DNA from: Sphaerotilus hippei
GTDB taxonomy: Bacteria > Pseudomonadota > Gammaproteobacteria > Burkholderiales > Burkholderiaceae_C
Direction: 5' to 3'
Assembly (NCBI RefSeq): GCF_003201595.1
Contig: NZ_QJJS01000004.1
Coordinates: 147,862 to 211,861 of the forward strand
Length of the DNA: 64,000 bases
Positions 1 to 64,000 of the stretch are shown here, piece by piece. Position numbers and translations under genes: made by a program. The notes beneath the pieces were generated by a model. It had not been told where the DNA came from. It was given only the letters and a program-made list of their open reading frames with translations, and did no database searches. Numbering within the stretch: the first letter of the stretch is position 1; each line of letters starts with the position of its first letter.

Positions 1-231
1 CTGCTGACCGGCCTGACGCTGGCGGTGGGCGTGGCCACCTGGGTGTTCTCGCCCATCAAGTTCCAGGCCGACATGGGCCTGCTGCTGGCCTTCATGTTCC
101 TGTGGAACATGCTCGGCGCGCTGGTGCTGCTGCCCGCGCTGGCCCACTGGCTGCTCCGGCCGCTGGTGAAGGCCGCCGCGCCGGTGCCGGCCGCGGCCGG
201 CACGGGGGGGATGCAGATGGCGAGGACATGA
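1..231 (+). CDS. RND/MMPL-type permease, C-terminal fragment (5' end outside window)
   Basis: The frame is open from base 1 and stops at 231, giving the last 76 residues of an inner-membrane permease. Two hydrophobic stretches (GVATWVFSP region and LLLAFMFLWNMLGALVLL) match the last membrane segments of the complete permease at 6397-8883. The first 49 codons are identical to that gene at DNA level, after which the short cytoplasmic tails differ completely. Proteins of this group (MMPL/RND superfamily, often beside YCF48-like and DUF1302/1329 genes) are thought to move hydrophobic compounds or lipids. The 5' part lies upstream, so it cannot be judged whether this copy is full length. Confidence 0.85.
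   Translation: MLTGLTLAVGVATWVFSPIKFQADMGLLLAFMFLWNMLGALVLLPALAHWLLRPLVKAAAPVPAAAGTGGMQMART
2..148 (+). repeat. 147-bp exact direct repeat, copy 1
   Basis: Bases 2-148 equal bases 8642-8788 without a mismatch. Identity ends abruptly at 149 (ggcccactgg here, ggcccacttc there). Both copies code for the last membrane segments of RND permeases. Such exactness between otherwise distinct genes points to recent duplication or gene conversion. Confidence 0.95.
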
Positions 232-240
232 TCCGTAAAA

Positions 241-264
241 GATGCTTTTTATTAAAAAAGCATC
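241..264. promoter_or_regulatory. Perfect palindrome upstream of hipBA, probable HipB operator
   Basis: Arms gatgcttttt (241-250) and aaaaagcatc (255-264) are perfect 10-bp inverted repeats around atta. It lies 15 bp before the hipB start. A -10-like tatgat is at 268-273, so the operator would sit in the -35 region and bound HipB would block RNA polymerase. HipB proteins are known to autoregulate through palindromes. It could also act as a hairpin for the upstream gene, but there is no U tract after it. Confidence 0.6.
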
Positions 265-279
265 GTATATGATTCATGC

Positions 280-531
280 ATGGATGCTGAAACCCTTCTC
301 TCCACGCTGGGCACCCAGTTGCGGGCTGCCCGTCAGTCCCGCGGCCTGACGCAGGCGCAGCTGGCCGAGCGAGCGGGCCTGACGCGGCTGAAGATCGGTC
401 AGGCGGAGGCGGGAGCGGGCACGGTGTCGGCCGCGGCCTACGCGAAGATGGCGGCGGCCATGGACCTGGGCTTTCATCTGCTGCCGGTGCGCCGACCGAC
501 GCTCGATGAGCTCGAGGACTTCCTGGGATGA
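280..531 (+). CDS. hipB: HipB-like XRE-family antitoxin / repressor
   Basis: This 83-residue protein is an almost bare helix-turn-helix of the XRE type: residues 8-62 hold LRAARQSRGLTQAQLAERAG followed by a recognition helix (LTRLKIGQAEAG). It overlaps the following hipA gene by 4 bp (ATGA), the usual antitoxin-first arrangement. HipB proteins bind DNA as dimers, repress their own operon and neutralise HipA by complex formation. ATG codons lie at 276, 280 and 284; 280 is the first in frame. The -10-like tatgat at 268-273 would put the transcription start at or next to the start codon, so the message could be leaderless. No clear Shine-Dalgarno is visible. Confidence 0.85.
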   Translation: MDAETLLSTLGTQLRAARQSRGLTQAQLAERAGLTRLKIGQAEAGAGTVSAAAYAKMAAAMDLGFHLLPVRRPTLDELEDFLG

Positions 532-1814
532 GCGTGAGCCTGCCCGCGGCGGCCTTGTCCGTGACGACCCCGGAGGGCCCTGCCGGCGTGCTGGCGCGTG
601 ACCGTCAGGGGTATGTGTTCACCTGCAGTGCGGGTGCGAGCGCTGCGGTGGGGGTCTCGCTGACCATGCCCGTGCGCTTGCGTCCGTACGAACGGGCGGG
701 GCTGCATCCGGTGTTCCAGATGAACCTGCCCGAGGGTTTTCTGCTGGAGCGGCTGCGCCATCGACTCGCCAAGGCCACTGCAGCCGATCCGCTGCTGCTG
801 CTGTCGGTGCTGGGGGGCGAGAACGCGGTGGGCCGCCTGCGTGTGGCCATGCCTCTTGCCCCGTCCAGCACCGGCATGGGCCCGCAGCAGACGGAAACCC
901 TGTCGTCCCTGCTGGCCCATCGGGGGGCCGAGGGCTTGTTCGATCGCCTGGTGGATCGTTACCTGCTGCGCTCCGGACTCAGCGGGGTGCAGCCCAAGGT
1001 GCTGGTGCCCACGCTGATCGAGACTCCTGCTGCCGACCGGTCCGGCGAGTCCGTCTCTCCCGCCTCGAAGGCGTCGGTCCTGACCCGGGATCTGATCGTG
1101 AAGTCCGGCCTGGGTGAGTTTCCAGGCCTGGCGATCAACGAGTTCATCTGCATGACGATGGCCGCGCGAGCGGGCATCGAGGTGCCCGAATTCCATCTCT
1201 CCGATGATCGGCGGCTGTTCGTGATGCAGCGATTCGACCGTCGCGGCGACGGGCAGCTCATCGGTTTCGAGGACATGGCGGTGCTGGCCGGTCGGGATGC
1301 GAGCGACAAGTACAAAGGCAGCTACGAGATGGTGGCACGACTCGTCCAGGCCTTCTGCGCAGCGCAGCACCGTGTCGAGTCCCTGCGGCGCCTGTTCGAC
1401 ATCGTGGCGCTGTCTTGCCTGGTCGGCAATGGTGATGCCCACCTGAAGAACTTCGGTGTGCTGTATGACGGCGTGAGCGACGAGATGGCCGGCTCCGTCC
1501 GCCTGGCGCCGGCTTTTGACATCGTCAACACCACCTGCTATCTGCCCGAGGACAGTCTGGCGCTGGAACTGGCCGGCGGTCGCAGCCTGTTCGCCTCACG
1601 TCAATCCCTGCTGGATTTCGCCCCCGCCTGCCTGTTGACGCCACGCCAGGCCCGTGCGCGCATCGTGCGCCTCATCGAGGCGGCCCATGACGTGATGTTC
1701 GAGTTCGACGAGCTGGCCGCAGAGGTGCCCGGTTTCCGGTCGACGCTGCAGCGCCGTCTGGAGCTGTTCGGGCAGACCTTCCGTGCGCCTGCGGCCGGTT
1801 CCGGGCGATCCTGA
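528..1814 (+). CDS. hipA: HipA-family serine/threonine kinase toxin
   Basis: This 428-residue protein has the length and order of HipA: an N-terminal HipA_N domain (about 15-120), then the kinase domain. Visible motifs are RSGLSGVQPKVLV (about 147-160, glycine-rich/substrate loop region), LIVKSG for the ATP-binding lysine (about 190), GNGDAHLKNFGVL for the catalytic loop (about 304-316) and APAFDIVN for the metal-binding DFD-like motif (about 330). All catalytic elements look intact. HipA kinases phosphorylate targets such as GltX, stall translation and cause persistence; some homologues have other targets. It is translationally coupled to hipB by a 4-bp overlap and converges on the methyltransferase gene with a gap of 5 bp. 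Confidence 0.9.
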   Translation: MSVSLPAAALSVTTPEGPAGVLARDRQGYVFTCSAGASAAVGVSLTMPVRLRPYERAGLHPVFQMNLPEGFLLERLRHRLAKATAADPLLLLSVLGGENAVGRLRVAMPLAPSSTGMGPQQTETLSSLLAHRGAEGLFDRLVDRYLLRSGLSGVQPKVLVPTLIETPAADRSGESVSPASKASVLTRDLIVKSGLGEFPGLAINEFICMTMAARAGIEVPEFHLSDDRRLFVMQRFDRRGDGQLIGFEDMAVLAGRDASDKYKGSYEMVARLVQAFCAAQHRVESLRRLFDIVALSCLVGNGDAHLKNFGVLYDGVSDEMAGSVRLAPAFDIVNTTCYLPEDSLALELAGGRSLFASRQSLLDFAPACLLTPRQARARIVRLIEAAHDVMFEFDELAAEVPGFRSTLQRRLELFGQTFRAPAAGSGRS

Positions 1815-1819
1815 CCGGC

Positions 1820-2767
1820 TCAACCGCGCTGCAGCTCCGGTGCGCGGTAGACCAGCACCTTCAGCGCCCGCTCGGGGGACACGTCCGCGAACTCCGGCGG
1901 GTTCTCGACCCGCTGCACGAAACACAGCTCGGGGGCGAGTTCGTGCATCTGGTCCTGCAGGAAGGCCAGCCCCAGCTCGGGCGCGTTCAGGCACAGCAGC
2001 GCGTGGCCGCCCGGGGCGAGCAGGTCGGGCAGGCGGCGCATCAGGCGGGCGTAGTCCTTGGTGGCGACGAAGCTGCCTTTCTGGTGGCTGGGCGGGTCGA
2101 GGATGATCAGGTCGTACGGGCCGCCGCGGCTGATCTTGCCCCAGGTGGTGAAGATGTCGTGGCCCAGGAAGCTGGCCCCCGCCGCCAGTCCGTTGAGCGC
2201 ATGGTTGCGCTGCCCGATGGCCAGCGCCCCGCGGCTCATGTCCACGTTGACCACCTGCCGCGCACCCGCCTGCAGCGCCACCACCGAGAAGGCGCAGGTG
2301 TAGGCGAACAGGTTCAGCACCTTCATCCGGGCGCGGGCGGCGACATGGCCGCGCACCCAGCGCCGGCCCTCGGCCATGTCCAGGAACAGCCCGTGGTTCT
2401 GGCCGCGCAGCACATGCACCCGGTACCGCGCGCCCTGCTCGAGCACCTCGTGCGGCTCGGGCACTTCGCCGGCCATCAGCCGGGTCTCGCCGTGCCCGGC
2501 GTGGCGGCACTGGTAGACCCAGTTCAGCGGCTGTCCGGGCGCCAGCTGCTGCCAGCGTGCCTGCAGCGCCGCCTGCACGGTGGCCAGCGCCTCGTCGGTC
2601 ATCGGCTCGAAGCTGGTCAGCACCCAGACCGGCGGGAAGGCGTCGAGCGCCCACTGCTCGCAGCCCGGGTGCAGGCCGCCCCGGCCGTGGAAGATGCGGC
2701 GGGCGTCGGTGGGCAGCGGAGCGCAGGCGATGGCGGTGAGCAGGGGCAGCATGGGGTGGAGCGACAC
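1820..2767 (-). CDS. Class I SAM-dependent methyltransferase, RlmI/RlmK-like
   Basis: The 315-residue product contains a Rossmann methyltransferase core: VLNLFAYTCAFSVVAL (motif I, about 150-165), VNVDMSRGAL (motif II) and LIILDPPSHQKGSF (motif IV, about 223-236). The DPPS motif and the NLFAYT signature are typical of the RlmI/RlmK C-terminal domain group that methylates 23S rRNA. It lacks the N-terminal PUA domain of RlmI, so the exact nucleotide target cannot be told. It is a single-gene unit convergent with hipA. Gene type is confident; substrate is inference. Confidence 0.8.
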   Translation of the reverse strand: MSLHPMLPLLTAIACAPLPTDARRIFHGRGGLHPGCEQWALDAFPPVWVLTSFEPMTDEALATVQAALQARWQQLAPGQPLNWVYQCRHAGHGETRLMAGEVPEPHEVLEQGARYRVHVLRGQNHGLFLDMAEGRRWVRGHVAARARMKVLNLFAYTCAFSVVALQAGARQVVNVDMSRGALAIGQRNHALNGLAAGASFLGHDIFTTWGKISRGGPYDLIILDPPSHQKGSFVATKDYARLMRRLPDLLAPGGHALLCLNAPELGLAFLQDQMHELAPELCFVQRVENPPEFADVSPERALKVLVYRAPELQRG

Positions 2768-2853
2768 GCTGCAGAGGCAGGGGCCGGGGCGGGTTCCAGG
2801 GAGCGCGATGGTAGTCCGGTGCCGATCACGTCGGATTCCAGGCGGATGTGACG

Positions 2854-2901
2854 GGGGCTGCAGCCCCTGATGGCGCCAGGAAGATCAGGGTATTCCCTGA
2901 T
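2854..2901. other. Two inverted repeats upstream of the PYP-like gene
   Basis: The gap 2768-3005 holds a 14-bp perfect palindrome ggggctgcagcccc (2854-2867) and a 7-bp-arm hairpin atcaggg-tatt-ccctgat (2884-2901). Either could be a regulator site or a short terminator between the divergent methyltransferase and sensor genes. No U tract is present. No function is assigned. Confidence 0.35.
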
Positions 2902-3005
2902 GATTTGCCGATCTTTTCCTGCCGAAACCCACTTCATGCACCTGCCGCGCGTCCGCAGCGTTCGGCGGCAGGCTCCCTGCCCATCCACTTCCTGCCCGAA
3001 CCGCC

Positions 3006-3398
3006 ATGACCGCGACCCAGTTGAATGCCCTCGCCTTCGACCAGCCTGAGCTGCTGTCTGCCCTCGATGGCCTGGACGATGCCGCCCTCGACGAGGTCAG
3101 CTTCGGCGTGATCGGCTTCGATGCCGAGGGCGTCGTCAGGCGCTACAACAGCACCGAATCGCGTCTGGCGGGCCTGCGCCCGGAGCGGGTGCTGGGCCTG
3201 CAGTTCTTCGGCGTGGTGTCGCAGTGCATGAACAACTACCTGGTGGCACAACGCTTCGAGGACTGCCTGGCCCAGGGCGAGCCGCTGGACGCGATGCTGG
3301 ACTACGTGCTGACGCTGCGCATGAAGCCCACCAAGGTCAAGATGCGCCTGCTGTCGCATCCGGCGCATGACATGCGCTACATCTGCATCCTGAGGTGA
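3006..3398 (+). CDS. Photoactive-yellow-protein-like single PAS domain sensor
   Basis: The 130-residue protein is a lone PAS domain matching photoactive yellow protein (PYP) along its length: LDEVSFGVIGFDAEGVV, RYNSTES, VLGLQFFGVVSQC and MKPTKVKMRLL correspond to the PYP blocks around residues 23-40, 41-47, 57-69 and 100-110. The chromophore cysteine (Cys69 of PYP, here Cys74) and the two residues that hydrogen-bond p-coumarate (Tyr42 and Glu46, here Tyr47 and Glu51) are present at a constant offset. Thr50 and Arg52 of PYP are replaced by Ala55 and Leu57, which would change colour or kinetics. PYP carries p-coumaric acid as thioester; the tyrosine ammonia lyase and CoA ligase needed to make it are not in the window. 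Its stop overlaps the start of the histidine kinase, implying a sensor/kinase pair. It may instead be a PAS domain that has lost the chromophore. Confidence 0.7.
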   Translation: MTATQLNALAFDQPELLSALDGLDDAALDEVSFGVIGFDAEGVVRRYNSTESRLAGLRPERVLGLQFFGVVSQCMNNYLVAQRFEDCLAQGEPLDAMLDYVLTLRMKPTKVKMRLLSHPAHDMRYICILR

Positions 3399-5005
3399 GC
3401 GCCATGTGCCCCACCCATGGTGATGACCGGGACGTGGATGCCGTCCCGATGCCCGACCCGGACGAGCCTTCGCTGGAGCAGGATCACGAGGCGCTGCTGG
3501 CCTTCCTCTACGCCGCCCCGGTCGGCCTGGTGCAGATCGACCCGCGCGGCCAGGTGGAGCTGATGAATGCGGTCACCGCGATGCTGCTGATGCCGCTGTC
3601 CCTGCAGCACGACTGCGGCATGGACAACCTGTTCCACCTGCTGCGCCCCCTGGCCCCGGACCTGAGCGAACGTGTGGCCGCCCTCGGCCCCCGCCAGGGC
3701 CCGGTGTGTGACGACCTGCGGCTGCTGCTGTCGTCACCGGGCGAATCCCCCCGGTACGGCTCGCTGCGGCTGATCAAGCTCGACGCCCAGCGCCTGATCG
3801 CCACCATCACCGACATCACGCAGCAGGTGATGGCCGAACAGGGGCGGCTGCAGGCCGAGGAGCGGCTGCGTTTTGCGCTGGAGGCGGCCCAGGTCGGAGA
3901 CTGGTCGCTCGATCCGGACAGCGGGCGCCTGCAGGGCTCTTCGCTGCACGACCGCTGCTTCGGCCCCGAACCCCTGCCGGCCGACTGGAACCTGGACGCC
4001 CTGCTGGAGCGTGTCCACCCCGACGACCGGGCCGCCGTCCAGCAGGGCCTGGAGAGCGCGCTGCGCGAGAGCAGCGCCTGGCGCAGCGAATTCCGCGTGC
4101 GCTGGTCCGACGCCAGCGTGCACTGGCTGGCCCTGCACGGTCGCCCCTTGCAACGCCCTGGCGGGGCCGTCCAGCTGGCCGGCGTGGTGCTGGAGACCAC
4201 CCCCGAGCGCGAGGCCGACACGATGCGCCAGCGGGCCCGCGAACTGGAGGCCGACAACCGCAGGCTGTCGGACGCCAGCCGGCTCAAGGGCCAGTTCGTC
4301 GCCACGATGTCGCACGAACTGCGTTCGCCGCTGACCTCGATCATCGGATTCACCGAGCTGCTGCGCGGTGGCGTGGCCCCGGCGGGCACGGCCGAGCACG
4401 ACGAGTGCCTCAACCACATCGCGGGCAATGGCCGGCATCTGCTGCAGCTGATCAACGACGTGCTCGACCTGTCCAAGATCGAGGCGGGCAAGTTCGAGTT
4501 CAGGCCGGCGCCGCTGGACCTGGCTCGGCTGGCGACCGAGGTGCGCGACACCATGGCGCCGCAGTGGAAGGGCCGACGGCAGGACTTCGAGCTCGATCTG
4601 CCCGAGGGCCTGGACGGGCTGCACCTGGACGCGTCACGCCTGCGCCAGGTGCTCTACAACCTGGTGTCCAACGCCATCAAGTTCACGCCGGAGGGCGGTC
4701 GGGTGGTGCTGCGTGCACGGGCCCTGCCGCAGGACCGGTTCGAGCTGGAGGTGTCCGACACCGGCATCGGCATCGCCGCGACCGATCTGCCCCTGCTGTT
4801 CACGGAGTTCCACCAGCTCGACAGCGGGGTGGCCCGCACACACGCGGGCACCGGACTCGGGCTGGCCCTGACCCGCCGCATGGTGCAGGCCCAGGGGGGC
4901 GACATCAGCGTCGAGAGCGTGCTGGGCACGGGCACGGTCTTCCGTGTCCGCTTGCCGCGCCGGCATGCCGACGGCGCTCAGCAGGCGTCCACCTCCCTGT
5001 CGTGA
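3395..5005 (+). CDS. PAS-PAS sensor histidine kinase, probable partner of the PYP-like protein
   Basis: This 536-residue protein has no membrane segment. It reads as PAS (about 32-145), a second PAS with PAC-type end (about 155-270), a short coiled coil (about 272-298), HisKA with phospho-accepting His307 in the SHELRSPLTS box, and HATPase_c with N-box NLVSNAIKF, G1 DTGIGI and G2 GTGLGLAL. All kinase boxes are intact. The start is GTG 3395, overlapping the preceding stop (GTGA); ATG 3404 is an alternative. The overlap indicates co-translation and suggests the PYP-like protein feeds the kinase. No response regulator follows, so it must act on a distant partner. Cytosolic location is inferred from the lack of hydrophobic segments. 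Confidence 0.88.
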   Translation: MSAMCPTHGDDRDVDAVPMPDPDEPSLEQDHEALLAFLYAAPVGLVQIDPRGQVELMNAVTAMLLMPLSLQHDCGMDNLFHLLRPLAPDLSERVAALGPRQGPVCDDLRLLLSSPGESPRYGSLRLIKLDAQRLIATITDITQQVMAEQGRLQAEERLRFALEAAQVGDWSLDPDSGRLQGSSLHDRCFGPEPLPADWNLDALLERVHPDDRAAVQQGLESALRESSAWRSEFRVRWSDASVHWLALHGRPLQRPGGAVQLAGVVLETTPEREADTMRQRARELEADNRRLSDASRLKGQFVATMSHELRSPLTSIIGFTELLRGGVAPAGTAEHDECLNHIAGNGRHLLQLINDVLDLSKIEAGKFEFRPAPLDLARLATEVRDTMAPQWKGRRQDFELDLPEGLDGLHLDASRLRQVLYNLVSNAIKFTPEGGRVVLRARALPQDRFELEVSDTGIGIAATDLPLLFTEFHQLDSGVARTHAGTGLGLALTRRMVQAQGGDISVESVLGTGTVFRVRLPRRHADGAQQASTSLS

Positions 5006-5011
5006 CGCAGC

Positions 5012-5036
5012 AGGTTGGGGGGTTAACCCCCAACCT
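5012..5036 (+). terminator. Stem-loop after the histidine kinase gene
   Basis: Arms aggttggggg (5012-5021) and cccccaacct (5027-5036) form a 10-bp GC-rich stem 6 bp after the kinase stop. The following bases (attgacg) are not a U tract, so intrinsic termination is only possible, not certain. Confidence 0.45.
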
Positions 5037-5066
5037 ATTGACGCCATCGAACGGAAAAATGGAAGA

Positions 5067-5087
5067 AAACCATTTAGTGAATGGTTT
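5067..5087. promoter_or_regulatory. Palindrome upstream of the YCF48-RND genes
   Basis: Arms aaaccatt (5067-5074) and aatggttt (5080-5087) with spacer tagtg form a perfect 8-bp inverted repeat about 95 bp before the YCF48-like start. The 9-mer aaaccattt also occurs in the palindrome at 17074-17089 between the LysR and DUF1302 genes. A shared regulator of the two transport loci is possible. Confidence 0.4.
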
Positions 5088-5180
5088 GACCCTCGGTAAT
5101 CTCCGGGACATCGCACAAGCCGAGGCGCACCGTCCGGATCCTTGAACCGGATCAAGCGCCCGCCGCATCCGGAGACCGAC

Positions 5181-6377
5181 ATGATTCCCGTACCGATGGT
5201 GCCCCCGGGCCGCCAGGGCGCAGCCTGGCCCGCCGACCCTTTGCTTCCGCCTTCGCCTTCGACCGAGCTTCGGCCATGCCGCCGCCGCGTGCTCGCCTGG
5301 CTGGCCGCGGGGCTGGCCGGCACGGGTGCCGCGGCCCGTGCGGCCGATGCGGGGCCGGTGCCACCGCCTTCAGCGGGGGCGATCGGCTCCGCGCTCCAGC
5401 GCCCTGCCGTGAGCACTGCGCTGGGGGCCCGGTCGGTGCTGCAGGGCGCCGCACAGGCGGGCCGCCGCCTGGTGGCGGTGGGGGAACGGGGCCTGATCCT
5501 GGTGTCGTCGGACGACGGGCAGTCCTGGCAGCAGCGGCCCTGTCCGGTCAGCACCGGCCTGACGGCGGTGCGTTTCGCGGACGACCTGCACGGCGTGGCG
5601 GTGGGCCATGGCGGCGTCGTCCTGAGCACGCAGGACGGTGGCCAGCAGTGGCGCCTGGTCCTGGAGGGGCTGCAGGCGGCCCGGCTGGAGCGGGAGGCGG
5701 CCCGGGCGCGTGGTGACGCGGCGGCGCTGCGGTCGGCCGAACGCCTGGTGGCCGACGGTGCGGACAAGCCCTGGCTGGACGTGCTGACGAGTGCGCCCGG
5801 GCGGCTGCTGGCCGTGGGCGCCTACGGCCTGGCCCTGGCCAGCGGCGATGGCGGCCTGACCTGGACGAGCTGGCGCGACCGGCTGGACAACCCGCGCGAG
5901 CTGCACCTCTACGGGGTGCGCCAGCGGGGCGAACGGCTGCTGATCGCCGGCGAGCAGGGCCTGGTGCTGCTGTCGGGGGATGGCGGGCGCAGCTTCCGCC
6001 GCCTGGTGCTGCCGTATGCCGGCAGCTTCTTCACCGCCGAGCTGCCGCCGGACGGCAGCCTGGTGGTGGCCGGCCTGCGTGGCAACACCTGGCGCTCGAC
6101 CGACGGGGGCGCGAGCTGGCAGGCGCTGGCCGCGCCGGTGCCGGTGTCCATCGTCGCCTCGGCGCTGGCGCCCGACGGGGCGCTGCTGCTGGCCAGCCAG
6201 GCGGGCCAGGTGCTGCGTGCCGCCCCGGGCGAGCTCGCCTTGCGGGCGCTGCCGCTGCCGCCCCAGCCCCCGCTGACCGGGCTGCTGCCGCTGGCCGGGG
6301 GCCGGCTGCTGACCCTGTCCATCCTGGGGGCTCGACGCCTGAGCCTGTCCGACGCCGTGGCGCCTGCGCCTCACTGA
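5181..6377 (+). CDS. Exported YCF48/BNR-repeat beta-propeller protein
   Basis: The 398-residue protein starts at ATG 5181, chosen over an in-frame TTG at 5142 because ggag lies 7 bp upstream. A signal peptide is visible (CRRRVLAWLAAGLAGTGAAARA, with paired arginines that allow Tat export). The mature part repeats the BNR/YCF48 pattern of G-DGG-SW or DDGQSW blades: SSDDGQSWQ, STQDGGQQW, SGDGGLTW, SGDGGRSF, STDGGASW. YCF48-like proteins in non-photosynthetic Proteobacteria are commonly encoded next to RND/MMPL permeases and DUF1302/DUF1329 genes; they are believed to be periplasmic accessory factors. Here the RND gene follows within 20 bp, so the two are co-transcribed. Molecular role is unknown; the plant photosystem II name does not apply. 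Confidence 0.85.
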   Translation: MIPVPMVPPGRQGAAWPADPLLPPSPSTELRPCRRRVLAWLAAGLAGTGAAARAADAGPVPPPSAGAIGSALQRPAVSTALGARSVLQGAAQAGRRLVAVGERGLILVSSDDGQSWQQRPCPVSTGLTAVRFADDLHGVAVGHGGVVLSTQDGGQQWRLVLEGLQAARLEREAARARGDAAALRSAERLVADGADKPWLDVLTSAPGRLLAVGAYGLALASGDGGLTWTSWRDRLDNPRELHLYGVRQRGERLLIAGEQGLVLLSGDGGRSFRRLVLPYAGSFFTAELPPDGSLVVAGLRGNTWRSTDGGASWQALAAPVPVSIVASALAPDGALLLASQAGQVLRAAPGELALRALPLPPQPPLTGLLPLAGGRLLTLSILGARRLSLSDAVAPAPH

Positions 6378-6396
6378 AGCCCTGTTGCCGCCTGCC

Positions 6397-8883
6397 ATGA
6401 CGTTCACCTCCGCCGTTTCGCCTGCCGTCTCGCCCGCCACTTCGCTGGCCGGCTTCGACCCCCGTTCGGGCTCGCTGGTCGAGCGCGCCCTGTTCAATCA
6501 CCGCGGCCTGGTCGTGCTGCTGTGCCTGCTGGTCACCGTGCTGCTGGGCTGGCAGGCCACCCGGCTGCAGCTGGGGGCCAGCTTCGAGAAGACCATCCCC
6601 ACCCACCACCCCTACATCCAGAACTACCTGGCCCACCAGGGCGACCTGAGCGGGCTGGGCAATGCGGTGCGCATCGCCGTGGCCAATCCCTCGGGGGACA
6701 TCTACGATGCGGCCTACCTCGAAACCCTGCGCCAGCTCAGCGACGAGGTCTTCCTGATCCCCGGCGTGTCGCGCCTGCAGATGAAGTCGCTGTGGACGCC
6801 CTCCACCCGCTGGGTGGGGGTGACCGAGGACGGGCTGGAGGGCGGGCCCGTCATCCCCGACGGTTACGACGGCGGTCCGCGCAGCCTCGAGCGGCTGCGC
6901 GCCAACATCGCCCGCTCCGGCGAGATCGGCCAGCTGGTGGCGCTGGATGGCCGCTCCAGCGTGCTCTTCGTTCCGCTGCAGGCCCGCGACGCACAGGGCC
7001 GGGCGCTCGACCATGCGGCGTTCGCGCAGCGTCTGGAGGCGCTGCGCGAACGCTACGAGTCACGCGGCGTGCGGCTGCACATCACCGGTTTCGCCAAGAT
7101 CGTCGGGGACCTGATCGATGGCGTGCGGGCGGTGCTGGGGTTCTTCGCGCTGGCGGTGTGCATCGCGGCCGGCATGGTCTACGGCTATACCCGCTGCGTG
7201 CGCTCGACCCTGCTGGTGGTGCTGGCCTCGCTGGTCGCGGTGGTGTGGCAGCTGGGCCTGCTGCCGGCGCTGGGCTACACGCTCGACCCCTACTCGATCC
7301 TCGTGCCCTTCCTGGTGTTCGCCATCGGCATGAGCCACGGCGCGCAGAAGATGAACGGCATCATGCAGGACATGGGCCGCGGCATGCACCGGCTGGTGGC
7401 GGCGCGGTTCACCTTCCGGCGCCTGTTCCTGGCGGGCCTGACCGCGCTGCTGGCCGATGCGGTCGGCTTCGCGGTGCTGCTGCTGATCGACATCCAGGTC
7501 ATCCGCGAGCTGGCCGTGGCCGCCTCGCTGGGCGTGGGCGCGCTGATCTTCACCAACCTGATCCTGCTGCCCATCCTGCTGAGCTACGCCGGCGTGAGCC
7601 CCGCGGCGGCGCGCCGCAGCCTGCGTGCGGAAGCGGCGGCCCGGGCCGCCAGCGGCGACCTGAGCGAGAACAGCGGCCGCTTCAAGCCCGACGCCGGCCT
7701 GTGGGCGGTGCTGGACCGCTTCACCCAGCGGCGCTGGGCGCTGGGCACGGTGCTGGTCTCGGCCCTGCTCGGTGCGGGCGGCTGGGTGATGAGCACGCAG
7801 CTCAAGATCGGTGACCTGGACCCCGGCGCGCCCGAGCTGCGCGCCGACAGCCGCTACAACCGCGACGTGGCCTTCATGAATGCGGCCTACGGCGCCGGCA
7901 GCGACGTGCTGGCGGTGATGGTGAAGACGCCCGACGGGCAGTGCTCGCAGCTGTCCACCCTGAACCGGATCGACGCGCTGGAGTGGCAGCTGCGCCAGCT
8001 GCCCGGGGTCGACAGCACCCAGTCGCTGGCCCTGCTGAACCGCCGGGTGCTGACCGGGCTGAACGAGGGCAACCCGAAGTGGTACGAGTTCCTGCCCAAC
8101 CAGGACATGCTCAACACCGTCACCGCCGGAGCCCCCCGCGGCCTCTACAACGACGGCTGCAACCTGCTGGTGCTCAGCGTCTTCCTGCGCGACCACAAGG
8201 CCGACACCCTGGCCGGCGTGGTGCGCCACGTGGAGGCCTTCGCCGCGGCCAACGACACGGCGGACGTCGAGTTCCAGCTTGCCGCTGGCTCGGCCGGCAT
8301 CGAGGCGGCCACCAACATCGTCGTGCACCAGTCGTGGACCCGCATGCTGGTGCTGGTCTATGCGGCGGTGGTGCTGCTGTGCCTGGTCACCTTCCGTTCC
8401 TGGCGCGCGGTGGTGGTGGCGGTGCTGCCGCTGCTGCTGACCTCGGTGCTGGCCGAGGCGCTGATGGTGGCGCTGGGCCTGGGCGTCAAGGTCGCCACCC
8501 TGCCCGTCATCGCGCTGGGCGTGGGCATCGGCGTGGACTACGCGCTCTACATTCTCAGCGTCACGCTGACCGAGCTGAGGGCCGGCCGCAGCCTGTCGCA
8601 GGCCTACCACCGCGCGCTGCTGTTCACCGGCAAGGTGGTGATGCTGACCGGCCTGACGCTGGCGGTGGGCGTGGCCACCTGGGTGTTCTCGCCCATCAAG
8701 TTCCAGGCCGACATGGGCCTGCTGCTGGCCTTCATGTTCCTGTGGAACATGCTCGGCGCGCTGGTGCTGCTGCCCGCGCTGGCCCACTTCCTGTTGAAGC
8801 CGGCGGCGCGGTCCGTGCCCGCCGTGGCCCCGCCGCCGGCTGCGGGCCGCGCCCCGGGCGCCACCGCCGCCGTGCCCCAGTGA
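6397..8883 (+). CDS. RND/MMPL-type efflux/lipid transporter permease
   Basis: The 828-residue inner-membrane protein begins at ATG 6397 (an in-frame TTG lies at 6385). It has the duplicated RND layout: an N-terminal segment (GLVVLLCLLVTVLLGW, about 32-47), a large periplasmic loop, a block of five segments (about 235-400), a second single segment (about 450), a second loop, and a final block (about 650-805). Length fits the single-chain MMPL/HAE3-type permeases rather than the 1000+ residue drug pumps. No membrane-fusion protein gene is nearby; the YCF48-like gene upstream is the usual neighbour instead. Bases 8642-8788 are identical to the start of the window. Export or uptake of hydrophobic substrates is inferred from family context. 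Confidence 0.88.
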   Translation: MTFTSAVSPAVSPATSLAGFDPRSGSLVERALFNHRGLVVLLCLLVTVLLGWQATRLQLGASFEKTIPTHHPYIQNYLAHQGDLSGLGNAVRIAVANPSGDIYDAAYLETLRQLSDEVFLIPGVSRLQMKSLWTPSTRWVGVTEDGLEGGPVIPDGYDGGPRSLERLRANIARSGEIGQLVALDGRSSVLFVPLQARDAQGRALDHAAFAQRLEALRERYESRGVRLHITGFAKIVGDLIDGVRAVLGFFALAVCIAAGMVYGYTRCVRSTLLVVLASLVAVVWQLGLLPALGYTLDPYSILVPFLVFAIGMSHGAQKMNGIMQDMGRGMHRLVAARFTFRRLFLAGLTALLADAVGFAVLLLIDIQVIRELAVAASLGVGALIFTNLILLPILLSYAGVSPAAARRSLRAEAAARAASGDLSENSGRFKPDAGLWAVLDRFTQRRWALGTVLVSALLGAGGWVMSTQLKIGDLDPGAPELRADSRYNRDVAFMNAAYGAGSDVLAVMVKTPDGQCSQLSTLNRIDALEWQLRQLPGVDSTQSLALLNRRVLTGLNEGNPKWYEFLPNQDMLNTVTAGAPRGLYNDGCNLLVLSVFLRDHKADTLAGVVRHVEAFAAANDTADVEFQLAAGSAGIEAATNIVVHQSWTRMLVLVYAAVVLLCLVTFRSWRAVVVAVLPLLLTSVLAEALMVALGLGVKVATLPVIALGVGIGVDYALYILSVTLTELRAGRSLSQAYHRALLFTGKVVMLTGLTLAVGVATWVFSPIKFQADMGLLLAFMFLWNMLGALVLLPALAHFLLKPAARSVPAVAPPPAAGRAPGATAAVPQ
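8642..8788 (+). repeat. 147-bp exact direct repeat, copy 2
   Basis: This copy inside the complete RND permease matches 2-148 exactly. Recombination between the copies would delete about 8.6 kb carrying hipBA, the methyltransferase and the PYP/kinase pair. Confidence 0.95.
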
Positions 8884-8936
8884 TGCGGACCGCCCGGCCC
8901 GCTGCCATGCCCACCCCTGCCCGACGAGACCCCCCC

Positions 8937-10184
8937 ATGACCCCTCCCGAGAGTTTCCGCGGCCGTGCCGCCCTGATGGCAGCTCACTGCGCCGGCATGG
9001 TGGACCTGGTGGCCCTGCCCGTGTGGGTGGGCACGCTGGTGTCGCAGTTCGGCCTGGCGCCGCAGCAGGCCGGCCTGCTGGCCACGCTGTTCCTGGCCGG
9101 TGCGGTGGTGGCCAGCCTGGTGGTGGCGCCGCGCATCGCCCGCCTGCCCGGGCGCCGGGTGGCCAGCCTGGGTTATGCCGTGGCAGCGGCCGCGTTCGCC
9201 GGCGTGGCCCTGGGCGTGGTGCCGGCCAGCGTGCCGGGCAGCGAGGCCGCGTATGCCTTGCTGGCCCTGCTGCACGCGGTGGCCGGCGTGTCGGCCGGGG
9301 CCGCCCTGAGCGTGACCCACGGCACCATCGCCCGCAGCGCCCGGCCGCACCGGCTGTTCGCGCTGGTGGGCATGGCCCTGGGGGTGTTCGCCATCCTGTT
9401 CATGGGGGCCACGCCACCGCTGGTGGCGGCCCACGGTGGGTCGGTGCTGTTCATGGTGTTCGGCGGGGTGATGGCCGTGGCCGCGGTGGTCTGCGCCGTG
9501 GCGTTTCCGCAGACCGAGGAGCCCGCCGCCGCCCCTTCGCCCGCCGGCTCCCGGGCCGACGTGGCGGCGCCCCGCGCCCCGCTGCCGCCGGCCGTGTGGG
9601 CCGGCATGGCGGGCCTGGCGGCCATGGCGCTGGTGCAGGCCATGACCTTCAGCTTCCTGGAGCGTGTGGGGGACCACCGCGGTTTCAGCGCCGAGGCGAT
9701 CACCGGCGTGCTGGTGGCCCTGGGCGTGGTCAACCTGCTGCCCGCGCCACTGGCAGCATGGCTGGAAAGGCGCCTGCCGGCCCGGTCCGTGCTGCTGGGC
9801 GGGGCGCTGCTGCAGGCGGTGCTGGCCATCATCATCATGACCGCCACCGGCCTGCTGCCCTACGCGGCGGCGGCCTCGGTGTTCGCGGCGGTGATGATCT
9901 TCACCCACACCTTTGCCTTCGGCGCGCTGGCGCAGATGGACCGCTCGGGTCGTGCCCTGGCCGCCACCCCCGCCATGCTGATGGTGGGGGCCGCGCTGGG
10001 TCCGATCCTGGGCGGCACGCTGGTGCAGTTCCTGGGCTACGGCAGCCTGGCGGTGGCGGCCCTCGTCATCGGCCTGGGCGCCTTCACCTGCTTCCTGCGG
10101 CTGCGCATCCGCCCGCCCGAGCCGGGGCTCGCCCGTGCCCCGGCCGGCCCGCTGGGCGTTGCCGCCGACGCCCACCCGCGCTGA
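8937..10184 (+). CDS. Major facilitator superfamily transporter
   Basis: A 415-residue, very hydrophobic protein with about twelve membrane segments, with a charged central loop near residues 195-220 (QTEEPAAAPSPAGS) separating two six-helix halves. The start is uncertain: ATG 8883 overlaps the RND stop (TGATG), with others at 8907 and 8937; 8937 gives the expected N-terminus just before the first helix (GRAALMAAHCAGMVDLVALP). It lies directly after the RND gene and before the cyclase, cupin and SDR genes, so it probably imports the compound they act on or exports an intermediate. The substrate cannot be told from sequence. Confidence 0.85.
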   Translation: MTPPESFRGRAALMAAHCAGMVDLVALPVWVGTLVSQFGLAPQQAGLLATLFLAGAVVASLVVAPRIARLPGRRVASLGYAVAAAAFAGVALGVVPASVPGSEAAYALLALLHAVAGVSAGAALSVTHGTIARSARPHRLFALVGMALGVFAILFMGATPPLVAAHGGSVLFMVFGGVMAVAAVVCAVAFPQTEEPAAAPSPAGSRADVAAPRAPLPPAVWAGMAGLAAMALVQAMTFSFLERVGDHRGFSAEAITGVLVALGVVNLLPAPLAAWLERRLPARSVLLGGALLQAVLAIIIMTATGLLPYAAAASVFAAVMIFTHTFAFGALAQMDRSGRALAATPAMLMVGAALGPILGGTLVQFLGYGSLAVAALVIGLGAFTCFLRLRIRPPEPGLARAPAGPLGVAADAHPR

Positions 10185-10224
10185 ACGCCCGCGCCTGTCC
10201 GCCCATGCCCACCCAGGAGCCCCG

Positions 10225-11040
10225 ATGACGACCTCTCGCCGTCCCCCCCGCCCCGCGCGCCGCCTGATCGACCTGTCGATCCACCTGGAGAACGACGTGC
10301 TCTCCGACCCGCCACCGCTGGCGCCCAGGATCACCTACCAGAAGCACCAGGACACGCTGGCCGAGTTCATGGCCATGATCCCCGGCACGAAGGCCGAGGA
10401 CTACCCCGACGGCGAGGCCGCCGCGGCCGAGTGGGTGACCTGCACCACCCACAGCGGCACCCACCTCGACGCGCCCTGGCACTTCCACTCCACGCAGGAT
10501 GCGAAGAACGGCGGCAGCCGGCCCTCGATCACCATCGACCAGGTGCCGCTGGACTGGTGTCTGCAGCCCGGCGTGAAGCTGGACTTCCGCCACTTCCCCG
10601 ACGGCTACGTGGCCACGGCGGCCGACGTGCAGGCCGAGCTCCAGCGCATCGGCTGGGAACTGCAGCCGCTGGACATCGTGCTGGTCAACACCCGCGCGGG
10701 CAGCCGCTACGGCCACGACGACTTCGTCAGCGCCGGCTGCGGCATGGGCCATGAAGCCACGATGTACCTGCTCGAGCGTGGCGTGCGCCTGACCGGCACC
10801 GACGCCTGGAGCTGGGATGCCCCGTTCATCCACACCGCCAGGAAGGTGGCCGAGACCGGTGACAAGTCGCTGATCTGGGAAGGCCACAAGGCCGGGCGCG
10901 ACATCGGCTACTGCCACCTGGAGAAGCTGCACAACCTCGAAGCCCTGCCGCCGCACGGCTTCACCGTCAGCTGCTTCCCGCACAAGATCCGTGGCGCCAG
11001 CGCCGGCTGGACCCGCGCCGTGGGCATCATCGAGCCGTGA
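10225..11040 (+). CDS. Cyclase-family metal-dependent hydrolase (kynurenine formamidase-like fold)
   Basis: The 271-residue protein carries the family motif H-x-G-T-H-x-D-x-P-x-H as HSGTHLDAPWH (about 76-86), whose histidines and aspartate bind Zn or Mn. A second conserved block is GTDAWSWDAPF. The start ATG 10225 has caggag 6 bp upstream. Members include kynurenine formamidase, isatin hydrolase and several uncharacterised aromatic-pathway hydrolases of this length. The neighbours (cupin, SDR, former fumarylacetoacetate hydrolase) suggest a ring-derived amide, lactone or cyclic substrate. The reaction is inferred only at the level of hydrolysis. Confidence 0.8.
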   Translation: MTTSRRPPRPARRLIDLSIHLENDVLSDPPPLAPRITYQKHQDTLAEFMAMIPGTKAEDYPDGEAAAAEWVTCTTHSGTHLDAPWHFHSTQDAKNGGSRPSITIDQVPLDWCLQPGVKLDFRHFPDGYVATAADVQAELQRIGWELQPLDIVLVNTRAGSRYGHDDFVSAGCGMGHEATMYLLERGVRLTGTDAWSWDAPFIHTARKVAETGDKSLIWEGHKAGRDIGYCHLEKLHNLEALPPHGFTVSCFPHKIRGASAGWTRAVGIIEP

Positions 11041-11048
11041 GTCCCGAC

Positions 11049-11639
11049 ATGAACTTCCCGTCCATCCATCGCGTGGTCACCGGCCACGACGCGCAAGGCC
11101 GTGCCGTGGTGGCCAGCGAGGGCCCCTTGCCTACCGTGGTGGAGCTGGACGCCTTGCCCGGCACGGTGTTCCACGAGGTCTGGTCCACCCAGGCCAGCCC
11201 GGCCTGGGTGGACAACGGCGCCGACCCCACCGTGGGCGCGATCCGGCTGCCACCGCCCGCCCGGGGCACCCGCATCCGCTTCGTGGACATCCCGCCCGAC
11301 ACCGACGACTTCCTGGCCCACGGCGCTGCCCGCATGCAGGCCGCCTTCGCGCAGATCGGCGATGCCGCTGCCTCCACCGTGCAGGCCGGCTCGCCTCACC
11401 CGCTGATGCACCGCACCGAGTCGGTGGACTACGGTGTGGTGATCGCGGGCGAGTTGACCCTGGTGCTGGACCAGGGCGAGGTGCTGCTCCAGCCGGGCAG
11501 CGTGGTGGTGCAGCGCGGGACCCAACACGCCTGGGCCAACCGCAGCGTCCGGCCCTGCCGCATGCTCTTCGTTCTGGTGGACGGGCGTTACGACCCGGCC
11601 ATTGCCGCCGCACTGGGCGGCACCGCCGCCGGGCACTGA
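11049..11639 (+). CDS. Cupin-domain protein
   Basis: A 196-residue protein with a C-terminal cupin barrel: HRTESVDYGVVIAGELTLVLD (about 118-138) gives the first cupin motif, and LLQPGSVVVQRGTQHAWANRS (split at LLQPGS / VVVQRGTQHAWAN, about 143-160) gives the second, with a terminal histidine. Metal-binding residues are partly replaced (H-x-T-E-S), so catalysis is uncertain. Start ATG 11049 is preferred; GTG 11037 would overlap the cyclase stop. It is packed between cyclase and SDR genes in one operon. Roles in this family range from dioxygenase to sugar isomerase or binding protein. Confidence 0.75.
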   Translation: MNFPSIHRVVTGHDAQGRAVVASEGPLPTVVELDALPGTVFHEVWSTQASPAWVDNGADPTVGAIRLPPPARGTRIRFVDIPPDTDDFLAHGAARMQAAFAQIGDAAASTVQAGSPHPLMHRTESVDYGVVIAGELTLVLDQGEVLLQPGSVVVQRGTQHAWANRSVRPCRMLFVLVDGRYDPAIAAALGGTAAGH

Positions 11640-11653
11640 ACGAGATCACCCCC

Positions 11654-12427
11654 ATGTCACCCCTCTTCTCCTTGACGGGCCGAGTGGCGCTGGTCACCGG
11701 CGGCACGCGCGGCCTGGGCCGCGCCATCGCCGAGGCCTACGCCCACGCCGGTGCCCGGGTGGTCATCAGCAGCGAGGACGACGCCGCCTGCGCCCGGGCC
11801 CAGGCAGAGCTGCAGGCCCGGGGCCTGGCCATCACTGCCCACGCCGCCGACGTGCGCGACGACGCCGCCCAGGCCGCGCTGGTGCAGGCCACCGTGCAGG
11901 CCCATGGCGGGCTGGACGTGGTGGTGGCCAACGCCGGCATCGGAGACCCCATGCAGGGCAGCCTGGCCCCCGGCCCCGAGGCCTACCGCCGGGTGATGGA
12001 CATCAACCTCGACAGCATCGTGCGCCTGTGCGCGCTGGCCGTGCCGCACCTGAAGGCCCGGGGCGGCGGCAGCCTGATCCTCATGTCCAGCCTGTCGGCC
12101 GTGCGCGGCAACAAGGCGCTGGGCCCTTATGCGCTGGCCAAGGCGGCGCTCTCGCAGCTGGCCCGCAACCTGGCTGTGGAACTGGGGCCGGACAACATCC
12201 GCACCAATGCCATCGCCCCCGGCTTCATCGCCACCGAGCTGAGCAGCCCGCTGCTGACCGACGCCGCCTTCATGGCCCGCCGTCTGCAGATGACCCCGCT
12301 GCGCCGTCCGGGCAGCCCCGAGGAAGTGGCCGGCCCCGCGCTGCTGCTGGCCAGTCCCGGCGGGGCCTTCATCAACGGCCAGACGCTGGTGGTCGACGGC
12401 GGCACGCTCATCACCGACGGCAGCTGA
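11654..12427 (+). CDS. SDR-family NAD(P)-dependent oxidoreductase
   Basis: The 257-residue protein is a classical short-chain dehydrogenase: TGGTRGLG nucleotide loop (about 15-22), VVANAG (about 92-97), catalytic Ser in LMSSLSAV and the Y-x-x-x-K pair in YALAK (about 157-161), and a C-terminal GGAFINGQTLVVDGG. All catalytic residues are present. It follows the cupin gene by 14 bp and precedes a broken fumarylacetoacetate hydrolase gene. It is likely to oxidise an alcohol of a ring-cleavage or side-chain intermediate; the exact substrate is unknown. Confidence 0.88.
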   Translation: MSPLFSLTGRVALVTGGTRGLGRAIAEAYAHAGARVVISSEDDAACARAQAELQARGLAITAHAADVRDDAAQAALVQATVQAHGGLDVVVANAGIGDPMQGSLAPGPEAYRRVMDINLDSIVRLCALAVPHLKARGGGSLILMSSLSAVRGNKALGPYALAKAALSQLARNLAVELGPDNIRTNAIAPGFIATELSSPLLTDAAFMARRLQMTPLRRPGSPEEVAGPALLLASPGGAFINGQTLVVDGGTLITDGS

Positions 12428-12445
12428 GACGTCCGTGTATGCGCC

Positions 12446-13022
12446 ATGCGAGATGGCGTCGACTTTGAAGGCGAGTTTGGCGTCATCACCGACGCCGTTC
12501 CCATGGGCTGCACCCGCGCGCAGGCCGCCGGCCACATCCGCCTGCTGGTGCTGATCCACGACCGGTCGCTGCGCCGCATTGCCCCGGTGGAGATGAAAAC
12601 CGGCTTCTGCTGGGTGCAGGCCAAGCCCGCTTGCAGCGTGGCCTCCATCGCCGTGATGCCCGACGAACTGGGCCTGGCCAGGCGCGACGGGTGCGTGCAG
12701 ATGCACCCGCAGGTGGACTGGAACGGCCAGCGCTTTGGCCTTCGGTTTTGACCAGTTGGTGGCCCACGCGGTCTACAGCCGCGAGCTGGTGCCCGACACC
12801 GTCATCGGCTCGGGCACCGCCAGCAGCGAAAGCTACCGCGAGGTGGGCTCCTCGTGCATCGCCGAGCGCCACGCCATCGAGTTGATGGATGAAGGCGTGG
12901 CCCGCAATCCCCACATGGCCTTCGGCGACAAGGTGCGCATGGAAGCCAGGCTCGAGGACGGCCTGCCGGGGCCGTTCGGGGTGGTGCAGCAGACCGTGGC
13001 CAGATCGCCTGTACAGTCCTGA
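12446..13022 (+). pseudogene. Fumarylacetoacetate hydrolase family pseudogene
   Basis: Two frames together resemble the C-terminal two thirds of the intact FAH-family gene at 27351. The first (12446-12751) reads DFEGEFGVITD, IRLLVLIHD, MKTGFCWVQAKPA, MPDELG and ends just after WNGQRFG. The second (from about 12735) continues FGFDQLVAHAVYSREL, GSGTAS and EKR-like residues to 13022. At the junction near 12735 a short stretch equivalent to the PNG-x-MDWS region is lost and the frame shifts. The N-terminal 120 or so residues are absent. It is therefore inactive; the functional copy downstream may have made it dispensable. Confidence 0.8.
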
Positions 13023-13062
13023 TCCCCTGTGTGCCGTCCGGGCCGACGCCCGGGACATTGGC

Positions 13063-14061
13063 CTACAGTGCCACCACCAGGCGAGTGGATTTCGCCCGTG
13101 AGCAGCAGGGCGTGAAGCAGCGGTTGTCGGCGCGCTCCTGCGGGGTCAGGTACTGGTCGCGGTGGTCAGGTTCGCCAGCCAGCACGGGCAGCACGCAGGT
13201 GCCGCAGATGCCTTGCTCACACGATACCGGCACGGTCACGCCGACTGCCGCCAGGGCCTGCACGGCGGTCTGGCCTGGGGCCACGGGCACCACCCTGCGG
13301 CTGTGAGCAAGTTCCAGCTCGAAGGGCATGTCGGTGCTGTCCGTGGACGGCGAAGGCCTGATGCCGAAGGACTCCACCACGATCTGCGCCTCTGACCAGC
13401 CGTGGCGGCGTGCCGTGTGAGTGGCGGCTGCGATGAAGCCGCCTGGGCCGCAGAGGTAGAGCTGGGCATGCGTGGGTGGCGAGGTCAGAACCCGGTCCAG
13501 GTCCAGTCGTTGGGTTGCCGGTCCGTCGTCATGATGCAGCTGCACATGTGGAGCCAGCCGGCCTGCCAGAAGCAGCTCGCGGAACGGCGTGCGTGCGGCC
13601 GAACGCGTGGCCACATGCAGGGTGAAGGGCTCGTCGGCTTCGTGCAGCGCCTGGGCCATGGCCAGCAGCGGCGTCAGGCCAATGCCGCCGGCCAACAGCA
13701 GGCGAGGTGGTGTGGTCGGGCCCGCGCCGGGGCGCAGCGCAAACAGGTTGCGTGGTGTGCTGATGGTCAGCAGGTCGCCCGGATGCAGTTGCTCGTGAAC
13801 CGCTGCCGAGCCGCCACGCGAGGCCGGGTCGCGCAGCACGGCAATCAGGTAGCGGCTGGTCTCGCCGGGAGGGTTGCACAGCGAGTACTGGCGCACCCAG
13901 CCACCAGGCAGATACAGGTCGATGTGGGCCCCGGCAGCAAACGCAGGCAGGGCATCACCGAGAGCTGCCACCAGCTCCAGTGCGCAGATGTCCTGTGCCA
14001 CCATGGTTTTGCTGCTCACCCGCACCTGCAATCGGAGTCGGCCAGCATCGGTCGCGCTCAT
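13063..14061 (-). CDS. VanB-type oxidoreductase (ferredoxin-NAD reductase component)
   Basis: The 332-residue protein has the phthalate dioxygenase reductase order: FMN/FAD-binding barrel with RQYSLCNPP (about 57-65), NAD-binding domain with LLAGGIGLTPLLAMA (about 121-135) and LYLCGPGGFI, and a C-terminal plant-type 2Fe-2S ferredoxin with CEQGICGTC plus a distal cysteine (about 280-320). It overlaps the oxygenase gene by 4 bp, so the two are translationally coupled. It passes electrons from NAD(P)H to the Rieske oxygenase. The typical partner activity is O-demethylation of vanillate or related methoxyarenes. Confidence 0.9.
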   Translation of the reverse strand: MSATDAGRLRLQVRVSSKTMVAQDICALELVAALGDALPAFAAGAHIDLYLPGGWVRQYSLCNPPGETSRYLIAVLRDPASRGGSAAVHEQLHPGDLLTISTPRNLFALRPGAGPTTPPRLLLAGGIGLTPLLAMAQALHEADEPFTLHVATRSAARTPFRELLLAGRLAPHVQLHHDDGPATQRLDLDRVLTSPPTHAQLYLCGPGGFIAAATHTARRHGWSEAQIVVESFGIRPSPSTDSTDMPFELELAHSRRVVPVAPGQTAVQALAAVGVTVPVSCEQGICGTCVLPVLAGEPDHRDQYLTPQERADNRCFTPCCSRAKSTRLVVAL

Positions 14062-15137
14062 GCGGCAGCCCCCTGAGCACTGACCGTCCGGGCGGTTTGC
14101 GCGGCGTGCTCTTCTCGGATGAGCTGGTCCAGCACTCGGCGCGCACGCACGGCTGCAGCGTCGCCTGACAGCAGCACGGGCTGGTTCTCCCAGAAGCCGG
14201 CCTGGCCCATGGCCGCCTGCTGCACCTCCAGCATCGGCAGGTCCTCGGCCTCAAAAGGTACGCGCAGGCTGGCCGTCTGTCGTCGAGCCAGCTCGGCCCC
14301 CAGCGGGCCCATGGATCTGGGGAAGGCGATGCCGAACCAGTAGTGGGTGCTGGTGGCTGTCTCAGGGGTGAACAGGTGCGGCAGGAAATTCTGTCGGCCT
14401 TCGCTGCGCGGCTGGCCTGTGGGCGTGGCGCCAGCGTCCAGAAGCAGGTTGGCCGGGGCGTTCCAGCGCACGTCGATCCAGCGGTCGACCCTCATCCCAT
14501 GGGGCAGGTCCATGGCCTGATACAGGAAGTCAGGCATCACCTCATCGTGTGTCTGGCGCAGCGAGTACACCGTGTGGCCCTCTTGCCTGACCTCTGTGCT
14601 GGCGTGCTTGACCGCGCTGCTGCCCAGGGTACCGGGATGAAGAAACTCGATGTGGGAGAGGTCCAGGATGTTGTCGGTCTCCAGCACATAGTTGGCCTGG
14701 GCGTGCAGGTAGTCCTTGCCCACATGCCAGTGCTCGGGGTCCAGGCAGGAGAAGTCGGGAATCAGGGCGGCGTCGGCCTGGCTGGTTTCACCCATCCAGA
14801 TCCACAGCACGCCATGGCGCTCCACCAGCGGATAGCTGCGCACCTGTGCTGCCGCGGGGATCCTGCCGTCACCGTGAGGGTTGAGGGTACAGGCGCCCGA
14901 GCCTGCAAATCGCAGTCCGTGGTAGGCGCACTCGATGGCCTGCCCGTCATCGCACAGCCGCCCCCTGGACAGTGGCACGAAGCGGTGGGGGCAGCGATCT
15001 GCCAACGCATGGGCCGTGCCATGCGCGTCGCGGAAAAACACCAGTTTCTGGTCCAGCAGCGTGCGCGCCAGCAGGGCACCGGGTTTGAGCTCTTCGTCCC
15101 AGGCTGCCATGTACCAAGTGTTCATGAGGTAAGCCAT
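14058..15137 (-). CDS. VanA-type Rieske non-haem iron oxygenase
   Basis: The 359-residue protein begins at MAYLMNTWYMAAWDE, the standard VanA-type N-terminus; ggag lies 7 bp upstream on the minus strand, so 15137 is preferred to a codon 42 bp earlier. It has the Rieske ligands CPH...CAYHG (about 47-70) and the mononuclear iron site ETDNILDLSHIEFLHPG (about 158-174, Asn-Asp-His-His). Length and motifs fit the vanillate/dicamba/toluenesulfonate-type demethylases. With the reductase downstream it forms a complete two-component enzyme. A methoxy-aromatic such as vanillate, or a methylated flavonoid fragment, is the likely substrate; this is inference. Confidence 0.85.
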   Translation of the reverse strand: MAYLMNTWYMAAWDEELKPGALLARTLLDQKLVFFRDAHGTAHALADRCPHRFVPLSRGRLCDDGQAIECAYHGLRFAGSGACTLNPHGDGRIPAAAQVRSYPLVERHGVLWIWMGETSQADAALIPDFSCLDPEHWHVGKDYLHAQANYVLETDNILDLSHIEFLHPGTLGSSAVKHASTEVRQEGHTVYSLRQTHDEVMPDFLYQAMDLPHGMRVDRWIDVRWNAPANLLLDAGATPTGQPRSEGRQNFLPHLFTPETATSTHYWFGIAFPRSMGPLGAELARRQTASLRVPFEAEDLPMLEVQQAAMGQAGFWENQPVLLSGDAAAVRARRVLDQLIREEHAAQTARTVSAQGAAA

Positions 15138-15164
15138 GTGGTCTCCGTGTTGATCAAAATTAAT

Positions 15165-15179
15165 GTGAACACCGTTCAC
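15165..15179. promoter_or_regulatory. Operator palindrome between VanA-type and TetR genes
   Basis: gtgaac-acc-gttcac is a perfect 6-bp inverted repeat in the 111-bp divergent gap, 28 bp before the oxygenase start and 70 bp before the TetR start. It is well placed for the TetR protein to repress both directions. Confidence 0.6.
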
Positions 15180-15248
15180 TTTAGGGCGAATCTCCCTTCT
15201 GGACGCAGCGGGTTTTCCCGGGCCGGATCAGGCGAGGAGAATCCGTCC

Positions 15249-15971
15249 ATGTCTTCCAAGATGCACGACCAGTTCCCTGCCGGGTCGACCCCCGAACGGC
15301 AGTCGCCGGCAGTCAAGCCCCGTTCAGTCAAGGTGAGCGATACCGCCGATGCCCTGAACCCTGAGGCTGCGGTGCGCCCCTACCACCACGGTCAGCTGCG
15401 TTCGAGCGCTCTGCTGGCCGCTCGGCAGGTGGTGACGCAGCAAGGCCATGTGGCCGTGTCGATGCGCGAACTGGCTCAGCAACTGGGCGTGGCACCCAGC
15501 GCCCTGTACCGCCACTTCGCCGATCGCACCGCACTGCTGCTGGAACTGGCGGACCAGGTCCACGCCGAGCATCTGGTCCAGTTGCAGGTGTTGCAGGCCA
15601 CCGCGCCCGATGCCTGGACCGCCCTGGAGGATGCTGGCCGGCACTTTCTCCGTTTTGCACAGGCCCAGCCTAGGATGTTCCGCATGATGTACGACGATGC
15701 GGTGATCAACGCCCCTCGTACCGAGGCCGACTCGCCGTCCCTGGAGCTCACCTATGGCCTGTTGCTGGATCTTGCCGCCCAGGCCTGGCCAGCACTGAAG
15801 CCACAGGCGCTGCGCCAGCGCCTCATCGCCTACTGGTCAGCCCTGTTCGGCTGCGCCACGCTGGGCAGCCACAGCCTGCTCAAGCCCTACATGTTGATCG
15901 GGCTGGAGCCGGCTGCCGTCGAGGATGCGGTGCTGGCCATGGCCATGGGGCCGCGAGTGGCCAGAGGCTGA
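15249..15971 (+). CDS. TetR/AcrR-family transcriptional regulator
   Basis: A 240-residue protein with a disordered N-terminal tail (about 1-40) followed by the TetR helix-turn-helix: YHHGQLRSSALLAARQVV, then VSMRELAQQLGVAPSALYRHF (split VSMRELAQQLGV / APSALYRHF, about 74-94). The ligand-binding domain (about 100-235) resembles the WHG-type TetR_C group with YDDAVIN. Start ATG 15249 has gaggag 10 bp upstream. It is divergent from the Rieske oxygenase pair and very likely their repressor, relieved by an aromatic ligand. Confidence 0.85.
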   Translation: MSSKMHDQFPAGSTPERQSPAVKPRSVKVSDTADALNPEAAVRPYHHGQLRSSALLAARQVVTQQGHVAVSMRELAQQLGVAPSALYRHFADRTALLLELADQVHAEHLVQLQVLQATAPDAWTALEDAGRHFLRFAQAQPRMFRMMYDDAVINAPRTEADSPSLELTYGLLLDLAAQAWPALKPQALRQRLIAYWSALFGCATLGSHSLLKPYMLIGLEPAAVEDAVLAMAMGPRVARG

Positions 15972-15995
15972 GCCGCCGCCAGCTGGCCGCCGTCC

Positions 15996-16970
15996 TCAGG
16001 TGTGGGTGTGGGGATGGTGGCCCGGCGTCGGCAGCAGGCCGCCCTCGGCGGCGATCTGCGCATCCAGCCGCCGCACGGCGGCGCGGAACAGGTCCAGCAG
16101 CCACACCAGGCCCGGGTCCTGGCTGCGGTACTTGTGCCACTGCACCGACTGGGGCATGGCCGGCAAGGCCACCGGCAGCGGCCGGATGGCCAGCGGCCAG
16201 GCCAGGCGCAGCACGTGGGCCATGCGGGCGTGCACGGTGGCGATGAAGTCGGTGCCCACGACCATGGCCGGCACCGAGCCGAAGCTGTGCGTGAGCACCG
16301 CGTAGCGGCGCTGGATGCCGGACTGGCGCACCAGCATGGCCTCGTAGCTTTCCGACTGGCCGGCATTGGGCGGCACCATCATCACGTGGCGCGCGGTCTC
16401 GTAGCGCATGCGCGTGAGCGTGCCCTGGGCCAGCACGCTGCCCTGCCACACCACGCAGACGAAACCGTCCTCGTACAGCGTCTCGCAGGGGTGCTCGGGC
16501 GAGGTGAAGCGGTGCGGGATGATCAGCAGGTCGGCCTCGCCGCGCTCCAGGTCACGCTGCGGGTTGTTGACCTGCGGGCGGAACTCGATCTCGGCGGTGC
16601 AGCCCTGGGCCTGCGCCAGGCTCATCAGGTGAGGCCCCAGCACCAGCTGGGTGTAGTCCGAGGCGATGATGTGGAAGCGCCGGCTGGTCTGGGCCGGGTC
16701 GAAGCGCGGCTGGGCGGCGATGGTGCTGTCCACCCGCATCAGCACGTCGCGCACCGCCCCGCGCAGGCCTTCGGCACGCGGCGTGGGCTCCATGCGCCGG
16801 CCCACCTGCACCAGCAGTTCGTCCTCGAAGTAGTCGCGCAGCCGGGCCAGCGCATTGCTGGTGGCCGACTGGCTGAGGTTCAGCCGCTCGGCGGCGCGGG
16901 TGATGCTGCATTCGTCGAGCAGGGTGTCCAGAGCGACCAGCAGGTTCAGGTCCAGGCGGTTGAAGCGCAT
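15996..16970 (-). CDS. LysR-family regulator divergent from the catabolic cluster
   Basis: The 324-residue protein starts at MRFNRLDLNLLVALDTLL, the N-terminus typical of the NodD/NahR/LinR subgroup, and has the winged helix SITRAAERLNLSQSATSNAL (about 20-39) and a periplasmic-binding-like effector domain (about 90-300). This subgroup responds to aromatic inducers, including flavonoids for NodD. It is divergent from the DUF1302 gene, the first gene of the long catabolic run, so it is the likely activator of that run. A longer frame upstream (to 17078) lacks family support. Gene content around it recalls fdeR, the LysR activator of naringenin degradation in Herbaspirillum; that identity is inference. 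Confidence 0.85.
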   Translation of the reverse strand: MRFNRLDLNLLVALDTLLDECSITRAAERLNLSQSATSNALARLRDYFEDELLVQVGRRMEPTPRAEGLRGAVRDVLMRVDSTIAAQPRFDPAQTSRRFHIIASDYTQLVLGPHLMSLAQAQGCTAEIEFRPQVNNPQRDLERGEADLLIIPHRFTSPEHPCETLYEDGFVCVVWQGSVLAQGTLTRMRYETARHVMMVPPNAGQSESYEAMLVRQSGIQRRYAVLTHSFGSVPAMVVGTDFIATVHARMAHVLRLAWPLAIRPLPVALPAMPQSVQWHKYRSQDPGLVWLLDLFRAAVRRLDAQIAAEGGLLPTPGHHPHTHT

Positions 16971-17073
16971 GTGCGGGGTCGGGCGCAGGCCCGTCCGGAA
17001 GGGGGCTGGCGGGCCGGCGAGGTGCTGGCGGGCAAACCCGCAAAGCATTGACCGGATCGATTCGAGAAGTTCT

Positions 17074-17089
17074 TGCAAACCATTTTGCA
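17074..17089. promoter_or_regulatory. Palindrome in the LysR/DUF1302 control region
   Basis: tgcaaa-ccat-tttgca is a perfect 6-bp inverted repeat in the 381-bp gap 16971-17351. It lies 104 bp before the LysR start. The rest of the gap has no reading frame of note and no clear sigma-70 promoter that I can point to. It shares aaaccattt with the palindrome at 5067-5087. Confidence 0.45.
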
Positions 17090-17351
17090 GAAAGGTTGAT
17101 CCTTCGTAACCTCTCGTTCACCCGATACCGCCACCTGCGCCGGCTTCCCCGCCGGCCACGGATTCCACCCCGCGGAGCGGTCCGCCCTGCCACCCGCAGC
17201 AGGACGGATCGCCCCGATGCCCCGATGCACCGGGGCCCAGCACGACGGCCCTGCAGCGCCTGTGCCACCTGACGTGGCGCCGGGGCGCGGGCGCAGCCTT
17301 GCCGGCAGAGCGCGGATCGGGCCGACCGCACCGCACAGGAGACAAGCGAGC

Positions 17352-19061
17352 ATGACAAGCCATCCCCGACCCCGCCGCCACCTGCTGGCCCTGGCCGCCC
17401 TGCTGGCCGGCGGCGCCCACGCCTTCGAGATCGACACCGGCAGTGAAGACTGGTCCGTGCGCTGGGACACCGGCGTGCGGCTGAGCACCAAGGTCCGCAC
17501 CGAAGCGGCCGACCCGGCGCTGCGGGATTCGTTCCGCCAGCTGGTGCCTGGGGTGGCGGCCTCGGCCTTTCCGCAGGCGCTGAACTTCAACGCCGGCGAC
17601 CAGAACTTCCAGAAGCGCGGCATCGTCTCGGAGCGCCTGGACCTGCTGACCGAGCTGGATGCCATCTGGCGCCAGGACTTCGGGGTGCGGCTCAGCGCGG
17701 CGGCCTGGTACGACGCCAAGCTGCACGGCAGGACCCGGGCCGACAACGACGCGACCATCGGCCAGACCCCCCACAACGAGTTCCCGGCCCGCACCCGGCG
17801 CCTCTCGGGGCGTGATGGCGAGGTGCTGGATGCCTTCGTCTTCGGCGGCTGGCCGCTCGACGGCGGCGCCAAGGTCACCACCCGCCTGGGCCGCCATGCG
17901 CTGCAGTACGGCGAGAGCCTGTTCTTCGGCGACAACGGCGTGGCCCGCGCCCAGGGACCGATCGACATCGACAAGCTGCTGGCTTCGCCCAACGCGCAGT
18001 TCAAGGAGATCGTGCGACCGGTGCCGCAGCTGTCGGCGCAGTGGCAGCTCTCGCCCACGCTGTCGCTGGGCGGCTACCTGCAGTTCCAGTGGGAGTCCGA
18101 CCGCCTGCCGTCGGCGGGCAGCTACTTCTCCAGTGCCAACATCCCCTGGGGCTCGAGCCAGTCCGAGCGCGTGGGCATCAGCGACGCCACCACCCACGCG
18201 GTGCTCACCAACTACCTGCTGGCCGCCGGCGAGGACCAGCGGCCGAGCGACAGCGGCCAGTTCGGCATGCAGCTGAAGTGGCGCCTGGACGAGAGCGACC
18301 TGGGCTTCTACGTCGCCCGCTACCACGACAAGGGCGGCCAGCTCTACGGCCGGCTGGCGACGCTGCCGGGGGCACAGGCCGACAGCGGCGGCCAGTGGTT
18401 CTACGTCTTCCCGGAGGCCATCAAGGTGGCCGGAGCCAGCTTCTCCACGTCGCTGGGTGACTTCAACCTGGCCGGCGAGGCCTCGGTGCGCGACGGCATG
18501 CCGCTGCACATCGTCAGCAACCACCTGTACGGCTTCTATCCCGGCCAGGCCCGGCCGCGCCATGCCACCGGCCGTACCGCGCACCTGAACCTGTCCACGC
18601 TGGCCACCTTCGGCCCCGGCCTGCTGGCGCAGGAGTCGACCCTGGTGGCCGAGCTGGCCTGGAACCGCCTGCTCAGCGTCGACGATCCCGACCGCACGAT
18701 CACGGCCGGGCACGGCCGCACCCGGGATGCCACCGCGCTGCAGCTGGTCTACACGCCCAGCTACCGGCAGGCCCTGCCGGGCGTGGACCTGAGCGTGCCG
18801 GTGGGCCTGCGCTACACGCTGGACGGGGCCTCCTCGGTCACCGCCTGGGATGCCCGCGGCAACGGCATGCTGACGCTGGGCCTGGAGGGCAACGTCGCCA
18901 ACACCTGGCAGTTCGCCGTCACCTACACCCACTACCTGGGTGATGCCGTGCCTTTTGTCGACTACCGCCCCGCCGCCAGCGGGGGACAACCCATCTTCGG
19001 CCGTGGCAACGCCCTGGCCGACCGCGACCACCTGGCCCTGAGCCTGCGCCGCACCTTCTGA
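17352..19061 (+). CDS. DUF1302 outer-membrane protein
   Basis: The 569-residue protein has a signal peptide (PRRHLLALAALLAGGAHA, cleavage before FEIDTG at about residue 24). The mature part is rich in alternating aromatic/hydrophobic strands and ends in LALSLRRTF, a C-terminal phenylalanine expected of an outer-membrane beta-barrel. DUF1302 proteins occur next to DUF1329 and RND/MMPL permeases in Proteobacteria that use steroids, terpenes or aromatics, and are thought to be channels for hydrophobic compounds. It is the first gene after the LysR control region. The partner YCF48-RND pair is found 9 kb upstream rather than adjacent. Confidence 0.85.
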   Translation: MTSHPRPRRHLLALAALLAGGAHAFEIDTGSEDWSVRWDTGVRLSTKVRTEAADPALRDSFRQLVPGVAASAFPQALNFNAGDQNFQKRGIVSERLDLLTELDAIWRQDFGVRLSAAAWYDAKLHGRTRADNDATIGQTPHNEFPARTRRLSGRDGEVLDAFVFGGWPLDGGAKVTTRLGRHALQYGESLFFGDNGVARAQGPIDIDKLLASPNAQFKEIVRPVPQLSAQWQLSPTLSLGGYLQFQWESDRLPSAGSYFSSANIPWGSSQSERVGISDATTHAVLTNYLLAAGEDQRPSDSGQFGMQLKWRLDESDLGFYVARYHDKGGQLYGRLATLPGAQADSGGQWFYVFPEAIKVAGASFSTSLGDFNLAGEASVRDGMPLHIVSNHLYGFYPGQARPRHATGRTAHLNLSTLATFGPGLLAQESTLVAELAWNRLLSVDDPDRTITAGHGRTRDATALQLVYTPSYRQALPGVDLSVPVGLRYTLDGASSVTAWDARGNGMLTLGLEGNVANTWQFAVTYTHYLGDAVPFVDYRPAASGGQPIFGRGNALADRDHLALSLRRTF

Positions 19062-19088
19062 ATCCGAACCTTGCCTGGAAGCACTGCC

Positions 19089-20438
19089 ATGACGATCCGC
19101 CCTCTCCTGATCACCGGCGCCCTGGCGCTGGCCACCGCCTCGGCCGGTGCCGCCGTCAGCGCCGACGAGGCCGCCCGCCTGAAGTCCGACCTGACCCCGC
19201 TGGGGGCCGAGAAAGCCGGCAACAAGGACGGCAGCATCCCGGCCTGGACCGGTGGCCACACCACGGCCATCCCGGGCGACAAGCCCGGCGGCCGCCGTGG
19301 CGACCCGTTCAAGGACGAGAAACCGCTGTTCAGCATCACCGCCGCCAACGCCGCCAGCCATGCCGACAAGCTGACCGACGGCACCCAGGCGATGCTGAAG
19401 AAGTCCCCCGGCTTCCGTGTCGATGTGTACAAGACCCACCGCACCGCTGCCGCGCCTCAATGGGTGTACGACAACACCTTCAAGAACGCCACCCGCGCCA
19501 GCCTGAAGGGCGATGTGCCGCAGGGCGCCTTTGGCGGCGTGCCCTTCCCGGTGGCCAAGACCGGCGCCGAAGTGATGTGGAACCACATGCTGCGCTGGCG
19601 CGGCACCAGCGTGCAACTCAATATCAACCAGTACCAGCTGACCAGCGACGGCCGTTCGGTGCTGACCACCGACGGCGTGATCGAGCAGCAGCTGCCCTAC
19701 TACTTCCAGGACAGCTCGGCCGAGAAGCTGGCCGAGAGCAACGAGTTCTGGATGATCCGCCTGAAGAACCAGGGCCCGCCGCTGCGTGCGGGCGAGGCCA
19801 TCGTGGGCCGCAACCAGATCGATGGCGCCAAGGACCAGGCCTGGGTCTACCTGACCGGCCAGCGCCGCGTGCGCAAGCTGCCCAACCCCTGCTGCGACAC
19901 GCCCACCCCGTCGGCCGCCGGCGTGATGAGCTTTGACGAGATCGAGACCTGGACCGGCCGCATCGACCGCTTCGACTGGAAGCTGCTGGGCAGGAAGGAG
20001 ATGTTCATCCCCTACAACGGCAACAAGCTGCTGCAGCCCAAGACCGACGCCGAGGTCATCACCGGCGTGCACCTGAACCCCGACCACGTGCGCTGGGAAC
20101 TGCACCGCGTGTGGGTGGTGGAAGCCACGCTGCGCGCCGGCCAGCGCCACCAGGCGCCCAGGAGCCGCTACTACTGCGACGAGGACACCTGGGCTTGCGT
20201 GCTGGCCGACCGCTGGGACGCCAACGGCCAGCTGTGGAAGACGCTGTGGTCGCAGACCCTGGTGGCGCCGGACCTGCCGGGCACCGTCATCGGCGCCTTC
20301 GGCTTCACCGACCTGATCTCGGGCTCGGGCTTCGCCGGCAACCTCTACAACGCCAAGGGCGGCCAGTACGTGGTGAAGCCCCGTTTCCCCGACAGCACCT
20401 TCACGCCCGACGCCCTGGCCGGCGAGAGCGTGCGCTGA
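19089..20438 (+). CDS. DUF1329 periplasmic/outer-membrane-associated protein
   Basis: A 449-residue exported protein: signal peptide LLITGALALATASAGAAVS, then the family opening of DEAARL, LTPLGAEKAGN and GSIPAWTGG. The LolA/LolB-like beta domain covers most of the rest. DUF1329 proteins resemble lipid carriers, and the gene nearly always follows a DUF1302 gene, as here (27-bp gap). The pair probably brings a hydrophobic substrate through the envelope to the catabolic enzymes encoded directly downstream. ATG 19089 is chosen over an upstream TTG because the signal peptide begins there. Confidence 0.85.
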   Translation: MTIRPLLITGALALATASAGAAVSADEAARLKSDLTPLGAEKAGNKDGSIPAWTGGHTTAIPGDKPGGRRGDPFKDEKPLFSITAANAASHADKLTDGTQAMLKKSPGFRVDVYKTHRTAAAPQWVYDNTFKNATRASLKGDVPQGAFGGVPFPVAKTGAEVMWNHMLRWRGTSVQLNINQYQLTSDGRSVLTTDGVIEQQLPYYFQDSSAEKLAESNEFWMIRLKNQGPPLRAGEAIVGRNQIDGAKDQAWVYLTGQRRVRKLPNPCCDTPTPSAAGVMSFDEIETWTGRIDRFDWKLLGRKEMFIPYNGNKLLQPKTDAEVITGVHLNPDHVRWELHRVWVVEATLRAGQRHQAPRSRYYCDEDTWACVLADRWDANGQLWKTLWSQTLVAPDLPGTVIGAFGFTDLISGSGFAGNLYNAKGGQYVVKPRFPDSTFTPDALAGESVR

Positions 20439-20483
20439 CCCTTTTTCCCACCCTTTGAGCTGACTCAAGAAAGCCCTCCTGGC

Positions 20484-21647
20484 ATGTTCAAGTACTTCCC
20501 CACCAACTACGTCTGGAACCTCTCGGTCGATCTGGCCATCGAGATGGGCGCCAAGATTGGCGAGATCGAAGCCATGTGCTCACCGCTGCAAGAGGCGGCC
20601 AAGGCCCCGGACGCAGAGGGCACCCGTGCCTTCCGTGAAACCTGGGTGCACATGGCCGACCAGCTGTGCGAGCTGGCGACGGAGGATGAGCAGGCCGGGT
20701 GCCTGATCTCGGCCGGCGACAAGCGCAGCCGTGCCGCCACCTACCTGCTGACGGCCGAGCGCCTGCAGGCCCATGGCGCGCCGGGCCGGGCCGCGCTGTA
20801 TCAGCGCTTCCTGGACCTGTTCGCCCAGGGCCTCCGGCTGAGCCACGAGAACTGCCAGCGTGTCGAGATCCCTTATGAAGGAAAGGTGATCTCGGGCCTG
20901 TACGTGCGGGCCGAAGGCCTGCCGCCTGGCCAGCGTGCTCCGCTGCTGGTGCAGGTCAACGGCCTGGATTCGACCAAGGAGATGAAGTACCGCGTCGGTC
21001 TGCCCCGCTGGCTGGCTCAGCGCGGCGTGTCCTCGCTGGTCATCGACCAGCCGGGCACCGGCGAGGCCCTGCGCCTGCACGGCCTGACCGCCCGCTTCGA
21101 CTCGGAACACTGGGCCAGCCGCGTGGTGGACTGGCTGGAACAGCACGACGAGGTGGATCCGAAGCGCATCGGCTGCGAAGGCGTGTCGCTGGGCGGCTAC
21201 TACTGCCCGCGCGCCGTGGCCTTCGAGCCGCGCTTTGCCTGCGGCGTGGTCTGGGGCGCCAACCACGACTGGCGCGATGTGCAGAAGCGCCGGCTGGAGA
21301 AGGAAGGCAACTTCCCCGTGCCGCACTACTGGGCGCATGTCTGCTGGGTCTGGGGCGCCAAGGACATGGACGACTTCATGCGCATCGCCGAGAACGTGCA
21401 CCTCGACGGCGTGGTCGAGAAGATCCGCGTGCCCTTCCTCGTCACCCACGGCGAGAAGGACAGCCAGATCCCGCTGAAGTGGGCCCACCGCACCTACGAG
21501 CAGCTGGTCAACAGCCCGAAGCGCGAACTGAAGGTCTTCACCGACCGCGAAGGCGGCGTTCAGCACTCCAGCTTTGACAACTCGGCCAATGCCGGCGCCT
21601 GCATCGCCGACTGGGTGGCCGAAACCCTGGGCGGGCGCACCGCCTGA
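20484..21647 (+). CDS. FrsA-like alpha/beta hydrolase, module copy A
   Basis: A 387-residue hydrolase with a helical N-terminal cap domain (1-125, MFKYFPTNYVW) and an alpha/beta fold. The nucleophile is Ser235 in GVSLGG; the likely acid is Asp326 in HGEKDSQ and the base His361 in GGVQHSS. The shape matches the 2,6-dihydroxypseudooxynicotine hydrolase group, which breaks C-C bonds of beta-diketone-like ring products. It is followed by the VOC dioxygenase, Rieske ferredoxin and FAD monooxygenase genes, consistent with cleavage of the meta-ring-opened product. A paralogue lies at 32627. The exact substrate is unknown. Confidence 0.85.
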   Translation: MFKYFPTNYVWNLSVDLAIEMGAKIGEIEAMCSPLQEAAKAPDAEGTRAFRETWVHMADQLCELATEDEQAGCLISAGDKRSRAATYLLTAERLQAHGAPGRAALYQRFLDLFAQGLRLSHENCQRVEIPYEGKVISGLYVRAEGLPPGQRAPLLVQVNGLDSTKEMKYRVGLPRWLAQRGVSSLVIDQPGTGEALRLHGLTARFDSEHWASRVVDWLEQHDEVDPKRIGCEGVSLGGYYCPRAVAFEPRFACGVVWGANHDWRDVQKRRLEKEGNFPVPHYWAHVCWVWGAKDMDDFMRIAENVHLDGVVEKIRVPFLVTHGEKDSQIPLKWAHRTYEQLVNSPKRELKVFTDREGGVQHSSFDNSANAGACIADWVAETLGGRTA

Positions 21648-21737
21648 GCGCGCTTTCCGTCTGAGCACGCGCTCCGCCCCCCTCCTCCCCTTTCCGCCCC
21701 CTTTCCACCCCATTGCGCTTTCACGAGGACCCCCACC

Positions 21738-22685
21738 ATGAACATCACCGGACTGGAGACCCTGGTCTTCGGCGTGGAAGACCTGGCCGGCTGCCGCCAG
21801 TACCTGCTGGACTACGGCCTGGAACCTTCTGAGCACGACCCCGACCGCCTGGAAGCCCTGGACGGCAGCGGCGTGGTGCTGCGCCCGGCCAGCATGGCCG
21901 GTCTGCCCGACGCGCCCCAAGGCTGCCCGCTGCGCAAAACCGTGCTGGGCGTGGCCGACGCCGCCACCTTGCAAGCCATTGCCGAAGAGCTGGGCCGCGA
22001 CCGCGAGGTCAAGCGCCTGCCCGACGGCAGCATCGAGAGCGTGGACGACTCCGGCTTTGCCATCGGCTTCCAGATCAGCCAGCGCAAGCCGCTGCACCTG
22101 TTGGGTGAGGTCTCCAACGCACCGGGCTCGCCCATCCAGCGGGCGGCCAACCAGCTGGGCGTGGTGGCCGGGCGGGGTCGCATCCAGCCTCGGGCCTTGT
22201 CGCACATCGTCTACTTTGTGCCCGATGTGGCCAAGGCCGAAGCCTTCTACACCCAGCGCCTGGGCTATCGGGTGACCGACCGCTTTGACGGCGTGGGTCC
22301 CTTCATGCAGCCCGCTGGCTCGCTGGAGCACCACAGCCACTTCCTGATCGGCGCGCCTGCCTTCATGCAGGGCGTGGAGCACTTCACTTTCCACTTCGGT
22401 GGGCCCACCGAGGTGATTCAGAACGGCAACCGCTTCATCGAAGCCGGCTACCAGGCCTTCTGGGGGCCGGGCCGCCACATCTTTGGCTCCAACTGGTTCT
22501 GGTACTTCAACAGCCCGCTGGGCTGCCATGTGGAGATGGACGCCGACATGGACCTGCACGACAACACCTGGACCCCGCGCAACACCTCCATCAGTGCCGA
22601 CGCCTCGCAAGCCTTCTTGCTGCGCCGGCGCGACAAGTGGATGCCCGGCCCCGGCACCTCGCATGACGGCGACTACGCCGCCTGA
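21738..22685 (+). CDS. Two-domain VOC extradiol-type dioxygenase, copy A
   Basis: A 315-residue protein made of two VOC domains, the layout of type I extradiol dioxygenases. The C-terminal domain keeps the His-His-Glu iron site: His156 (ALSHIVYF), His215/His219 (EHFTFHF) and Glu266 (CHVEMDAD). The N-terminal domain (1-115) has no metal set, as in 2,3-dihydroxybiphenyl dioxygenase. Hallmarks FWGPGRHI and FWYFNSP are shared with copy B at 31187. It should open a catechol- or hydroquinone-type ring made by the adjacent monooxygenase. Similarity of role to FdeC of Herbaspirillum (A-ring cleavage of 8-hydroxynaringenin) is inference from gene content. Confidence 0.85.
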   Translation: MNITGLETLVFGVEDLAGCRQYLLDYGLEPSEHDPDRLEALDGSGVVLRPASMAGLPDAPQGCPLRKTVLGVADAATLQAIAEELGRDREVKRLPDGSIESVDDSGFAIGFQISQRKPLHLLGEVSNAPGSPIQRAANQLGVVAGRGRIQPRALSHIVYFVPDVAKAEAFYTQRLGYRVTDRFDGVGPFMQPAGSLEHHSHFLIGAPAFMQGVEHFTFHFGGPTEVIQNGNRFIEAGYQAFWGPGRHIFGSNWFWYFNSPLGCHVEMDADMDLHDNTWTPRNTSISADASQAFLLRRRDKWMPGPGTSHDGDYAA

Positions 22686-22686
22686 C

Positions 22687-23040
22687 ATGGCCGAGCCCAC
22701 CGTGCTGTGCCGCGTGGACGAGCTGGCCGATGGCCAGGCCCGGGGCTTCGACCTGGCGGGCGATGGACAGGACCAGTTCTTCCTGGTGCGCCACCAGGGC
22801 CAGCTGCATGCGTGGCGCAATGCCTGCCCGCATGTGGCCGGCGCGCCGATGGCCTGGCGCCGCCACGCCTACCTCAGCGCCGATGGCCAGCAGGTAATGT
22901 GCCACGCGCACGGCGCCCGCTTTGAACCCGACACCGGCTTGTGCGTGCAAGGCCCCTGCCAGGGCCAGCACCTGCAGCGCGTGCCCCTGTGGGTGGACGA
23001 GGCCGGCCAAGTGCGCCTGACACCAGCACCGGCCCGCTGA
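22687..23040 (+). CDS. Rieske 2Fe-2S ferredoxin, copy A
   Basis: A 117-residue soluble Rieske protein. Cluster ligands are Cys47-Pro-His49 and Cys72-His-Ala-His75. It starts one base after the dioxygenase stop codon, so the two are translationally coupled. Small Rieske proteins of this kind pass electrons to oxygenases or keep extradiol dioxygenase iron reduced (as XylT-type ferredoxins do, though those are plant type). Placement between dioxygenase and monooxygenase in both module copies implies a fixed function in the pathway, probably re-reduction of the dioxygenase. Confidence 0.85.
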   Translation: MAEPTVLCRVDELADGQARGFDLAGDGQDQFFLVRHQGQLHAWRNACPHVAGAPMAWRRHAYLSADGQQVMCHAHGARFEPDTGLCVQGPCQGQHLQRVPLWVDEAGQVRLTPAPAR

Positions 23041-23101
23041 ACCGCTACCGCCCACCCCTGGCTACCTCACCCACAACCACCCAAGAGACAAGGAACTCAC
23101 C

Positions 23102-24232
23102 ATGACCGCAATCAAGAACGCCCTGGTGGTCGGCGGAGGTTTCTCCGGCATGGCCGCCGCCATCACCCTGCAGCGCGCCGGCATCGCCGTGGACCTGCTG
23201 GAGCAAGACGCCTCCTGGTGCCCGTTGGGCGCCGGCATCACTGTCAGCGGTGCCACGCTGCGCGCGCTGGAAACCCTGGGCGTGTACCCGCAAATCGCCG
23301 CCGCCGGGGCCCCCACCTCAGGTCTGGACCTCTACACCCAATCGGGCCAGCACCTGACCACGCTGCGCACTCCGCCGGTGATGGGTTCCAGCGTGGCCGA
23401 CACCGGTGGCATCCTGCGTCCGGTGATGGCGCGCATCCTGGCCGACGCCACCCGCGCCGCTGGCGTGAACGTCACCCTGGGCCAGACCTGGACTGACCTG
23501 GAGCAATCCGACGACCAGGTGCATGTGCAGTTCAGCGATGGCCAGCGCCGCAGCTACGACCTGGTGGTGGGCGCCGACGGCGTGCACTCCAAGCTGCGTG
23601 ACCGCCTGATGCCCGAAGTGCCGCCGCTGCAGTACATCGGCCAAGGCGTGTGGCGCGCCGTGGCCCGCCGGCCTGAAGGCCTGGAGCGTGGTGCCATGTG
23701 GTTCGGCCAGCACATCAAGTGCGGCGTCAACCCGGTGTCGGCCACGCAGATGTACGTCTACATCACCGAAGACCGGCCCACCAAGGAACACATCGACCCC
23801 GCCACCTGGCCGGCCGTGGTCAAGGGCCTGCTGGCGCCTTTTTCCCACCCGCTGGTGCAGGACCTGATCCCGCAGATGGACCTGCCCGAAGCCGCCATCG
23901 ACTACCGCCCGCTGGCCAACCTGCTGGTGCCGGCACCGTGGAACCGCGGCCGCGTGGTGCTGATCGGCGACACCGTGGCCGCCACCACGCCGCACCTGGC
24001 CTCGGGCGCCGGCATCGGCATCGAGAGCGGCATCGTGCTGGGTGAAGAGCTGGGCCGCCACAGCGACCTGCAAGCCGCGCTCGACGCCTTCCACGCCCGC
24101 CGCTTCGAGCGCTGCCGCATGGTGGTCAAGAACTCCGAGCGCCTGTGCAAGATCGAGATCGACGGCGGCGACAAGGCCGAGCACGCGCAGATCATGCGTG
24201 ACTCGCTGCTGGCCCTGACCCAGCCGATCTGA
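23102..24232 (+). CDS. FAD-dependent aromatic monooxygenase, copy A
   Basis: The 376-residue protein is a class A flavoprotein hydroxylase: VVGGGFSGMAAA for the FAD dinucleotide fold (about 9-20), LVVGADGVHS for the DG motif (about 155-164) and LIGDTVAATTPHLASGAGI for the GD motif (about 287-305). It hydroxylates aromatic rings with NAD(P)H and O2. RBS aagagacaagga is upstream. Together with the VOC dioxygenase it gives the hydroxylate-then-cleave sequence expected for ring A of a polyphenol. The paralogue at 33933 shares all three motifs. FdeE of the naringenin pathway is the nearest functional parallel I can name; not verified. Confidence 0.88.
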   Translation: MTAIKNALVVGGGFSGMAAAITLQRAGIAVDLLEQDASWCPLGAGITVSGATLRALETLGVYPQIAAAGAPTSGLDLYTQSGQHLTTLRTPPVMGSSVADTGGILRPVMARILADATRAAGVNVTLGQTWTDLEQSDDQVHVQFSDGQRRSYDLVVGADGVHSKLRDRLMPEVPPLQYIGQGVWRAVARRPEGLERGAMWFGQHIKCGVNPVSATQMYVYITEDRPTKEHIDPATWPAVVKGLLAPFSHPLVQDLIPQMDLPEAAIDYRPLANLLVPAPWNRGRVVLIGDTVAATTPHLASGAGIGIESGIVLGEELGRHSDLQAALDAFHARRFERCRMVVKNSERLCKIEIDGGDKAEHAQIMRDSLLALTQPI

Positions 24233-24300
24233 GCGTCGCCGGCCCCGCTGCGGCCCGGCGGCATCCACCCGTCGGCCGGCGGCGGTGCGGGGTCTGACCT

Positions 24301-24315
24301 GTTGATGAAATCAAC
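24301..24315. promoter_or_regulatory. Inverted repeat before the second catabolic block
   Basis: gttgat-gaa-atcaac is a perfect 6-bp inverted repeat in an AT-richer stretch (24290-24365) 109 bp before the VOC gene at 24424. The drop in GC and the palindrome suggest a regulated internal promoter for 24424-35878. Confidence 0.4.
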
Positions 24316-24423
24316 AGCCCGTTTCAAAAACAATTGATTTTCTCGAACACTTGGTCTGATTAGCATCCGTCAATTCCCAAACGACAGGCCCGCGTCCCGA
24401 CGGTGCCGACGGAGACCGACCCG

Positions 24424-24870
24424 ATGACTGAATCGCTCACCTGCGCCGTGGGTCCGCTGCGGCCGCACCACTTCGGCATCAGCGTGCCCGACCTCGATGC
24501 CGCGCTGCTCTGGTATGAGCGCATGCTCGGCTTCTCGCTCGAGGAGCGGCTGTTCATCGACAAGATCCCGGCCCACATCGCCTTCGTGCGGCGCGGCCCC
24601 TTCCGCATCGAGATCTTCCAGGTCGAGGGCGCCGCGCCGCTGCCCGACGCACGCCGCGTGCCCAACCTCGACCTGAAGACCCATGGCAACAAGCACATGT
24701 GCTTCGAGGTGCCGGACGTGCCGGCGGCGATGGCGGCGCTGCGCGCGGCCGGTGCCGACATCGCCTTCGAGCTGACGGTGGCGGGCAACCCCACGGCCTT
24801 CGTGCGCGACTGCGCCGGCAACCTGATCGAGTTCCTCCAGCCCTTCGAGTCGCGCCCCGTGGCGGCGTGA
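24424..24870 (+). CDS. Single-domain VOC (glyoxalase-like) protein
   Basis: A 148-residue vicinal-oxygen-chelate protein: [20 protein letters not shown] opens the first half-fold (split HHFGISVPD / [11 protein letters not shown]) and [10 protein letters not shown] with [12 protein letters not shown] closes the second. Candidate metal ligands are His (HHFG), Glu (RIEIFQ), His (NKHMC) and Glu (IEFLQ), a complete glyoxalase-type set. Start ATG 24424 has ggag upstream at 24411. It may be an epimerase, isomerase or dioxygenase on a ring-cleavage product. First gene of the second catabolic block. Confidence 0.8.
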
Positions 24871-24950
24871 GCGGCGGGTTCACCCAGGCAGGGCGGCCCG
24901 TGCAGCCCGCACCGACGATTCCAGTCCCCGTTTCTTCCGGAGTTATCCCC

Positions 24951-26234
24951 GTGACCATCCAGATCATCAAGGCCGGCAAGCCGGCGCAGTTCAAGGCCGA
25001 CATCAACGCCCAGGTGCGTGCCACCGTCGAAGGCATCCTGGCCGACATCGAAAAGCGCGGTGACGAGGCCGTGCGCGACTGCTCCGTCAAGTTCGACAAG
25101 TGGTCGCCCGAGAGCTTCCGCCTGTCGCAAGCACAGATCGATGCCTGCATCGCCAAGCTGTCGCCGCAGACGCTGGAAGACATCCAGTTCGCCCAGGCCC
25201 AGATCCGCAACTTCGCCCAGATCCAGCGCGATTCGATGAAGGACGTGGAAGTGGAGACGCTGCCCGGTGTCGTGCTCGGCCACCGCAACATCCCGATGAA
25301 CTCGGTGGGCTGCTACATCCCTGGCGGCAAGTACCCGCTGATCGCCTCGGCCCACATGAGCGTGCTGACCGCCAAGGTGGCGGGCGTGAAGCGCATCATC
25401 GCCTGCGCCCCGCCGTTCGACGGCGCGCCCTGCCCCGAGATCGTCGCGGCCATGCACCTGGCCGGCGCCGACGAGATCTACTGCCTGGGCGGCGTGCAGG
25501 CCGTGGCCGCCATGGCGATTGGCACCCAAAGCATCAAGGGCGTGGACATGATCGTCGGCCCGGGCAACGCCTATGTGGCCGAGGCCAAGCGCCAGCTGTT
25601 CGGCCGCGTGGGCATCGACCTGTTCGCCGGCCCGACCGAAACCATGGTGATCTGCGACGACACGGTGGACGCCGAACTCGTGGCGGTCGACCTGCTGGGT
25701 CAGGCCGAGCACGGACCGACCAGCCCGGCCTACTGCCTCACCACCAGCAAGACGATCGCTGAGCAGCTGCCCGCCGCCATCGACAAGGTGCTGGCTCGCC
25801 TGGACACCGCGCCCATCGCCAGCGTGTCCTGGCGCGACTACGGCGAGATCATCCTGTGCGACACCGACGAGGAGATGCTGGCCGAGTCCGAGCGCCTGTG
25901 CTCCGAGCACGTGCAGGTGATGACCCGCGACCCGGACTGGTTCCTGCAGCGCATGAGCAACTACGGCGGCCTGTTCCTCGGCGCCCGCACCAACGTCAGC
26001 TACGGCGACAAGGTGATCGGCACCAACCACACGCTGCCCACGCAGGGGGCGGGCCGCTACACCGGCGGGCTGTGGGTGGGCAAGTTCATCAAGACCCACA
26101 CCTACCAGCGCGTGCTGACCGACGAGGCCAGCGTGATGGTGGGCGAATACTGCTCGCGCCTGTGCGGCTACGAGCACATGAGCGGCCACAAGGAGCAGGC
26201 GGACATCCGCGTGCGCCGGCTGAAGAAGGCCTGA
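24951..26234 (+). CDS. Histidinol-dehydrogenase-family dehydrogenase (HpsN-like), not for histidine synthesis
   Basis: The 427-residue protein has the HisD signature ([53 protein letters not shown], and C-terminal [10 protein letters not shown]). The Zn and catalytic residues in AEHGPTS and the C-terminal [13 protein letters not shown] are present. No other his gene is near; HisD paralogues of this type include HpsN (sulfopropanediol dehydrogenase), and they oxidise alcohols to acids with NAD. The start is GTG 24951 with ggag 10 bp upstream. In this cluster it probably oxidises a side-chain alcohol of an aliphatic intermediate. Confidence 0.85.
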
Positions 26235-26277
26235 GGTGATGTGGACGGTTGCAGGCTGGCCATGGTGGGCGCGTGGT

Positions 26278-26377
26278 CGGGAGACCGGGGGATCCGGTTC
26301 CGCTCATGTCCTCCGCCGCCAGCCTGCGGCTGTCGTCTCCCCCTTTACTTCGCTGCACCGGATCCCCCGGTCTCCCG
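26278..26377. repeat. Nested palindromic repeat (family 1), minus-oriented core
   Basis: Perfect 21-bp outer arms (26278-26298 and 26357-26377) enclose a 58-bp core that runs, on the minus strand, gcagcgaagtaaagg, ggagacgac, an inner hairpin and ggacatgagcgg. The same core in opposite orientation lies at 26452-26511, and diverged copies are at 45376-45427 and 45590-45640. The outer arms differ in sequence between copies, while the core is conserved. The gap 26235-26561 holds only these elements. Confidence 0.8.
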
Positions 26378-26438
26378 CCCTTCACACGGCATCGCACTGC
26401 GGGCCGAGACAGTCCGCCAACGGTGGTTGGCGGCGGGG

Positions 26439-26525
26439 CAGGGGGGAGTGGCGCAGCGAAGTAAAGGAGGAGCTGATGGCCTTCAGGCCATCAGCGGGGG
26501 ACATGAGCGGAGCCACTCCCCCCTG
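26439..26525. repeat. Nested palindromic repeat (family 1), plus-oriented core
   Basis: Outer arms caggggggagtggc (26439-26452) and its complement (26512-26525) are perfect over 14 bp. Inside is gcagcgaagtaaagg, aggag, then a perfect 10-bp hairpin gctgatggcc-ttca-ggccatcagc (26472-26495), then gggggacatgagcgg. It may stabilise mRNA ends or limit read-through between the HisD-like and SDR genes. Confidence 0.8.
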
Positions 26526-26561
26526 TCACGCTGCCCGCCTCAACCTTTGCACGACCAGACC

Positions 26562-27326
26562 ATGAACTCACTCAACGGACAAGTCGCCGTCGTCACCGGC
26601 GGTGCCGGCGGCCTCGGTGAAGCCATCTGCATCGGCCTGGCCCAGGCCGGCTGTGCGGTGGTGGTGGGCTACCACAGCTCCGAAGGCCCGGCGCGCGCGC
26701 TGGCCGGCCGGCTGCCTCCCGCCGCGCTGCCGCATGCCGCCCTCCGGTGCCCCGTCACCGACTCGGCGGCCCTGGCCGCGCTGGCGGTCGAGGTCGGCCG
26801 GCGCTACGGCCGCTGCGACCTGCTCGTCAACTGCGCCGGCACCACCCGCTTCGTGCCCCACGGCGACCTCGACGCGCTCGACGATGCGCTGATCGACCAG
26901 ATCCTGGCCACCAACGTGCGCGGCCCCATCGCCGCCGTGCGGGCGCTCAGGCCCCTGCTCGCCGCGCCGCGCACCGAGGGCGGCACCGGCCTCGTCGTCA
27001 ACATCTCGTCCATCGCCGCGGTCACCGCCATGGGCAGCAACATCGCCTACTGCGCCAGCAAGGCCGCGGTGGACAACCTGACCAAGTCCCTGGCCCGCGC
27101 GCTGGCCCCCGCGGTGCGGGTGCTCAGCGTCTCGCCCGGCCTGGCCGACACCGAGTTCGTGAAAAGCATGGACGTGGGCTGGCGCGACGAACAGGCCGGC
27201 CGCACCCCGCTGCAGCGCCTGGCCCTGCCCGAAGAGGTGGCCGCCGCCGTCGTGGCCGCGGCCACCCACCTCACCTTCACCACCGGCGCGGTCATTCCCG
27301 TCGATGGTGGCCGGCCGCTGGCCTGA
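26562..27326 (+). CDS. SDR-family oxidoreductase
   Basis: The 254-residue protein carries TGGAGGLG (about 13-20), NCAGTT (about 91-96), the catalytic serine in NISSIAAV and Tyr-x-x-x-Lys in YCASK (about 161-165), and the closing GAVIPVDGG. It is a complete classical short-chain dehydrogenase. It lies behind the palindromic repeat pair and 24 bp ahead of the FAH-family gene, starting the tightly packed run to 35878. Substrate is unknown. Confidence 0.87.
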   Translation: MNSLNGQVAVVTGGAGGLGEAICIGLAQAGCAVVVGYHSSEGPARALAGRLPPAALPHAALRCPVTDSAALAALAVEVGRRYGRCDLLVNCAGTTRFVPHGDLDALDDALIDQILATNVRGPIAAVRALRPLLAAPRTEGGTGLVVNISSIAAVTAMGSNIAYCASKAAVDNLTKSLARALAPAVRVLSVSPGLADTEFVKSMDVGWRDEQAGRTPLQRLALPEEVAAAVVAAATHLTFTTGAVIPVDGGRPLA

Positions 27327-27350
27327 GCACCGAACCCCGAGGAGACACGC

Positions 27351-28340
27351 TTGAAACTCGCCACCCTGAAGAACGGCACGCGCGACGGCCGCCTGGTCGT
27401 CGTCTCGCGCGACCTGACGCGCGCCATCGACGCCGCCCCCGTGGCCGCCACCCTGCAGCAGCTCATCGAGCACTGGGACGACCTGGCGCCCGGCGTGCAA
27501 TCCATCTACGAGCTGCTCAATGCCGGCACGGCGCTCAACGACTTTCCCTTCGATCCGGCGCAGGCCATGTCGCCGCTGCCGCGCACCCACCAGTTCGTCG
27601 ACGCCTCGGCCTTCCTGAACCACGGCAACATCATGGAAGAGGCCTACCAGCTCTCCGTGAAGAAGACGCCCGGCATCCCGGTGCTGGTGCAGCGCCAGAG
27701 CGACGACTTCTGGGGCCCCTGCGACGACTACCCGCTGGTGGAGGCCGACCACGGCGACTTCGAGGGTGAGTTCGCCGTCATCGTCGACGACACGCCGATG
27801 GCCAGCACGCCCGAGGTGTGCGCCAGCAGGATCCGGCTGGTGATGATCTTGAACGACGTCAGCATGCGCGCCCACCTGTTCCGCGAGCTGCAGATGGGCT
27901 TCGGCTTCATCAACGCCAAGCCGGCCACGGTGTTCGGCCCGGTCGCCGTCACCCCCGACGAGCTGGGCGAGGGCTGGGGCGCCGACGGTCGCATCCACCT
28001 GGACATGAACGTCAGCCGCAACGGCCAGTGGTTCGGCGAGCCCAACGGCCGCGAGATGGACTGGAGCTTCGGCGAGCTGCTGGCGCGCCTGGGCCTGAAC
28101 CGCAACCTGCGCGCCGGCACCATCCTGGGCACCGGCACGGTGTCCAACCAGGCCGCCCGCACCGTGGGCTCGGCCTGCCTGGCCGAGAAGCGCGCGCTGG
28201 AGAAGATCAGCACCGGCGACTCCATCACCCCCTTCCTGCAACTGGGCGACCGGCTGCGCTTCGAGGTGTTCGGCGCCGACGGCCAGAGCATCTTCGGCGC
28301 GGTGGACCACCAGTTCGTTCCCTTCAAGGCAGAGCAGTAA
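27351..28340 (+). CDS. Fumarylacetoacetate hydrolase family protein
   Basis: A 329-residue intact FAH-family enzyme. The start is TTG 27351: the N-terminus MKLATLKNGTRDG is the family standard and ggag lies 6 bp upstream, so the rare codon is well supported. Metal-binding acids are in DFEGEFAVIVDD, and the substrate domain ends in IFGAVDHQFVPFK. These enzymes hydrolyse C-C bonds of beta-diketo acids, or decarboxylate/hydrate ring-cleavage products. A broken relative lies at 12446. The gene abuts the next start codon (28341) with no gap. Confidence 0.88.
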   Translation: MKLATLKNGTRDGRLVVVSRDLTRAIDAAPVAATLQQLIEHWDDLAPGVQSIYELLNAGTALNDFPFDPAQAMSPLPRTHQFVDASAFLNHGNIMEEAYQLSVKKTPGIPVLVQRQSDDFWGPCDDYPLVEADHGDFEGEFAVIVDDTPMASTPEVCASRIRLVMILNDVSMRAHLFRELQMGFGFINAKPATVFGPVAVTPDELGEGWGADGRIHLDMNVSRNGQWFGEPNGREMDWSFGELLARLGLNRNLRAGTILGTGTVSNQAARTVGSACLAEKRALEKISTGDSITPFLQLGDRLRFEVFGADGQSIFGAVDHQFVPFKAEQ

Positions 28341-30194
28341 ATGACCTACGACATCGTTGCCATGGGGGCCGGCCACAACGGCCTGGTCGCCGCCGCCTAC
28401 CTGGCCAAGGCCGGCAAGAAGGTGCTGGTGCTGGAGCGCAAGTCCTACCCGGGCGGTGGCGTGTCCACCCGCCAGCTCAACACGCCGGGCTACTGGCATG
28501 ACGAGCACAGCAGCGTGCACATCATGATCCAGGGCAACCCGATGCTGCGCCAGGACGAGCTGGGCCTGCTGAGCCAGCACGGGCTGGACTACCACTACTC
28601 GCCGGTGCCGCACGCGACCATCTTCCCGGACCAGTCGGTGCTGTTCACCTACAAGGACCTGGACAAGACCTGCGAGTGTTTTGCCAAGGTCAGCCCCAAG
28701 GACGCCGAGACCTACCGGAACTTCGTCAAGATGAGTTCCGAGATCCTGAAGGTCTTCATGCCCGGCCTGTACAGCCCGCCGCCGCCGCTGGGCGAGCTCG
28801 TCGCGATGCTCGACCGCAGCGACGAAGGCCGGCTGATGCTGGAGTACATGACCCGGGACTGCCTGAGCCTGGTCAACGACCTGTACGAAAACGACAAGAT
28901 CAAGATCCACCTGCTGCGCCTGGTCAGCGAGAACCTGCAGGCGCCCAACGAGCTGGGCACCGGCATGGGCGTGCTGCTGATGCCCGGCATCATCCACACC
29001 TATGGCGTCAGCCAGCCGGTGGGCGGCAGCGGCAAGCTCACCGAGTCGCTGGTGCGCTGCATCGAGAGCTTCGGCGGCGAGGTGCGCTGCAACGCCGAGG
29101 TGGCGCAGATCCTCACCAGCGGCGGCCGCGCCACCGGCGTGCGCATGGCCGACGGCGAACGCATCCTGGCCCGCGACGCGGTGATCGGCGCCATCCACCC
29201 GCACGTGGTGCGCAAGTTCGTCGACGGTGTGCCCGAGCCGGTGCTGAAGAAGGCCGAGCGCGCCCAGCTCGCGCCGTTCTCCATCATGGTCAGCCACTAC
29301 GACCTCAAGGAGAACTGCCAGTACCACGCCGGTGAGGAGGTGGGCTACGCCACGATGCTGGAGTTCATGGCCACCGACCGCCTCGACGAGATGCTGGCCG
29401 ACTTCGATGACTTGAAGCGTGGCCTGATCACCGAGCGCCGCCTGTGCGCCGGCGGCGACGAGAGCATCGGCGACAAGAGCCGCGTGCCGGCCGGCGCCGG
29501 CATGTTCCACGGCATCACCTTCGCGCCCTACACGGTGACGGACAAGCGCTGGAGCGGCCAGCACTGGGACGAGTTCAAGGAGGAGATCGGCGATCTCTCG
29601 CTGGCCCACTACCGCAAGTTCGTCAAGAACCTGACCCCCGACAACATCATCGCGCGCAGCATCGTCAGCCCGGTGGACCTGGAGCGCTCCAGCCCCAACA
29701 GCATGAAACGTGGCGACCTGCACGGGGTGGCGCCGTACTTCCACCAGAGCGCGGGTGCGCGGCCCACGGCCGACCTGGGCCAGTACACCGTGCCGGGGGT
29801 CGATCGCCTGTTCCTGGCCGGCCCGTCGCAGCACCCGGGCGGGGGTGTCTATGGCGCCGGCCGCGCCACGGCCATCAAGATGTTCGAGGCGCTGGGCATG
29901 GACTTCACGTCCGTGGCCGCCGGGGCCCGCCAGGACAGCGCCAACCCGAACGTGATGGCTGCCGCGAAGAAGGACGGCATGGTCCTCAGGGGTGCCGCCA
30001 ACGAGGAGCTGATGCACGTCGAGGCCATCGAGCGGGTCGGCGACGAGCTGGTCATCAAGGGCAAGAGCTTCGGCACCATGCCGATGCAGGCCCGGCTCGA
30101 TGCCTCGTCCGCCCGGGCCGGCCTGAAGCTGCTGGGCCTGGGCAAGCTGGCCTTCCTGGCCTCGCTGCCCTTCCGCTCGGACGCCAAGGACTGA
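28341..30194 (+). CDS. Phytoene-desaturase-like FAD/NAD(P)-dependent oxidoreductase
   Basis: A 617-residue flavoprotein starting with an ADP-binding fold (DIVAMGAGHNGLVAAAYLA, residues 4-22) and VLVLERKSYPGGG. The C-terminal FAD signature is VDRLFLAGPSQHPGGGVYGA (split VDRLFLAGPS / QHPGGGVYGA, about 488-508). This is the CrtI/retinol-saturase superfamily, yet no carotenoid gene is near. About 90 residues follow the FAD motif, longer than usual. Superfamily members desaturate or isomerise; in this pathway it could dehydrogenate an alicyclic or C-C single bond, such as flavanone or dihydrochalcone types. That role is inference. Confidence 0.8.
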   Translation: MTYDIVAMGAGHNGLVAAAYLAKAGKKVLVLERKSYPGGGVSTRQLNTPGYWHDEHSSVHIMIQGNPMLRQDELGLLSQHGLDYHYSPVPHATIFPDQSVLFTYKDLDKTCECFAKVSPKDAETYRNFVKMSSEILKVFMPGLYSPPPPLGELVAMLDRSDEGRLMLEYMTRDCLSLVNDLYENDKIKIHLLRLVSENLQAPNELGTGMGVLLMPGIIHTYGVSQPVGGSGKLTESLVRCIESFGGEVRCNAEVAQILTSGGRATGVRMADGERILARDAVIGAIHPHVVRKFVDGVPEPVLKKAERAQLAPFSIMVSHYDLKENCQYHAGEEVGYATMLEFMATDRLDEMLADFDDLKRGLITERRLCAGGDESIGDKSRVPAGAGMFHGITFAPYTVTDKRWSGQHWDEFKEEIGDLSLAHYRKFVKNLTPDNIIARSIVSPVDLERSSPNSMKRGDLHGVAPYFHQSAGARPTADLGQYTVPGVDRLFLAGPSQHPGGGVYGAGRATAIKMFEALGMDFTSVAAGARQDSANPNVMAAAKKDGMVLRGAANEELMHVEAIERVGDELVIKGKSFGTMPMQARLDASSARAGLKLLGLGKLAFLASLPFRSDAKD

Positions 30195-30198
30195 TGCC

Positions 30199-31152
30199 AT
30201 GACCCATGTCGTCGTCACCGGCTCCGAAGGTTTCGTCGGCCAGGTGCTCGTGCAGCGCCTGCTGCGCGAGGGCCTGGGCGGCCAGCCCGTTTCGCGCCTG
30301 ACCTTGATGGACGTGCGCTTTGCCGAGCCGCACGCCGATGCCCGCGTGCGCCAGCTCGCCGGCAGCATCGCCGACCCTGCCGTGCGCGCCCGGGCGAACG
30401 AAGGGGGCGTGGACGCCGTCTTCCACCTGGCCAGCGTGCCCGGCGGCGCGGCCGAGAAGCACTACGAGCTGGGCCGCGAGATCAACCTGATAGCCACGCT
30501 GGGCCTGCTCGAGGACCTGCGCGCCCAGGCCGCCGATGGCCAGGTGCCGCGCTTCATCTTCGCCAGCACCATCGCCGTCTACGGTGAACACCTGCCGCCC
30601 GAGGTCGACGAGCAGACCCTGCCCAACCCCGGCCTGAGCTACGGCGCCCACAAGCTGGCGGGTGAATGCCTGGTGGCCGACGCCACGCGCAAGGGCTGGG
30701 TGCAGGGCTGCTCGCTGCGCCTGCCCGGCGTGGTGGCGCGCCCCGGCGACGGCGCCGGGATGATGAGCGCCTTCATGAGCCAGCTCTTCTGGAAGCTGGC
30801 CGCTGGCGAGCCCATCACCGTGCCCGTCAGCGCCGAGGGTGTGGCCTGGTGGATCTCGGTGGGAGCGTGCGTGGACAACCTGCTGCATGCCGCCACCGTG
30901 GACCCGGCCCGCCTGAACGCCCGCCGCAGCTACCAGATGCCGGTGCTGCGCCTGACGGTGGCCGAGCTGGTCGAGGCGCTGGCACGGCGCTTCGGCGACG
31001 ACCGCCGCGGCCTGGTCACCTACGCCCCCGATCCGTCCATCGAGAAGCTGTTCGCCCGCTACCCGCCGCTGGCCACGCCCGAGGCGCTGGCCCTGGGCCT
31101 GCGGCACGACGGCGACATCGATCAGCTCATCACCCGGGCGATGGCGCACTGA
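30199..31152 (+). CDS. NAD-dependent epimerase/dehydratase (DenD-like extended SDR)
   Basis: The 317-residue extended SDR shows TGSEGFVG (about 7-14), FHLASVPGG, the serine in FASTIAVYGE and Tyr-x-x-x-Lys in YGAHK. The N- and C-terminal patterns (AEKHYELGREINL, SLRLPGVVARPG) are like the D-erythronate dehydrogenase (DenD) group. It is in a catabolic operon with start 4 bp after the preceding stop. It may oxidise a hydroxy acid or act on a sugar released from a glycoside; which one cannot be told. Confidence 0.8.
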   Translation: MTHVVVTGSEGFVGQVLVQRLLREGLGGQPVSRLTLMDVRFAEPHADARVRQLAGSIADPAVRARANEGGVDAVFHLASVPGGAAEKHYELGREINLIATLGLLEDLRAQAADGQVPRFIFASTIAVYGEHLPPEVDEQTLPNPGLSYGAHKLAGECLVADATRKGWVQGCSLRLPGVVARPGDGAGMMSAFMSQLFWKLAAGEPITVPVSAEGVAWWISVGACVDNLLHAATVDPARLNARRSYQMPVLRLTVAELVEALARRFGDDRRGLVTYAPDPSIEKLFARYPPLATPEALALGLRHDGDIDQLITRAMAH

Positions 31153-31186
31153 GCGCCTGCCCGCACGGCATTCAAGGAGACAAGAC

Positions 31187-32119
31187 ATGAACATCCTCGG
31201 ACTCGACACCCTGGTCTTCGGCGTGGACGACCTCGCCGGCGCCCGCCAGTACCTGCTCGACTACGGCCTGGACGAAGTGAGCTACAGCGCCGACCGTGGT
31301 GGCGTCTGGGCCGCGCTGGACGGCACCAGCATCACCGTGCGCCCGGCCGACTTTCCCGGCCTGCCGCCGCTGCCGCCCGGCGCCCGCACGCCCTGCCTGC
31401 GCGAGACGGTCTACGGCGTGGCCGATGCGGCGACGCTGGCCGCGCTCACCGAGCACCTGAGCGCCGAGCGTGAGGTCAGTCTGGGCGAGGACGGCGTGCT
31501 GCGCTGCATGGACGACGGCGGTTTTGCCGTCGGCTTCCAGGTCACGGTGCGCCGGCCCTACAGCGCCCGGTTCCTCGGCTTCAACGTGCCCGGCCAGCCA
31601 CCCGGCCGCGCGCCCAACGACTGCGCCGCCGACCCCGATGAAGTCATCAAGCCGCGCAGCCTGTCGCACGTCGTCTACTTCGTGCCCGACGTGGCCCGCG
31701 CCGAGGCCTTCTACGCCCGCCTGGGCTTCGTGGTGACCGACCGCTTCAACCACCTGGGCCCGTTCATGCGCCCGGCCGGCACGCTCGACCACCACACGCT
31801 GTTCATGATCGAGCGCCAGAACGATCACATGGTCGGCTGCAACCACTTCACCTTCCACCTGGGCTCTGGCGCCGAGGTGCTGCAGCACGGCTGGAACTTC
31901 ATCAACAAGGGCTACAAGAGCTTCTGGGGGCCGGGCCGCCACATCATGGGCAGCAACCACTTCTGGTACTTCAACAGCCCCTTCGGCGCGGTGATGGAGG
32001 TCGACGCCGACATGGACCTGCACGATCAGACCTGGGTGCCGCGCGAGATGGATCCGGGCAGGGACAACTCGCAGATCTTCCTGTTCGGCGCGCTGCCGAA
32101 ATGGGCCCCGGGCGAGTAA
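31187..32119 (+). CDS. Two-domain VOC extradiol-type dioxygenase, copy B
   Basis: A 310-residue paralogue of the enzyme at 21738. Iron ligands are retained: His in SLSHVVYF, His in NHFTFHL and Glu in VMEVDADMD. Shared blocks include DTLVFGVDDLAG, VVYFVPDVA, FWGPGRHI and FWYFNSP. It is preceded by aaggagacaag, a good ribosome site. In copy B the order is dioxygenase, Rieske, hydrolase, monooxygenase, while in copy A the hydrolase is first. Divergence between the copies suggests different substrates, for instance different ring-hydroxylation patterns. Confidence 0.85.
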   Translation: MNILGLDTLVFGVDDLAGARQYLLDYGLDEVSYSADRGGVWAALDGTSITVRPADFPGLPPLPPGARTPCLRETVYGVADAATLAALTEHLSAEREVSLGEDGVLRCMDDGGFAVGFQVTVRRPYSARFLGFNVPGQPPGRAPNDCAADPDEVIKPRSLSHVVYFVPDVARAEAFYARLGFVVTDRFNHLGPFMRPAGTLDHHTLFMIERQNDHMVGCNHFTFHLGSGAEVLQHGWNFINKGYKSFWGPGRHIMGSNHFWYFNSPFGAVMEVDADMDLHDQTWVPREMDPGRDNSQIFLFGALPKWAPGE

Positions 32120-32121
32120 AT

Positions 32122-32205
32122 GCCCCACCCCCTGCGCGCTTCGCACGCCCCCTCAAGGGGGCACTGCCAGCGGCCCGGCAAAGCCGGTTCCGCGGCAGTC
32201 GCTGG
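32122..32205 (-). repeat. Palindromic intergenic repeat (family 2), minus orientation
   Basis: Read on the minus strand it runs gccgcggaaccggct, gccgggccgctgg, then gcccccttgagggggc (self-complementary stem) and a G-rich end ggggtggggc. The same order occurs at 59855-59940 and, shortened, at 52845-52898. Between genes of one operon such elements may act in mRNA stability. Confidence 0.75.
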
Positions 32206-32224
32206 ATGAATCCAACTCTCGGCC

Positions 32225-32581
32225 ATGTCGCACGAATCCCGCTTTCTCTGCCGGCTTGACGAGCTGCCCGACGGCGGCTCGCGCGGGCTGCTGCGCGAGG
32301 GCTTCGAGGACAGGCTCTGCGTGGTGCGCCAGGGCGACGAGGTGTTCGTCTGGCTCAACGACTGCCCGCACGAGCACCGGCCGCTGGAGTACCGGCAGGA
32401 CCAGTTCCTGTCGGGCGACGGCGGCCACATCGTCTGCTACGCCCACTCGGCGCACTTCGACATCCGCAGCGGCCACTGCTTTGCCGGCCCCTGCACCGGC
32501 GCTCACCTGCTCAAGGTGCCCGCCGAGGTGCGCGACGGCGAGGTGTGGATCTCCGCCGACCTGCCCTCGGTCTTCGACTGA
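32225..32581 (+). CDS. Rieske 2Fe-2S ferredoxin, copy B
   Basis: A 118-residue paralogue of the protein at 22687 with cluster ligands Cys47-Pro-His49 and Cys71-Tyr-Ala-His74. Shared features are the opening LCRLDELPDG and C-terminal GPCTGAHLLKVP. It lies after a family-2 repeat rather than directly coupled to the dioxygenase. Likely partner of the adjacent dioxygenase or monooxygenase, as in copy A. Confidence 0.85.
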   Translation: MSHESRFLCRLDELPDGGSRGLLREGFEDRLCVVRQGDEVFVWLNDCPHEHRPLEYRQDQFLSGDGGHIVCYAHSAHFDIRSGHCFAGPCTGAHLLKVPAEVRDGEVWISADLPSVFD

Positions 32582-32626
32582 CGCCCCGTTCGACCCCCAT
32601 CGTCCCCGACTTCCAGGACCCACCCG

Positions 32627-33868
32627 ATGTTCCAGTACTTCCCCACCAACTACGTGTGGAGCCTCTCCACGATGATCGCGCTGACCCACGGCGGCAACGT
32701 CGGCGAGGTGGACGCGATGTGCGCCCCCATCCTGGAAGCCGCCCGGGCCGGTGACGACCCCGGCACCCTGGCGTTTTACGAAGCCTGGAAAGGCGGCGGC
32801 GACCGGCTCATCACCCTGGCCGAGGCCGACCTGCAACGTGGCCACCGCCTCTCGGCCGGTGAAAAGTTCGGCCGCGCCGCGCTGTACTACGGCATTGCCG
32901 AACGCATGCAGGCCCACGGTTTCGAGGCCCGGCTGCAGATGTACCAGCGCTCGCTGGAGCTGTTCGCGCTGGCCCGCCAGCACGGCCGCGAAAACTGCGA
33001 ACGGGTGGAGATTCCTTACGACCTTGGCCCCCAAGACATCGCAAGCGATGTCGCCCCCCCGAGGGGGAGCGCTGAGCTTGGGGCGGCCCGGCGCTCAGCC
33101 GGCGTCCACCTCTCTGGCCTGCTGGTGCGTGCCGAAGGCCTGGCACCCGGCCAGCGGGCCCCGCTGGTGGTGGTGATGAACGGCCTGGATTCCACCAAGG
33201 AAATGCTGGCCAAGAGCGTGATGGGCACGATGTTCGCCCGCCGTGGCCTGAGCGCGCTGTTCATCGACCAGCCCGGCACCGGCGAGGCGCTGCGCCTGCA
33301 GGGCCTGCCGGCGGTGCACGACACCGAGGTCTGGGCGTCCAAGGTGGTGGACTGGCTGGTGCAGCGGCCCGACGTGGACCCGCTGCGCATCGGCGCGCTG
33401 GGCGTGTCGCTGGGCGGCTACTACTGCCCGCGTGCGGTGGCCTTCGAGCCGCGCTTCGCCTGCGGCGCCGTCTGGGGGGCCAACCACGACTGGCGTGCCG
33501 TGCAGCAGGCGCGCCTGAATCGGGAGGGCGAGAACCCGGTGCCGCACTACTGGAAACACGTGCAGTGGGTCTTCGGCGCCCGGGACCTGGACGACTTCTT
33601 CGCCAAGGCCGAGCACATGCACCTCAACGGCGTGGTCGAGAGGATCCGCGTGCCCTTCCTCGTCACCCACGGCGAGCGCGACCGCCAGATCCCGCTGAAG
33701 TACGCCCACCAGACCTACGAGCAGCTGGTGAACTGCCCGAAGAAGGACCTGTTCATCTTCGACGCCAGCACCGGTGGCGTCGAGCACAGCTCGCTGGACA
33801 ACCCGAACAACGCCGGCAACCAGATCGCCGACTGGCTGGCCGAGCAGCTCGGCGGCACGGTGGCGTGA
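32627..33868 (+). CDS. FrsA-like alpha/beta hydrolase, copy B, with inserted repeat
   Basis: A 413-residue paralogue of the 20484 hydrolase, 26 residues longer. Catalytic elements are conserved: GVSLGG nucleophile, HGERDRQ acid and GGVEHSS base. The whole length difference lies after VEIPY (residue 131): copy A goes on EGKVISGLY, while copy B has DLGPQDIASDVAPPRG, SAELGAARRSAGVHL and then SGLLVRAEG. The extra DNA is palindromic and resembles family-2 repeats. The insertion sits on a surface turn at the start of the alpha/beta domain as judged from copy A, so the enzyme may still fold. Role as for copy A. Confidence 0.85.
   Translation: MFQYFPTNYVWSLSTMIALTHGGNVGEVDAMCAPILEAARAGDDPGTLAFYEAWKGGGDRLITLAEADLQRGHRLSAGEKFGRAALYYGIAERMQAHGFEARLQMYQRSLELFALARQHGRENCERVEIPYDLGPQDIASDVAPPRGSAELGAARRSAGVHLSGLLVRAEGLAPGQRAPLVVVMNGLDSTKEMLAKSVMGTMFARRGLSALFIDQPGTGEALRLQGLPAVHDTEVWASKVVDWLVQRPDVDPLRIGALGVSLGGYYCPRAVAFEPRFACGAVWGANHDWRAVQQARLNREGENPVPHYWKHVQWVFGARDLDDFFAKAEHMHLNGVVERIRVPFLVTHGERDRQIPLKYAHQTYEQLVNCPKKDLFIFDASTGGVEHSSLDNPNNAGNQIADWLAEQLGGTVA
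33020..33105 (+). repeat. Palindromic repeat inserted in frame within a hydrolase gene
   Basis: This stretch is absent from the paralogue at 20484. It contains a perfect hairpin gacatcgc-aa-gcgatgtc (33035-33052), a C-rich/G-rich block cgccccccccgagggggagcg like that of family 2 (compare 59894-59914), and a gctgagc/gctcagc stem. Net insertion is 78 bp, a multiple of three, and no stop codon is introduced. Confidence 0.75.
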
Positions 33869-33932
33869 CGCCCCCCAGCGGCCCGACCGCCGTGGTCGGC
33901 CGCTCCATGACACATCCCGAGGAGACATCCAC

Positions 33933-35066
33933 ATGGCACTGATCAACAAGGTCCTGATCGTCGGCGGCGGCGTGGGCGGCATGTGCGCCGCCATCCAGTG
34001 CGCCAGGCAGGGCATCGAGGTCGATCTGGTCGAGATCAACCCGGACTGGGCGCCCGATGGCGCGGGCATCACCATCAGCGGCCCCAGCCTGCGCGCGCTG
34101 CGCACCGTGGGGGTGGTCGACGAGGTGCTGGCCCAGGGCGGCTTCTGGTCGGCCATCGACATCTGCGATGCCCAGGGCCAGCTCACCCGCACCGTGCCCA
34201 TGGCCACCGCCCACGGCGCTGAAGAACTGCCCTGCGCCGCCGGCATCCTGCGCCCGGTGCTGGCCGACATCCTGGGCCACGCCACCCAGCGCGCCGGCGC
34301 CAATGTGCGCCTGGGCCTGAGCTTCGACAGCCTGCACCAGGACGCCGACGGCGTGGACGTGCGCTTCACCGACGGCAGCCACGGCCGCTACGACCTGGTG
34401 GTGGGCGCCGACGGCGTCAACTCCAGGGTGCGCCAGGTGGTGATGCCCGACTTTCCCGGCCCGCAGTTCACCGGCCAGGGCTCGTGGCGGGCGGTGGTGC
34501 CGCGCCTGCGCGAGAACAGCACCATCTACATGGGCCGGACCACCAAGGCCGGCATGAACCCGATCAGCGCCACCGAGTGCTATCTGTTCGTGCTGGACAA
34601 GCGCGCCGGCATGGACTTCATCCCGCCGGCCGAGTGGCCCGCCCGGCTGGCCGAGCTGCTGCAGGAGTTCGGCGGCCAGGTCGGCCAGATCCGCGACGCG
34701 CTGCTGGCCGGCGAGATGAGCGACGCCCGGCTGCTGTACCGCCCGCTGGCCGGCCACATGATCGACGGCCCCTGGCACCGCGGCCGCATCGTGCTGCTGG
34801 GCGACACGGTGCATGCCACCACGCCGCACCTGGCCTCGGGCGCGGGCATCGCGATGGAAGGCGCCATCGTGCTGGCCGAAGAGCTGGCCCGCCGCCACAG
34901 CCTGGAAGGCGCGCTGCTGGCCTACGCCGGACGCCACTACGATCGTGCCCGCCTGGTGGTCAGCGCCTCGGGCCGGCTGGGCCAGATCGAGCAGCAGGGC
35001 GGCTCGGTGGAAGCGCACACCCTGGTCATGCGCGACGCCCAGGAGAAGCTGCGCGCCCCGCTGTGA
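33933..35066 (+). CDS. FAD-dependent aromatic monooxygenase, copy B
   Basis: A 377-residue class A flavoprotein hydroxylase, paralogous to 23102. Motifs are LIVGGGVGGMCAA (about 8-20), LVVGADGVNS and LLGDTVHATTPHLASGAGI. ATG 33933 has gaggag 10 bp upstream. It probably hydroxylates the ring that the copy B dioxygenase opens. Differences from copy A in the middle (substrate) domain, for example MDFIPPAEWPARL against IDPATWPAVVKGL, suggest another substrate or position. Confidence 0.88.
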   Translation: MALINKVLIVGGGVGGMCAAIQCARQGIEVDLVEINPDWAPDGAGITISGPSLRALRTVGVVDEVLAQGGFWSAIDICDAQGQLTRTVPMATAHGAEELPCAAGILRPVLADILGHATQRAGANVRLGLSFDSLHQDADGVDVRFTDGSHGRYDLVVGADGVNSRVRQVVMPDFPGPQFTGQGSWRAVVPRLRENSTIYMGRTTKAGMNPISATECYLFVLDKRAGMDFIPPAEWPARLAELLQEFGGQVGQIRDALLAGEMSDARLLYRPLAGHMIDGPWHRGRIVLLGDTVHATTPHLASGAGIAMEGAIVLAEELARRHSLEGALLAYAGRHYDRARLVVSASGRLGQIEQQGGSVEAHTLVMRDAQEKLRAPL

Positions 35067-35125
35067 ACCTGCCCCGCCCGGCCCCGGGCGCCCCATCACC
35101 CTTGCCTTGCGACTGGCCCAGGACC

Positions 35126-35878
35126 ATGACCTCATCCACATCCCATTCCCGCACCGCCCTGGTCACCGGCGCTGCCGGCGGCCTGGGCGAAGCCTTCGCG
35201 CTGCGCCTGGCCGCCCGGGGCCACGCCCTGGTGCTGACCGACCGGGCCGACTGCACCCCGCTGGCCCGCCGCCTGGTCGAGCAGGGCAGCCGTGTCACCG
35301 TCATCGGCTGCGACCTGGGGGACGCCCAGGACGTGCAGCGCCTGGCCGCCGAGGCGCTGGCCTGGGCCGGGGGCTGCATCGACGTGCTGCTCAACAACGC
35401 CGCCTTCATGCCCCACATGCCGCTGGCCCGGCTCACGCCGGCGCTGTGGCGCCAGATCATGGCGGTCAACGTGGACGCGCCGCTGCTGCTGGCCCAGGCG
35501 CTGGCGCCCGCGATGGCCGAGCGCCGCTGGGGCCGCATCATCAACCTCGCCTCCAGCACCGTCTGGGGCCCGCCGCCGGGCATGAGCGCCTACGCCACCA
35601 GCAAGATGGCCGTCATCGGCCTGACCCGGGCGCTGGCGGCCGAGCTGGGCGGCCAGGGCATCACGGTCAACGCGATCTCGCCGGGCCTGACCCGCCACCC
35701 CGGCAGCGCGGCCCACCTGCCCCCCGAAGCCTTCGAGGGGGTGCGCTCGCGCCAGTTCATCCCGCGCACCGAAGTGCCCGAGGACCTGACCGGCGCGCTG
35801 GCCTTCCTGGCCGGCGACGACTCGGCCTTCGTCACCGGCCAGGTGCTGAACGTCGACGGGGGCGGCTTCGGGTTCTGA
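35126..35878 (+). CDS. SDR-family oxidoreductase, last gene of the catabolic run
   Basis: A 250-residue short-chain dehydrogenase: TGAAGGLG (about 14-21), LLNNAAF (about 88-94), catalytic Ser in NLASSTVWG and Tyr-x-x-x-Lys in YATSK (about 153-157), and closing GQVLNVDGGGF. It is the last gene before a strong intrinsic terminator at 35906. Substrate is unknown; it is the third SDR of this region. Confidence 0.87.
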   Translation: MTSSTSHSRTALVTGAAGGLGEAFALRLAARGHALVLTDRADCTPLARRLVEQGSRVTVIGCDLGDAQDVQRLAAEALAWAGGCIDVLLNNAAFMPHMPLARLTPALWRQIMAVNVDAPLLLAQALAPAMAERRWGRIINLASSTVWGPPPGMSAYATSKMAVIGLTRALAAELGGQGITVNAISPGLTRHPGSAAHLPPEAFEGVRSRQFIPRTEVPEDLTGALAFLAGDDSAFVTGQVLNVDGGGFGF

Positions 35879-35905
35879 GCGGCCCGGTGCCCGGCCAGCC
35901 CGACA

Positions 35906-35941
35906 GGGGGCGCGCCACGACGCCGTGGCGCGCCCCCTTTT
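35906..35941 (+). terminator. Rho-independent terminator of the catabolic run
   Basis: gggggcgcgccac (35906-35918), loop gacgcc, gtggcgcgccccc (35925-35937), then tttt. The stem is a perfect 13 bp and the U run follows directly. It ends the transcript that contains the second enzyme module. Confidence 0.88.
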
Positions 35942-36083
35942 GCCATGCCGACCTCCAGGCGGATCACCGGGACGGCCCCTCCGTCATTTCGATCGCTGTG
36001 TCTGTTTTCGATTGAATTGAAAATGGGTTTCTAAGAGTAAACCCCACTGCGGGGCGGGGACGGTGGACGTATAAACACGGCAT

Positions 36084-36128
36084 TGCACGCGCGTGCAGTT
36101 TTTTTCCAGCGTTCTGCACGCGCGTGCA
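36084..36128. promoter_or_regulatory. Twin identical 14-bp LacI-type operators
   Basis: tgcacgcgcgtgca occurs at 36084-36097 and again at 36115-36128, each a perfect palindrome with the central CG of LacI-family sites. Their centres are 31 bp apart, close to three helical turns, so both face one side of the DNA. They precede the Hyi-like/dehydrogenase/LacI operon and are probably bound by the LacI protein at 38146. The preceding sequence 36000-36050 is AT-rich and likely holds the promoter. Confidence 0.75.
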
Positions 36129-36213
36129 ATCGGGTGTCGATCGTCGATCGACCGGCGCCCGAACCCTCTGGATCCGGATCCGCCGCCCCTTCTTGCTCAA
36201 CCTGATTGACGAC

Positions 36214-37014
36214 ATGACTCAAGCCACCCCCCAGGCCGGCCACTTCACGCTGGCCGTGTCCTCCGAAATGGTCTTCCGCGACCTGCCCCCGGTCGAGCGC
36301 GTCCGGCGCATCCACGCCCTGGGCTACCAGGTCGAGATCTGGGACTGGACCCGGCACGACATCGCCGCGCTGGCGGCCACCGGCGCTACCTTCTCGTCGA
36401 TGACCGGCTACATCAGCGGCACGCTGGCCGATGACGCCGGCGCCGACGAGCTGCTGCGCACTGCGGCCCTGTCCATCCCCGTGGCCAAGGACCTGGGCGT
36501 GCCGCGCCTGAACCTGCACGGCACGGGTCTGGACGGCAAGGGCCTGCCGGTGCAGCCCTGCGAGGTGCCCACCGGCGCGATGTGGCTCAAGGCCCGCGAC
36601 ACCCTCGACCGCATCGCCGACCTGGGCGAGCGGCACGGCGTGACCTTCATGCTGGAGAACCTGAACCTGCCGGTGGACCACCCGGGCACGCCCTTCGGCC
36701 GCGCCGAGGACACGCTGGCCCTGGTCTCGTCGGTCGACCGCCGCAGCCTGGGCCTGAACCTCGACCTCTACCACGCGCAGATCGGCGAGGGCAACCTGAT
36801 CGAGCTGTGCCGGCGCTGCCTGCCCTGGATCGCCGAGATCCAGGTGGCCGACGTGCCCGGCCGCTGCGAGCCGGGCACCGGCGAGATCCACTACGCCGGC
36901 ATCGCCCGGGCGCTGACCGCCATGGGCTGGCACGGCACGGTGGGCCTGGAGGCCTTCGCCTCCAGCGACAGCGAGCTGGCCCTGCAGCGCTTCCGCGACG
37001 CGTTCACGGTCTGA
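36214..37014 (+). CDS. Hydroxypyruvate isomerase / OtnI-like TIM-barrel isomerase
   Basis: The 266-residue protein fits the Hyi/OtnI family in length and motifs: VEIWDWTRHD, FMLENLNLPVDHPG, LNLDLYHAQIGEGNL and GTGEIHYAGIARAL. The metal-binding Glu (ENLN), Asp (LDLYH), and Glu (GEIHY) and final Glu (GLEAF) are visible. ATG 36214 follows the operators by 85 bp. Such enzymes interconvert aldose/ketose forms of hydroxypyruvate or 2-oxo-tetronates. The Gfo/Idh/MocA gene downstream suggests a polyol or sugar-acid route. Confidence 0.85.
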   Translation: MTQATPQAGHFTLAVSSEMVFRDLPPVERVRRIHALGYQVEIWDWTRHDIAALAATGATFSSMTGYISGTLADDAGADELLRTAALSIPVAKDLGVPRLNLHGTGLDGKGLPVQPCEVPTGAMWLKARDTLDRIADLGERHGVTFMLENLNLPVDHPGTPFGRAEDTLALVSSVDRRSLGLNLDLYHAQIGEGNLIELCRRCLPWIAEIQVADVPGRCEPGTGEIHYAGIARALTAMGWHGTVGLEAFASSDSELALQRFRDAFTV

Positions 37015-37076
37015 GCCCGCCCCCGCCCCGCTTCCTCTTCGACCCTCGTTCCTCGAACCTTCCCAAGGATGACCCC

Positions 37077-38111
37077 ATGAGCAGCAGAAAATCCCTCCAC
37101 ATCGCGCTGATCGGCGCCGGCCGCATCGGCTCCTTCCACGCCGAGAGCATCGCCCGCCGCATCCCCAACGCCAGGCTGGTCGCCGTGGCCGATCCGGCCC
37201 CCGGCGCCGCCCGCCGCCTGGCCGACACGCTGGACTGCGAGGTCGCGCACACCGACCCGACCGCCCTCTGGTCCGACCCGGACGTGGATGCGGTGCTGAT
37301 CGCCACGCCGGCACGTTTCCACACCCCGCTGGCCGAAGCCGCGGCCAACGCCGGCAAGCATGTGTTCTGCGAGAAGCCGATGGCGCTGACGATCGCCGAG
37401 GCCGACCGCGTGATCGCCGCGGCCGCCGCCAACGGCGTGCAGCTGCAGGTGGGCTTCAACCGCCGCTGGGACCGGGCCTTCGCCGAAGGGCGCGCGGCCA
37501 TCGACGCGGGCAAGGTGGGCACGCCGCAGCTGCTGCGCTCGCTGACGCGCGACCCGGGCCCGTTCCGGGCCGACCCGGCGAAGATTCCGCTGTGGACCAT
37601 CTTCTTCGAGACCCTGATCCACGACTTCGACACCCTGCTGTGGCTCAACGCCGGTGCCCGGCCGGTGGAGGTGCATGCGATGGCCGACGCGCTGGTGCGC
37701 CCCGACGCCAAGGCGGGCGGCCACCTCGACACCGCCGTGGTGACGATCCGCTTCGACAACGGCGCGCTCGCCGTGGCCGAGGCCAACTTCTGTGCCACCT
37801 ACGGCTACGACATCCGCGGCGAGGTGTTCGGCTCGGGCGGCATGGTGACCATGGGCGACGTGCAGCGCTCCAGCCTGCGCCTGTTCGATGGGTCGGGCGT
37901 TTCCAGCGACACTTGGCGCCTGGACACCCACCACTTCGTGGACGCCTACACCGCCCAGATCCAGCACTTCGTCGACGTGGTGCTGCAGCGTGTGGAGGCC
38001 CGCGGACCGACCGGTGCCCATGCCCGCGCGGCCCTGGCGGTGGCGCTGGCCTGCATCGAGTCGGTCAAGCTCGGGCGTTCCGTGGCCCTGTCGGAGGTCG
38101 TGTCCCCCTGA
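37077..38111 (+). CDS. Gfo/Idh/MocA-family dehydrogenase (inositol-dehydrogenase-like)
   Basis: The 344-residue protein begins with the Rossmann loop LIGAGRIGSFHAESIA and contains the EKP catalytic lysine motif (HVFCEKPMAL, about 94-103) and the H-D pair in FETLIHDFDTLLWL (about 181-194). These are the marks of inositol 2-dehydrogenase (IolG) and relatives. It follows the isomerase gene by 62 bp and precedes the LacI gene by 34 bp. No other iol gene is in the window, so myo-inositol is only one candidate substrate. Confidence 0.85.
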   Translation: MSSRKSLHIALIGAGRIGSFHAESIARRIPNARLVAVADPAPGAARRLADTLDCEVAHTDPTALWSDPDVDAVLIATPARFHTPLAEAAANAGKHVFCEKPMALTIAEADRVIAAAAANGVQLQVGFNRRWDRAFAEGRAAIDAGKVGTPQLLRSLTRDPGPFRADPAKIPLWTIFFETLIHDFDTLLWLNAGARPVEVHAMADALVRPDAKAGGHLDTAVVTIRFDNGALAVAEANFCATYGYDIRGEVFGSGGMVTMGDVQRSSLRLFDGSGVSSDTWRLDTHHFVDAYTAQIQHFVDVVLQRVEARGPTGAHARAALAVALACIESVKLGRSVALSEVVSP

Positions 38112-38145
38112 CAGCCCTCTCTCCTTGAAATCCGTCGTCCTCGCC

Positions 38146-39177
38146 ATGAATCGCAAAGCCACTGCCGCCGATGTCGCCGTCGAAGCCGGGGTGTCCCGCT
38201 GGACCGTGACCCGCGCCTTCGCCCCGGGCTCGATCATCTCCGAGAAGAGCCGTGAGCACGTGATGGCCGTGGCCGAGCGCCTGGGCTACCGGCCGAACCT
38301 GCTGGCCCGCAGCCTCATGACGAAGACGACCCACCAGATCGCGGTGCTGGTGGACGATTTCTCCAACTTCCACAAGCTGCTGGCGCTCGAGAAGCTGACC
38401 GCGGCGCTGCAGGCCGAAGGCCTGGTCGCGATGCTGGTGCACATCGGCCAGCACTTCGACCACGCCCATGCCTTCCTCCACGCCGACCAGCGGCAGGTGG
38501 ACGCCGTGGTGCTGCTGGGCACCGGCTTTCGCGACGAGACGCTGCAGTCGGCCATCCAGGCCGGCAGCCCGCCGCTGTACGTGCTGGCCCGGGAAAGCAC
38601 GATCGACGGCATCGCTTCGGTGGCCTGCGACCCCGAGGTGTCGATGCACACGATCGTCGATCACCTGGCGGCCCGCGGCTACCGGCGCCCGGGCTTCATG
38701 TCCGGCGCGAAGGCGCTCTCCACCGGGCTGGGCCGGCAGCGCTGCTTCTCCGCGTTCTGGCAGGCGCGTGGGGTGCACGAGGTGCCGGAGCTGGCGGCGG
38801 GTGCCTACGACGTCCGTGCCGCGCAGGCCTGCCTGAGGGACTACCTGTCACGGACCCCGGCCGGGGAGCGCATCGACGTGCTGATGTGCGAGAACGATGT
38901 CCTGGCGCTGGGGGCCCTCGATGTCGCCCGCGGCGAGTCCGGCTTGCGCGTGCCCGAGGACCTGGCCATCGCCGGTTACGACGGCAGCGACCTGGCCGGA
39001 CTGTCGCTGCTGGGGCTGACCACCTACGAGCAGCCGATGGACGAGATGGTCGCGGTGCTGGTCGACATGCTGCAGGGCCGGCGTGAGCCCCGCTCCGTCA
39101 CGCTGACGGGGCGGCTGATCCCGCGGGCCTCCACGGCGGGCCCGGCCCGCTCCGGTCGGCGGCTCGCCGGCGACTGA
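38146..39177 (+). CDS. LacI-family transcriptional regulator
   Basis: The 343-residue protein has the LacI N-terminal helix-turn-helix (TAADVAVEAGVSRWTVTRAF, about 6-25) and hinge (YRPNLLARSL), and a sugar-binding-protein-like core with C-terminal LAIAGYDGSDLAG. The usual V-S-x-x-T-V-S-R-x-L reads V-S-R-W-T-V-T-R-A-F, an uncommon variant. It is the last gene of the operon that starts with the twin palindromes, so it is most likely autoregulatory. Confidence 0.88.
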   Translation: MNRKATAADVAVEAGVSRWTVTRAFAPGSIISEKSREHVMAVAERLGYRPNLLARSLMTKTTHQIAVLVDDFSNFHKLLALEKLTAALQAEGLVAMLVHIGQHFDHAHAFLHADQRQVDAVVLLGTGFRDETLQSAIQAGSPPLYVLARESTIDGIASVACDPEVSMHTIVDHLAARGYRRPGFMSGAKALSTGLGRQRCFSAFWQARGVHEVPELAAGAYDVRAAQACLRDYLSRTPAGERIDVLMCENDVLALGALDVARGESGLRVPEDLAIAGYDGSDLAGLSLLGLTTYEQPMDEMVAVLVDMLQGRREPRSVTLTGRLIPRASTAGPARSGRRLAGD

Positions 39178-39205
39178 AACGCACCGGGCGCCACGGCCGT
39201 CGGGC

Positions 39206-40867
39206 TCAGCCCTGCGGCCCGCCGGCCGCCAGCCCCACCACCAGCAGCCGCCCCGAGCCCGGCGCATTGCCCAGCACCTCGCTGGACAGGCCCTCGCGCG
39301 CGGTGGGCACGCACAGCAGCGGGGCCTCGGCGGGGCCGCCCAGCGCCACGCCGGTCGGGCAGGGCACCGGCAGGCCGATCACCCGGTCGAGCGAGCCGTC
39401 GGGGGCGAAGCGGGCCACGCTCCAGCCGCCCTTGAGCGCGCACCAGGCCCCGCCGTCGGCGTCCAGCGCCAGGCCCAGCAGGCGGCCCGAGCCCTTGGGC
39501 ACGGTGGCCAGGCGGCGCACCGTGGCGCTGCCCGGCGTCAGCGTGTAGAGCGTGCCGGACTCGGGCGCCACGGCGACGAGGCGGCGCCCGTCGGCCTGCC
39601 AGGCCAGCGCGGTGGCCGGCTCGGGCAGGTGCCAGCCATGGGGGCTGCCCTCGTCCCCGGCCAGCGGCGCGAGGCGCCAGCGTTCTCCGTCGGGCACGCA
39701 GGCCCAGACCTGGCCCTGGGCGTCGGCGCACACGGCGCTGAAGCGGCGGCGTGGCCAGCCGGCCAGCGCGGTCACGCCGCCGTCGGGGCCGACCTGCCAC
39801 CAGCCGCCGGACTGGGTGCTGACGAGCACGCCGCCGGCCGTGTCCGCCAGGCCGTGCGCGGTGGCCTGCGGCAGCGGCAGCAGCAGCATCGCGTCGATCG
39901 GCGAGTCGAGCGACGCAACCACCCGGTCGGATTCGCGCGGGCCGCCCAGGCCGTCGACCACGTGCACGGCCGGTGCGAGCGTGTCGGCCCACCAGAGCTG
40001 GCGGGTGCTGGCGTTCCAGGCCGGATAGGCCCCCCGCAGCGCCCAGCCACCGGGCACGACGTGCACCAGGCTGTCACCCGCCGCGGGTGACGGGGCGGGG
40101 CTGCTGCCGAGCTGGGCGCCGATGCGGCGGGCGGCCTGGGCGACCTCGCTGCCCAGCAGCTCCAGCCGCTCCAGCGTCAGCCGGAAGGCCGGGCCGGCCA
40201 CGCTGATGGCGCCACGCACCTGGCCCTGCGGGTCGACCACCGGCGCGCCCACGCAGCGCACGCCGGGCACGATCTCCTCGTCGTCCAGCGCATAACCGCG
40301 GGTGGCGGTCAGGCGCAGCTCGGCCATCAGGCGGCGGCGCTCGGTGATCGATCGGGGCGTGACGGCGGGCAGCGGCAGGTCCTTGACCAGCGCCTCGCGC
40401 TCGGCCTCGGGCAGCGCGCTCAGGATGGCCTTGCCCTGGCTGGTGCAGTGCAGCGGCTTGCGCTCGCCCAGCGCCGACGCGGAGCGGTGCGCGTGGGCGC
40501 CGTCGCAGCGCTCCAGCGACAGCACCTCGCGGCCGTCGAGCACGGCCAGGTAGGAGGTCTCGCCGGTGAGGTCGCGCAGGCCGCGCAGCTCGAGACCGGC
40601 GGCGGCGACGAGGTCGGGCATGGTGTAGGCGGCGCGGGCGTACTCGACGCAGCGAAAGCCCAGGCGGTAGACCCGCCGCAGCGGGTCGCGCCGCACCAGG
40701 CCGCGGGCGACCAGCGTGGCCAGCAGCCGGTAGAGCGTGGTGCGTGGCAGCTGCAGGCGCGTGCCGAGCTCGGCCTGGCCCAGGCCCTGGGGGGCGCTGC
40801 CGATGGCGTCGAGCACGTCGAGCGCCTTGTCGAGCGCGGCGGTGCCGTCACTGGAAGTCTGAGCCAT
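39206..40867 (-). CDS. IclR regulator fused to an SMP-30/gluconolactonase-like domain
   Basis: A 553-residue protein. Residues 1-65 hold the IclR winged helix (LDVLDAIG, LQLPRTTLYRLLATL), 75-250 the IclR effector-binding domain (KPLHCTSQGKAIL, GYALDDEE, GAISVAGP), and about 280-553 a beta-propeller of the SMP-30/LRE type (WWADTLAPAVHVVDG, WACVPDGERWRL, TGVALGG). Ordinary IclR proteins are about 260 residues. Start MAQTSSDG (40867) fits family; upstream codons are within the promoter. It is divergent from the semialdehyde dehydrogenase gene, so probably controls it in response to a lactone or sugar acid. Whether the propeller is catalytic or only a ligand sensor cannot be told. Confidence 0.85.
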   Translation of the reverse strand: MAQTSSDGTAALDKALDVLDAIGSAPQGLGQAELGTRLQLPRTTLYRLLATLVARGLVRRDPLRRVYRLGFRCVEYARAAYTMPDLVAAAGLELRGLRDLTGETSYLAVLDGREVLSLERCDGAHAHRSASALGERKPLHCTSQGKAILSALPEAEREALVKDLPLPAVTPRSITERRRLMAELRLTATRGYALDDEEIVPGVRCVGAPVVDPQGQVRGAISVAGPAFRLTLERLELLGSEVAQAARRIGAQLGSSPAPSPAAGDSLVHVVPGGWALRGAYPAWNASTRQLWWADTLAPAVHVVDGLGGPRESDRVVASLDSPIDAMLLLPLPQATAHGLADTAGGVLVSTQSGGWWQVGPDGGVTALAGWPRRRFSAVCADAQGQVWACVPDGERWRLAPLAGDEGSPHGWHLPEPATALAWQADGRRLVAVAPESGTLYTLTPGSATVRRLATVPKGSGRLLGLALDADGGAWCALKGGWSVARFAPDGSLDRVIGLPVPCPTGVALGGPAEAPLLCVPTAREGLSSEVLGNAPGSGRLLVVGLAAGGPQG

Positions 40868-40882
40868 GAAGAAATATCCCAG

Positions 40883-40895
40883 CATGTGGAACATG
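40883..40895. promoter_or_regulatory. Short palindrome in the IclR / aldehyde dehydrogenase gap
   Basis: catgt-gga-acatg (5-bp arms) lies 16 bp before the IclR start in the 155-bp divergent gap. It is a candidate autoregulatory operator, supported only by position and symmetry. Confidence 0.35.
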
Positions 40896-41022
40896 AACTC
40901 TAAGGCATGGGGGAGATGCGCTTTGAATCCATTGGGGGCAAGGCTAGCATCGTGAACGACAGGTGTCCCGCATGCTGGTACACATTCTCCACCCCACACC
41001 GGCCGTCACGGCACCCCACTCC

Positions 41023-42495
41023 ATGAGCACCCTGCACAGCATCCAAGCCCGCACCGGACAAACTCTGGGCGCCCCGCTCGACGCCTCCACCCCCGCGCAG
41101 GTGGACGCCGCCGCCGTGGCCGCCGGCGCCGCCTTCCCCGCCTGGGCGGCCAGCACCGGCGCGCAGCGCGCCACGCTGCTGCGGGCCCTGGCCGATGCGC
41201 TCGAAGGCGACCGTGAAGGCCTGGTCGCGCTGGCCGACGAGGAGACCGCGCTCGGACCGGTCCGCCTGAACGGCGAGCTCGACCGCACCACCTTCCAGCT
41301 GCGCCGCTTCGCCACCATCGCCGAGACCGGCGTGCCGTTCGCCCTCACCGACGACCCGGCCGTGGCCGGTGCCCCGCCGGTGGGCCACCCGGCCATGGTG
41401 CGCCAGCAGGTGCCGCTGGGCCCGGTGGCGATGTTCTCGGCCAGCAACTTCCCGTTCGCCTTCAGCGTGCTGGGCGGTGACACCGCCAGCGCGCTGGCCG
41501 CCGGCTGCCCGGTGGTCATCAAGGCGCACAACGGCCACCTGCTGCTGTCCAACCGCGTGTTCGGCCTGATCCAGCAGGTGCTGACCGCACAAGGCCTGCC
41601 CGCCGGTCTGGTGGGCATGGTGCAGGGCGGCGGGCGTGACGTGGGCGTGCGCCTGGTGCGCCACCCGGCCATCGCCGCCGGCGCCTTCACCGGCTCCACG
41701 CAAGGGGGCGCGGCGCTGCAGGCCGAGGCCAGTGCCCGTCCGCGGCCGATCCCGTTCTATGGCGAGCTGGGTTCGATCAACCCCGTCGTCGCGCTGCCGG
41801 CGGTGCTGGCGGCCAAGGGGGCCGACCTGGCCACGCTGATGGCCGGCTCCATCACCCTGGGCTGCGGCCAGTTCTGCACCAGCCCGGGCGTGCTGGTGCT
41901 GGTCGACGATCCGGCCAGCGATGCCTTCGTGCAGCAGCTGCAGGCCGCGCTGGCCCCGCTGAACCCGCACCCGATGCTGACGCCGGCGATGCGTGCGGCC
42001 TTCGACCGGGGCGTCGAGCACCTGGTGCAGGCCGGCGCGAGCCCGCTGCTGCACGAGCCGACCACGGCCAACGCCCCGCGCCCCTTCCTCGCGCAGGTCG
42101 ACGCGGCCACCTTCATCGCCAGCGAGGCGCTGCGCGAGGAGGTGTTCGGCCCGTCCCAGGTGATCGTGCGGGCGGCCGACGTGGCCCAGGCGGTGCAGGT
42201 GCTGGAGGCCGTGGGGGGCAGCCTGACGGTGACGCTGTGGGGTGCCGAGACCGAGAGCGACGAGGCCCGTGCGCTGGTGCGCGCCGCGATGAACATCGCC
42301 GGGCGCGTGCTGTTCGCCGGCGTGCCCACGGGCGTGGCCGTCACCGCCGCGCAGCAGCACGGCGGCCCGTGGCCGTCGAGCACCCAGCCGATGACCACCT
42401 CGGTGGGCGACGCCGCGCTGACCCGTTTCCTGCGTCCGGTGGCGCTGCAGGACGCTCCGGCCTGGCTGACGGCCCGCGCCGGCCGGCCGGTCTGA
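41023..42495 (+). CDS. Alpha-ketoglutaric semialdehyde (2,5-dioxovalerate) dehydrogenase
   Basis: The 490-residue NAD(P)-dependent aldehyde dehydrogenase has FSASNFPFAFSVLGGD (the KGSADH-type nucleotide region), catalytic Glu in FYGELGSINP and catalytic Cys in GCGQFCTSPG. These words (FPFAFS, GELGS, QFCTSPG) mark the group that oxidises 2,5-dioxopentanoate to 2-oxoglutarate. The enzymes that make this semialdehyde from glucarate are at 58478 and 60990. ATG 41023 is preferred; a longer frame from 40963 runs into the IclR promoter. Confidence 0.87.
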   Translation: MSTLHSIQARTGQTLGAPLDASTPAQVDAAAVAAGAAFPAWAASTGAQRATLLRALADALEGDREGLVALADEETALGPVRLNGELDRTTFQLRRFATIAETGVPFALTDDPAVAGAPPVGHPAMVRQQVPLGPVAMFSASNFPFAFSVLGGDTASALAAGCPVVIKAHNGHLLLSNRVFGLIQQVLTAQGLPAGLVGMVQGGGRDVGVRLVRHPAIAAGAFTGSTQGGAALQAEASARPRPIPFYGELGSINPVVALPAVLAAKGADLATLMAGSITLGCGQFCTSPGVLVLVDDPASDAFVQQLQAALAPLNPHPMLTPAMRAAFDRGVEHLVQAGASPLLHEPTTANAPRPFLAQVDAATFIASEALREEVFGPSQVIVRAADVAQAVQVLEAVGGSLTVTLWGAETESDEARALVRAAMNIAGRVLFAGVPTGVAVTAAQQHGGPWPSSTQPMTTSVGDAALTRFLRPVALQDAPAWLTARAGRPV

Positions 42496-42583
42496 GCCCG
42501 GCACGTCGCGGCTGGCGTGGCCTGCGCCTCCTGCCCCTGCGGGTAGAGTCGCTGTCCTCGCCATTCCCGCGCCCCGCCGTGCC

Positions 42584-43360
42584 ATGACCCGATTGCAGAC
42601 CGAGTTCCGCCGCCTCTACCTCCCCCGTGCGACGGCGGCCGCCGTGACCGATCCGGACCAGGACGGGCTGATCGATGGCCAGGGCGAGGTGCGTGCCCTG
42701 GTGCTGGAGCTGGCCCGCCCGGCGGACTGGGAACTGCTCTCGCGGGTCTGGAAAGGCGTGCAGACCGACCTGGACCTGCCGGCCCCCGCGATCGCCGTGT
42801 CCGGCACCGACGGGCTGCAGCTCTGGTTCTCGCTGAGCGAGCCGCCGGGCCTGGCGCCAGCCCTCGCCTTCCTGGACGCCCTGCGCTGCCGCTACCTGCC
42901 CGAGGTGGCCGCGCCGCGGGTGCGCCTGCTGCCCGAGGTCGATGCGGCGGGGATGCCGGTCCGGCACGCCCGGCCGGTCCCGGCGCTCGACGAGCGCACC
43001 GGCAACTGGTCGGCCTTCGTCGCGCCGGACCTCGCACCGCTCTTCGCCGAGACCCCCTGGCTCGACCTGCCCCCGGGCGACGACGGCCAGGCCAGCCTGC
43101 TGGGCCGGCTGGCCAGCATCGACCCGCCCGCCTTCGCGGCCGCCCTGGCGCGGCTGCAGCCGTCCGCCCCACCGGCCCCTGCCGTCCACCCGATCCCGGC
43201 TCCGGTTGACCCCGACCCGGCACCGACGTCGCGGCCCCCTGGCGCCGCACCGTCGGAGCCCGAGCGTTTCCTGCTGGCCGTCATGAACGACGAGACCGTG
43301 CCCCTGGCGCTGCGCATCGAAGCGGCCCGGGCGCTGCTGCCGCGACGCGCCGATCGGTGA
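42584..43360 (+). CDS. Conserved hypothetical protein
   Basis: I do not recognise a firm family. The 258-residue protein has an alpha/beta N-terminal part (1-190) with LVLELARPADWELLSRVWKG and AIAVSGTDGLQLWFSLSEP, a proline-rich linker (192-228), and a C-terminal helix RFLLAVMNDETVPLALRIEAARALLP that resembles the tail of phage terminase small subunits. No signal peptide or membrane segment is seen. Codon use equals its neighbours, and no phage gene is nearby. It stands alone between the aldehyde dehydrogenase and the convergent allophanate hydrolase. Confidence 0.65.
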   Translation: MTRLQTEFRRLYLPRATAAAVTDPDQDGLIDGQGEVRALVLELARPADWELLSRVWKGVQTDLDLPAPAIAVSGTDGLQLWFSLSEPPGLAPALAFLDALRCRYLPEVAAPRVRLLPEVDAAGMPVRHARPVPALDERTGNWSAFVAPDLAPLFAETPWLDLPPGDDGQASLLGRLASIDPPAFAAALARLQPSAPPAPAVHPIPAPVDPDPAPTSRPPGAAPSEPERFLLAVMNDETVPLALRIEAARALLPRRADR

Positions 43361-43424
43361 GGCGGGGGGCGGCTCGGCGGCCGCGGCGGCGGGACAAGAA
43401 CGGAAACCGTCGAACTGCCGTCGC

Positions 43425-45269
43425 TCAGCCGCCCTGCCCCGCCTTCCAGGCGCGCCAGCCGCCGTGCGCGGTGATGTCGGTGGCCCCCGCCAGTCCCGAG
43501 GCCTCGCAGATGAAGCCGCAGACCTCGCTGCCGTCGGCCAGCAGCGTGCGGCCGATGCCCAGCGGCGCGGGGATGGCGGCGACGAAGCTGCCGAACCGGC
43601 TGGCGGGCAGCTCCCACACCTCGACCTCGATGGCCGTGCCGCCGGGCTCGCCTTCGGCCACGCGCATCAGGCCCGGGCGCCTGCCGTCGGCCAGTGCATG
43701 CAGGCGGTAGACCGGTGCGGTGCGCGTGGTGGCCACCAGGCGTGCACCGCGGCTGGTGAGCTGCGGGTTCAGCGGCATGCCGCTGAGGTGGGCGCCGCAG
43801 ACGGCCACGCGCACCTGACCGCTGGCCTGGGCCGCAGCGGGTTCCGGCGCGGCGCAGGGCAAGGGCAATCCGGTGGCGCCCAGCGTGGCGGCCAGGCCGC
43901 TGAGCTGCGCCTGCCAGCGTGCGGCCAGGTGCAGCAGTGGCACGTCCTGGTGGGCGGGCGCGAAGAGCGTGATGCCGAAGGGGTTGGCGCCCGCGCCCAG
44001 CGAGCCATCCACCCGCGCCGCGGGCACGGCCACCGCGCTGTAGTCGAGCAGGTTCATGAAGTTGGTGTACCCGCCCAGCTCGCTGTTGCGCAGGATGGGC
44101 TCGGCGAGCATCGCCTCGATGCTGGGGTGGCCCGGCGCGGTGGGGGCCAGCACCGCATCGACCTGCGGCCACAGCAGGTCATCGCAGCGGCGCTTGAGCG
44201 CCTTGAGCCGGTACATCGCGGCAAAGGCATCGGCCGCCAGCGGCTGGGCGCCGCCGAGCGTGATCTCGCGCGTGACCGGAAACAGCGCCTCGGGCTGGGC
44301 GTCGATGAAGCCGCGGATCGCCTGGTAGCGCTCGGCCACCCAGGGGCCTTCGTAGAGCAGGCGGGCGGTCTCCAGCAGCGGCTCGAAGTCGATCTCGACC
44401 AGTTCCGCGCCCAAGCTCACGGCATGCGCCACCGCGGCCTCGAAACCCGCTGCCCAGGCCGGGTCGGTGAACCGGCGCTGCGCCGGCAGCGGCACGCCCA
44501 GGCGCAGCGTGGCGCTGCGGCCGAAGTCGAAGCCGTGCGGCTCGGCGGCTCGGCTGTAGGGGTCCAGGGCGTCAAAACCTTCGGCCGCGGCCAGCACACG
44601 TCCGGCGTCTTGCGCGGTCAGCGCAAAGATCGACACCACGTCCAACGAGCGGCAGGCAGGCACCACGCCGTGGGTGGACAGACGGCCCAGGCTGGGCTTG
44701 AGGCCGACGAGCTGGTTGAACGCCGCCGGCACGCGGCCCGAGCCGGCCGTGTCGGTGCCCAGCGAAAAACTCACCTGCCCCAGCGCCACGCTGACCGATG
44801 AGCCCGCGCTCGATCCGCCCGACACCAGGCGCGGATCGAAGGCATTCTGGCAAGCGCCAAACGGCGAGCGCGTGCCGTTCAGCCCGGTGGCGAACTGATC
44901 GAGGTTGGTCTTGCCGATGGGGATGGCACCGGCATCCATGAGCTTCTGCACCACGGTGGCGCTGGCCTCGGGGGTGTAGGCAAAGGCGGGGCACGCGGCG
45001 GTGGTGGGCACGCCGGCCAGGTCGATGTTGTCCTTGATGGCGAAGGGCACGCCGTAGAGCGGCAGGCTGGCTGCATCGGCACGCGCCATCAGCGCGCGGG
45101 CGTCGGCACGCAAGGCCTCGGCGTCGCGGCGGTGGATCCAGGCGTGGTGCGGGTCGGCGGCGGTGGCGTCGATCACCTGCTCGATCACGTCGAGCGGGCT
45201 GTGCGTGCCGGCGGCGTAGGCGCTGCGCAGCGTGTGGAGGTCGAGGGAGATCTTGGCGGGGGTGCTCAT
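43425..45269 (-). CDS. atzF: Allophanate hydrolase
   Basis: A 614-residue amidase-signature enzyme with an AtzF-type C-terminal domain. The Ser-Ser-Lys triad is in FAIKDNIDLAG (Lys, about 81) and GGSSAGSSVSVALG (two Ser, about 155-170). The C-terminal domain (about 470-614) includes VAVCGAHLSGMPLN and ASGLAGATDIT. Allophanate (or its equivalent made from carboxyguanidine) is split to ammonia and CO2. Start 45269 (MSTPAKISLDL) is chosen because the longer frame enters a palindromic repeat. It is the last gene of the guanidine operon. Confidence 0.9.
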   Translation of the reverse strand: MSTPAKISLDLHTLRSAYAAGTHSPLDVIEQVIDATAADPHHAWIHRRDAEALRADARALMARADAASLPLYGVPFAIKDNIDLAGVPTTAACPAFAYTPEASATVVQKLMDAGAIPIGKTNLDQFATGLNGTRSPFGACQNAFDPRLVSGGSSAGSSVSVALGQVSFSLGTDTAGSGRVPAAFNQLVGLKPSLGRLSTHGVVPACRSLDVVSIFALTAQDAGRVLAAAEGFDALDPYSRAAEPHGFDFGRSATLRLGVPLPAQRRFTDPAWAAGFEAAVAHAVSLGAELVEIDFEPLLETARLLYEGPWVAERYQAIRGFIDAQPEALFPVTREITLGGAQPLAADAFAAMYRLKALKRRCDDLLWPQVDAVLAPTAPGHPSIEAMLAEPILRNSELGGYTNFMNLLDYSAVAVPAARVDGSLGAGANPFGITLFAPAHQDVPLLHLAARWQAQLSGLAATLGATGLPLPCAAPEPAAAQASGQVRVAVCGAHLSGMPLNPQLTSRGARLVATTRTAPVYRLHALADGRRPGLMRVAEGEPGGTAIEVEVWELPASRFGSFVAAIPAPLGIGRTLLADGSEVCGFICEASGLAGATDITAHGGWRAWKAGQGG

Positions 45270-45347
45270 GGCGGGTTCGCTCTCGTTCGGATGCCGGGGA
45301 TCGGTGTTCACCAGGTCACTGCGGCGGGTGGGGTGTGGGGGGAGCGG

Positions 45348-45455
45348 TGCCGAGGCCGCGGGCGGGCTGGCCACCTCCGTGTCCCCCGCCCGCAGTCCTG
45401 CGGACTGCGGGCTCCTCCTTCACCTGCGGTGGCCGGCCCGCCCGCGGCCTCGGCA
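45348..45455. repeat. Nested palindromic repeat (family 1), minus-oriented core
   Basis: Outer arms of 28 bp (45348-45375 and 45428-45455, one mismatch) surround a core that reads on the minus strand gcaggtgaaggaggagc, a perfect inner hairpin (cccgcagtccgcaggactgcggg split across 45388-45410) and gggggacac. The core equals that of the elements at 26.3-26.5 kb. The gap 45270-45653 contains this and the copy below; no gene is seen in it. Confidence 0.8.
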
Positions 45456-45579
45456 ATGCCATCGTCGTGGCGTGCGTCGGTTTGGACTGCGGTGGCTGGA
45501 CTGGGTGTGGCCTTGGCAACGCCCTCGTGGCGGAATGCGTTTTCGGATCCGTCACCGCGGTGGCAGGCAGGGGGACAGG

Positions 45580-45640
45580 GGGCTTTGCAGAGCGAAGCAG
45601 AGGAGGAGACGACGGCCGCAGGCCCCCAACCGAATGACGC
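45580..45640. repeat. Palindromic repeat (family 1), partial plus-oriented core
   Basis: The words gcagagcgaagcagagg, aggagacgacgg, ccgcaggc follow the family-1 core, but the outer arms are reduced to ggggg(c)/gcccc(c) and the final gggggacat is lost. It looks like a decayed copy, placed about 125 bp after the copy at 45348-45455 in opposite orientation, as at 26.3-26.5 kb. Confidence 0.65.
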
Positions 45641-45653
45641 CGAAGCGCTTGCA

Positions 45654-48600
45654 TCACAGCCCCTCGCTCAACACCACCACGTTCTGCCCGGCGCTGACGG
45701 CGGCGCCTTCGCGGCAGCCCAGGCTGAGCACGCGACCGGCGATGGGCGCCACCACGGCGAACTCGGTTTTCATCGATTCAACGATGACCAAGGTGTCGCC
45801 CGGCTGCACGGCCTGGCCGGGCTCGATCAGCACGCGCCAGACGCTGCCCGGCACCTGCGTGGCCACCGCCCGGGCGCCTTCGGGCACGGCGTCGTCCGCT
45901 GGGGCCGGTGGTGCATCGGCCTCGCCCACGTACTCGGCCTGGCCGGCGGCGCGCCAACGCTCGCGCTCCTCGGCAAAGGCCAGTCTTTGGCTGGCGCGGA
46001 AGGCGGCGATGCCCTCGGCTTCGGTGTCGAGGAAGTGTTGGTAGGCCTGCAGCGAGAACGTGCCCGGCTCGGTGCGCAGCGTGTGGCGGCCGGCGGGGAA
46101 GTCGCGGCGGATCTGCGCCAATTCATCGGGGCTGACCGGGTAGAAGCGGATCTGGTCGAAGAAGCGCAGCAGCCAGGGTTTGCCGGGTTCGAAGTCCCCG
46201 GCGGGCTCGCCGGTCAACGGGTCCACGCCACCGCGTGCGTCGCCCCAGCGGTTCCACATCTGCAGCGTGCGGCCGACGAACTGGTAGCCGCCCGGGCCTT
46301 CCATGCCGTAGACACAGAGGTAGGCGCCGCCGATGCCGACCGCGTTTTCGGGCGTCCAGGTGCGGGCCGGGTTGTACTTGGTGGTGACCAGGCGGTGGCG
46401 CGGGTCCAGCGGCGTGGCCACGGGCGCACCCAGGTACACGTCACCCAGGCCCATCACCAGGTAGCTGGCGTCAAACACCGTGCGGTGCACGGCGTCGATG
46501 TCGGGCAGGCCGTTGATGCGGCGGATGAACTCGATGTTGCTGGGGCACCAGGGCGCGTCGGGCCGCACCGATTGCATGTACTTCTCGATCGCCAGCCGCG
46601 TGCTCGCGTCGTCCCAGGACAGCGGCAGCCACACGGTGCGCGAGGGCACGCTGAGCTGCTCGGTGGGGCCGAGCGCCTCGTCGGCGGCGGTGAGTGCGGC
46701 CAGCAGCGCCTCGCGGCTGACCTGCGCCGGTTCGTAGTGCAATTGCAGCGAGCGGATGCCCGGGGTGAGGTCGGTGATGCCGGGCAGCTGGCCGGCGGCT
46801 TGCGCGGCCTGCAGCGCCTGCATCAGCGCGTGCACCCGCAGGCGCAGCGCGATGTCCAGCACCAGCTCGCCCAGCTCCACCAGCAGGTAGCGGTCGCCGG
46901 CCTGGCGCACCACCATGGCCGGGCGGCCGGGCGCGGCCGGGCGCTGCAGCAGGCGCGGGTCGGTCAGCACCGGGGCGCTGGGCCACGTGCCCGCAGCGGG
47001 CGCTTGCAAGGCGTTCACCTGCGCTTCTTGCTCGGCCTGCAGGGCCAGCGCGGCGTCGTGCGAGATGGCGTGGAAGCGCACGGTGTCGCCCGGTTTCAGC
47101 TGGCCGAGCTTCCAGCGCTCGGCGGCCACCACCACGGCGGGGCAGACGAAACCGCCCAGGCTCGGGCCGTCCGGGCCGAGGATCACCGGCATGTCGCCGG
47201 TGAAGTCGATGGCGCCGATGGCGTAGGCGTTGTCGTGGATGTTGGACGGGTGCAGGCCGGCCTCGCCGCCGTCATGGCGCGCCCACTGCGGCTTGGGGCC
47301 GATCAGGCGCACGCCGGTGCGGCTGGAGTTGTAGTGCACCTGCCAGTCGGTGGCAAAGAAGGTGGCCACATCGGGGTCGGTGAAAAAGTCCGGCGCGCCG
47401 TGCGGGCCGTAGAGCACACCGATCTGCCACTCGGTGTGCAGCACCGGCGCCACGCCCGCGGGCAGCGGCGCGGCCTCGGGCAGGGCCACGGCCTGCGTGC
47501 CCACATGCAGCAGATCCCCCGCGCGCAGCGTGCGCCCGCCGTGGCCGCCAAACTGGCCGAGCGTGAAGGTGGCGGCGCTGCCCAGGTAGAGCGGCACGTC
47601 GAAGCCGCCACGCACCGCCAGCGTGGCACGCAGGCCGGCGCCTCGCACAGCGCCGAGGCGCAGCACCGTACCTGCGGGCACGGCCACGGCCTGGTTCAGC
47701 GGCAGTGGCGTCACCGTGCCATCGGCCCGCTCCAGCGTGGCGTTCAAGGCCGCGCCCACCAGCGCCACCAGGGTGTCGGCATGGGCGCGCAGCGTGGGGC
47801 CACTGAGCGTGATTTCGAGCGCGGGCGCCGCACTGGCATTGCCCACCAGGCGGTTGGCCAGCCGGTGGCTCAGGTCGTCCATCGGGCCGCTGGGAGGCAC
47901 GCCCACGTCCCAGTGGTGCAGGCGGCCGGGCCAGTCCTGCACGCTGGTCTGCACCCCCGGCTCCAGCACCTCCAGCGCCAGCGGCGCGTAGGCGAACTCG
48001 CCCAAGCTGCGCGTGACCAGGCGGCCGGCCACAAACGTGCTCTCGGCCGACAGCGCGCGCAGGTAGCGCAGATTGGTCTCGATGCCGGCCAGGCGCGTGT
48101 GTGCCAGCGCCTGCTGCAGCTTGGCCACGGCCTCGGCGCGGTCCCGGCCGGTGACGATCAGCTTGGCGATCATCGGGTCGTAGTGCGGCGGCACCTCGCT
48201 GCCGCGCGTCACCCAGGTCTCGATGCGCGTATCGGCCGGGAACACCACCTCGGTCAGCAGGCCCGCGCAGGGCTGGAACTGGCGCGCTGGGTCTTCGGCA
48301 TAGAGGCGCACTTGAATGGAGGCACCCTGCGGTTCGGGCACGTCGAGCGCCCACGCATCACCCCGCGCCAGCTTCACCATCCAGGCCACCAGGTCGATGC
48401 CGGTGACCTGCTCGGTCACGCCGTGCTCCACCTGCAGCCGGGTGTTCACTTCCAGGAAGTAGAAGGCGCCGGTGTCGGCATCGAGCACGTACTCCACCGT
48501 GCCGGCGGAGCGATAGTTGACCGCGCGGCCCAGGCGCAGCGCCGAGTCGATCAGCGCAGCGCGGGTGTGTGCGGTCAGGTGCGGCGCCGGGGTTTCTTCG

Positions 48601-49334
48601 ACCACTTTCTGGTTGCGGCGCTGGGCCGAACAATCGCGCTCGCCCAGGGCCACCACCTCGCCGCGCCCGTCGCCAAACAGCTGCACCTCGATGTGCCGCG
48701 CGCGCTCGACGAACTTCTCGACGAACAAGCCCGCGTCTTTGAAATTGGCGCGCGCCAGCCGCGCCACGGCGTCAAACGCGGGCGCCATCTCGGCCGCGCT
48801 GCGAATCAGCCGCATGCCGATGCCTCCGCCACCGGCCGTGCTCTTGAGCATCACCGGGTAGCCGATGCGCTGGGCTTCGCGCTCTGCTTCGGCCAGGTCG
48901 GCCAGCAGGCCACTGCCGGGCAGCAGCGGCACGCCATGCGCCACCGCCAGCTCGCGTGCGGTGTGCTTCAAACCAAAGGCGCGCATCTGCGCGGGCGTGG
49001 GGCCGATGAAGGCGATGCCGGCGGCTTCGCAGGCGTCGGCAAAACCAGGGTTCTCCGACAAGAAGCCATAGCCGGGGTGGATGGCGCCGGCACCGGTCTG
49101 CTGCGCCGCGGCCAGGATGGCTTCGGTGTTCAAGTAACTCTGTGCGGCCGGCGCGGGGCCGATGCACACGGCCACATCGGCCTGCGCCACGTGGGCCGAA
49201 TCGGCATCGGCCTCGGAATGGACGGCCACCGACTTCAGGCCCAGGGCCTTCAGGCTGCGGATCACGCGGCAGGCGATGGCGCCGCGGTTGGCGATCAGGA
49301 CGGTGTCGAAACCAGGAAGGGGTGCAGCGGACAT
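45654..49334 (-). CDS. Guanidine (urea) carboxylase, biotin-dependent
   Basis: A 1226-residue multidomain enzyme. Biotin carboxylase domain 1-460 (LIANRGAIACRVIRS, HPGYGFLSEN, KSTAGGGGIGM, EVNTRLQVEHGVTE); KipA-like domain about 470-790 (VQTSVQDWPGR, GPMDDLSHRLANR); KipI-like domain about 840-1060 (GDRYLLVELGE, TDLTPGIRSLQLHY); and a C-terminal biotinyl domain with ESMKTEF (lysine about 1187). Such proteins were long named urea carboxylase; those encoded with DUF1989-type subunits and controlled by ykkC riboswitches carboxylate guanidine. The riboswitch at the head of this operon supports guanidine as true substrate. All domains look complete. Confidence 0.9.
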   Translation of the reverse strand: MSAAPLPGFDTVLIANRGAIACRVIRSLKALGLKSVAVHSEADADSAHVAQADVAVCIGPAPAAQSYLNTEAILAAAQQTGAGAIHPGYGFLSENPGFADACEAAGIAFIGPTPAQMRAFGLKHTARELAVAHGVPLLPGSGLLADLAEAEREAQRIGYPVMLKSTAGGGGIGMRLIRSAAEMAPAFDAVARLARANFKDAGLFVEKFVERARHIEVQLFGDGRGEVVALGERDCSAQRRNQKVVEETPAPHLTAHTRAALIDSALRLGRAVNYRSAGTVEYVLDADTGAFYFLEVNTRLQVEHGVTEQVTGIDLVAWMVKLARGDAWALDVPEPQGASIQVRLYAEDPARQFQPCAGLLTEVVFPADTRIETWVTRGSEVPPHYDPMIAKLIVTGRDRAEAVAKLQQALAHTRLAGIETNLRYLRALSAESTFVAGRLVTRSLGEFAYAPLALEVLEPGVQTSVQDWPGRLHHWDVGVPPSGPMDDLSHRLANRLVGNASAAPALEITLSGPTLRAHADTLVALVGAALNATLERADGTVTPLPLNQAVAVPAGTVLRLGAVRGAGLRATLAVRGGFDVPLYLGSAATFTLGQFGGHGGRTLRAGDLLHVGTQAVALPEAAPLPAGVAPVLHTEWQIGVLYGPHGAPDFFTDPDVATFFATDWQVHYNSSRTGVRLIGPKPQWARHDGGEAGLHPSNIHDNAYAIGAIDFTGDMPVILGPDGPSLGGFVCPAVVVAAERWKLGQLKPGDTVRFHAISHDAALALQAEQEAQVNALQAPAAGTWPSAPVLTDPRLLQRPAAPGRPAMVVRQAGDRYLLVELGELVLDIALRLRVHALMQALQAAQAAGQLPGITDLTPGIRSLQLHYEPAQVSREALLAALTAADEALGPTEQLSVPSRTVWLPLSWDDASTRLAIEKYMQSVRPDAPWCPSNIEFIRRINGLPDIDAVHRTVFDASYLVMGLGDVYLGAPVATPLDPRHRLVTTKYNPARTWTPENAVGIGGAYLCVYGMEGPGGYQFVGRTLQMWNRWGDARGGVDPLTGEPAGDFEPGKPWLLRFFDQIRFYPVSPDELAQIRRDFPAGRHTLRTEPGTFSLQAYQHFLDTEAEGIAAFRASQRLAFAEERERWRAAGQAEYVGEADAPPAPADDAVPEGARAVATQVPGSVWRVLIEPGQAVQPGDTLVIVESMKTEFAVVAPIAGRVLSLGCREGAAVSAGQNVVVLSEGL

Positions 49335-49573
49335 GGCGGAGTGACCTCAGGCCAGGCAGCGGGTCGTCCCGCCAGAGAAAGAAGACGGCGCGTGAGTCGT
49401 CCCGCGCGCCAGCCCGGAAGCGGGCTCGGAAGGCGTGAATGCTCCGGTGTGGCTGAGCGGACCGTCCAGAGCGCCGCCATCCAGGCACGGCGCGGGCCAC
49501 GACGCGCATCTGCAACGCCGAGGGTGGTGTTCTGGGTGGAATGAGCGGCCAGGCCGGGTTCGTTCACAACGCT

Positions 49574-50248
49574 TCAGCTCCAGATCAGGAACTCAACCGG
49601 CGTGGGCTCGTAGGCATTGCAGGGGTTGTTGAGCTGCGGGCAGTTGGAGACCAGCATGTAGAGGTCCATCTCGGCGCGCAGCTCCACGTACTTGCCGGGG
49701 CCGCTGACCCCGTCGGCAAAGGTGAGTTGGCCATCGGCGGTGACGGGCACGTTCATGAAGAAGTTGATGTTGGGCACCAGGTCGCGCTGGCCCAGGCCCA
49801 CGTCGGCCTGCTGCAGCGCGAGCAGGTAGTTGTCGCGGCAGCTGTGCATGAACTTCTTCTGCAGCGCGTAGCGCACGGTGTTGCTCTCGGCCGCGCAGGC
49901 GCCGCCCAGGGTGTCGTGGCGGCCGCAGGTGTCGGCCACGATCTCCAGCATCGGCCGGCCCAGGTTGCTCATCAGCACCGAGCCGGTGGTGAGGTAGATG
50001 CCGCCTTGGCGCAGCAGCGTGTCGGTGGCGCTGTAGTGCTCGCTGGCGTCGTGGCGGGCGTAGAAGATCACGTCGACGGCCTGGTTGCCTTCGAGGTCGA
50101 CGATGCGCAGCGTCTGGCCCTGCCGGATCTCGGTGAACCAGGGCTCACCGGCGGGTTGGCGGTGGCGCCGCGTGGCGGCCTCGGGCTGCAGGGTGCTCTC
50201 GTGGAGGCGGATGGCGGTGGCGGTGGGGGTCACGGTGGCGGTGCTCAT
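49574..50248 (-). CDS. Carboxyguanidine deiminase subunit (urea carboxylase-associated protein 2 type)
   Basis: The 224-residue DUF1989-type protein shows [44 protein letters not shown] and [10 protein letters not shown]. The gene lies between the carboxylase and the second DUF1989 gene in one strand-run. Family members were named urea carboxylase-associated proteins; the pair is now known as the heteromeric carboxyguanidine deiminase (CgdAB), which turns carboxyguanidine into allophanate and ammonia. Which subunit this is (A or B) I cannot say for sure. Start 50248 gives the expected short N-tail. Confidence 0.85.
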
Positions 50249-50259
50249 GGCGTGGGAAC

Positions 50260-51072
50260 TCAGCTGAGCGCAAAGGTGTCGCTGTTGTGCAGCGCGCGTG
50301 CGCACTCGGGGCGGAAGCGGCGGCACAGGTCGTCGGCCGGCGCCGGGCCGCAGCGCCAGGCGGCCACGCCCACCTTGCCGGGCGCGTAACCGGGGCGTGG
50401 GTCCAGCGGGTGCGGCGCGGTGCTGATGGCGACGATCACGTCCATGTCCATGCGCAGCTCCACCATCGTGCCCTTCACCGCGCGCTCGGCGTCGAACTGG
50501 AAACGCCCCTCGGCGTCGACCGCCACCTTGCTGAACAGGTTGACCGGCGCGATCTGGTCGCGCGCCGTCAGGCCGTGCTTGGCGGTCTCGATCAGCAGGC
50601 CGTCGCGGCCGCTGCGCTGCATCGCGTTGCGGTGTTGCTCGTAGCGGCGTTCGCCGTACTTGGCCTCCATCGTCGGCGTGTCGAGCAGCGCGCCCAGCGG
50701 GTCGTGCCAGCCCAGCGTGTCGTGCGTGAACGAGGCCATGCTGCGGCCGTTCTCGCTCATCAGCACATGGCCGGCGCGGTAGTGCGCGGTGTGCTGGGCC
50801 TTGAGGCTGTCGGGCATGTTGTAGCGCTCCAGCGTGTGGTGCGCGGCGTAGAGCACCAGCGACACGTTGGCGCGCTCGTCCAGCGCCACGAAGCGCAGCG
50901 CCGTGCCGCGCGACAGGCGCCAGCTCCAGTGCGCGCCGCCGGGCAGGGTCTCGCTCCACAGCACCTGGTCCGCGGACAGCTCGGGGGCGAAGCGCCGCCA
51001 GTGGGCGACGGCGTCCACCGGGGCGCTCATGGGCGGGTTGTCGAGGGTGTGTTCGGGGTGGTGCAGGCTCAT
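50260..51072 (-). CDS. Carboxyguanidine deiminase subunit (urea carboxylase-associated protein 1 type)
   Basis: The 270-residue DUF1989-type protein has [43 protein letters not shown] and [12 protein letters not shown]. It is paralogous in fold to the neighbour at 49574 and ends 12 bp before it. ATG 51072 is the first codon; ATG 51030 is an alternative with similar weak ribosome sites. It should form the deiminase with its neighbour, connecting guanidine carboxylase to allophanate hydrolase. Confidence 0.85.
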
Positions 51073-51124
51073 GTTGAGGTCTTTCGTCTGCGGGGTGTGA
51101 GGCGGGCTGCTCAGGTGGCGGCGC

Positions 51125-52000
51125 TCAGCGGGGGTCGATCTGCGTGTCGACCGTGCCCTGCGAGAGCTTGCGCAGCAGCTCGATGTCGGTCTTCATGCCG
51201 GAGGTTTCGCGGATGCGTTCCAGGATGTCGCGCTTGAGCGCGATGAACTCGGGCGCCAGCTTCATGTCCTGCGTGCGCCCGGCGGGCAGCGGCACCTCGT
51301 AGACGGTGTCGATGCGGCCCGGGCGCGGCGCCATCAGCACGATGCGCTGGCCGAGGTAGATGGCCTCTTCCACGTCGTGGGTGACGAAGACGATGGTGCT
51401 GCGCTCCAGCCGGTGCACGTGCAGGATCAGGTCGTGCATGACCTCGCGCGTCTGCGCGTCGAGCGCGCCGAAGGGCTCGTCCATCAGCAGCATCTGCGGC
51501 TGGCCCATCAGCGCGCGGGCGATCGCCACACGCTGCTGCATGCCACCCGAGAGCTGGTTGGGATAGGACCTGGCCGAGGCCGTCAGCCCCATCAGCCGCA
51601 GCAGCGCGTCGGCGCGGCCGGAGGCGGCCTCGACATCGGCGCTGGTGCGATCGCGGGTGTGCACGCCCAGCTGGCGGCAGAAGCGGATGTTGTCGAGCAC
51701 GTTCAGCCAGGGGTAGAGGCTGTAGTGCTGGAACACCATGGCGCGGTCCTGCCCCGGGCCGGTGATGGGCACACCGTCCACCTTGACGGCGCCGCGGCTG
51801 TGCGACTCCAGGCCGGCGATGGTGCGCAAGAGCGTGGACTTGCCGCAGCCCGAGGCGCCGACGAAGGTGACGAACTCATGGGGTCGGATGTCGAGGTCGA
51901 CGTTCTCCAGCGCGGTGACGGCCTTGGCGCCTTCACCGAAGAACTTCCAGACGCCTTCGCAGGCGATGCGGGCCGGGACGGCAGGGTGTGCAGTGCTCAT
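51125..52000 (-). CDS. ABC transporter ATP-binding protein (NitT/TauT family), guanidine uptake
   Basis: The 291-residue ATPase has Walker A GASGCGKST (about 55-63), the Q-loop FQHYSLYPWLNV, signature LSGGMQQRVAIARAL and Walker B LLMDEPFGALDAQT, with the switch His in VTHDVEEA. It belongs with the permease at 52009 (8-bp gap) and the binding protein at 52899. Transporters of this type in operons headed by guanidine riboswitches import guanidine or related compounds. Confidence 0.9.
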   Translation of the reverse strand: MSTAHPAVPARIACEGVWKFFGEGAKAVTALENVDLDIRPHEFVTFVGASGCGKSTLLRTIAGLESHSRGAVKVDGVPITGPGQDRAMVFQHYSLYPWLNVLDNIRFCRQLGVHTRDRTSADVEAASGRADALLRLMGLTASARSYPNQLSGGMQQRVAIARALMGQPQMLLMDEPFGALDAQTREVMHDLILHVHRLERSTIVFVTHDVEEAIYLGQRIVLMAPRPGRIDTVYEVPLPAGRTQDMKLAPEFIALKRDILERIRETSGMKTDIELLRKLSQGTVDTQIDPR

Positions 52001-52008
52001 GGGGGCGC

Positions 52009-52797
52009 TCAGCTGCGGGCGGACAGCCAGGGGAAGGCCTTGCGGTGCGCGAGGCGGAACAGCTGGTCGATGGCCAGGCCGATGAAGCCGATCAGCAGGA
52101 TGCCGGCGAAGATCTTGTCGGTCTGCAGGAAACGCTGGGCCTTCAGGATCGAGAAGCCCAGGCCCGAGTTGGCGGCCACCAGTTCGGCCACCACCAGGTA
52201 GGTCCAGGCCCAGCCCATGGTGATGCGCAGGGTGTCGAGCAGCGCCGGCTTGGCCGAGGGCAGGATCACCTTCTCGACCACTTCCTGGGTGCTGGCGCCC
52301 AGGGTCTGGGCGGCCTCGATCTGGGCCATCGGCACGCGCCGCACATCCTCGGCCACCATCAGCACCATCTGGAAGAAGGTGCCGATGAAGATGATCGCGA
52401 TCCTGGCGCTCTCGTCGATGCCCACCCACAGCATCACCAGCGGGATGAAGGCCACCGCCGGCATGTAGCGGATGAAGTCGGTCAGCGGCTCCAGCAGCGC
52501 CTGCACCGCGCGCCAGCTGCCGATGCACAGGCCCAGCGGCAGCGCGATGACGGCCGACAGCGCCCAGCCCGCCACCACGCGCCAGGTGCTGATGACGATG
52601 TCGCCGAGCAGGTCGTCGTCACGCCACCAGCTGCCCAGGCGCTCCAGCACCTTGCCCGGCCCGGGCAGGAATACCGGGTCCACGATCTGTGACGCCGACA
52701 GCAGCGTCCAGCCCAGCAAGGGCAGCAGCAGGCCCAGCGCTGCCAGCACCCAATAGGCGCTGGTGGGAATGGCCTGACGGGGAGAGGTCCAGCTCAT
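52009..52797 (-). CDS. ABC transporter permease (NitT/TauT family), guanidine uptake
   Basis: A 262-residue inner-membrane protein with about six hydrophobic segments (first at WVLAALGLLLPLLGWTLL) and the permease EAA loop (EAAQTLGASTQEVVEKVILPSA split EAAQTLGAS / TQEVVEKVILP, about 155-176). MSWTSP at 52797 is the chosen start; the longer frame is a read-through of the family-2 repeat. It partners the ATPase and binding protein on either side. Confidence 0.88.
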   Translation of the reverse strand: MSWTSPRQAIPTSAYWVLAALGLLLPLLGWTLLSASQIVDPVFLPGPGKVLERLGSWWRDDDLLGDIVISTWRVVAGWALSAVIALPLGLCIGSWRAVQALLEPLTDFIRYMPAVAFIPLVMLWVGIDESARIAIIFIGTFFQMVLMVAEDVRRVPMAQIEAAQTLGASTQEVVEKVILPSAKPALLDTLRITMGWAWTYLVVAELVAANSGLGFSILKAQRFLQTDKIFAGILLIGFIGLAIDQLFRLAHRKAFPWLSARS

Positions 52798-52844
52798 CGG
52801 TTGAGGCTCCGGATCGTGACGGTGGCTCGGTGTGTGACCCAGCG

Positions 52845-52898
52845 GCAGCCGCGGAACCGGCTGCGCCCCCTGGGGGCGGCGCAGCCGCTTCGGGAGGG
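52845..52898 (+). repeat. Palindromic intergenic repeat (family 2), shortened
   Basis: gcagccgcggaaccggct, gcgccccctgggggcg and gcgcagccgcttcggg follow the order of the copy at 59855-59940 but lack the middle gccaggccgctggtg part. It lies between the binding protein and permease genes and may lower expression of the distal transporter genes relative to the binding protein. Confidence 0.75.
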
Positions 52899-53933
52899 TC
52901 ATTTCAGTGCATCAGCCAGCAGCGAGGCGTCGATGCCCTTGGCCGCGTCGGGCGTGCCCTCGATCAGCTTGTGCTCCTTCAGGAAGCCCAGCACCTTGGG
53001 CGTCACGCCCACGAGCGATGTGGCTTGTGTGGGGTCGAGCGCGGCCTTGTTGGCGGCGGCGTCAAAGAACCTGGTGCCGGGCATGAACACCTGGTAGTCG
53101 TCGGCCTTCATGCTCACCACCTTGGCCATGATCTTGGCGGCTTCGGCGGGCTGCTCGCGGATGAACTTCTCGGTGTCGAACCAGGCCTTGATCATGCCGA
53201 CCAGGTCCTTGCGCTTGCTGGCAATTGCTTTTTCTTGCGCCACCAGCAGGTCGGGCACCAGGCCGGGCATGTCCTTGGACGTGAACAGCGCGCGGCCCTT
53301 GCCGCTGCGGGTGATCTGGTCGATCCAGGGGTTCCACACCACGGCGGCGTCCACCTTGCCACCCAGGAAGGCGGCGGCCGCGTCACCGGCGGCGAGGTTG
53401 ACGATCTTCACGTCGCTGGGCTTGAGGCCATTGGCCGCCAGCGCATTGGCGAGCACGAAGTGCGAGATGCTGTACTGCTCCAGCGCCACCTGCTTGCCCT
53501 TCAGCTCGGCAAACGATTTGATCTTGGGCGAGACCAGCAGCGCGTCGTTGCCGGCGGAGTTGTCGTTGACCAGGATGGTCTTCAACTTGATGCCCTTGGC
53601 GAGCGGGCCCAGGGTGTCGGACCAGGTCTGCGAATTGGCATCGAGCTGGCCGGCCGACAGCGCCGAGACCGAGTCGGTGTAGTTGGCGAACCAGACCAGC
53701 TTGACGTCGGCGCCGTGCTTCTTGAAGTAGCCCTTCTGCTCGGCCACGTACCAGGCCACCCAGCCCGGCCAGTCGGAGACGCCGACCTTGACCTCGGCCA
53801 TCGCCGGTGCGCTGGCGCCGAGTGCGCTGGCGAACACGGCCAGGGCGCCGAGCTGCGCGGCCAGGCGCGAGCGCCAGCCCGCACCAGAGGAAGAACGAGG
53901 GGCGGTCTTGCGCGAGGTGATTGGTTCAGACAT
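52899..53933 (-). CDS. ABC transporter substrate-binding protein (NitT/TauT type), guanidine uptake
   Basis: A 344-residue exported binding protein: signal peptide LGALAVFASALGASAPAMA ending before EVKVGVSDWPG (about residue 46). The mature part shows the SsuA/TauA-like pattern WVAWYVAEQKGYFKKHG and LDANSQTWSD. Start 53933 (MSEPITSRK) has ggag 8 bp upstream; codons further up lie in the riboswitch leader. It is the first gene of the operon and so the one nearest the guanidine riboswitch. Guanidine as ligand is inferred from the riboswitch and operon partners. Confidence 0.88.
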   Translation of the reverse strand: MSEPITSRKTAPRSSSGAGWRSRLAAQLGALAVFASALGASAPAMAEVKVGVSDWPGWVAWYVAEQKGYFKKHGADVKLVWFANYTDSVSALSAGQLDANSQTWSDTLGPLAKGIKLKTILVNDNSAGNDALLVSPKIKSFAELKGKQVALEQYSISHFVLANALAANGLKPSDVKIVNLAAGDAAAAFLGGKVDAAVVWNPWIDQITRSGKGRALFTSKDMPGLVPDLLVAQEKAIASKRKDLVGMIKAWFDTEKFIREQPAEAAKIMAKVVSMKADDYQVFMPGTRFFDAAANKAALDPTQATSLVGVTPKVLGFLKEHKLIEGTPDAAKGIDASLLADALK

Positions 53934-53995
53934 CCAGGGCTCCATCGGGTCGGTCAACAGAAAACGCGGCGAGAGACAGCACCTCACAACGAAGT

Positions 53996-54145
53996 GGTTC
54001 TCCCGGGCTTTTGTCCCGCCGTGGAGCCTGACCACCGTCCAGGCACTGATCTGCCGATCGACGCCCTGGGTGATTGAGGCCGGTTGCTCTCGGACCAGCA
54101 CGCATTGCCTTGCAAGGACAAGCGCCGGAACCCTAGCGACCCTTC
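53996..54145 (-). ncRNA. Guanidine-I (ykkC) riboswitch
   Basis: On the minus strand the leader of the transporter operon shows the class hallmarks in order: ctagggttccgg (54136-54125), tggtccgagag (54097-54087) and, at the 3' side, cacggcgggacaaaagcccg (about 54024-54005) followed by ggaga. These are the conserved ykkC guanidine-I blocks. Helix P1/P3 pairings are plausible from the flanks. The class turns expression on when guanidine binds. It lies 65 bp before the binding-protein start. The remaining gap 54146-54337 contains only a few weak stems and no gene. Confidence 0.9.
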
Positions 54146-54337
54146 GCTGAGCGATGTGGCATCGCTTTCGCCCGGACATTCAAGCAAGCACCGGGCCAGA
54201 TGACGTCTGGACGCAGTGCCCTCCGGGGCTCGTGCGGTGTGGCACCCCGCATGCACCACGGACCTGCCGGTCCGCGGCCCGGGATGACGCCGAAATGGTG
54301 CGATCCCGGATGCCCGGCCCCCAGCCTGGGGCGTGCC

Positions 54338-55297
54338 TCACTCCACCGGCGAGACCAGCCGGCCGGTCTGGAAGAAGGCATCGAGGTTGTCCAGCACCCG
54401 CACGGCCATCGCCAGCCGGGTCTCTTCCGTCGCGCTGGCGACGTGGGGCAGCAGCACGGTGCGGGGTGCGGCGCGCATGGCCTCGGAGATGCGCGGTTCG
54501 TTCTCGAACACGTCGAGCCCGGCCCCCGCGATGCGTCCGGCCTGCAGCGCCTCGAGCAGTGCCGCCTCGTCGACCACGCTGCCCCGGGCCACGTTGATCA
54601 GGAAGCCGCGCGGCCCCAGCGCCTCGAGCACCTCGGCGTTGATCAGGTGGCGGGTCCCGTCGCCGCCGGCGGTGATGACCACCAGGTAGTCGCTGTTGCG
54701 GGCCAGCGCGCGCAGGTCGGGCTCGTGGCGCCAGGGCACGTCGGCCACGGCGCGGCGGCTGTGGTAGGCCACCGCCATGTCGAAGCCGCTGGCGCGCCGC
54801 GCGACCACCTGGCCGATGCGGCCCAGGCCGACGATGCCCAGCCGGGCGCCGCTGATGCGCCGGCCGAGCGGAAAGCGGTTCAGCCCGTCCTCGGCCCACC
54901 GGCCCGAGCGCACGTAGGCGTCACCCTCGACCACCCGCCGGGCCAGCGCCATCAGCAGGGCCCAGGCGGCATCGGCCACGCAGTCGTTGAGCACGTCGCT
55001 GGTGGTGGCCAGCGCGACGCCCCTGGCCTTCAGCGCGGCCACGGGAATGCGGTCCAGCCCCACGCCGTAGCTCGACACCACGCGCAGCCGGGGCAGCAGC
55101 GGCAGCAGGTCGGCGGAAAAGCCCAGGCCGGCGGACGACACGATGCCGTCGAAGCGTGCGCCTTCGGCCTGCAGCCAGGCGATCGGGTCGTCGTGGTCGA
55201 GCAGGCGCTCGACGTGGTAGCGCGCCTGCAGCGGTTGCTCCAGCAGCGGCACGAGGGCGCCGGTCTGCAGCAGGCAGGGGGTCGGGGGCGGGTTCAT
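54338..55297 (-). CDS. D-isomer-specific 2-hydroxyacid dehydrogenase
   Basis: The 319-residue protein has the NAD-binding LGIVGLGRIGQVVAR (about 154-168), the catalytic Arg in NVARGSVVDE (about 238), Glu in FENEPR and His in LLPHVASAT (about 288). The pattern fits glyoxylate/hydroxypyruvate reductases (GhrB-like). It would reduce glyoxylate, hydroxypyruvate or a keto-sugar acid. It is the first of a minus-strand group with the GntR regulator and the lactonase-like protein, which places it in sugar-acid metabolism. Confidence 0.87.
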   Translation of the reverse strand: MNPPPTPCLLQTGALVPLLEQPLQARYHVERLLDHDDPIAWLQAEGARFDGIVSSAGLGFSADLLPLLPRLRVVSSYGVGLDRIPVAALKARGVALATTSDVLNDCVADAAWALLMALARRVVEGDAYVRSGRWAEDGLNRFPLGRRISGARLGIVGLGRIGQVVARRASGFDMAVAYHSRRAVADVPWRHEPDLRALARNSDYLVVITAGGDGTRHLINAEVLEALGPRGFLINVARGSVVDEAALLEALQAGRIAGAGLDVFENEPRISEAMRAAPRTVLLPHVASATEETRLAMAVRVLDNLDAFFQTGRLVSPVE

Positions 55298-55368
55298 TCA
55301 GGCTCCAGGGGTCAAGGAAACGGGGGATGGGGGCCGCGGCCCGTCGCCCTGGCCTGGTGCTCCGCGGC

Positions 55369-56097
55369 TCAGGCCAGCCCGGTCTCGGCGCGGCGGCGGC
55401 GCTCGCGGCTGTTCACCAGGTGGGTGCGCATGGCGGCCCGGGCGGCGTCGGGGTCCTGGGCGACGATGGCGTCGAAGATGCTCTCGTGTTCGCTGTTGAT
55501 GCGGCGCAGGTAGAGGCGCCCTTCTTCGTTGAGCGCCTCGCCGGGCTCCAGGCGCGCCCGCGGGATGATGGTGCGCCCGAGCGTGCCCATCAGCTCGGTG
55601 AAGTGGCTGTTCTGCGTGGCCCGAGCGATCTCCAGGTGGAACTGGAAGTCCGAGCCCACCGCGCTGCGGCCGTCCTCCTGGGCCTGGACCAGGTCGTCGA
55701 GCGCCTGCCGCAGCGCCGCGATGTTGGCCTCGCTGCGGCGCGAGGCGGCCAGCGCGGCCGCCTCGGTCTCCAGGCCGATGCGCAGCTCCAGCACCGCGAC
55801 CACGTCCCTCAGCGTGCCCAGCTGCTCGGGCGTGATGCGAAAGCCCGGCGTCTCGCCCAGGCTGCGCACGAAGGTGCCGATGCCGTGGCGGGTCTCGACC
55901 AGTCCGCCCGCCTGCAGCTGCGAGAGCGCCTCGCGCACCACCGTGCGGCTGACGCCGAACTCGCCCATGATCGCGGCCTCGGTGGGCAGCTTGTCTCCCA
56001 CGGCCAGCTTGCCGTTGCGGATGCGCTCGCCCAGCGAGGCCACCAGGTCCAGGGCCAGGCTGCGGGGTCGGCGTCGAAGAGGCGTGTCAGTGGTCAT
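55369..56097 (-). CDS. FadR-subfamily GntR transcriptional regulator
   Basis: The 242-residue protein has the winged helix (LPTEAAIMGEFGVSRTVVREAL split LPTEAAIMGEFG / VSRTVVREAL, about 38-60) and the all-helical FCD effector domain (about 85-230) with metal-binding Asp/His residues such as DFQFHLEIA and INSEHESIF. FadR/FCD regulators commonly answer to sugar acids. It is surrounded by hexarate genes and is the best candidate for binding the 20-bp elements at 61974 and 62169. Start 56097 (MTTDTPLRRR) gives the family-length N-terminus. Confidence 0.87.
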   Translation of the reverse strand: MTTDTPLRRRPRSLALDLVASLGERIRNGKLAVGDKLPTEAAIMGEFGVSRTVVREALSQLQAGGLVETRHGIGTFVRSLGETPGFRITPEQLGTLRDVVAVLELRIGLETEAAALAASRRSEANIAALRQALDDLVQAQEDGRSAVGSDFQFHLEIARATQNSHFTELMGTLGRTIIPRARLEPGEALNEEGRLYLRRINSEHESIFDAIVAQDPDAARAAMRTHLVNSRERRRRAETGLA

Positions 56098-56243
56098 GTC
56101 GGGTGTCGGGTCGAACCGGCTGCAGCGGCCTCGGGCCGAGGCGCTGGCTGGGGCCGGTCGTGGTCGGAGCACAGTTTGCAGGATGCGGCGCGATTGTCCA
56201 CGCCCTGCCGGTGCGCCGGTCCATGCCGGCATCCGCATGGACC

Positions 56244-57356
56244 TCACGTCGCCCCGTGGGCCTCCACGTGAAGGGCGTAGACCGAATGGCAGCTCGCCAT
56301 GTAGAGGCGGTTGTTCTTCGGGCCGCCGAAGCACAGGTTGGCGCAGCGCTCGGGCAGGCGGATGTGGGCCAGGGCCTTGCCCTGCGGGTTGAACACCATC
56401 ACGCCGTCGAGGTCCTCGGGCTTGCCCTTGAGCGCGTAGACCTTGCGGCCGCCCGCCTCGACCGGCTCGGCCTGCAGCGCACCGTTGCTGCCCCAGCCGC
56501 ACCAGAGGTTGCCGTCACGATCGACCTTGAAGCCGTCGAGTGCCCCGTGGTCGGCGGCGTCGATCAGCTTGCTGCGCGCGCCCACCGTGCCGTCGGCATT
56601 CACGTCGTAGGCCCAGATGCTGCGGTTGGGCGTGCCTTTCCACTCGACCACGTAGAGCTTCTTCTCGTCGGGAGAGAAGGCCAGGCCGTTGGGATTGACG
56701 ATGTCGGTGATCACGGCGCTCAGCTGGCCGTCCGGCGCGATGCGGTAGACGTTGGTCGTGGCCTGTTCCGGTCGCGCCTTGAATCCCTCCCACTCGCCGT
56801 TGATGCCGAACAGCGGGTCGGTGAACCAGATGCTGTCGTCGGATTTCACGACGATGTCGTTGGGCGCATTGAGCTTCTTGCCCTGATAGCTGTCGGCCAG
56901 CACGGTGATGCGACCGTTCGCCTCGGTGCGGGTGACGCGGCGGGTGACCGAGTGCTCGCAGGTCAGCAGGCGACCCTGGCGGTCCCGGGTGTTGCCGTTG
57001 GCCCAGTTCGACGGCTGGCGGAAGACGGAGACGCTGCCATCCTTCTCGCTGTACTTCATGATCCGGTTGTTCGGGATGTCGCTGAACAGCAGGTGGCCGG
57101 GGCCGCCCGCCTCGCCGGGGAAATAGGCCGGCCCTTCCGCCCAGCGCATGCCGGTGGCGACCTGCTCGATGCTGCTGCTGTAGATGCGGTATTTCGCGAA
57201 GCTCGGGTCGAGGATCTGCACCGCCGGGTCGGGGTAGCGGGCGTTGGGCGTGAAGCCGATGGACTGTGCCAGGGCGCTGCCCCCCAGCGCGCTCAGGCCG
57301 GTGGCTGCGGCGGCCTTGAGGAAGTCGCGGCGGGCGGGGATCTTGTCGTCGTGCAT
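56244..57356 (-). CDS. Exported SMP-30/gluconolactonase-like protein
   Basis: A 370-residue protein with a twin-arginine signal (PARRDFLKAAAATGLSALGG, about 7-26) ending ALA before QSIGF. The beta-propeller shows WAEGPAYF, RLLTCEHSVTRRV, LNAPNDIVVKSDDSIWFTDP (split LNAPNDIVV / KSDDSIWFTDP) and NPNGLAFSPDEK; Glu in WAEGP, Asn in PNDI and Asn/Asp in NPNGL are the calcium/zinc ligands of lactonases. It could hydrolyse glucaro- or galactarolactones in the periplasm before uptake, which fits the dehydratase genes next to it. Confidence 0.87.
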   Translation of the reverse strand: MHDDKIPARRDFLKAAAATGLSALGGSALAQSIGFTPNARYPDPAVQILDPSFAKYRIYSSSIEQVATGMRWAEGPAYFPGEAGGPGHLLFSDIPNNRIMKYSEKDGSVSVFRQPSNWANGNTRDRQGRLLTCEHSVTRRVTRTEANGRITVLADSYQGKKLNAPNDIVVKSDDSIWFTDPLFGINGEWEGFKARPEQATTNVYRIAPDGQLSAVITDIVNPNGLAFSPDEKKLYVVEWKGTPNRSIWAYDVNADGTVGARSKLIDAADHGALDGFKVDRDGNLWCGWGSNGALQAEPVEAGGRKVYALKGKPEDLDGVMVFNPQGKALAHIRLPERCANLCFGGPKNNRLYMASCHSVYALHVEAHGAT

Positions 57357-57447
57357 GCGGGTTCTCCTGTCTCCATGAGCGGGAAGGTGCGGGTGCGTCA
57401 CCGGCCGGGTCTGATGCGCCCGTTGCCGGCAGCTGCCCTGGCGGGGC

Positions 57448-58422
57448 TCAGTCGAGCTTGATGTCGGCCTTCTTGACCACGGCGGCCCACTTGAGGCGCT
57501 CGCGCTCGAAGAACTGCGCGAACTCGGGCGGGGGCATGGTGTAGACCTCGGCGCCCTGGGCGGTCAGGCGGGCACGCACCTCGGGCGAGCGGATGATGCG
57601 CGTCAGCTCGGCCGACAGGCGGGCCACCACCGCCGGCGGGGTGCCGTTGGGCACCAGCACGCCTTGCCAGGTGCCCGACTCGAACCCCTTGATGCCCTGC
57701 TCGGCGATCGTCGGCACGTGGGCCAGCAGTGGCACCCGGGTGGCTCGCGAGACGCCCAGCACCTTCAGCTTGCCCGACTGCACATGGGCCAGCGTGGCCA
57801 GCATGCCGTTCATCAGCACCTGGGTCTGGCCGCCGATGGTGTCCTGGATGGCCTGCGAGCCGCCCTTGTAGGGGATGTAGTTCCAGGTCGCGCCGCTGCC
57901 GGCCTCCACGGCCACGCCGGCCAGGTGCGGGGCGCTGCCGATGGCGGTGACGGCGAAGTTCAGCGGCGTGGTCTTCGACAGCGCTGCCAGTTCCTTGAGG
58001 TTGTTGGCGGGCACCGAGGGGTGCACCACCAGCAGGTGGGGCGAGTAGGCCAGCATGCCCACGCCCCGCAGGTCCTTGCCCGGGTCGAAGCTGAGCTTGG
58101 TGTAGACCGACGAGGTGATGGCCAGCGCGCCGACGTCGCACAGCAGCAGGGTGTAGCCGTCGGCCGGCGACTTGGCCACCAGCTCGGTGCCGGTGTTGCC
58201 GTTGGCCCCCGGCTTGTTCTCGACCACCACCGGCTGCTGCAGCGCCTCCGACAGCGGCTGGCTGATGACCCGGGCGATGATGTCCGACGAGCCGCCCGGC
58301 GTGTAGGGCACGACGATGCGGATCGGCTTGGCCGGCCAGGCCTGGGCGATCGCGCCCTGGGTGACGCCCAGCGCCCCGAGGGCCAGGGCACTGAGGAACA
58401 AGCGGCGGGCGGATCGGTTCAT
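57448..58422 (-). CDS. Bug/TctC-family periplasmic receptor
   Basis: A 324-residue tripartite tricarboxylate receptor: signal peptide RRLFLSALALGALGVTQGAIA, then WPAKPIRIVVPYTPGGSSDI and the family blocks VVENKPGANGNTG and [10 protein letters not shown]. Ends in VKKADIKLD. Bug receptors bind small carboxylates such as sugar acids. No TctA/TctB membrane genes are near. It is between the lactonase and glucarate dehydratase genes. Confidence 0.9.
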   Translation of the reverse strand: MNRSARRLFLSALALGALGVTQGAIAQAWPAKPIRIVVPYTPGGSSDIIARVISQPLSEALQQPVVVENKPGANGNTGTELVAKSPADGYTLLLCDVGALAITSSVYTKLSFDPGKDLRGVGMLAYSPHLLVVHPSVPANNLKELAALSKTTPLNFAVTAIGSAPHLAGVAVEAGSGATWNYIPYKGGSQAIQDTIGGQTQVLMNGMLATLAHVQSGKLKVLGVSRATRVPLLAHVPTIAEQGIKGFESGTWQGVLVPNGTPPAVVARLSAELTRIIRSPEVRARLTAQGAEVYTMPPPEFAQFFERERLKWAAVVKKADIKLD

Positions 58423-58477
58423 GGTCGAGGTCTCCTGGTGGTGAGGGTCTGGCGGGGGGCCGCCGTGGCCGTGGGCT

Positions 58478-59815
58478 TCAGCGGTCCAGCGCAGGCCGCT
58501 TGGGATCGAAGCGCCAGCCCGGGATCAGGTACTGCATGGCCATCGCGTCGTCGCGCGCGCCCAGGCCGTGCTGCAGGTAGAGCTGGTGCGCCTTCTCGAC
58601 CTCGACCATGTCGAGCTCGACGCCCAGGCCTGGCTTGGCCGGCACCTGCACGTGGCCGCCGACGATCTGCAGCGGGTCTTTCGTCAGGCGCTGGCCGTCC
58701 TGCCAGATCCAGTGGGTGTCGATGGCGGTGACCTTGCCCGGGGCAGCCGCGCCCACGTGGGTGAACATGGCCAGGCTCACGTCGAAGTGGTTGTTCGAGT
58801 GGCTGCCCCAGGTCAGGCCCCAGTCGCGGCAGGTCTGGGCCACGCGCACGCTGCCGGCCATGGTCCAGAAGTGCGGGTCGGCCAGCGGGATGTCCACGCT
58901 CTGCAGGCTCAGCGCATGCACGAACTGGCGCCAGTCGGTGGCGACCATGTTGGTGGCCGTGGGCAGGCCGGTGGCGCGGCGGAACTCGGCCATCACCTCG
59001 CGGCCGCTGAAGCCGCCCTCGGCGCCGCAGGGGTCCTCGGCATAGGCGACGATGCCGCGCATGCGCTGGCCCAGGCGGATCGCGTCCTTCAGCAGCCAGC
59101 CGCCGTTGGGGTCGAGCGTGACGCGCGCGTCGGGAAAACGCTCGTGGATCGCGGTGACGGCATCCACCTCGGCGTCACCGGTGAGCACGCCGCCCTTGAG
59201 CTTGAAGTCGTTGAAGCCGTAGCGCGCGCGGGCGGCCTCGGCCAGGCGCACGACGGACTCGGGCGTCATCGCGGCTTCGTGGCGCAGGCGGCACCAGTCG
59301 TCGGCGTCGTCGGCTTCGTCGGCGGGGCTGGCATACGGCAGGTCGGTCTTCGTGCGGTCACCGACGAAGAACAGGTAGCCCAGCATCTCCACGCTGTCGC
59401 GCTGGCGGCCTTCGCCGAGCAGGTCGCAGACCGGCAGGCCCACGTGCTGGCCCAGCAGGTCCAGCAGGGCCGACTCGATCGCGGCCACCGCGTGGATGGT
59501 GATGCGCAGGTCGAAGGTCTGCAGGCCGCGGCCGCCGCTGTCGCGGTCGGCGAAGGCCTGTTGCACCTGCTGCAGCACGTTCAGGCGGTTGCCCACGAGC
59601 TGACCCACCACGTGCGGTGCGGCGTCTTCCAGCGTCTGGCGGATCTTCTCGCCGCCGGGCACCTCGCCCACGCCGGTGCGCCCGGCGCTGTCGGTCAGGA
59701 TCAGCAGGTTGCGGGTGAAAAACGGCGCGTGCGCGCCCGAGAGGTTGAGCAGCATGCCGTCACGCCCGGCAACGGGGATGACGCGCAAGGCGGTGATGCG
59801 TGGGGTATCAGTCAT
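58478..59815 (-). CDS. gudD: Glucarate dehydratase
   Basis: The 445-residue enolase-superfamily enzyme matches the 446 residues of E. coli GudD. Visible are the catalytic KxK in FKLKGGVL (about 207-209), metal ligands DPNGG and [15 protein letters not shown], and the catalytic His in [20 protein letters not shown] (split [10 protein letters not shown] / [10 protein letters not shown], about 340). It converts D-glucarate (and L-idarate) to 5-dehydro-4-deoxyglucarate. [12 protein letters not shown] (59815) is the start; the upstream extension of the frame is repeat sequence. The product is taken over by the dehydratase at 60990. Confidence 0.93.
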
Positions 59816-59854
59816 GGCAATCGAAGAGTGGGAGGCAGTGGCAGAACCGAACCC

Positions 59855-59940
59855 GGCAGCCACCGCGGAACTGGCTCCGCCAGGCCGCTGGTGGCGCCCC
59901 CTGGAGGGGGAGCGCCGCAGGCGCTTCGGGGGTGGGCCCA
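59855..59940 (+). repeat. Palindromic intergenic repeat (family 2), longest copy
   Basis: Order: gcagccaccgcggaact, ggctccgccaggccgctgg, tggcgccccctggaggg, ggagcgccgcaggcgcttcg, ggggtgggcc. It aligns over its whole length with the minus-oriented copy at 32122-32205. It fills most of the gap between two minus-strand genes, gudD and a Bug receptor. Confidence 0.8.
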
Positions 59941-59941
59941 A

Positions 59942-60907
59942 TCAATCCGCGGTGATCCTGCGGGTCTCGATGAGCTGCTTCCAGCGCGCGTTCTCCCTGG
60001 CCTGGAAGGCGGCGAACTGCTCGGGCGTGTTGCCGACGATCTCCAGGCCCACCGAGGTGAACTGCTGCCTGACCTTGGGGTCGGCCAGCGCGGCCTGCAG
60101 GGCCTCGCTCATCTTGCTGCGGATGTCGGCGGGCAGGCCCTTGGGCGCGACGATGGCCTGCCACGAATACACGTCGGCGCCCTTCACGCCGGCCTCGGCC
60201 AGCGTGGGCACCTGGGGCAGCACCGGCGAGCGCTTGTCGCCGGTGACGGCCAGGGCCTTGAGCTTGCCGGCGTTGATGTGCTGCAGCACCGCGTTGACGT
60301 TCTGGAACGAGGCCTCCACCTGGCCGCCGAGCAGGTCGGAGATGGCCGGCGCGCCGCCCTTGTAGGGGATGTGCAGGCCGCTGGTGGCGGTCTGCAGCCA
60401 GAACAGCTCGACGGTGAGGTGGTCGGACGAGCCGTTGCCCGACGAGGCGAAGCTCATCTTGTCGGGCACGGCCTTCATCTGGGCGATCACGTCGGCCACG
60501 CTCCTGTGCGGCGAGGTGGCCGGCACCACCAACACGTTGGGCGCCTGCACCAGCACGCTCAGCGCATCGAAGTCCTTGCCTGCGTCATAGGGCACGTTCT
60601 TCATCAGGTGGGGCGCAACCACCAGCGGGCCCAGCGAGGTCACCAGGAAGGTGTGGCCGTCGGGCGGCGAGCGCTTGACCTGCGCGGCGCCGATCGTGCC
60701 GGTGGCCCCGGCCTTGTTCTCCACGACGAAGGTCTGCGCCAGACGCTCCTGCAGCCGGGTGGCCAGGGTGCGGGCGACGGTGTCGGTCGATCCACCGGGC
60801 GGAAAGGGCACGACCAGGGTGACCGGCCGGGCGGGCCAGGTCTGCGCCTGCGACGCACTGGCCAGCAGGGCCAGGACACAGGCGGACATCAGCATCTTGA
60901 ACTTCAC
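59942..60907 (-). CDS. Bug/TctC-family periplasmic receptor
   Basis: A 321-residue receptor with signal peptide LMSACVLALLASASQAQ and family blocks WPARPVTLVVPFPPGGSTDT, VVENKAGATGTIG and SPPDGHTFLV. It is between gudD and kdgD and in the same direction, so it is likely to bind glucarate or galactarate. As with the others, no TctA/TctB is in the window. Confidence 0.9.
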   Translation of the reverse strand: MKFKMLMSACVLALLASASQAQTWPARPVTLVVPFPPGGSTDTVARTLATRLQERLAQTFVVENKAGATGTIGAAQVKRSPPDGHTFLVTSLGPLVVAPHLMKNVPYDAGKDFDALSVLVQAPNVLVVPATSPHRSVADVIAQMKAVPDKMSFASSGNGSSDHLTVELFWLQTATSGLHIPYKGGAPAISDLLGGQVEASFQNVNAVLQHINAGKLKALAVTGDKRSPVLPQVPTLAEAGVKGADVYSWQAIVAPKGLPADIRSKMSEALQAALADPKVRQQFTSVGLEIVGNTPEQFAAFQARENARWKQLIETRRITAD

Positions 60908-60989
60908 GGAACACTCCAGTGCTTCGGACTTCTGGGCGGGTGCGGCCCGCGCGCCGGCCGCACCCCTGACCTGCGGGGTGCAGGCCGGC

Positions 60990-61901
60990 TTACTGGGCGC
61001 CCAGCGGAGCCATCAGCGCACGCAGCTGCTCGACCTCGGCCGGCTTCAGGTCGCTCAGCGGCGGACGCACCGGGCCGGCGCCGTGGCCGATGACCGTGGC
61101 GCCGGCCTTCACGATCGACACCGCGTAGCCTTCACCCTGGTTGCGCAGCGCGATGTAGGGCAGGAAGAAGTCGCGGATCAGGCGGTCGCAGGTGGCGGTG
61201 TCACCGGCGGCATGGGCGTTGTAGAACTCCATCGCCGTCTTCGGGATGAAGTTGAACACCGCCGACGAGTACACCGGGCAGCCCATCGCCTTGTAGGCGC
61301 CGGCGAACAGCTCGGCCGTGGGCAGGCCGCCCAGGTAGGCAAAACGATCGCCCAGCGTCTGGCGGATGGCGACGAACTTCTCGATGTCGCCGAAGCCGTC
61401 CTTGAAGCCGATCAGGTTGGGGTTGCGCTCGGCCAGCACCAGCAGGCTCTGCGGCGTCAGGCGGCAGGCGCCGCGGTTGTAGACGATGACACCGATCTTC
61501 ACGCTCTGGCAGACCGCCGTCACGTGGTTGATCAGGCCTTCCTGGCTGGCTTCGGTCAGGTAGTGCGGCAGCAGCAGCACGCCCTGGGCACCCAGGCGTT
61601 CGGCTTCCTGCGCGTACTGGATGGCCAGCGTGGTGCCGCCACCGGCGCCGGCGATGATGGGCGTGCGGCCGCGGCAGGTGTCGAGCGCGACCTGGATGAC
61701 CTCGCTGTATTCCTTCGGCTCCAGCGAGAAGAACTCGCCCGTGCCACCGGCGGCGAACAGCGCCGAGGCGCCGTAGGGCTGCAGCCACTCCAGGCGATCG
61801 GCGAAGGGCTTGGGCGCGAACTTCAGCTGGTCGTCGAAGTCGGTCAGCGGGAAGGACAGCAGGCCCGATTGCAGGACGATCTTGAGGTCTTGGGGCGACA
61901 T
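60990..61901 (-). CDS. kdgD: 5-dehydro-4-deoxyglucarate dehydratase
   Basis: The 303-residue protein is a DapA-type lyase of exactly the usual KdgD length. Key sites are [14 protein letters not shown] (about 51-64), the tyrosine in [10 protein letters not shown] (about 142-151) and the Schiff-base lysine in [10 protein letters not shown] (about 167-176). It dehydrates and decarboxylates 5-dehydro-4-deoxyglucarate to 2,5-dioxopentanoate. The aldehyde dehydrogenase at 41023 can finish the route to 2-oxoglutarate. Start 61901 (MSPQDLK) follows ggag by 8 bp on the minus strand. First gene of the leftward hexarate operon. Confidence 0.93.
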
Positions 61902-61973
61902 GGCGTGAATCTCCGGAGCAGCAGATGGACAAGGGGGCGTGAGGGAGGCGGGGAGCAGGCTTGGGCCCGATCC

Positions 61974-61993
61974 GTTGTATGTCATCGTACAAC
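61974..61993. promoter_or_regulatory. Hexarate operator candidate 1
   Basis: gttgta-tgtcatcg-tacaac, arms of 6 bp, 73 bp before the kdgD start. Read on the minus strand it is gttgtacgatgacatacaac, which matches the element at 62169-62188 at 16 of 20 bases. The gap 61902-62247 (346 bp) has no gene; it holds both elements and the two promoters. Confidence 0.65.
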
Positions 61994-62168
61994 TAGAGCT
62001 GCCACTCGGCATCAGGGTTTGTGCGGAGACCCCAGATCGGGCGCCCTGCTGTTCCCGACGGCACTCTCCATACAGGAAGCAGGATGGATTCTGGTGCCGC
62101 GGTTTTTTGCGGCGATCTGGTGTTATCCCTAGGCGGTGGGTGGGGGTGAGGCATTAAAGTGAGGCATT

Positions 62169-62188
62169 GTTGTACGACGACTTATGAC
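62169..62188. promoter_or_regulatory. Hexarate operator candidate 2
   Basis: gttgtacgacgacttatgac, the plus-oriented partner of the element at 61974-61993, 60 bp before the Bug receptor start. Opposed copies next to each divergent start suggest one regulator, probably the FadR-type GntR protein at 55369. Confidence 0.6.
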
Positions 62189-62247
62189 GTGCGACCCAAT
62201 ATTTCCGGGCGGGACCCTGTTCACCCGACCCCCATCGGAGACTTTCC

Positions 62248-63216
62248 ATGCAACGTCGTTCCCTGATCGCCGGCCTGGCCCTGGCCGCCCTGCTGCCCTG
62301 TGTCCAGGCGCAGGACGCCTGGCCCGCCAAGCCCGTCAAGCTCATCGTCCCGTTCGCGCCGGGTGGCACCAGCGACATCCTGGGCCGGCTGATCGGCGAG
62401 AGGCTGCAGACCGCGCTCAAGCAGCCGGTGGTGGTCGAGAACCGGGCCGGCGCCGGCGGCGTGCTGGGCGCCGACGTGGTGGCCAAGTCGCCGGCCGACG
62501 GCTACACGCTGCTGCTGGGCACCATCGCCAGCCACGCCATCAATCCGGCAATGAAGGCCAGGATGCCCTACGACGCGCTGAAGGACTTCGCGCCCGTGGC
62601 CCTGCTGGGCAGCATCTCCAACGTGCTGCTGGTGGGCACCGACCAGCCCTTCAAGACGGTCAAGGAGCTGATCGCCGCGGCCAAGGCCCGACCCGACGGC
62701 ATCCCGTTCGGCTCGGCCGGGCTGGGCAGCTCGCAGCACCTGTCGGGCGAGCTGTTCAAGCTGCTGGCCGGTGCTGACCTCGCCCACGTGCCCTACAAGG
62801 GCAGCGCCCCGGCCATCCAGGACGTGATCGGCCACCAGATTCCCAGCAGCTTCGAGACCGTGACCGTCGCGCTGCCCCACATCCAGGCGGGCAAGGTGCG
62901 CGCGCTGGCCGTCACGTCGGCCCAGCGCAGCGCCGCCCTGCCCGGGGTGCCGACGATGCAGGAAGCCGGCGTGGCCGGATTCGACGTGGCGAGCTGGCAG
63001 GCCCTGTATGCGCCGGCCGGCACGCCCGCGGCCATCGTCACCCGCCTGAACGCCGAGGTGGAGAAGATCCTGGCCCAGCCCGAGGTCAAGACCCGCCTCG
63101 ATGCGCTGGGTCTGGTGCACACGCCGCAGACGCCGGCCCAGTTCGCCGACTACAACCGCAGCGAAGTGGCCAAATGGCAGCGTGTCGCTCGCGACGGCAA
63201 GGTCCAGCTGGACTGA
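62248..63216 (+). CDS. Bug/TctC-family periplasmic receptor
   Basis: A 322-residue receptor: signal peptide [19 protein letters not shown], then [33 protein letters not shown] and [11 protein letters not shown]. It is divergent from kdgD and precedes the galactarate dehydratase gene by 50 bp. Third receptor of this type within 6 kb; probably a hexarate binder. Confidence 0.9.
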
Positions 63217-63266
63217 GCGCCCGCCCGAGCTGCCGCCCTGCCCGCGACCCGATCCGACCCGCCGCC

Positions 63267-64000
63267 ATGACCACCACACCATCCCCGATCACCGCCCGCC
63301 CGCCGCTGACGCTGCGCATGCACCCCGACGACAACGTCGCCATCGTCGCCAACGACGGCGGCCTGCCGGCGGGCACCGTGCTGCCCGAGGGCGTGCCCGG
63401 TGCCGGCCTGGTGCTGATCGACCGGGTGCCGCAAGGCCACAAGGTGGCGCTGGTCGACCTCGCCGAGGGCGAGGTGGTGCGGCGCTACGACGTGCCCATC
63501 GGCTACGCGCTCAAGGCCATCCCGGCCGGCAGCTGGGTGCACGAGCGCCTGCTGCAGATGCCGGCCGCCCGGGCGCTCGAGGGCCTGCCGATGGCCACCG
63601 TGAAGGCCGCCGAGCTGCCCCCGCTCACCGGCCGCACCTTCCAGGGCTACCGCAACGCCGATGGCTCGGTGGGAACACGCAACATCCTGGCCATCACCAC
63701 CACCGTGCAATGCGTGGCCGGCGTGGTGGCCCAGGCGGTGGCGCGCATCAAGGCCGAGCTGCTGCCGCACTACCCGAACGTCGACGACGTGATCGGCCTG
63801 GAGCACAGCTACGGCTGCGGCGTGGCCATCGACGCGCCCGACGCGGTGATCCCGATCCGCACGCTCAAGCACATCTCGCTGAACCCCAACTTCGGCGGCG
63901 AGGTGATGGTGGTGAGCCTGGGCTGCGAGAAGCTGCAACCCGACCGCCTGCTGCCGCCGGGCTCCTTCCCGATCCAGGATGAGCGCGACGCCACGCTCGG
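63267..64000 (+). CDS. garD: Galactarate dehydratase, N-terminal part (3' end outside window)
   Basis: The frame is open from ATG 63267 to the window end (244 codons). It shows an SAF-type N-terminal domain ([23 protein letters not shown], 18-80) and the start of the UxaA/GarD core: [13 protein letters not shown] (about 129-141), [28 protein letters not shown]. These blocks identify the GarD/altronate dehydratase family, and GarD is favoured by the hexarate context. It would make the same product as glucarate dehydratase from galactarate. Confidence 0.88.

Follow-up and report, generated by a model that had tools for sequence, protein, structure and literature searches.

Two adjoining fde-type operons in Sphaerotilus hippei and the probable degradation of two kinds of plant polyphenol

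The 64,000-nucleotide stretch of Sphaerotilus hippei DNA analysed here (the window) quite likely holds two fde-type catabolic operons, arranged head to tail, for which we propose a route of A-ring breakdown and, as the most likely substrates, different classes of polyphenol. Because these operons are related but long diverged and lie side by side, S. hippei is predicted from its sequence to break down, probably, two kinds of plant polyphenol. The first operon, module 1, encodes a LysR regulator, a DUF1302 and a DUF1329 protein, a hydrolase, an extradiol dioxygenase, a ferredoxin, and a monooxygenase, with genes for an MFS transporter, a cyclase, and a cupin upstream. The second, block 2, comprises eleven genes (24424–35878) directly after copy 1 of the four-enzyme core and forms a lineage of its own that shares this core.

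The four-enzyme set had been described in an earlier note as occurring twice, at 20484–24232 and 31187–35066, with its gene order changed, and this holds: the coordinates are right, the frames are intact, and the composition is of coding type. Copy 1 runs HYD1 (FdeB-type C-C hydrolase, 20484–21647), VOC1 (FdeC-type extradiol dioxygenase, 21738–22685), FD1 (FdeD-type Rieske ferredoxin, 22687–23040), and FMO1 (FdeE-type FAD monooxygenase, 23102–24232), whereas copy 2 runs VOC2 (31187–32119), FD2 (32225–32581), HYD2 (32627–33868), and FMO2 (33933–35066), all on the plus strand. Family assignments rest on Pfam and NCBIfam for six of these proteins and on homology to copy 1 for VOC2 and HYD2. Between the copies, protein identity is 60% for the hydrolases, 55% for the VOC enzymes, 42% for the ferredoxins, and 46% for the monooxygenases, far above chance (E-values of 3e-26 to 3e-177). 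Across 20000–36500, no promoters were found against 0.7 in shuffled sequence, and the six terminators found are no excess over the 5.2 in shuffles.

A Herbaspirillum seropedicae locus (L146, genome G870) served as the fde reference. We take it to be the real fde locus because the T-N11-A boxes between its LysR gene and fdeA number exactly 14, nine of them within 50 bp, which is the count given for strain SmR1 in the accessible part of the published account (PMC10799723). A locus of Herbaspirillum sp. Sphag64 (L105) was discarded as a stand-in in favour of L146, whose box count fitted; the window's own LysR intergenic region has 7 such boxes in 381 bp, a count without diagnostic value. Alignment to this reference bears out the likeness to FdeC, FdeD, FdeE, and FdeR that the earlier note had pointed out. 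Identities for hydrolase, VOC enzyme, ferredoxin, and monooxygenase are 82, 62, 49, and 54% in copy 1 and 56, 58, 41, and 43% in copy 2, so that both copies are homologous to FdeC, FdeD, and FdeE at 41–62%. The LysR protein (15996–16970, minus strand, divergent from module 1) is 54% identical to FdeR, and the FdeR-, FdeB-, FdeC-, FdeD-, and FdeE-type genes of module 1 keep the order of the fde operon.

The fde partners of module 1 lie at 8937–11639, on the plus strand: the MFS transporter (8937–10121; 59% identity by tblastn), a cyclase-family metal-dependent hydrolase (10264–11034; 85%, with a weak arylformamidase match), which is a candidate pyranone or lactone opener, and a Cupin_2 protein (11037–11639; 74%). 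They are followed on the same strand by an SDR dehydrogenase (11663–12421; 51% identical to that of a Diaphorobacter plasmid fde-type cluster) and a relic of the fde-type FAH gene (12428–12998), broken into two pieces in different frames and lacking its N-terminal third. In a further departure from the fde operon, this upstream part is separated from the rest by a Rieske oxygenase pair on the minus strand (13063–15179), consisting of a VanA_C-family oxygenase (14058–15179) and a reductase (13063–14061), possibly an O-demethylase or hydroxylase; relatives of the oxygenase occur in 5 of the 80 loci compared (see below), one of them (L038) at 80%. A DUF1302/DUF1329/MMPL set stands in place of FdeA. 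The DUF1302 protein (17352–19061), which we take to be outer-membrane or porin-like, and the DUF1329 protein (19071–20438), both on the plus strand and named after annotated relatives, have counterparts at 62 and 75%, respectively, in L034 and at 76 and 88% in L035. The window and its flanks, roughly 19 kb each, gave no FdeA match and no DenD match outside block 2. Having neither an intact FAH nor a DenD, module 1 would depend on the ones that block 2 encodes or, in the case of FAH, on a 41% relative on contig C18.

From 473 relatives, 80 loci were kept, and all four core enzymes occur together in 70 of them. Trees place the two copies in separate clades. VOC1 and FMO1 fall in clade A (35 VOC rows, support 99; 31 FMO rows, support 100), which contains no fde rows; judged by its sequences, module 1 is of a clade akin to the naringenin operon of H. 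seropedicae but separate from it. Copy 2 belongs to clade C, which stands apart with SH-aLRT values of 98 (VOC), 100 (FMO core), 100 (HYD), and 97 (Fd). Clade A is not separated from group B in the HYD tree, and in two loci (L060, L063) the VOC is of clade A but the FMO of group B.

All genes of block 2 are on the plus strand. The core of copy 2 is preceded by a small one-domain VOC protein of the Glyoxalase family (24424–24870; 82–87% relatives precede the HisD-like gene in L127, L128, L129, and L135), a HisD-like dehydrogenase of HpsN type (24951–26234), an SDR dehydrogenase (26562–27326), the sole intact FAH (acylpyruvase-type hydrolase) of the cluster (27351–28340), a CrtO/CrtI-like FAD oxidoreductase that marks the block (28341–30194; 85–94% in other block-2 loci), and an epimerase-family protein resembling D-erythronate dehydrogenase (DenD-like, 30199–31152; NCBIfam ErythonDh 247.5 bits, under the cut-off of 325). 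It is followed by SDR2 (35126–35878), with 70–75% relatives after FMO2 in L126, L128, L129, L135, and L094; in L128 the FMO2 and SDR2 counterparts are separated by a TctC gene. The small VOC gene, SDR2, and the upstream fde genes had been overlooked before. The HisD-like gene starts near 24951 rather than at 24699 as first given, and its product is nearer to HpsN, sulfopropanediol 3-dehydrogenase (its nearest solved relative; 7e-117), than to the HisD of histidine biosynthesis (2e-75).

The enzymes between the two cores had been taken as an extension common to both copies. This is not supported, because the HisD/SDR/FAH/CrtO/DenD set belongs to block 2 as a fixed part. Four other genomes (L126/127, L128, L129, L135) have the block with its gene order unchanged, and a fifth (L094) has the stretch from CrtO to SDR2. 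The CrtO-like (E up to 1e-120) and copy-2-type VOC proteins occur in the same 4 of 299 family genomes, that of S. hippei included. Beyond that sample and threshold, CrtO-like proteins at 51–52% occur in two clade-A loci, and one at 46% adjoins an fde-type module of Burkholderia anthina that lacks the HisD set. Within block 2, neither a cyclase nor a cupin was matched; instead of the fde accessory set, the CrtO-like and HpsN-like enzymes are present in the window and in the four complete relatives.

In the portion of the literature available to us we found no account of block 2, which is apparently an undescribed version with extra oxidising enzymes. Our tentative reading, to which we give somewhat less than even odds, is an undescribed flavonoid-class pathway marked by the CrtO-like and HpsN-like enzymes and spread across Beta- and Alphaproteobacteria (HisD-like proteins 65–71% and CrtO-like proteins 58–62% identical between classes). 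Its FMO and VOC would be exchanged according to the ring, while a common oxidising tail would act on the non-aromatic remnant, perhaps a flavan-3-ol (catechin) lactone. It is rather unlikely that block 2 serves a non-flavonoid phenol (a lignan, neolignan, or other acylphloroglucinol-like compound) whose aliphatic CH2OH side chain the CrtO- and HpsN-like enzymes oxidise. HpsN-type enzymes do convert primary alcohols to acids, and the VOC enzymes of comparable gene sets on Novosphingobium plasmids reach no more than 27–31% identity, so that the ring substrate may vary; with marine bacteria and Novosphingobium among the carriers, a plant flavonoid substrate is not proven. Against it, the block 2 core proteins are 41–58% identical to Fde proteins, and FMO2, at 43%, is closer to FdeE than the isoflavone hydroxylase IfcA, for which the available text of PMC11069340 gives 36.3%.

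Our reading that the two operons serve different polyphenols must also be weighed against their acting in turn on one molecule with two phloroglucinol-type rings, such as a biflavonoid or proanthocyanidin dimer. The modules adjoin here, Derxia gummosa and Burkholderia sp. Ax-1719 likewise combine block 2 with a copy-1- or fde-type module, and the FAH of block 2 could serve module 1, whose own is broken. We nevertheless consider it improbable: block 2 lacks a copy-1-type VOC in three of the five other genomes (scored on the best seven or fewer candidates per genome), copy-1-type modules commonly have no CrtO-like neighbour (77 of the 80 loci), and other genomes pair other clades, as Curvibacter sp. 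HBC61 does with A and B. Of the alternatives previously offered, two polyphenols or two positions, the absence of copy-1-type VOC from those three genomes favours the former. A recent tandem duplication, just diverging without new function, would account for the same four families within one cluster but has hardly any probability left, being ruled out by the trees and identities (42–60% between the proteins) and by the differing gene order and partner genes; nor does the term "duplicated" apply, since each copy is nearer to relatives in other genera (FMO1 is 93% identical to that of Ideonella livida) than to the other copy.

The catalytic residues, previously read as intact in both copies, are so for the VOC enzymes, the Rieske ferredoxins (CxH...CxxH), the hydrolases (GVSLG/HGExD/HSS), and the GGGxxG motif of the monooxygenases, but not for the "GD"-motif histidine, which is alanine in FMO1, as it is in 29 of 31 clade-A rows, and is kept in all 50 group-B and all 6 clade-C rows. 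The His-His-Glu iron ligands of type I extradiol dioxygenases (H156/H215/E266, in the C-terminal domain, aligned to 1HAN) are invariant in 25 of 25 VOC rows; of the two domains, the C-terminal half alone gives a Pfam match above cut-off. At conserved positions FMO1 and FMO2 are both unlike FdeE, and they may therefore not share its C8 hydroxylation.

The label "FrsA-like" for the hydrolases was dropped, as they score below the FrsA cut-offs (HYD1, Pfam 19.1 against 22 and NCBIfam 18.7 against 477; HYD2, NCBIfam 23.3 against 477) and the modelled fold matches C-C hydrolases first. The best matches of HYD1 by sequence and HYD2 by fold are 2,6-dihydroxypseudooxynicotine (DHPON) hydrolase (2JBW; 1.5e-16 for HYD1 and best fold match of HYD2, AF2 pLDDT 83.5), Ayg1/Wdyg1, and AntI, enzymes that detach the acyl chain carried by a polyphenol or ring. 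With its helical cap and aligned Ser-Asp-His triad, the modelled fold is that of the DHPON-hydrolase/Ayg1/AntI group rather than FrsA; the fold alignments are at 17–25% identity and those enzymes act on other substrates.

We propose the following route. The monooxygenase would hydroxylate the phloroglucinol-type A-ring at C8, giving a catechol, as is known for FdeE. The VOC enzyme would then open the ring between C8 and C8a to a lactone with an acylpyruvate chain, and the hydrolase would cut the C4a–C5 ring–acyl bond, releasing oxaloacetate from 5-hydroxyflavonoids. The remaining C-ring/B-ring part may be processed by the cyclase and cupin in module 1 and by the CrtO-like, HpsN-like, DenD-like, SDR, and FAH enzymes in block 2.

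The ifc cluster for isoflavone degradation in Variovorax sp. V35 (Aoki et al. 2024, PMC11069340), as far as its description was accessible, shares with the window a monooxygenase, a glyoxalase-type dioxygenase, a DHPON-hydrolase-like protein, and a cupin; compared by way of FdeE, its IfcA (at the published figure cited above) is more distant than FMO1 and FMO2. For daidzein, the intermediates given there (X2, C15H10O7, plus water, minus X3, C11H8O4) leave C4H4O4, and the same cut computed for 8-hydroxynaringenin leaves oxaloacetate. A release of oxaloacetate solely from 5-hydroxyflavonoids fits the finding that a mutant in the DHPON-like hydrolase still degraded daidzein, which has no 5-OH (PMC11069340). 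The available parts of the fde and ifc accounts assign the hydrolase no demonstrated function. We predict that FdeB-type hydrolases release oxaloacetate and are needed for 5-hydroxyflavonoids only, which would explain the lack of phenotype of the ifc mutant (PMC11069340).

For bacterial flavonoid A-ring cleavage, the literature within our reach yielded two described gene clusters, fde and ifc. The present comparison points to the fde type as a large family in which two or more clades exist in addition to the fde group. It further points to a stacking of different clades within some genomes, and to one clade whose enzymes include some with no flavonoid tie that we could find in that same literature. 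Which soil bacteria detoxify which polyphenols bears on the turnover of carbon and the colonisation of roots. A second hydrolase, at 57–59%, is present in four Marinomonas loci (L043, L045, L051, L052), and in a set of 12 rows HYD2 groups with four clade-A hydrolase rows, probably those from Marinomonas.

Two four-gene sets, each encoding a hydrolase (HYD), an extradiol dioxygenase (VOC), a Rieske ferredoxin (Fd) and an FAD monooxygenase (FMO), are present with intact frames where the earlier note had placed them, and the residues that bind the metal and the cluster were found in each, as were the catalytic motifs, in agreement with its claim of intact catalytic residues. Copy 1 comprises HYD1 (20484-21647), VOC1 (21738-22685), FD1 (22687-23040) and FMO1 (23102-24232), and copy 2 comprises VOC2 (31187-32119), FD2 (32225-32581), HYD2 (32627-33868) and FMO2 (33933-35066). 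Protein identity between the copies is 60% for HYD, 55% for VOC, 42% for Fd and 46% for FMO.

The locus of Herbaspirillum seropedicae used for comparison (L146, in genome G870) is taken as the fde locus for naringenin degradation because the 14 T-N11-A boxes between its LysR gene and the next gene, nine of these within 50 bp, equal the numbers given for the fdeR-fdeA region in excerpts of PMC10799723. Its gene order is LysR, a 305-aa protein, hydrolase, VOC, Rieske, FMO, MFS, cyclase, cupin, FAH and DenD-like, from which we infer that the hydrolase is FdeB; FdeA, FdeD and FdeE were assigned after excerpts of PMC8552027, and FdeC and FdeE after excerpts of PMC11069340. Alignment to this locus (LysR 54%, HYD1 82%, VOC1 62%, FD1 49%, FMO1 54%) upheld the description of copy 1 as Fde-like, and fde partners also lie upstream of module 1, the operon that holds copy 1 (MFS 59%, cyclase 85%, cupin 74%). 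The fde-type FAH gene, however, is broken in the window into two out-of-frame pieces (12428-12739 and 12672-12998). The relic lacks the N-terminal part, and the only intact FAH in the cluster is that of block 2, which contains copy 2; contig C18 carries a second FAH-family gene (41%). No match to FdeA was found near module 1 when the window and about 19 kb on each side were searched with the fde protein; in its place are DUF1302, DUF1329, a YCF48-like protein and an MMPL transporter, the same set as in a Diaphorobacter plasmid cluster. Another such transport set with its own LysR (L133:11993-19861 and window 1-231) ends at the window start, 5 kb ahead of the YCF48/MMPL pair (5142-8883). A VanA-type Rieske oxygenase and reductase (13063-15179) lie between parts of module 1. 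FMO1 is 93% identical to that of Ideonella livida and the adjoining VOC1 80%, so that module 1, by these identities, looks mosaic.

Quick maximum-likelihood trees, with SH-aLRT as the only branch support, separated the copies into clade A (copy 1; VOC 35 rows, 99; FMO 31 rows, 100) and clade C (copy 2; VOC 7 rows, 98, inner 6 rows, 99; FMO 6 rows, 100; HYD 6 rows, 100; Fd 6 rows, 97). Besides copy 1, clade A includes Ideonella, Marinomonas and Bradyrhizobium BTAi1, among others; copy 1 is a new representative of the Fde type, placed in a separate clade. The remaining rows, including fde, form group B, which is not established as a single clade; the HYD tree does not resolve A from B, and in two loci (L060, L063) the VOC falls in clade A and the FMO in group B. 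Conserved positions differ among the FMO groups; for example, 29 of 31 clade-A rows have Ala in place of the His of the GD motif. Examples of genomes that combine two modules are that of the window (A and C), Derxia and Burkholderia Ax-1719 (B and C), and Curvibacter HBC61 (A and B).

The enzymes between the copies had been read as extending a joint pathway; they go instead with copy 2, as their order (HisD-like, SDR, FAH, CrtO-like, DenD-like, VOC2, FD2, HYD2, FMO2, SDR2) is kept in its relatives. It is identical in L126/L127 (Derxia gummosa), L128, L129 and L135, and holds in L094 from the CrtO-like gene onwards, the part before it being cut off by the start of that stretch. A small VOC gene (24424-24870), overlooked earlier, has relatives of 82-87% preceding HisD in L126/L127, L128, L129 and L135, and SDR2 relatives (70-75%) lie downstream of FMO2 in all five loci, with a TctC gene in between in L128. 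L128, L129 and Derxia additionally carry an SMP-30-type lactonase and an MFS transporter. Among 299 family genomes, a CrtO-like match (E up to 1e-120) occurs in four, namely the genome of the window, G243, G246 and G296; a clade-C VOC, sought among at most seven best candidates per genome, is present in just these four. As no clade-A or group-B VOC was found among those candidates in G243, G246 or G296, block 2 can stand alone. It represents a new variant, and searches of openly licensed papers found no description of it. HYD2 has 413 aa, against 387-389 in four relatives (Derxia, L129, L135, L094), the extra length being an in-frame stretch of ~26 residues near 131-160 with low pLDDT.

Block-2-like proteins lie within 12 kb on plasmids of Rhizobium rhizogenes K84, Novosphingobium aromaticivorans and Novosphingobium sp. 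ES2-1 (HisD-like 65-71%, CrtO-like 58-62%, HYD 43-50%, small VOC 40-54%, FAH 42-45%, DenD-like 40-43%); no ferredoxin homologue was found in these three clusters. Both Novosphingobium records have FMO (34-42%) and VOC (27-31%) matches, whereas neither passed in K84, where other dioxygenases are annotated. The ES2-1 HisD-like match (L164:19834-21094, unannotated) is split over two frames, a break or sequencing error. Counter to the CrtO-like gene as a marker, one in Burkholderia anthina (46%) lies ~10 kb away from an fde-type module that lacks the HisD set, and others (51-52%) adjoin clade-A modules in L049 and L050. These two modules, of Marinomonas aquiplantarum and Alteromonas lipotrueae, are near-identical, which suggests that DNA passed recently from one family to the other or that a genome is mislabelled.

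The hydrolases score under the FrsA cut-offs, so the label FrsA-like was dropped. By sequence, the solved relatives nearest to HYD1 are DHPON hydrolase and Wdyg1, with AntI lower; an AlphaFold2 model of HYD2 (pLDDT 83.5, 27 rows) matched DHPON hydrolase and Wdyg1/Ayg1 best, followed by an acylaminoacyl peptidase (3FNB), AntI and, after these, FrsA. HpsN is nearest to the HisD-like protein. Phytoene dehydrogenase is the closest match to the CrtO-like protein (1.6e-20), which scores far under the CrtO cut-off (214.6 vs 1000 bits).

According to excerpts, FdeE hydroxylates C8 (PMC11303751), and in the isoflavone cluster ifc of Variovorax sp. V35 the dioxygenase IfcB opens the ring to X2, X3 arising by an unidentified step (PMC11069340). 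The ring would be cleaved between C8 and C8a and next hydrolysed at C4a-C5, which for daidzein would leave C4H4O4 (2,4-dioxobutanoate). FAH-family enzymes split acylpyruvates such as 2,4-dioxobutanoate. From 5-hydroxyflavonoids the same cut would leave oxaloacetate, and their ring-acyl bond would suit a DHPON-type hydrolase; calculated masses balance for the proposed cuts. If daidzein yields an FAH-type acylpyruvate, a hydrolase role confined to 5-hydroxyflavonoids would explain why a V35 hydrolase mutant still degrades daidzein (PMC11069340, excerpt). The ferredoxin may work with the monooxygenase, as in the FdeED view that an excerpt of PMC8552027 cites, or re-reduce the dioxygenase iron.

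A contig scan with VOC gave 473 relatives, the best 80 of which were retained as loci; within flanks of 10 kb or up to the contig end, 70 of these 80 contain the full set of four families; counted singly, HYD is in 76, FMO in 77, Fd in 75, LysR in 69, FAH in 61, DenD-like in 48, CrtO-like in three, HisD-like in one and a relative of the VanA-type oxygenase in five. Of the 299 family genomes, own included, 25 have a VOC1 relative with an identity of 53% or more (at most seven best candidates scored per genome); 19 of 294 sampled genomes of another family have VOC matches (E up to 1e-80), and 5 of 399 sampled from the order have VOC2 matches (E up to 1e-60). None of the three sampled congeners (G058, G170, G248) has a VOC or a CrtO-like match. 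In a DNA comparison that covered the window outside 19.5-43.4 kb, two of them share 1829-2745 and a collinear block at ~43.4-54.2 kb with it; all three have matches to parts of 54-62 kb, elsewhere in their genomes, and 3-19.5 kb has no congener match above ~0.95 kb. The cluster thus looks lineage-specific.

Adjoining block 2, 36124-42495 looks like a region of sugar-acid catabolism. A hydroxypyruvate-isomerase-like TIM barrel, identified by scanning, is followed by three genes judged by reading their proteins: one for a LacI-like regulator, one on the minus strand (39206-40999) that starts IclR-like and ends SMP-30-like, and one that is aldehyde-dehydrogenase-like. A HipA-type kinase and a small partner that reads as helix-turn-helix-like (280-1814) are probably a HipBA toxin-antitoxin pair, and 57448-63216 encodes several proteins that, judged by their first residues, resemble TctC-type solute-binding proteins.
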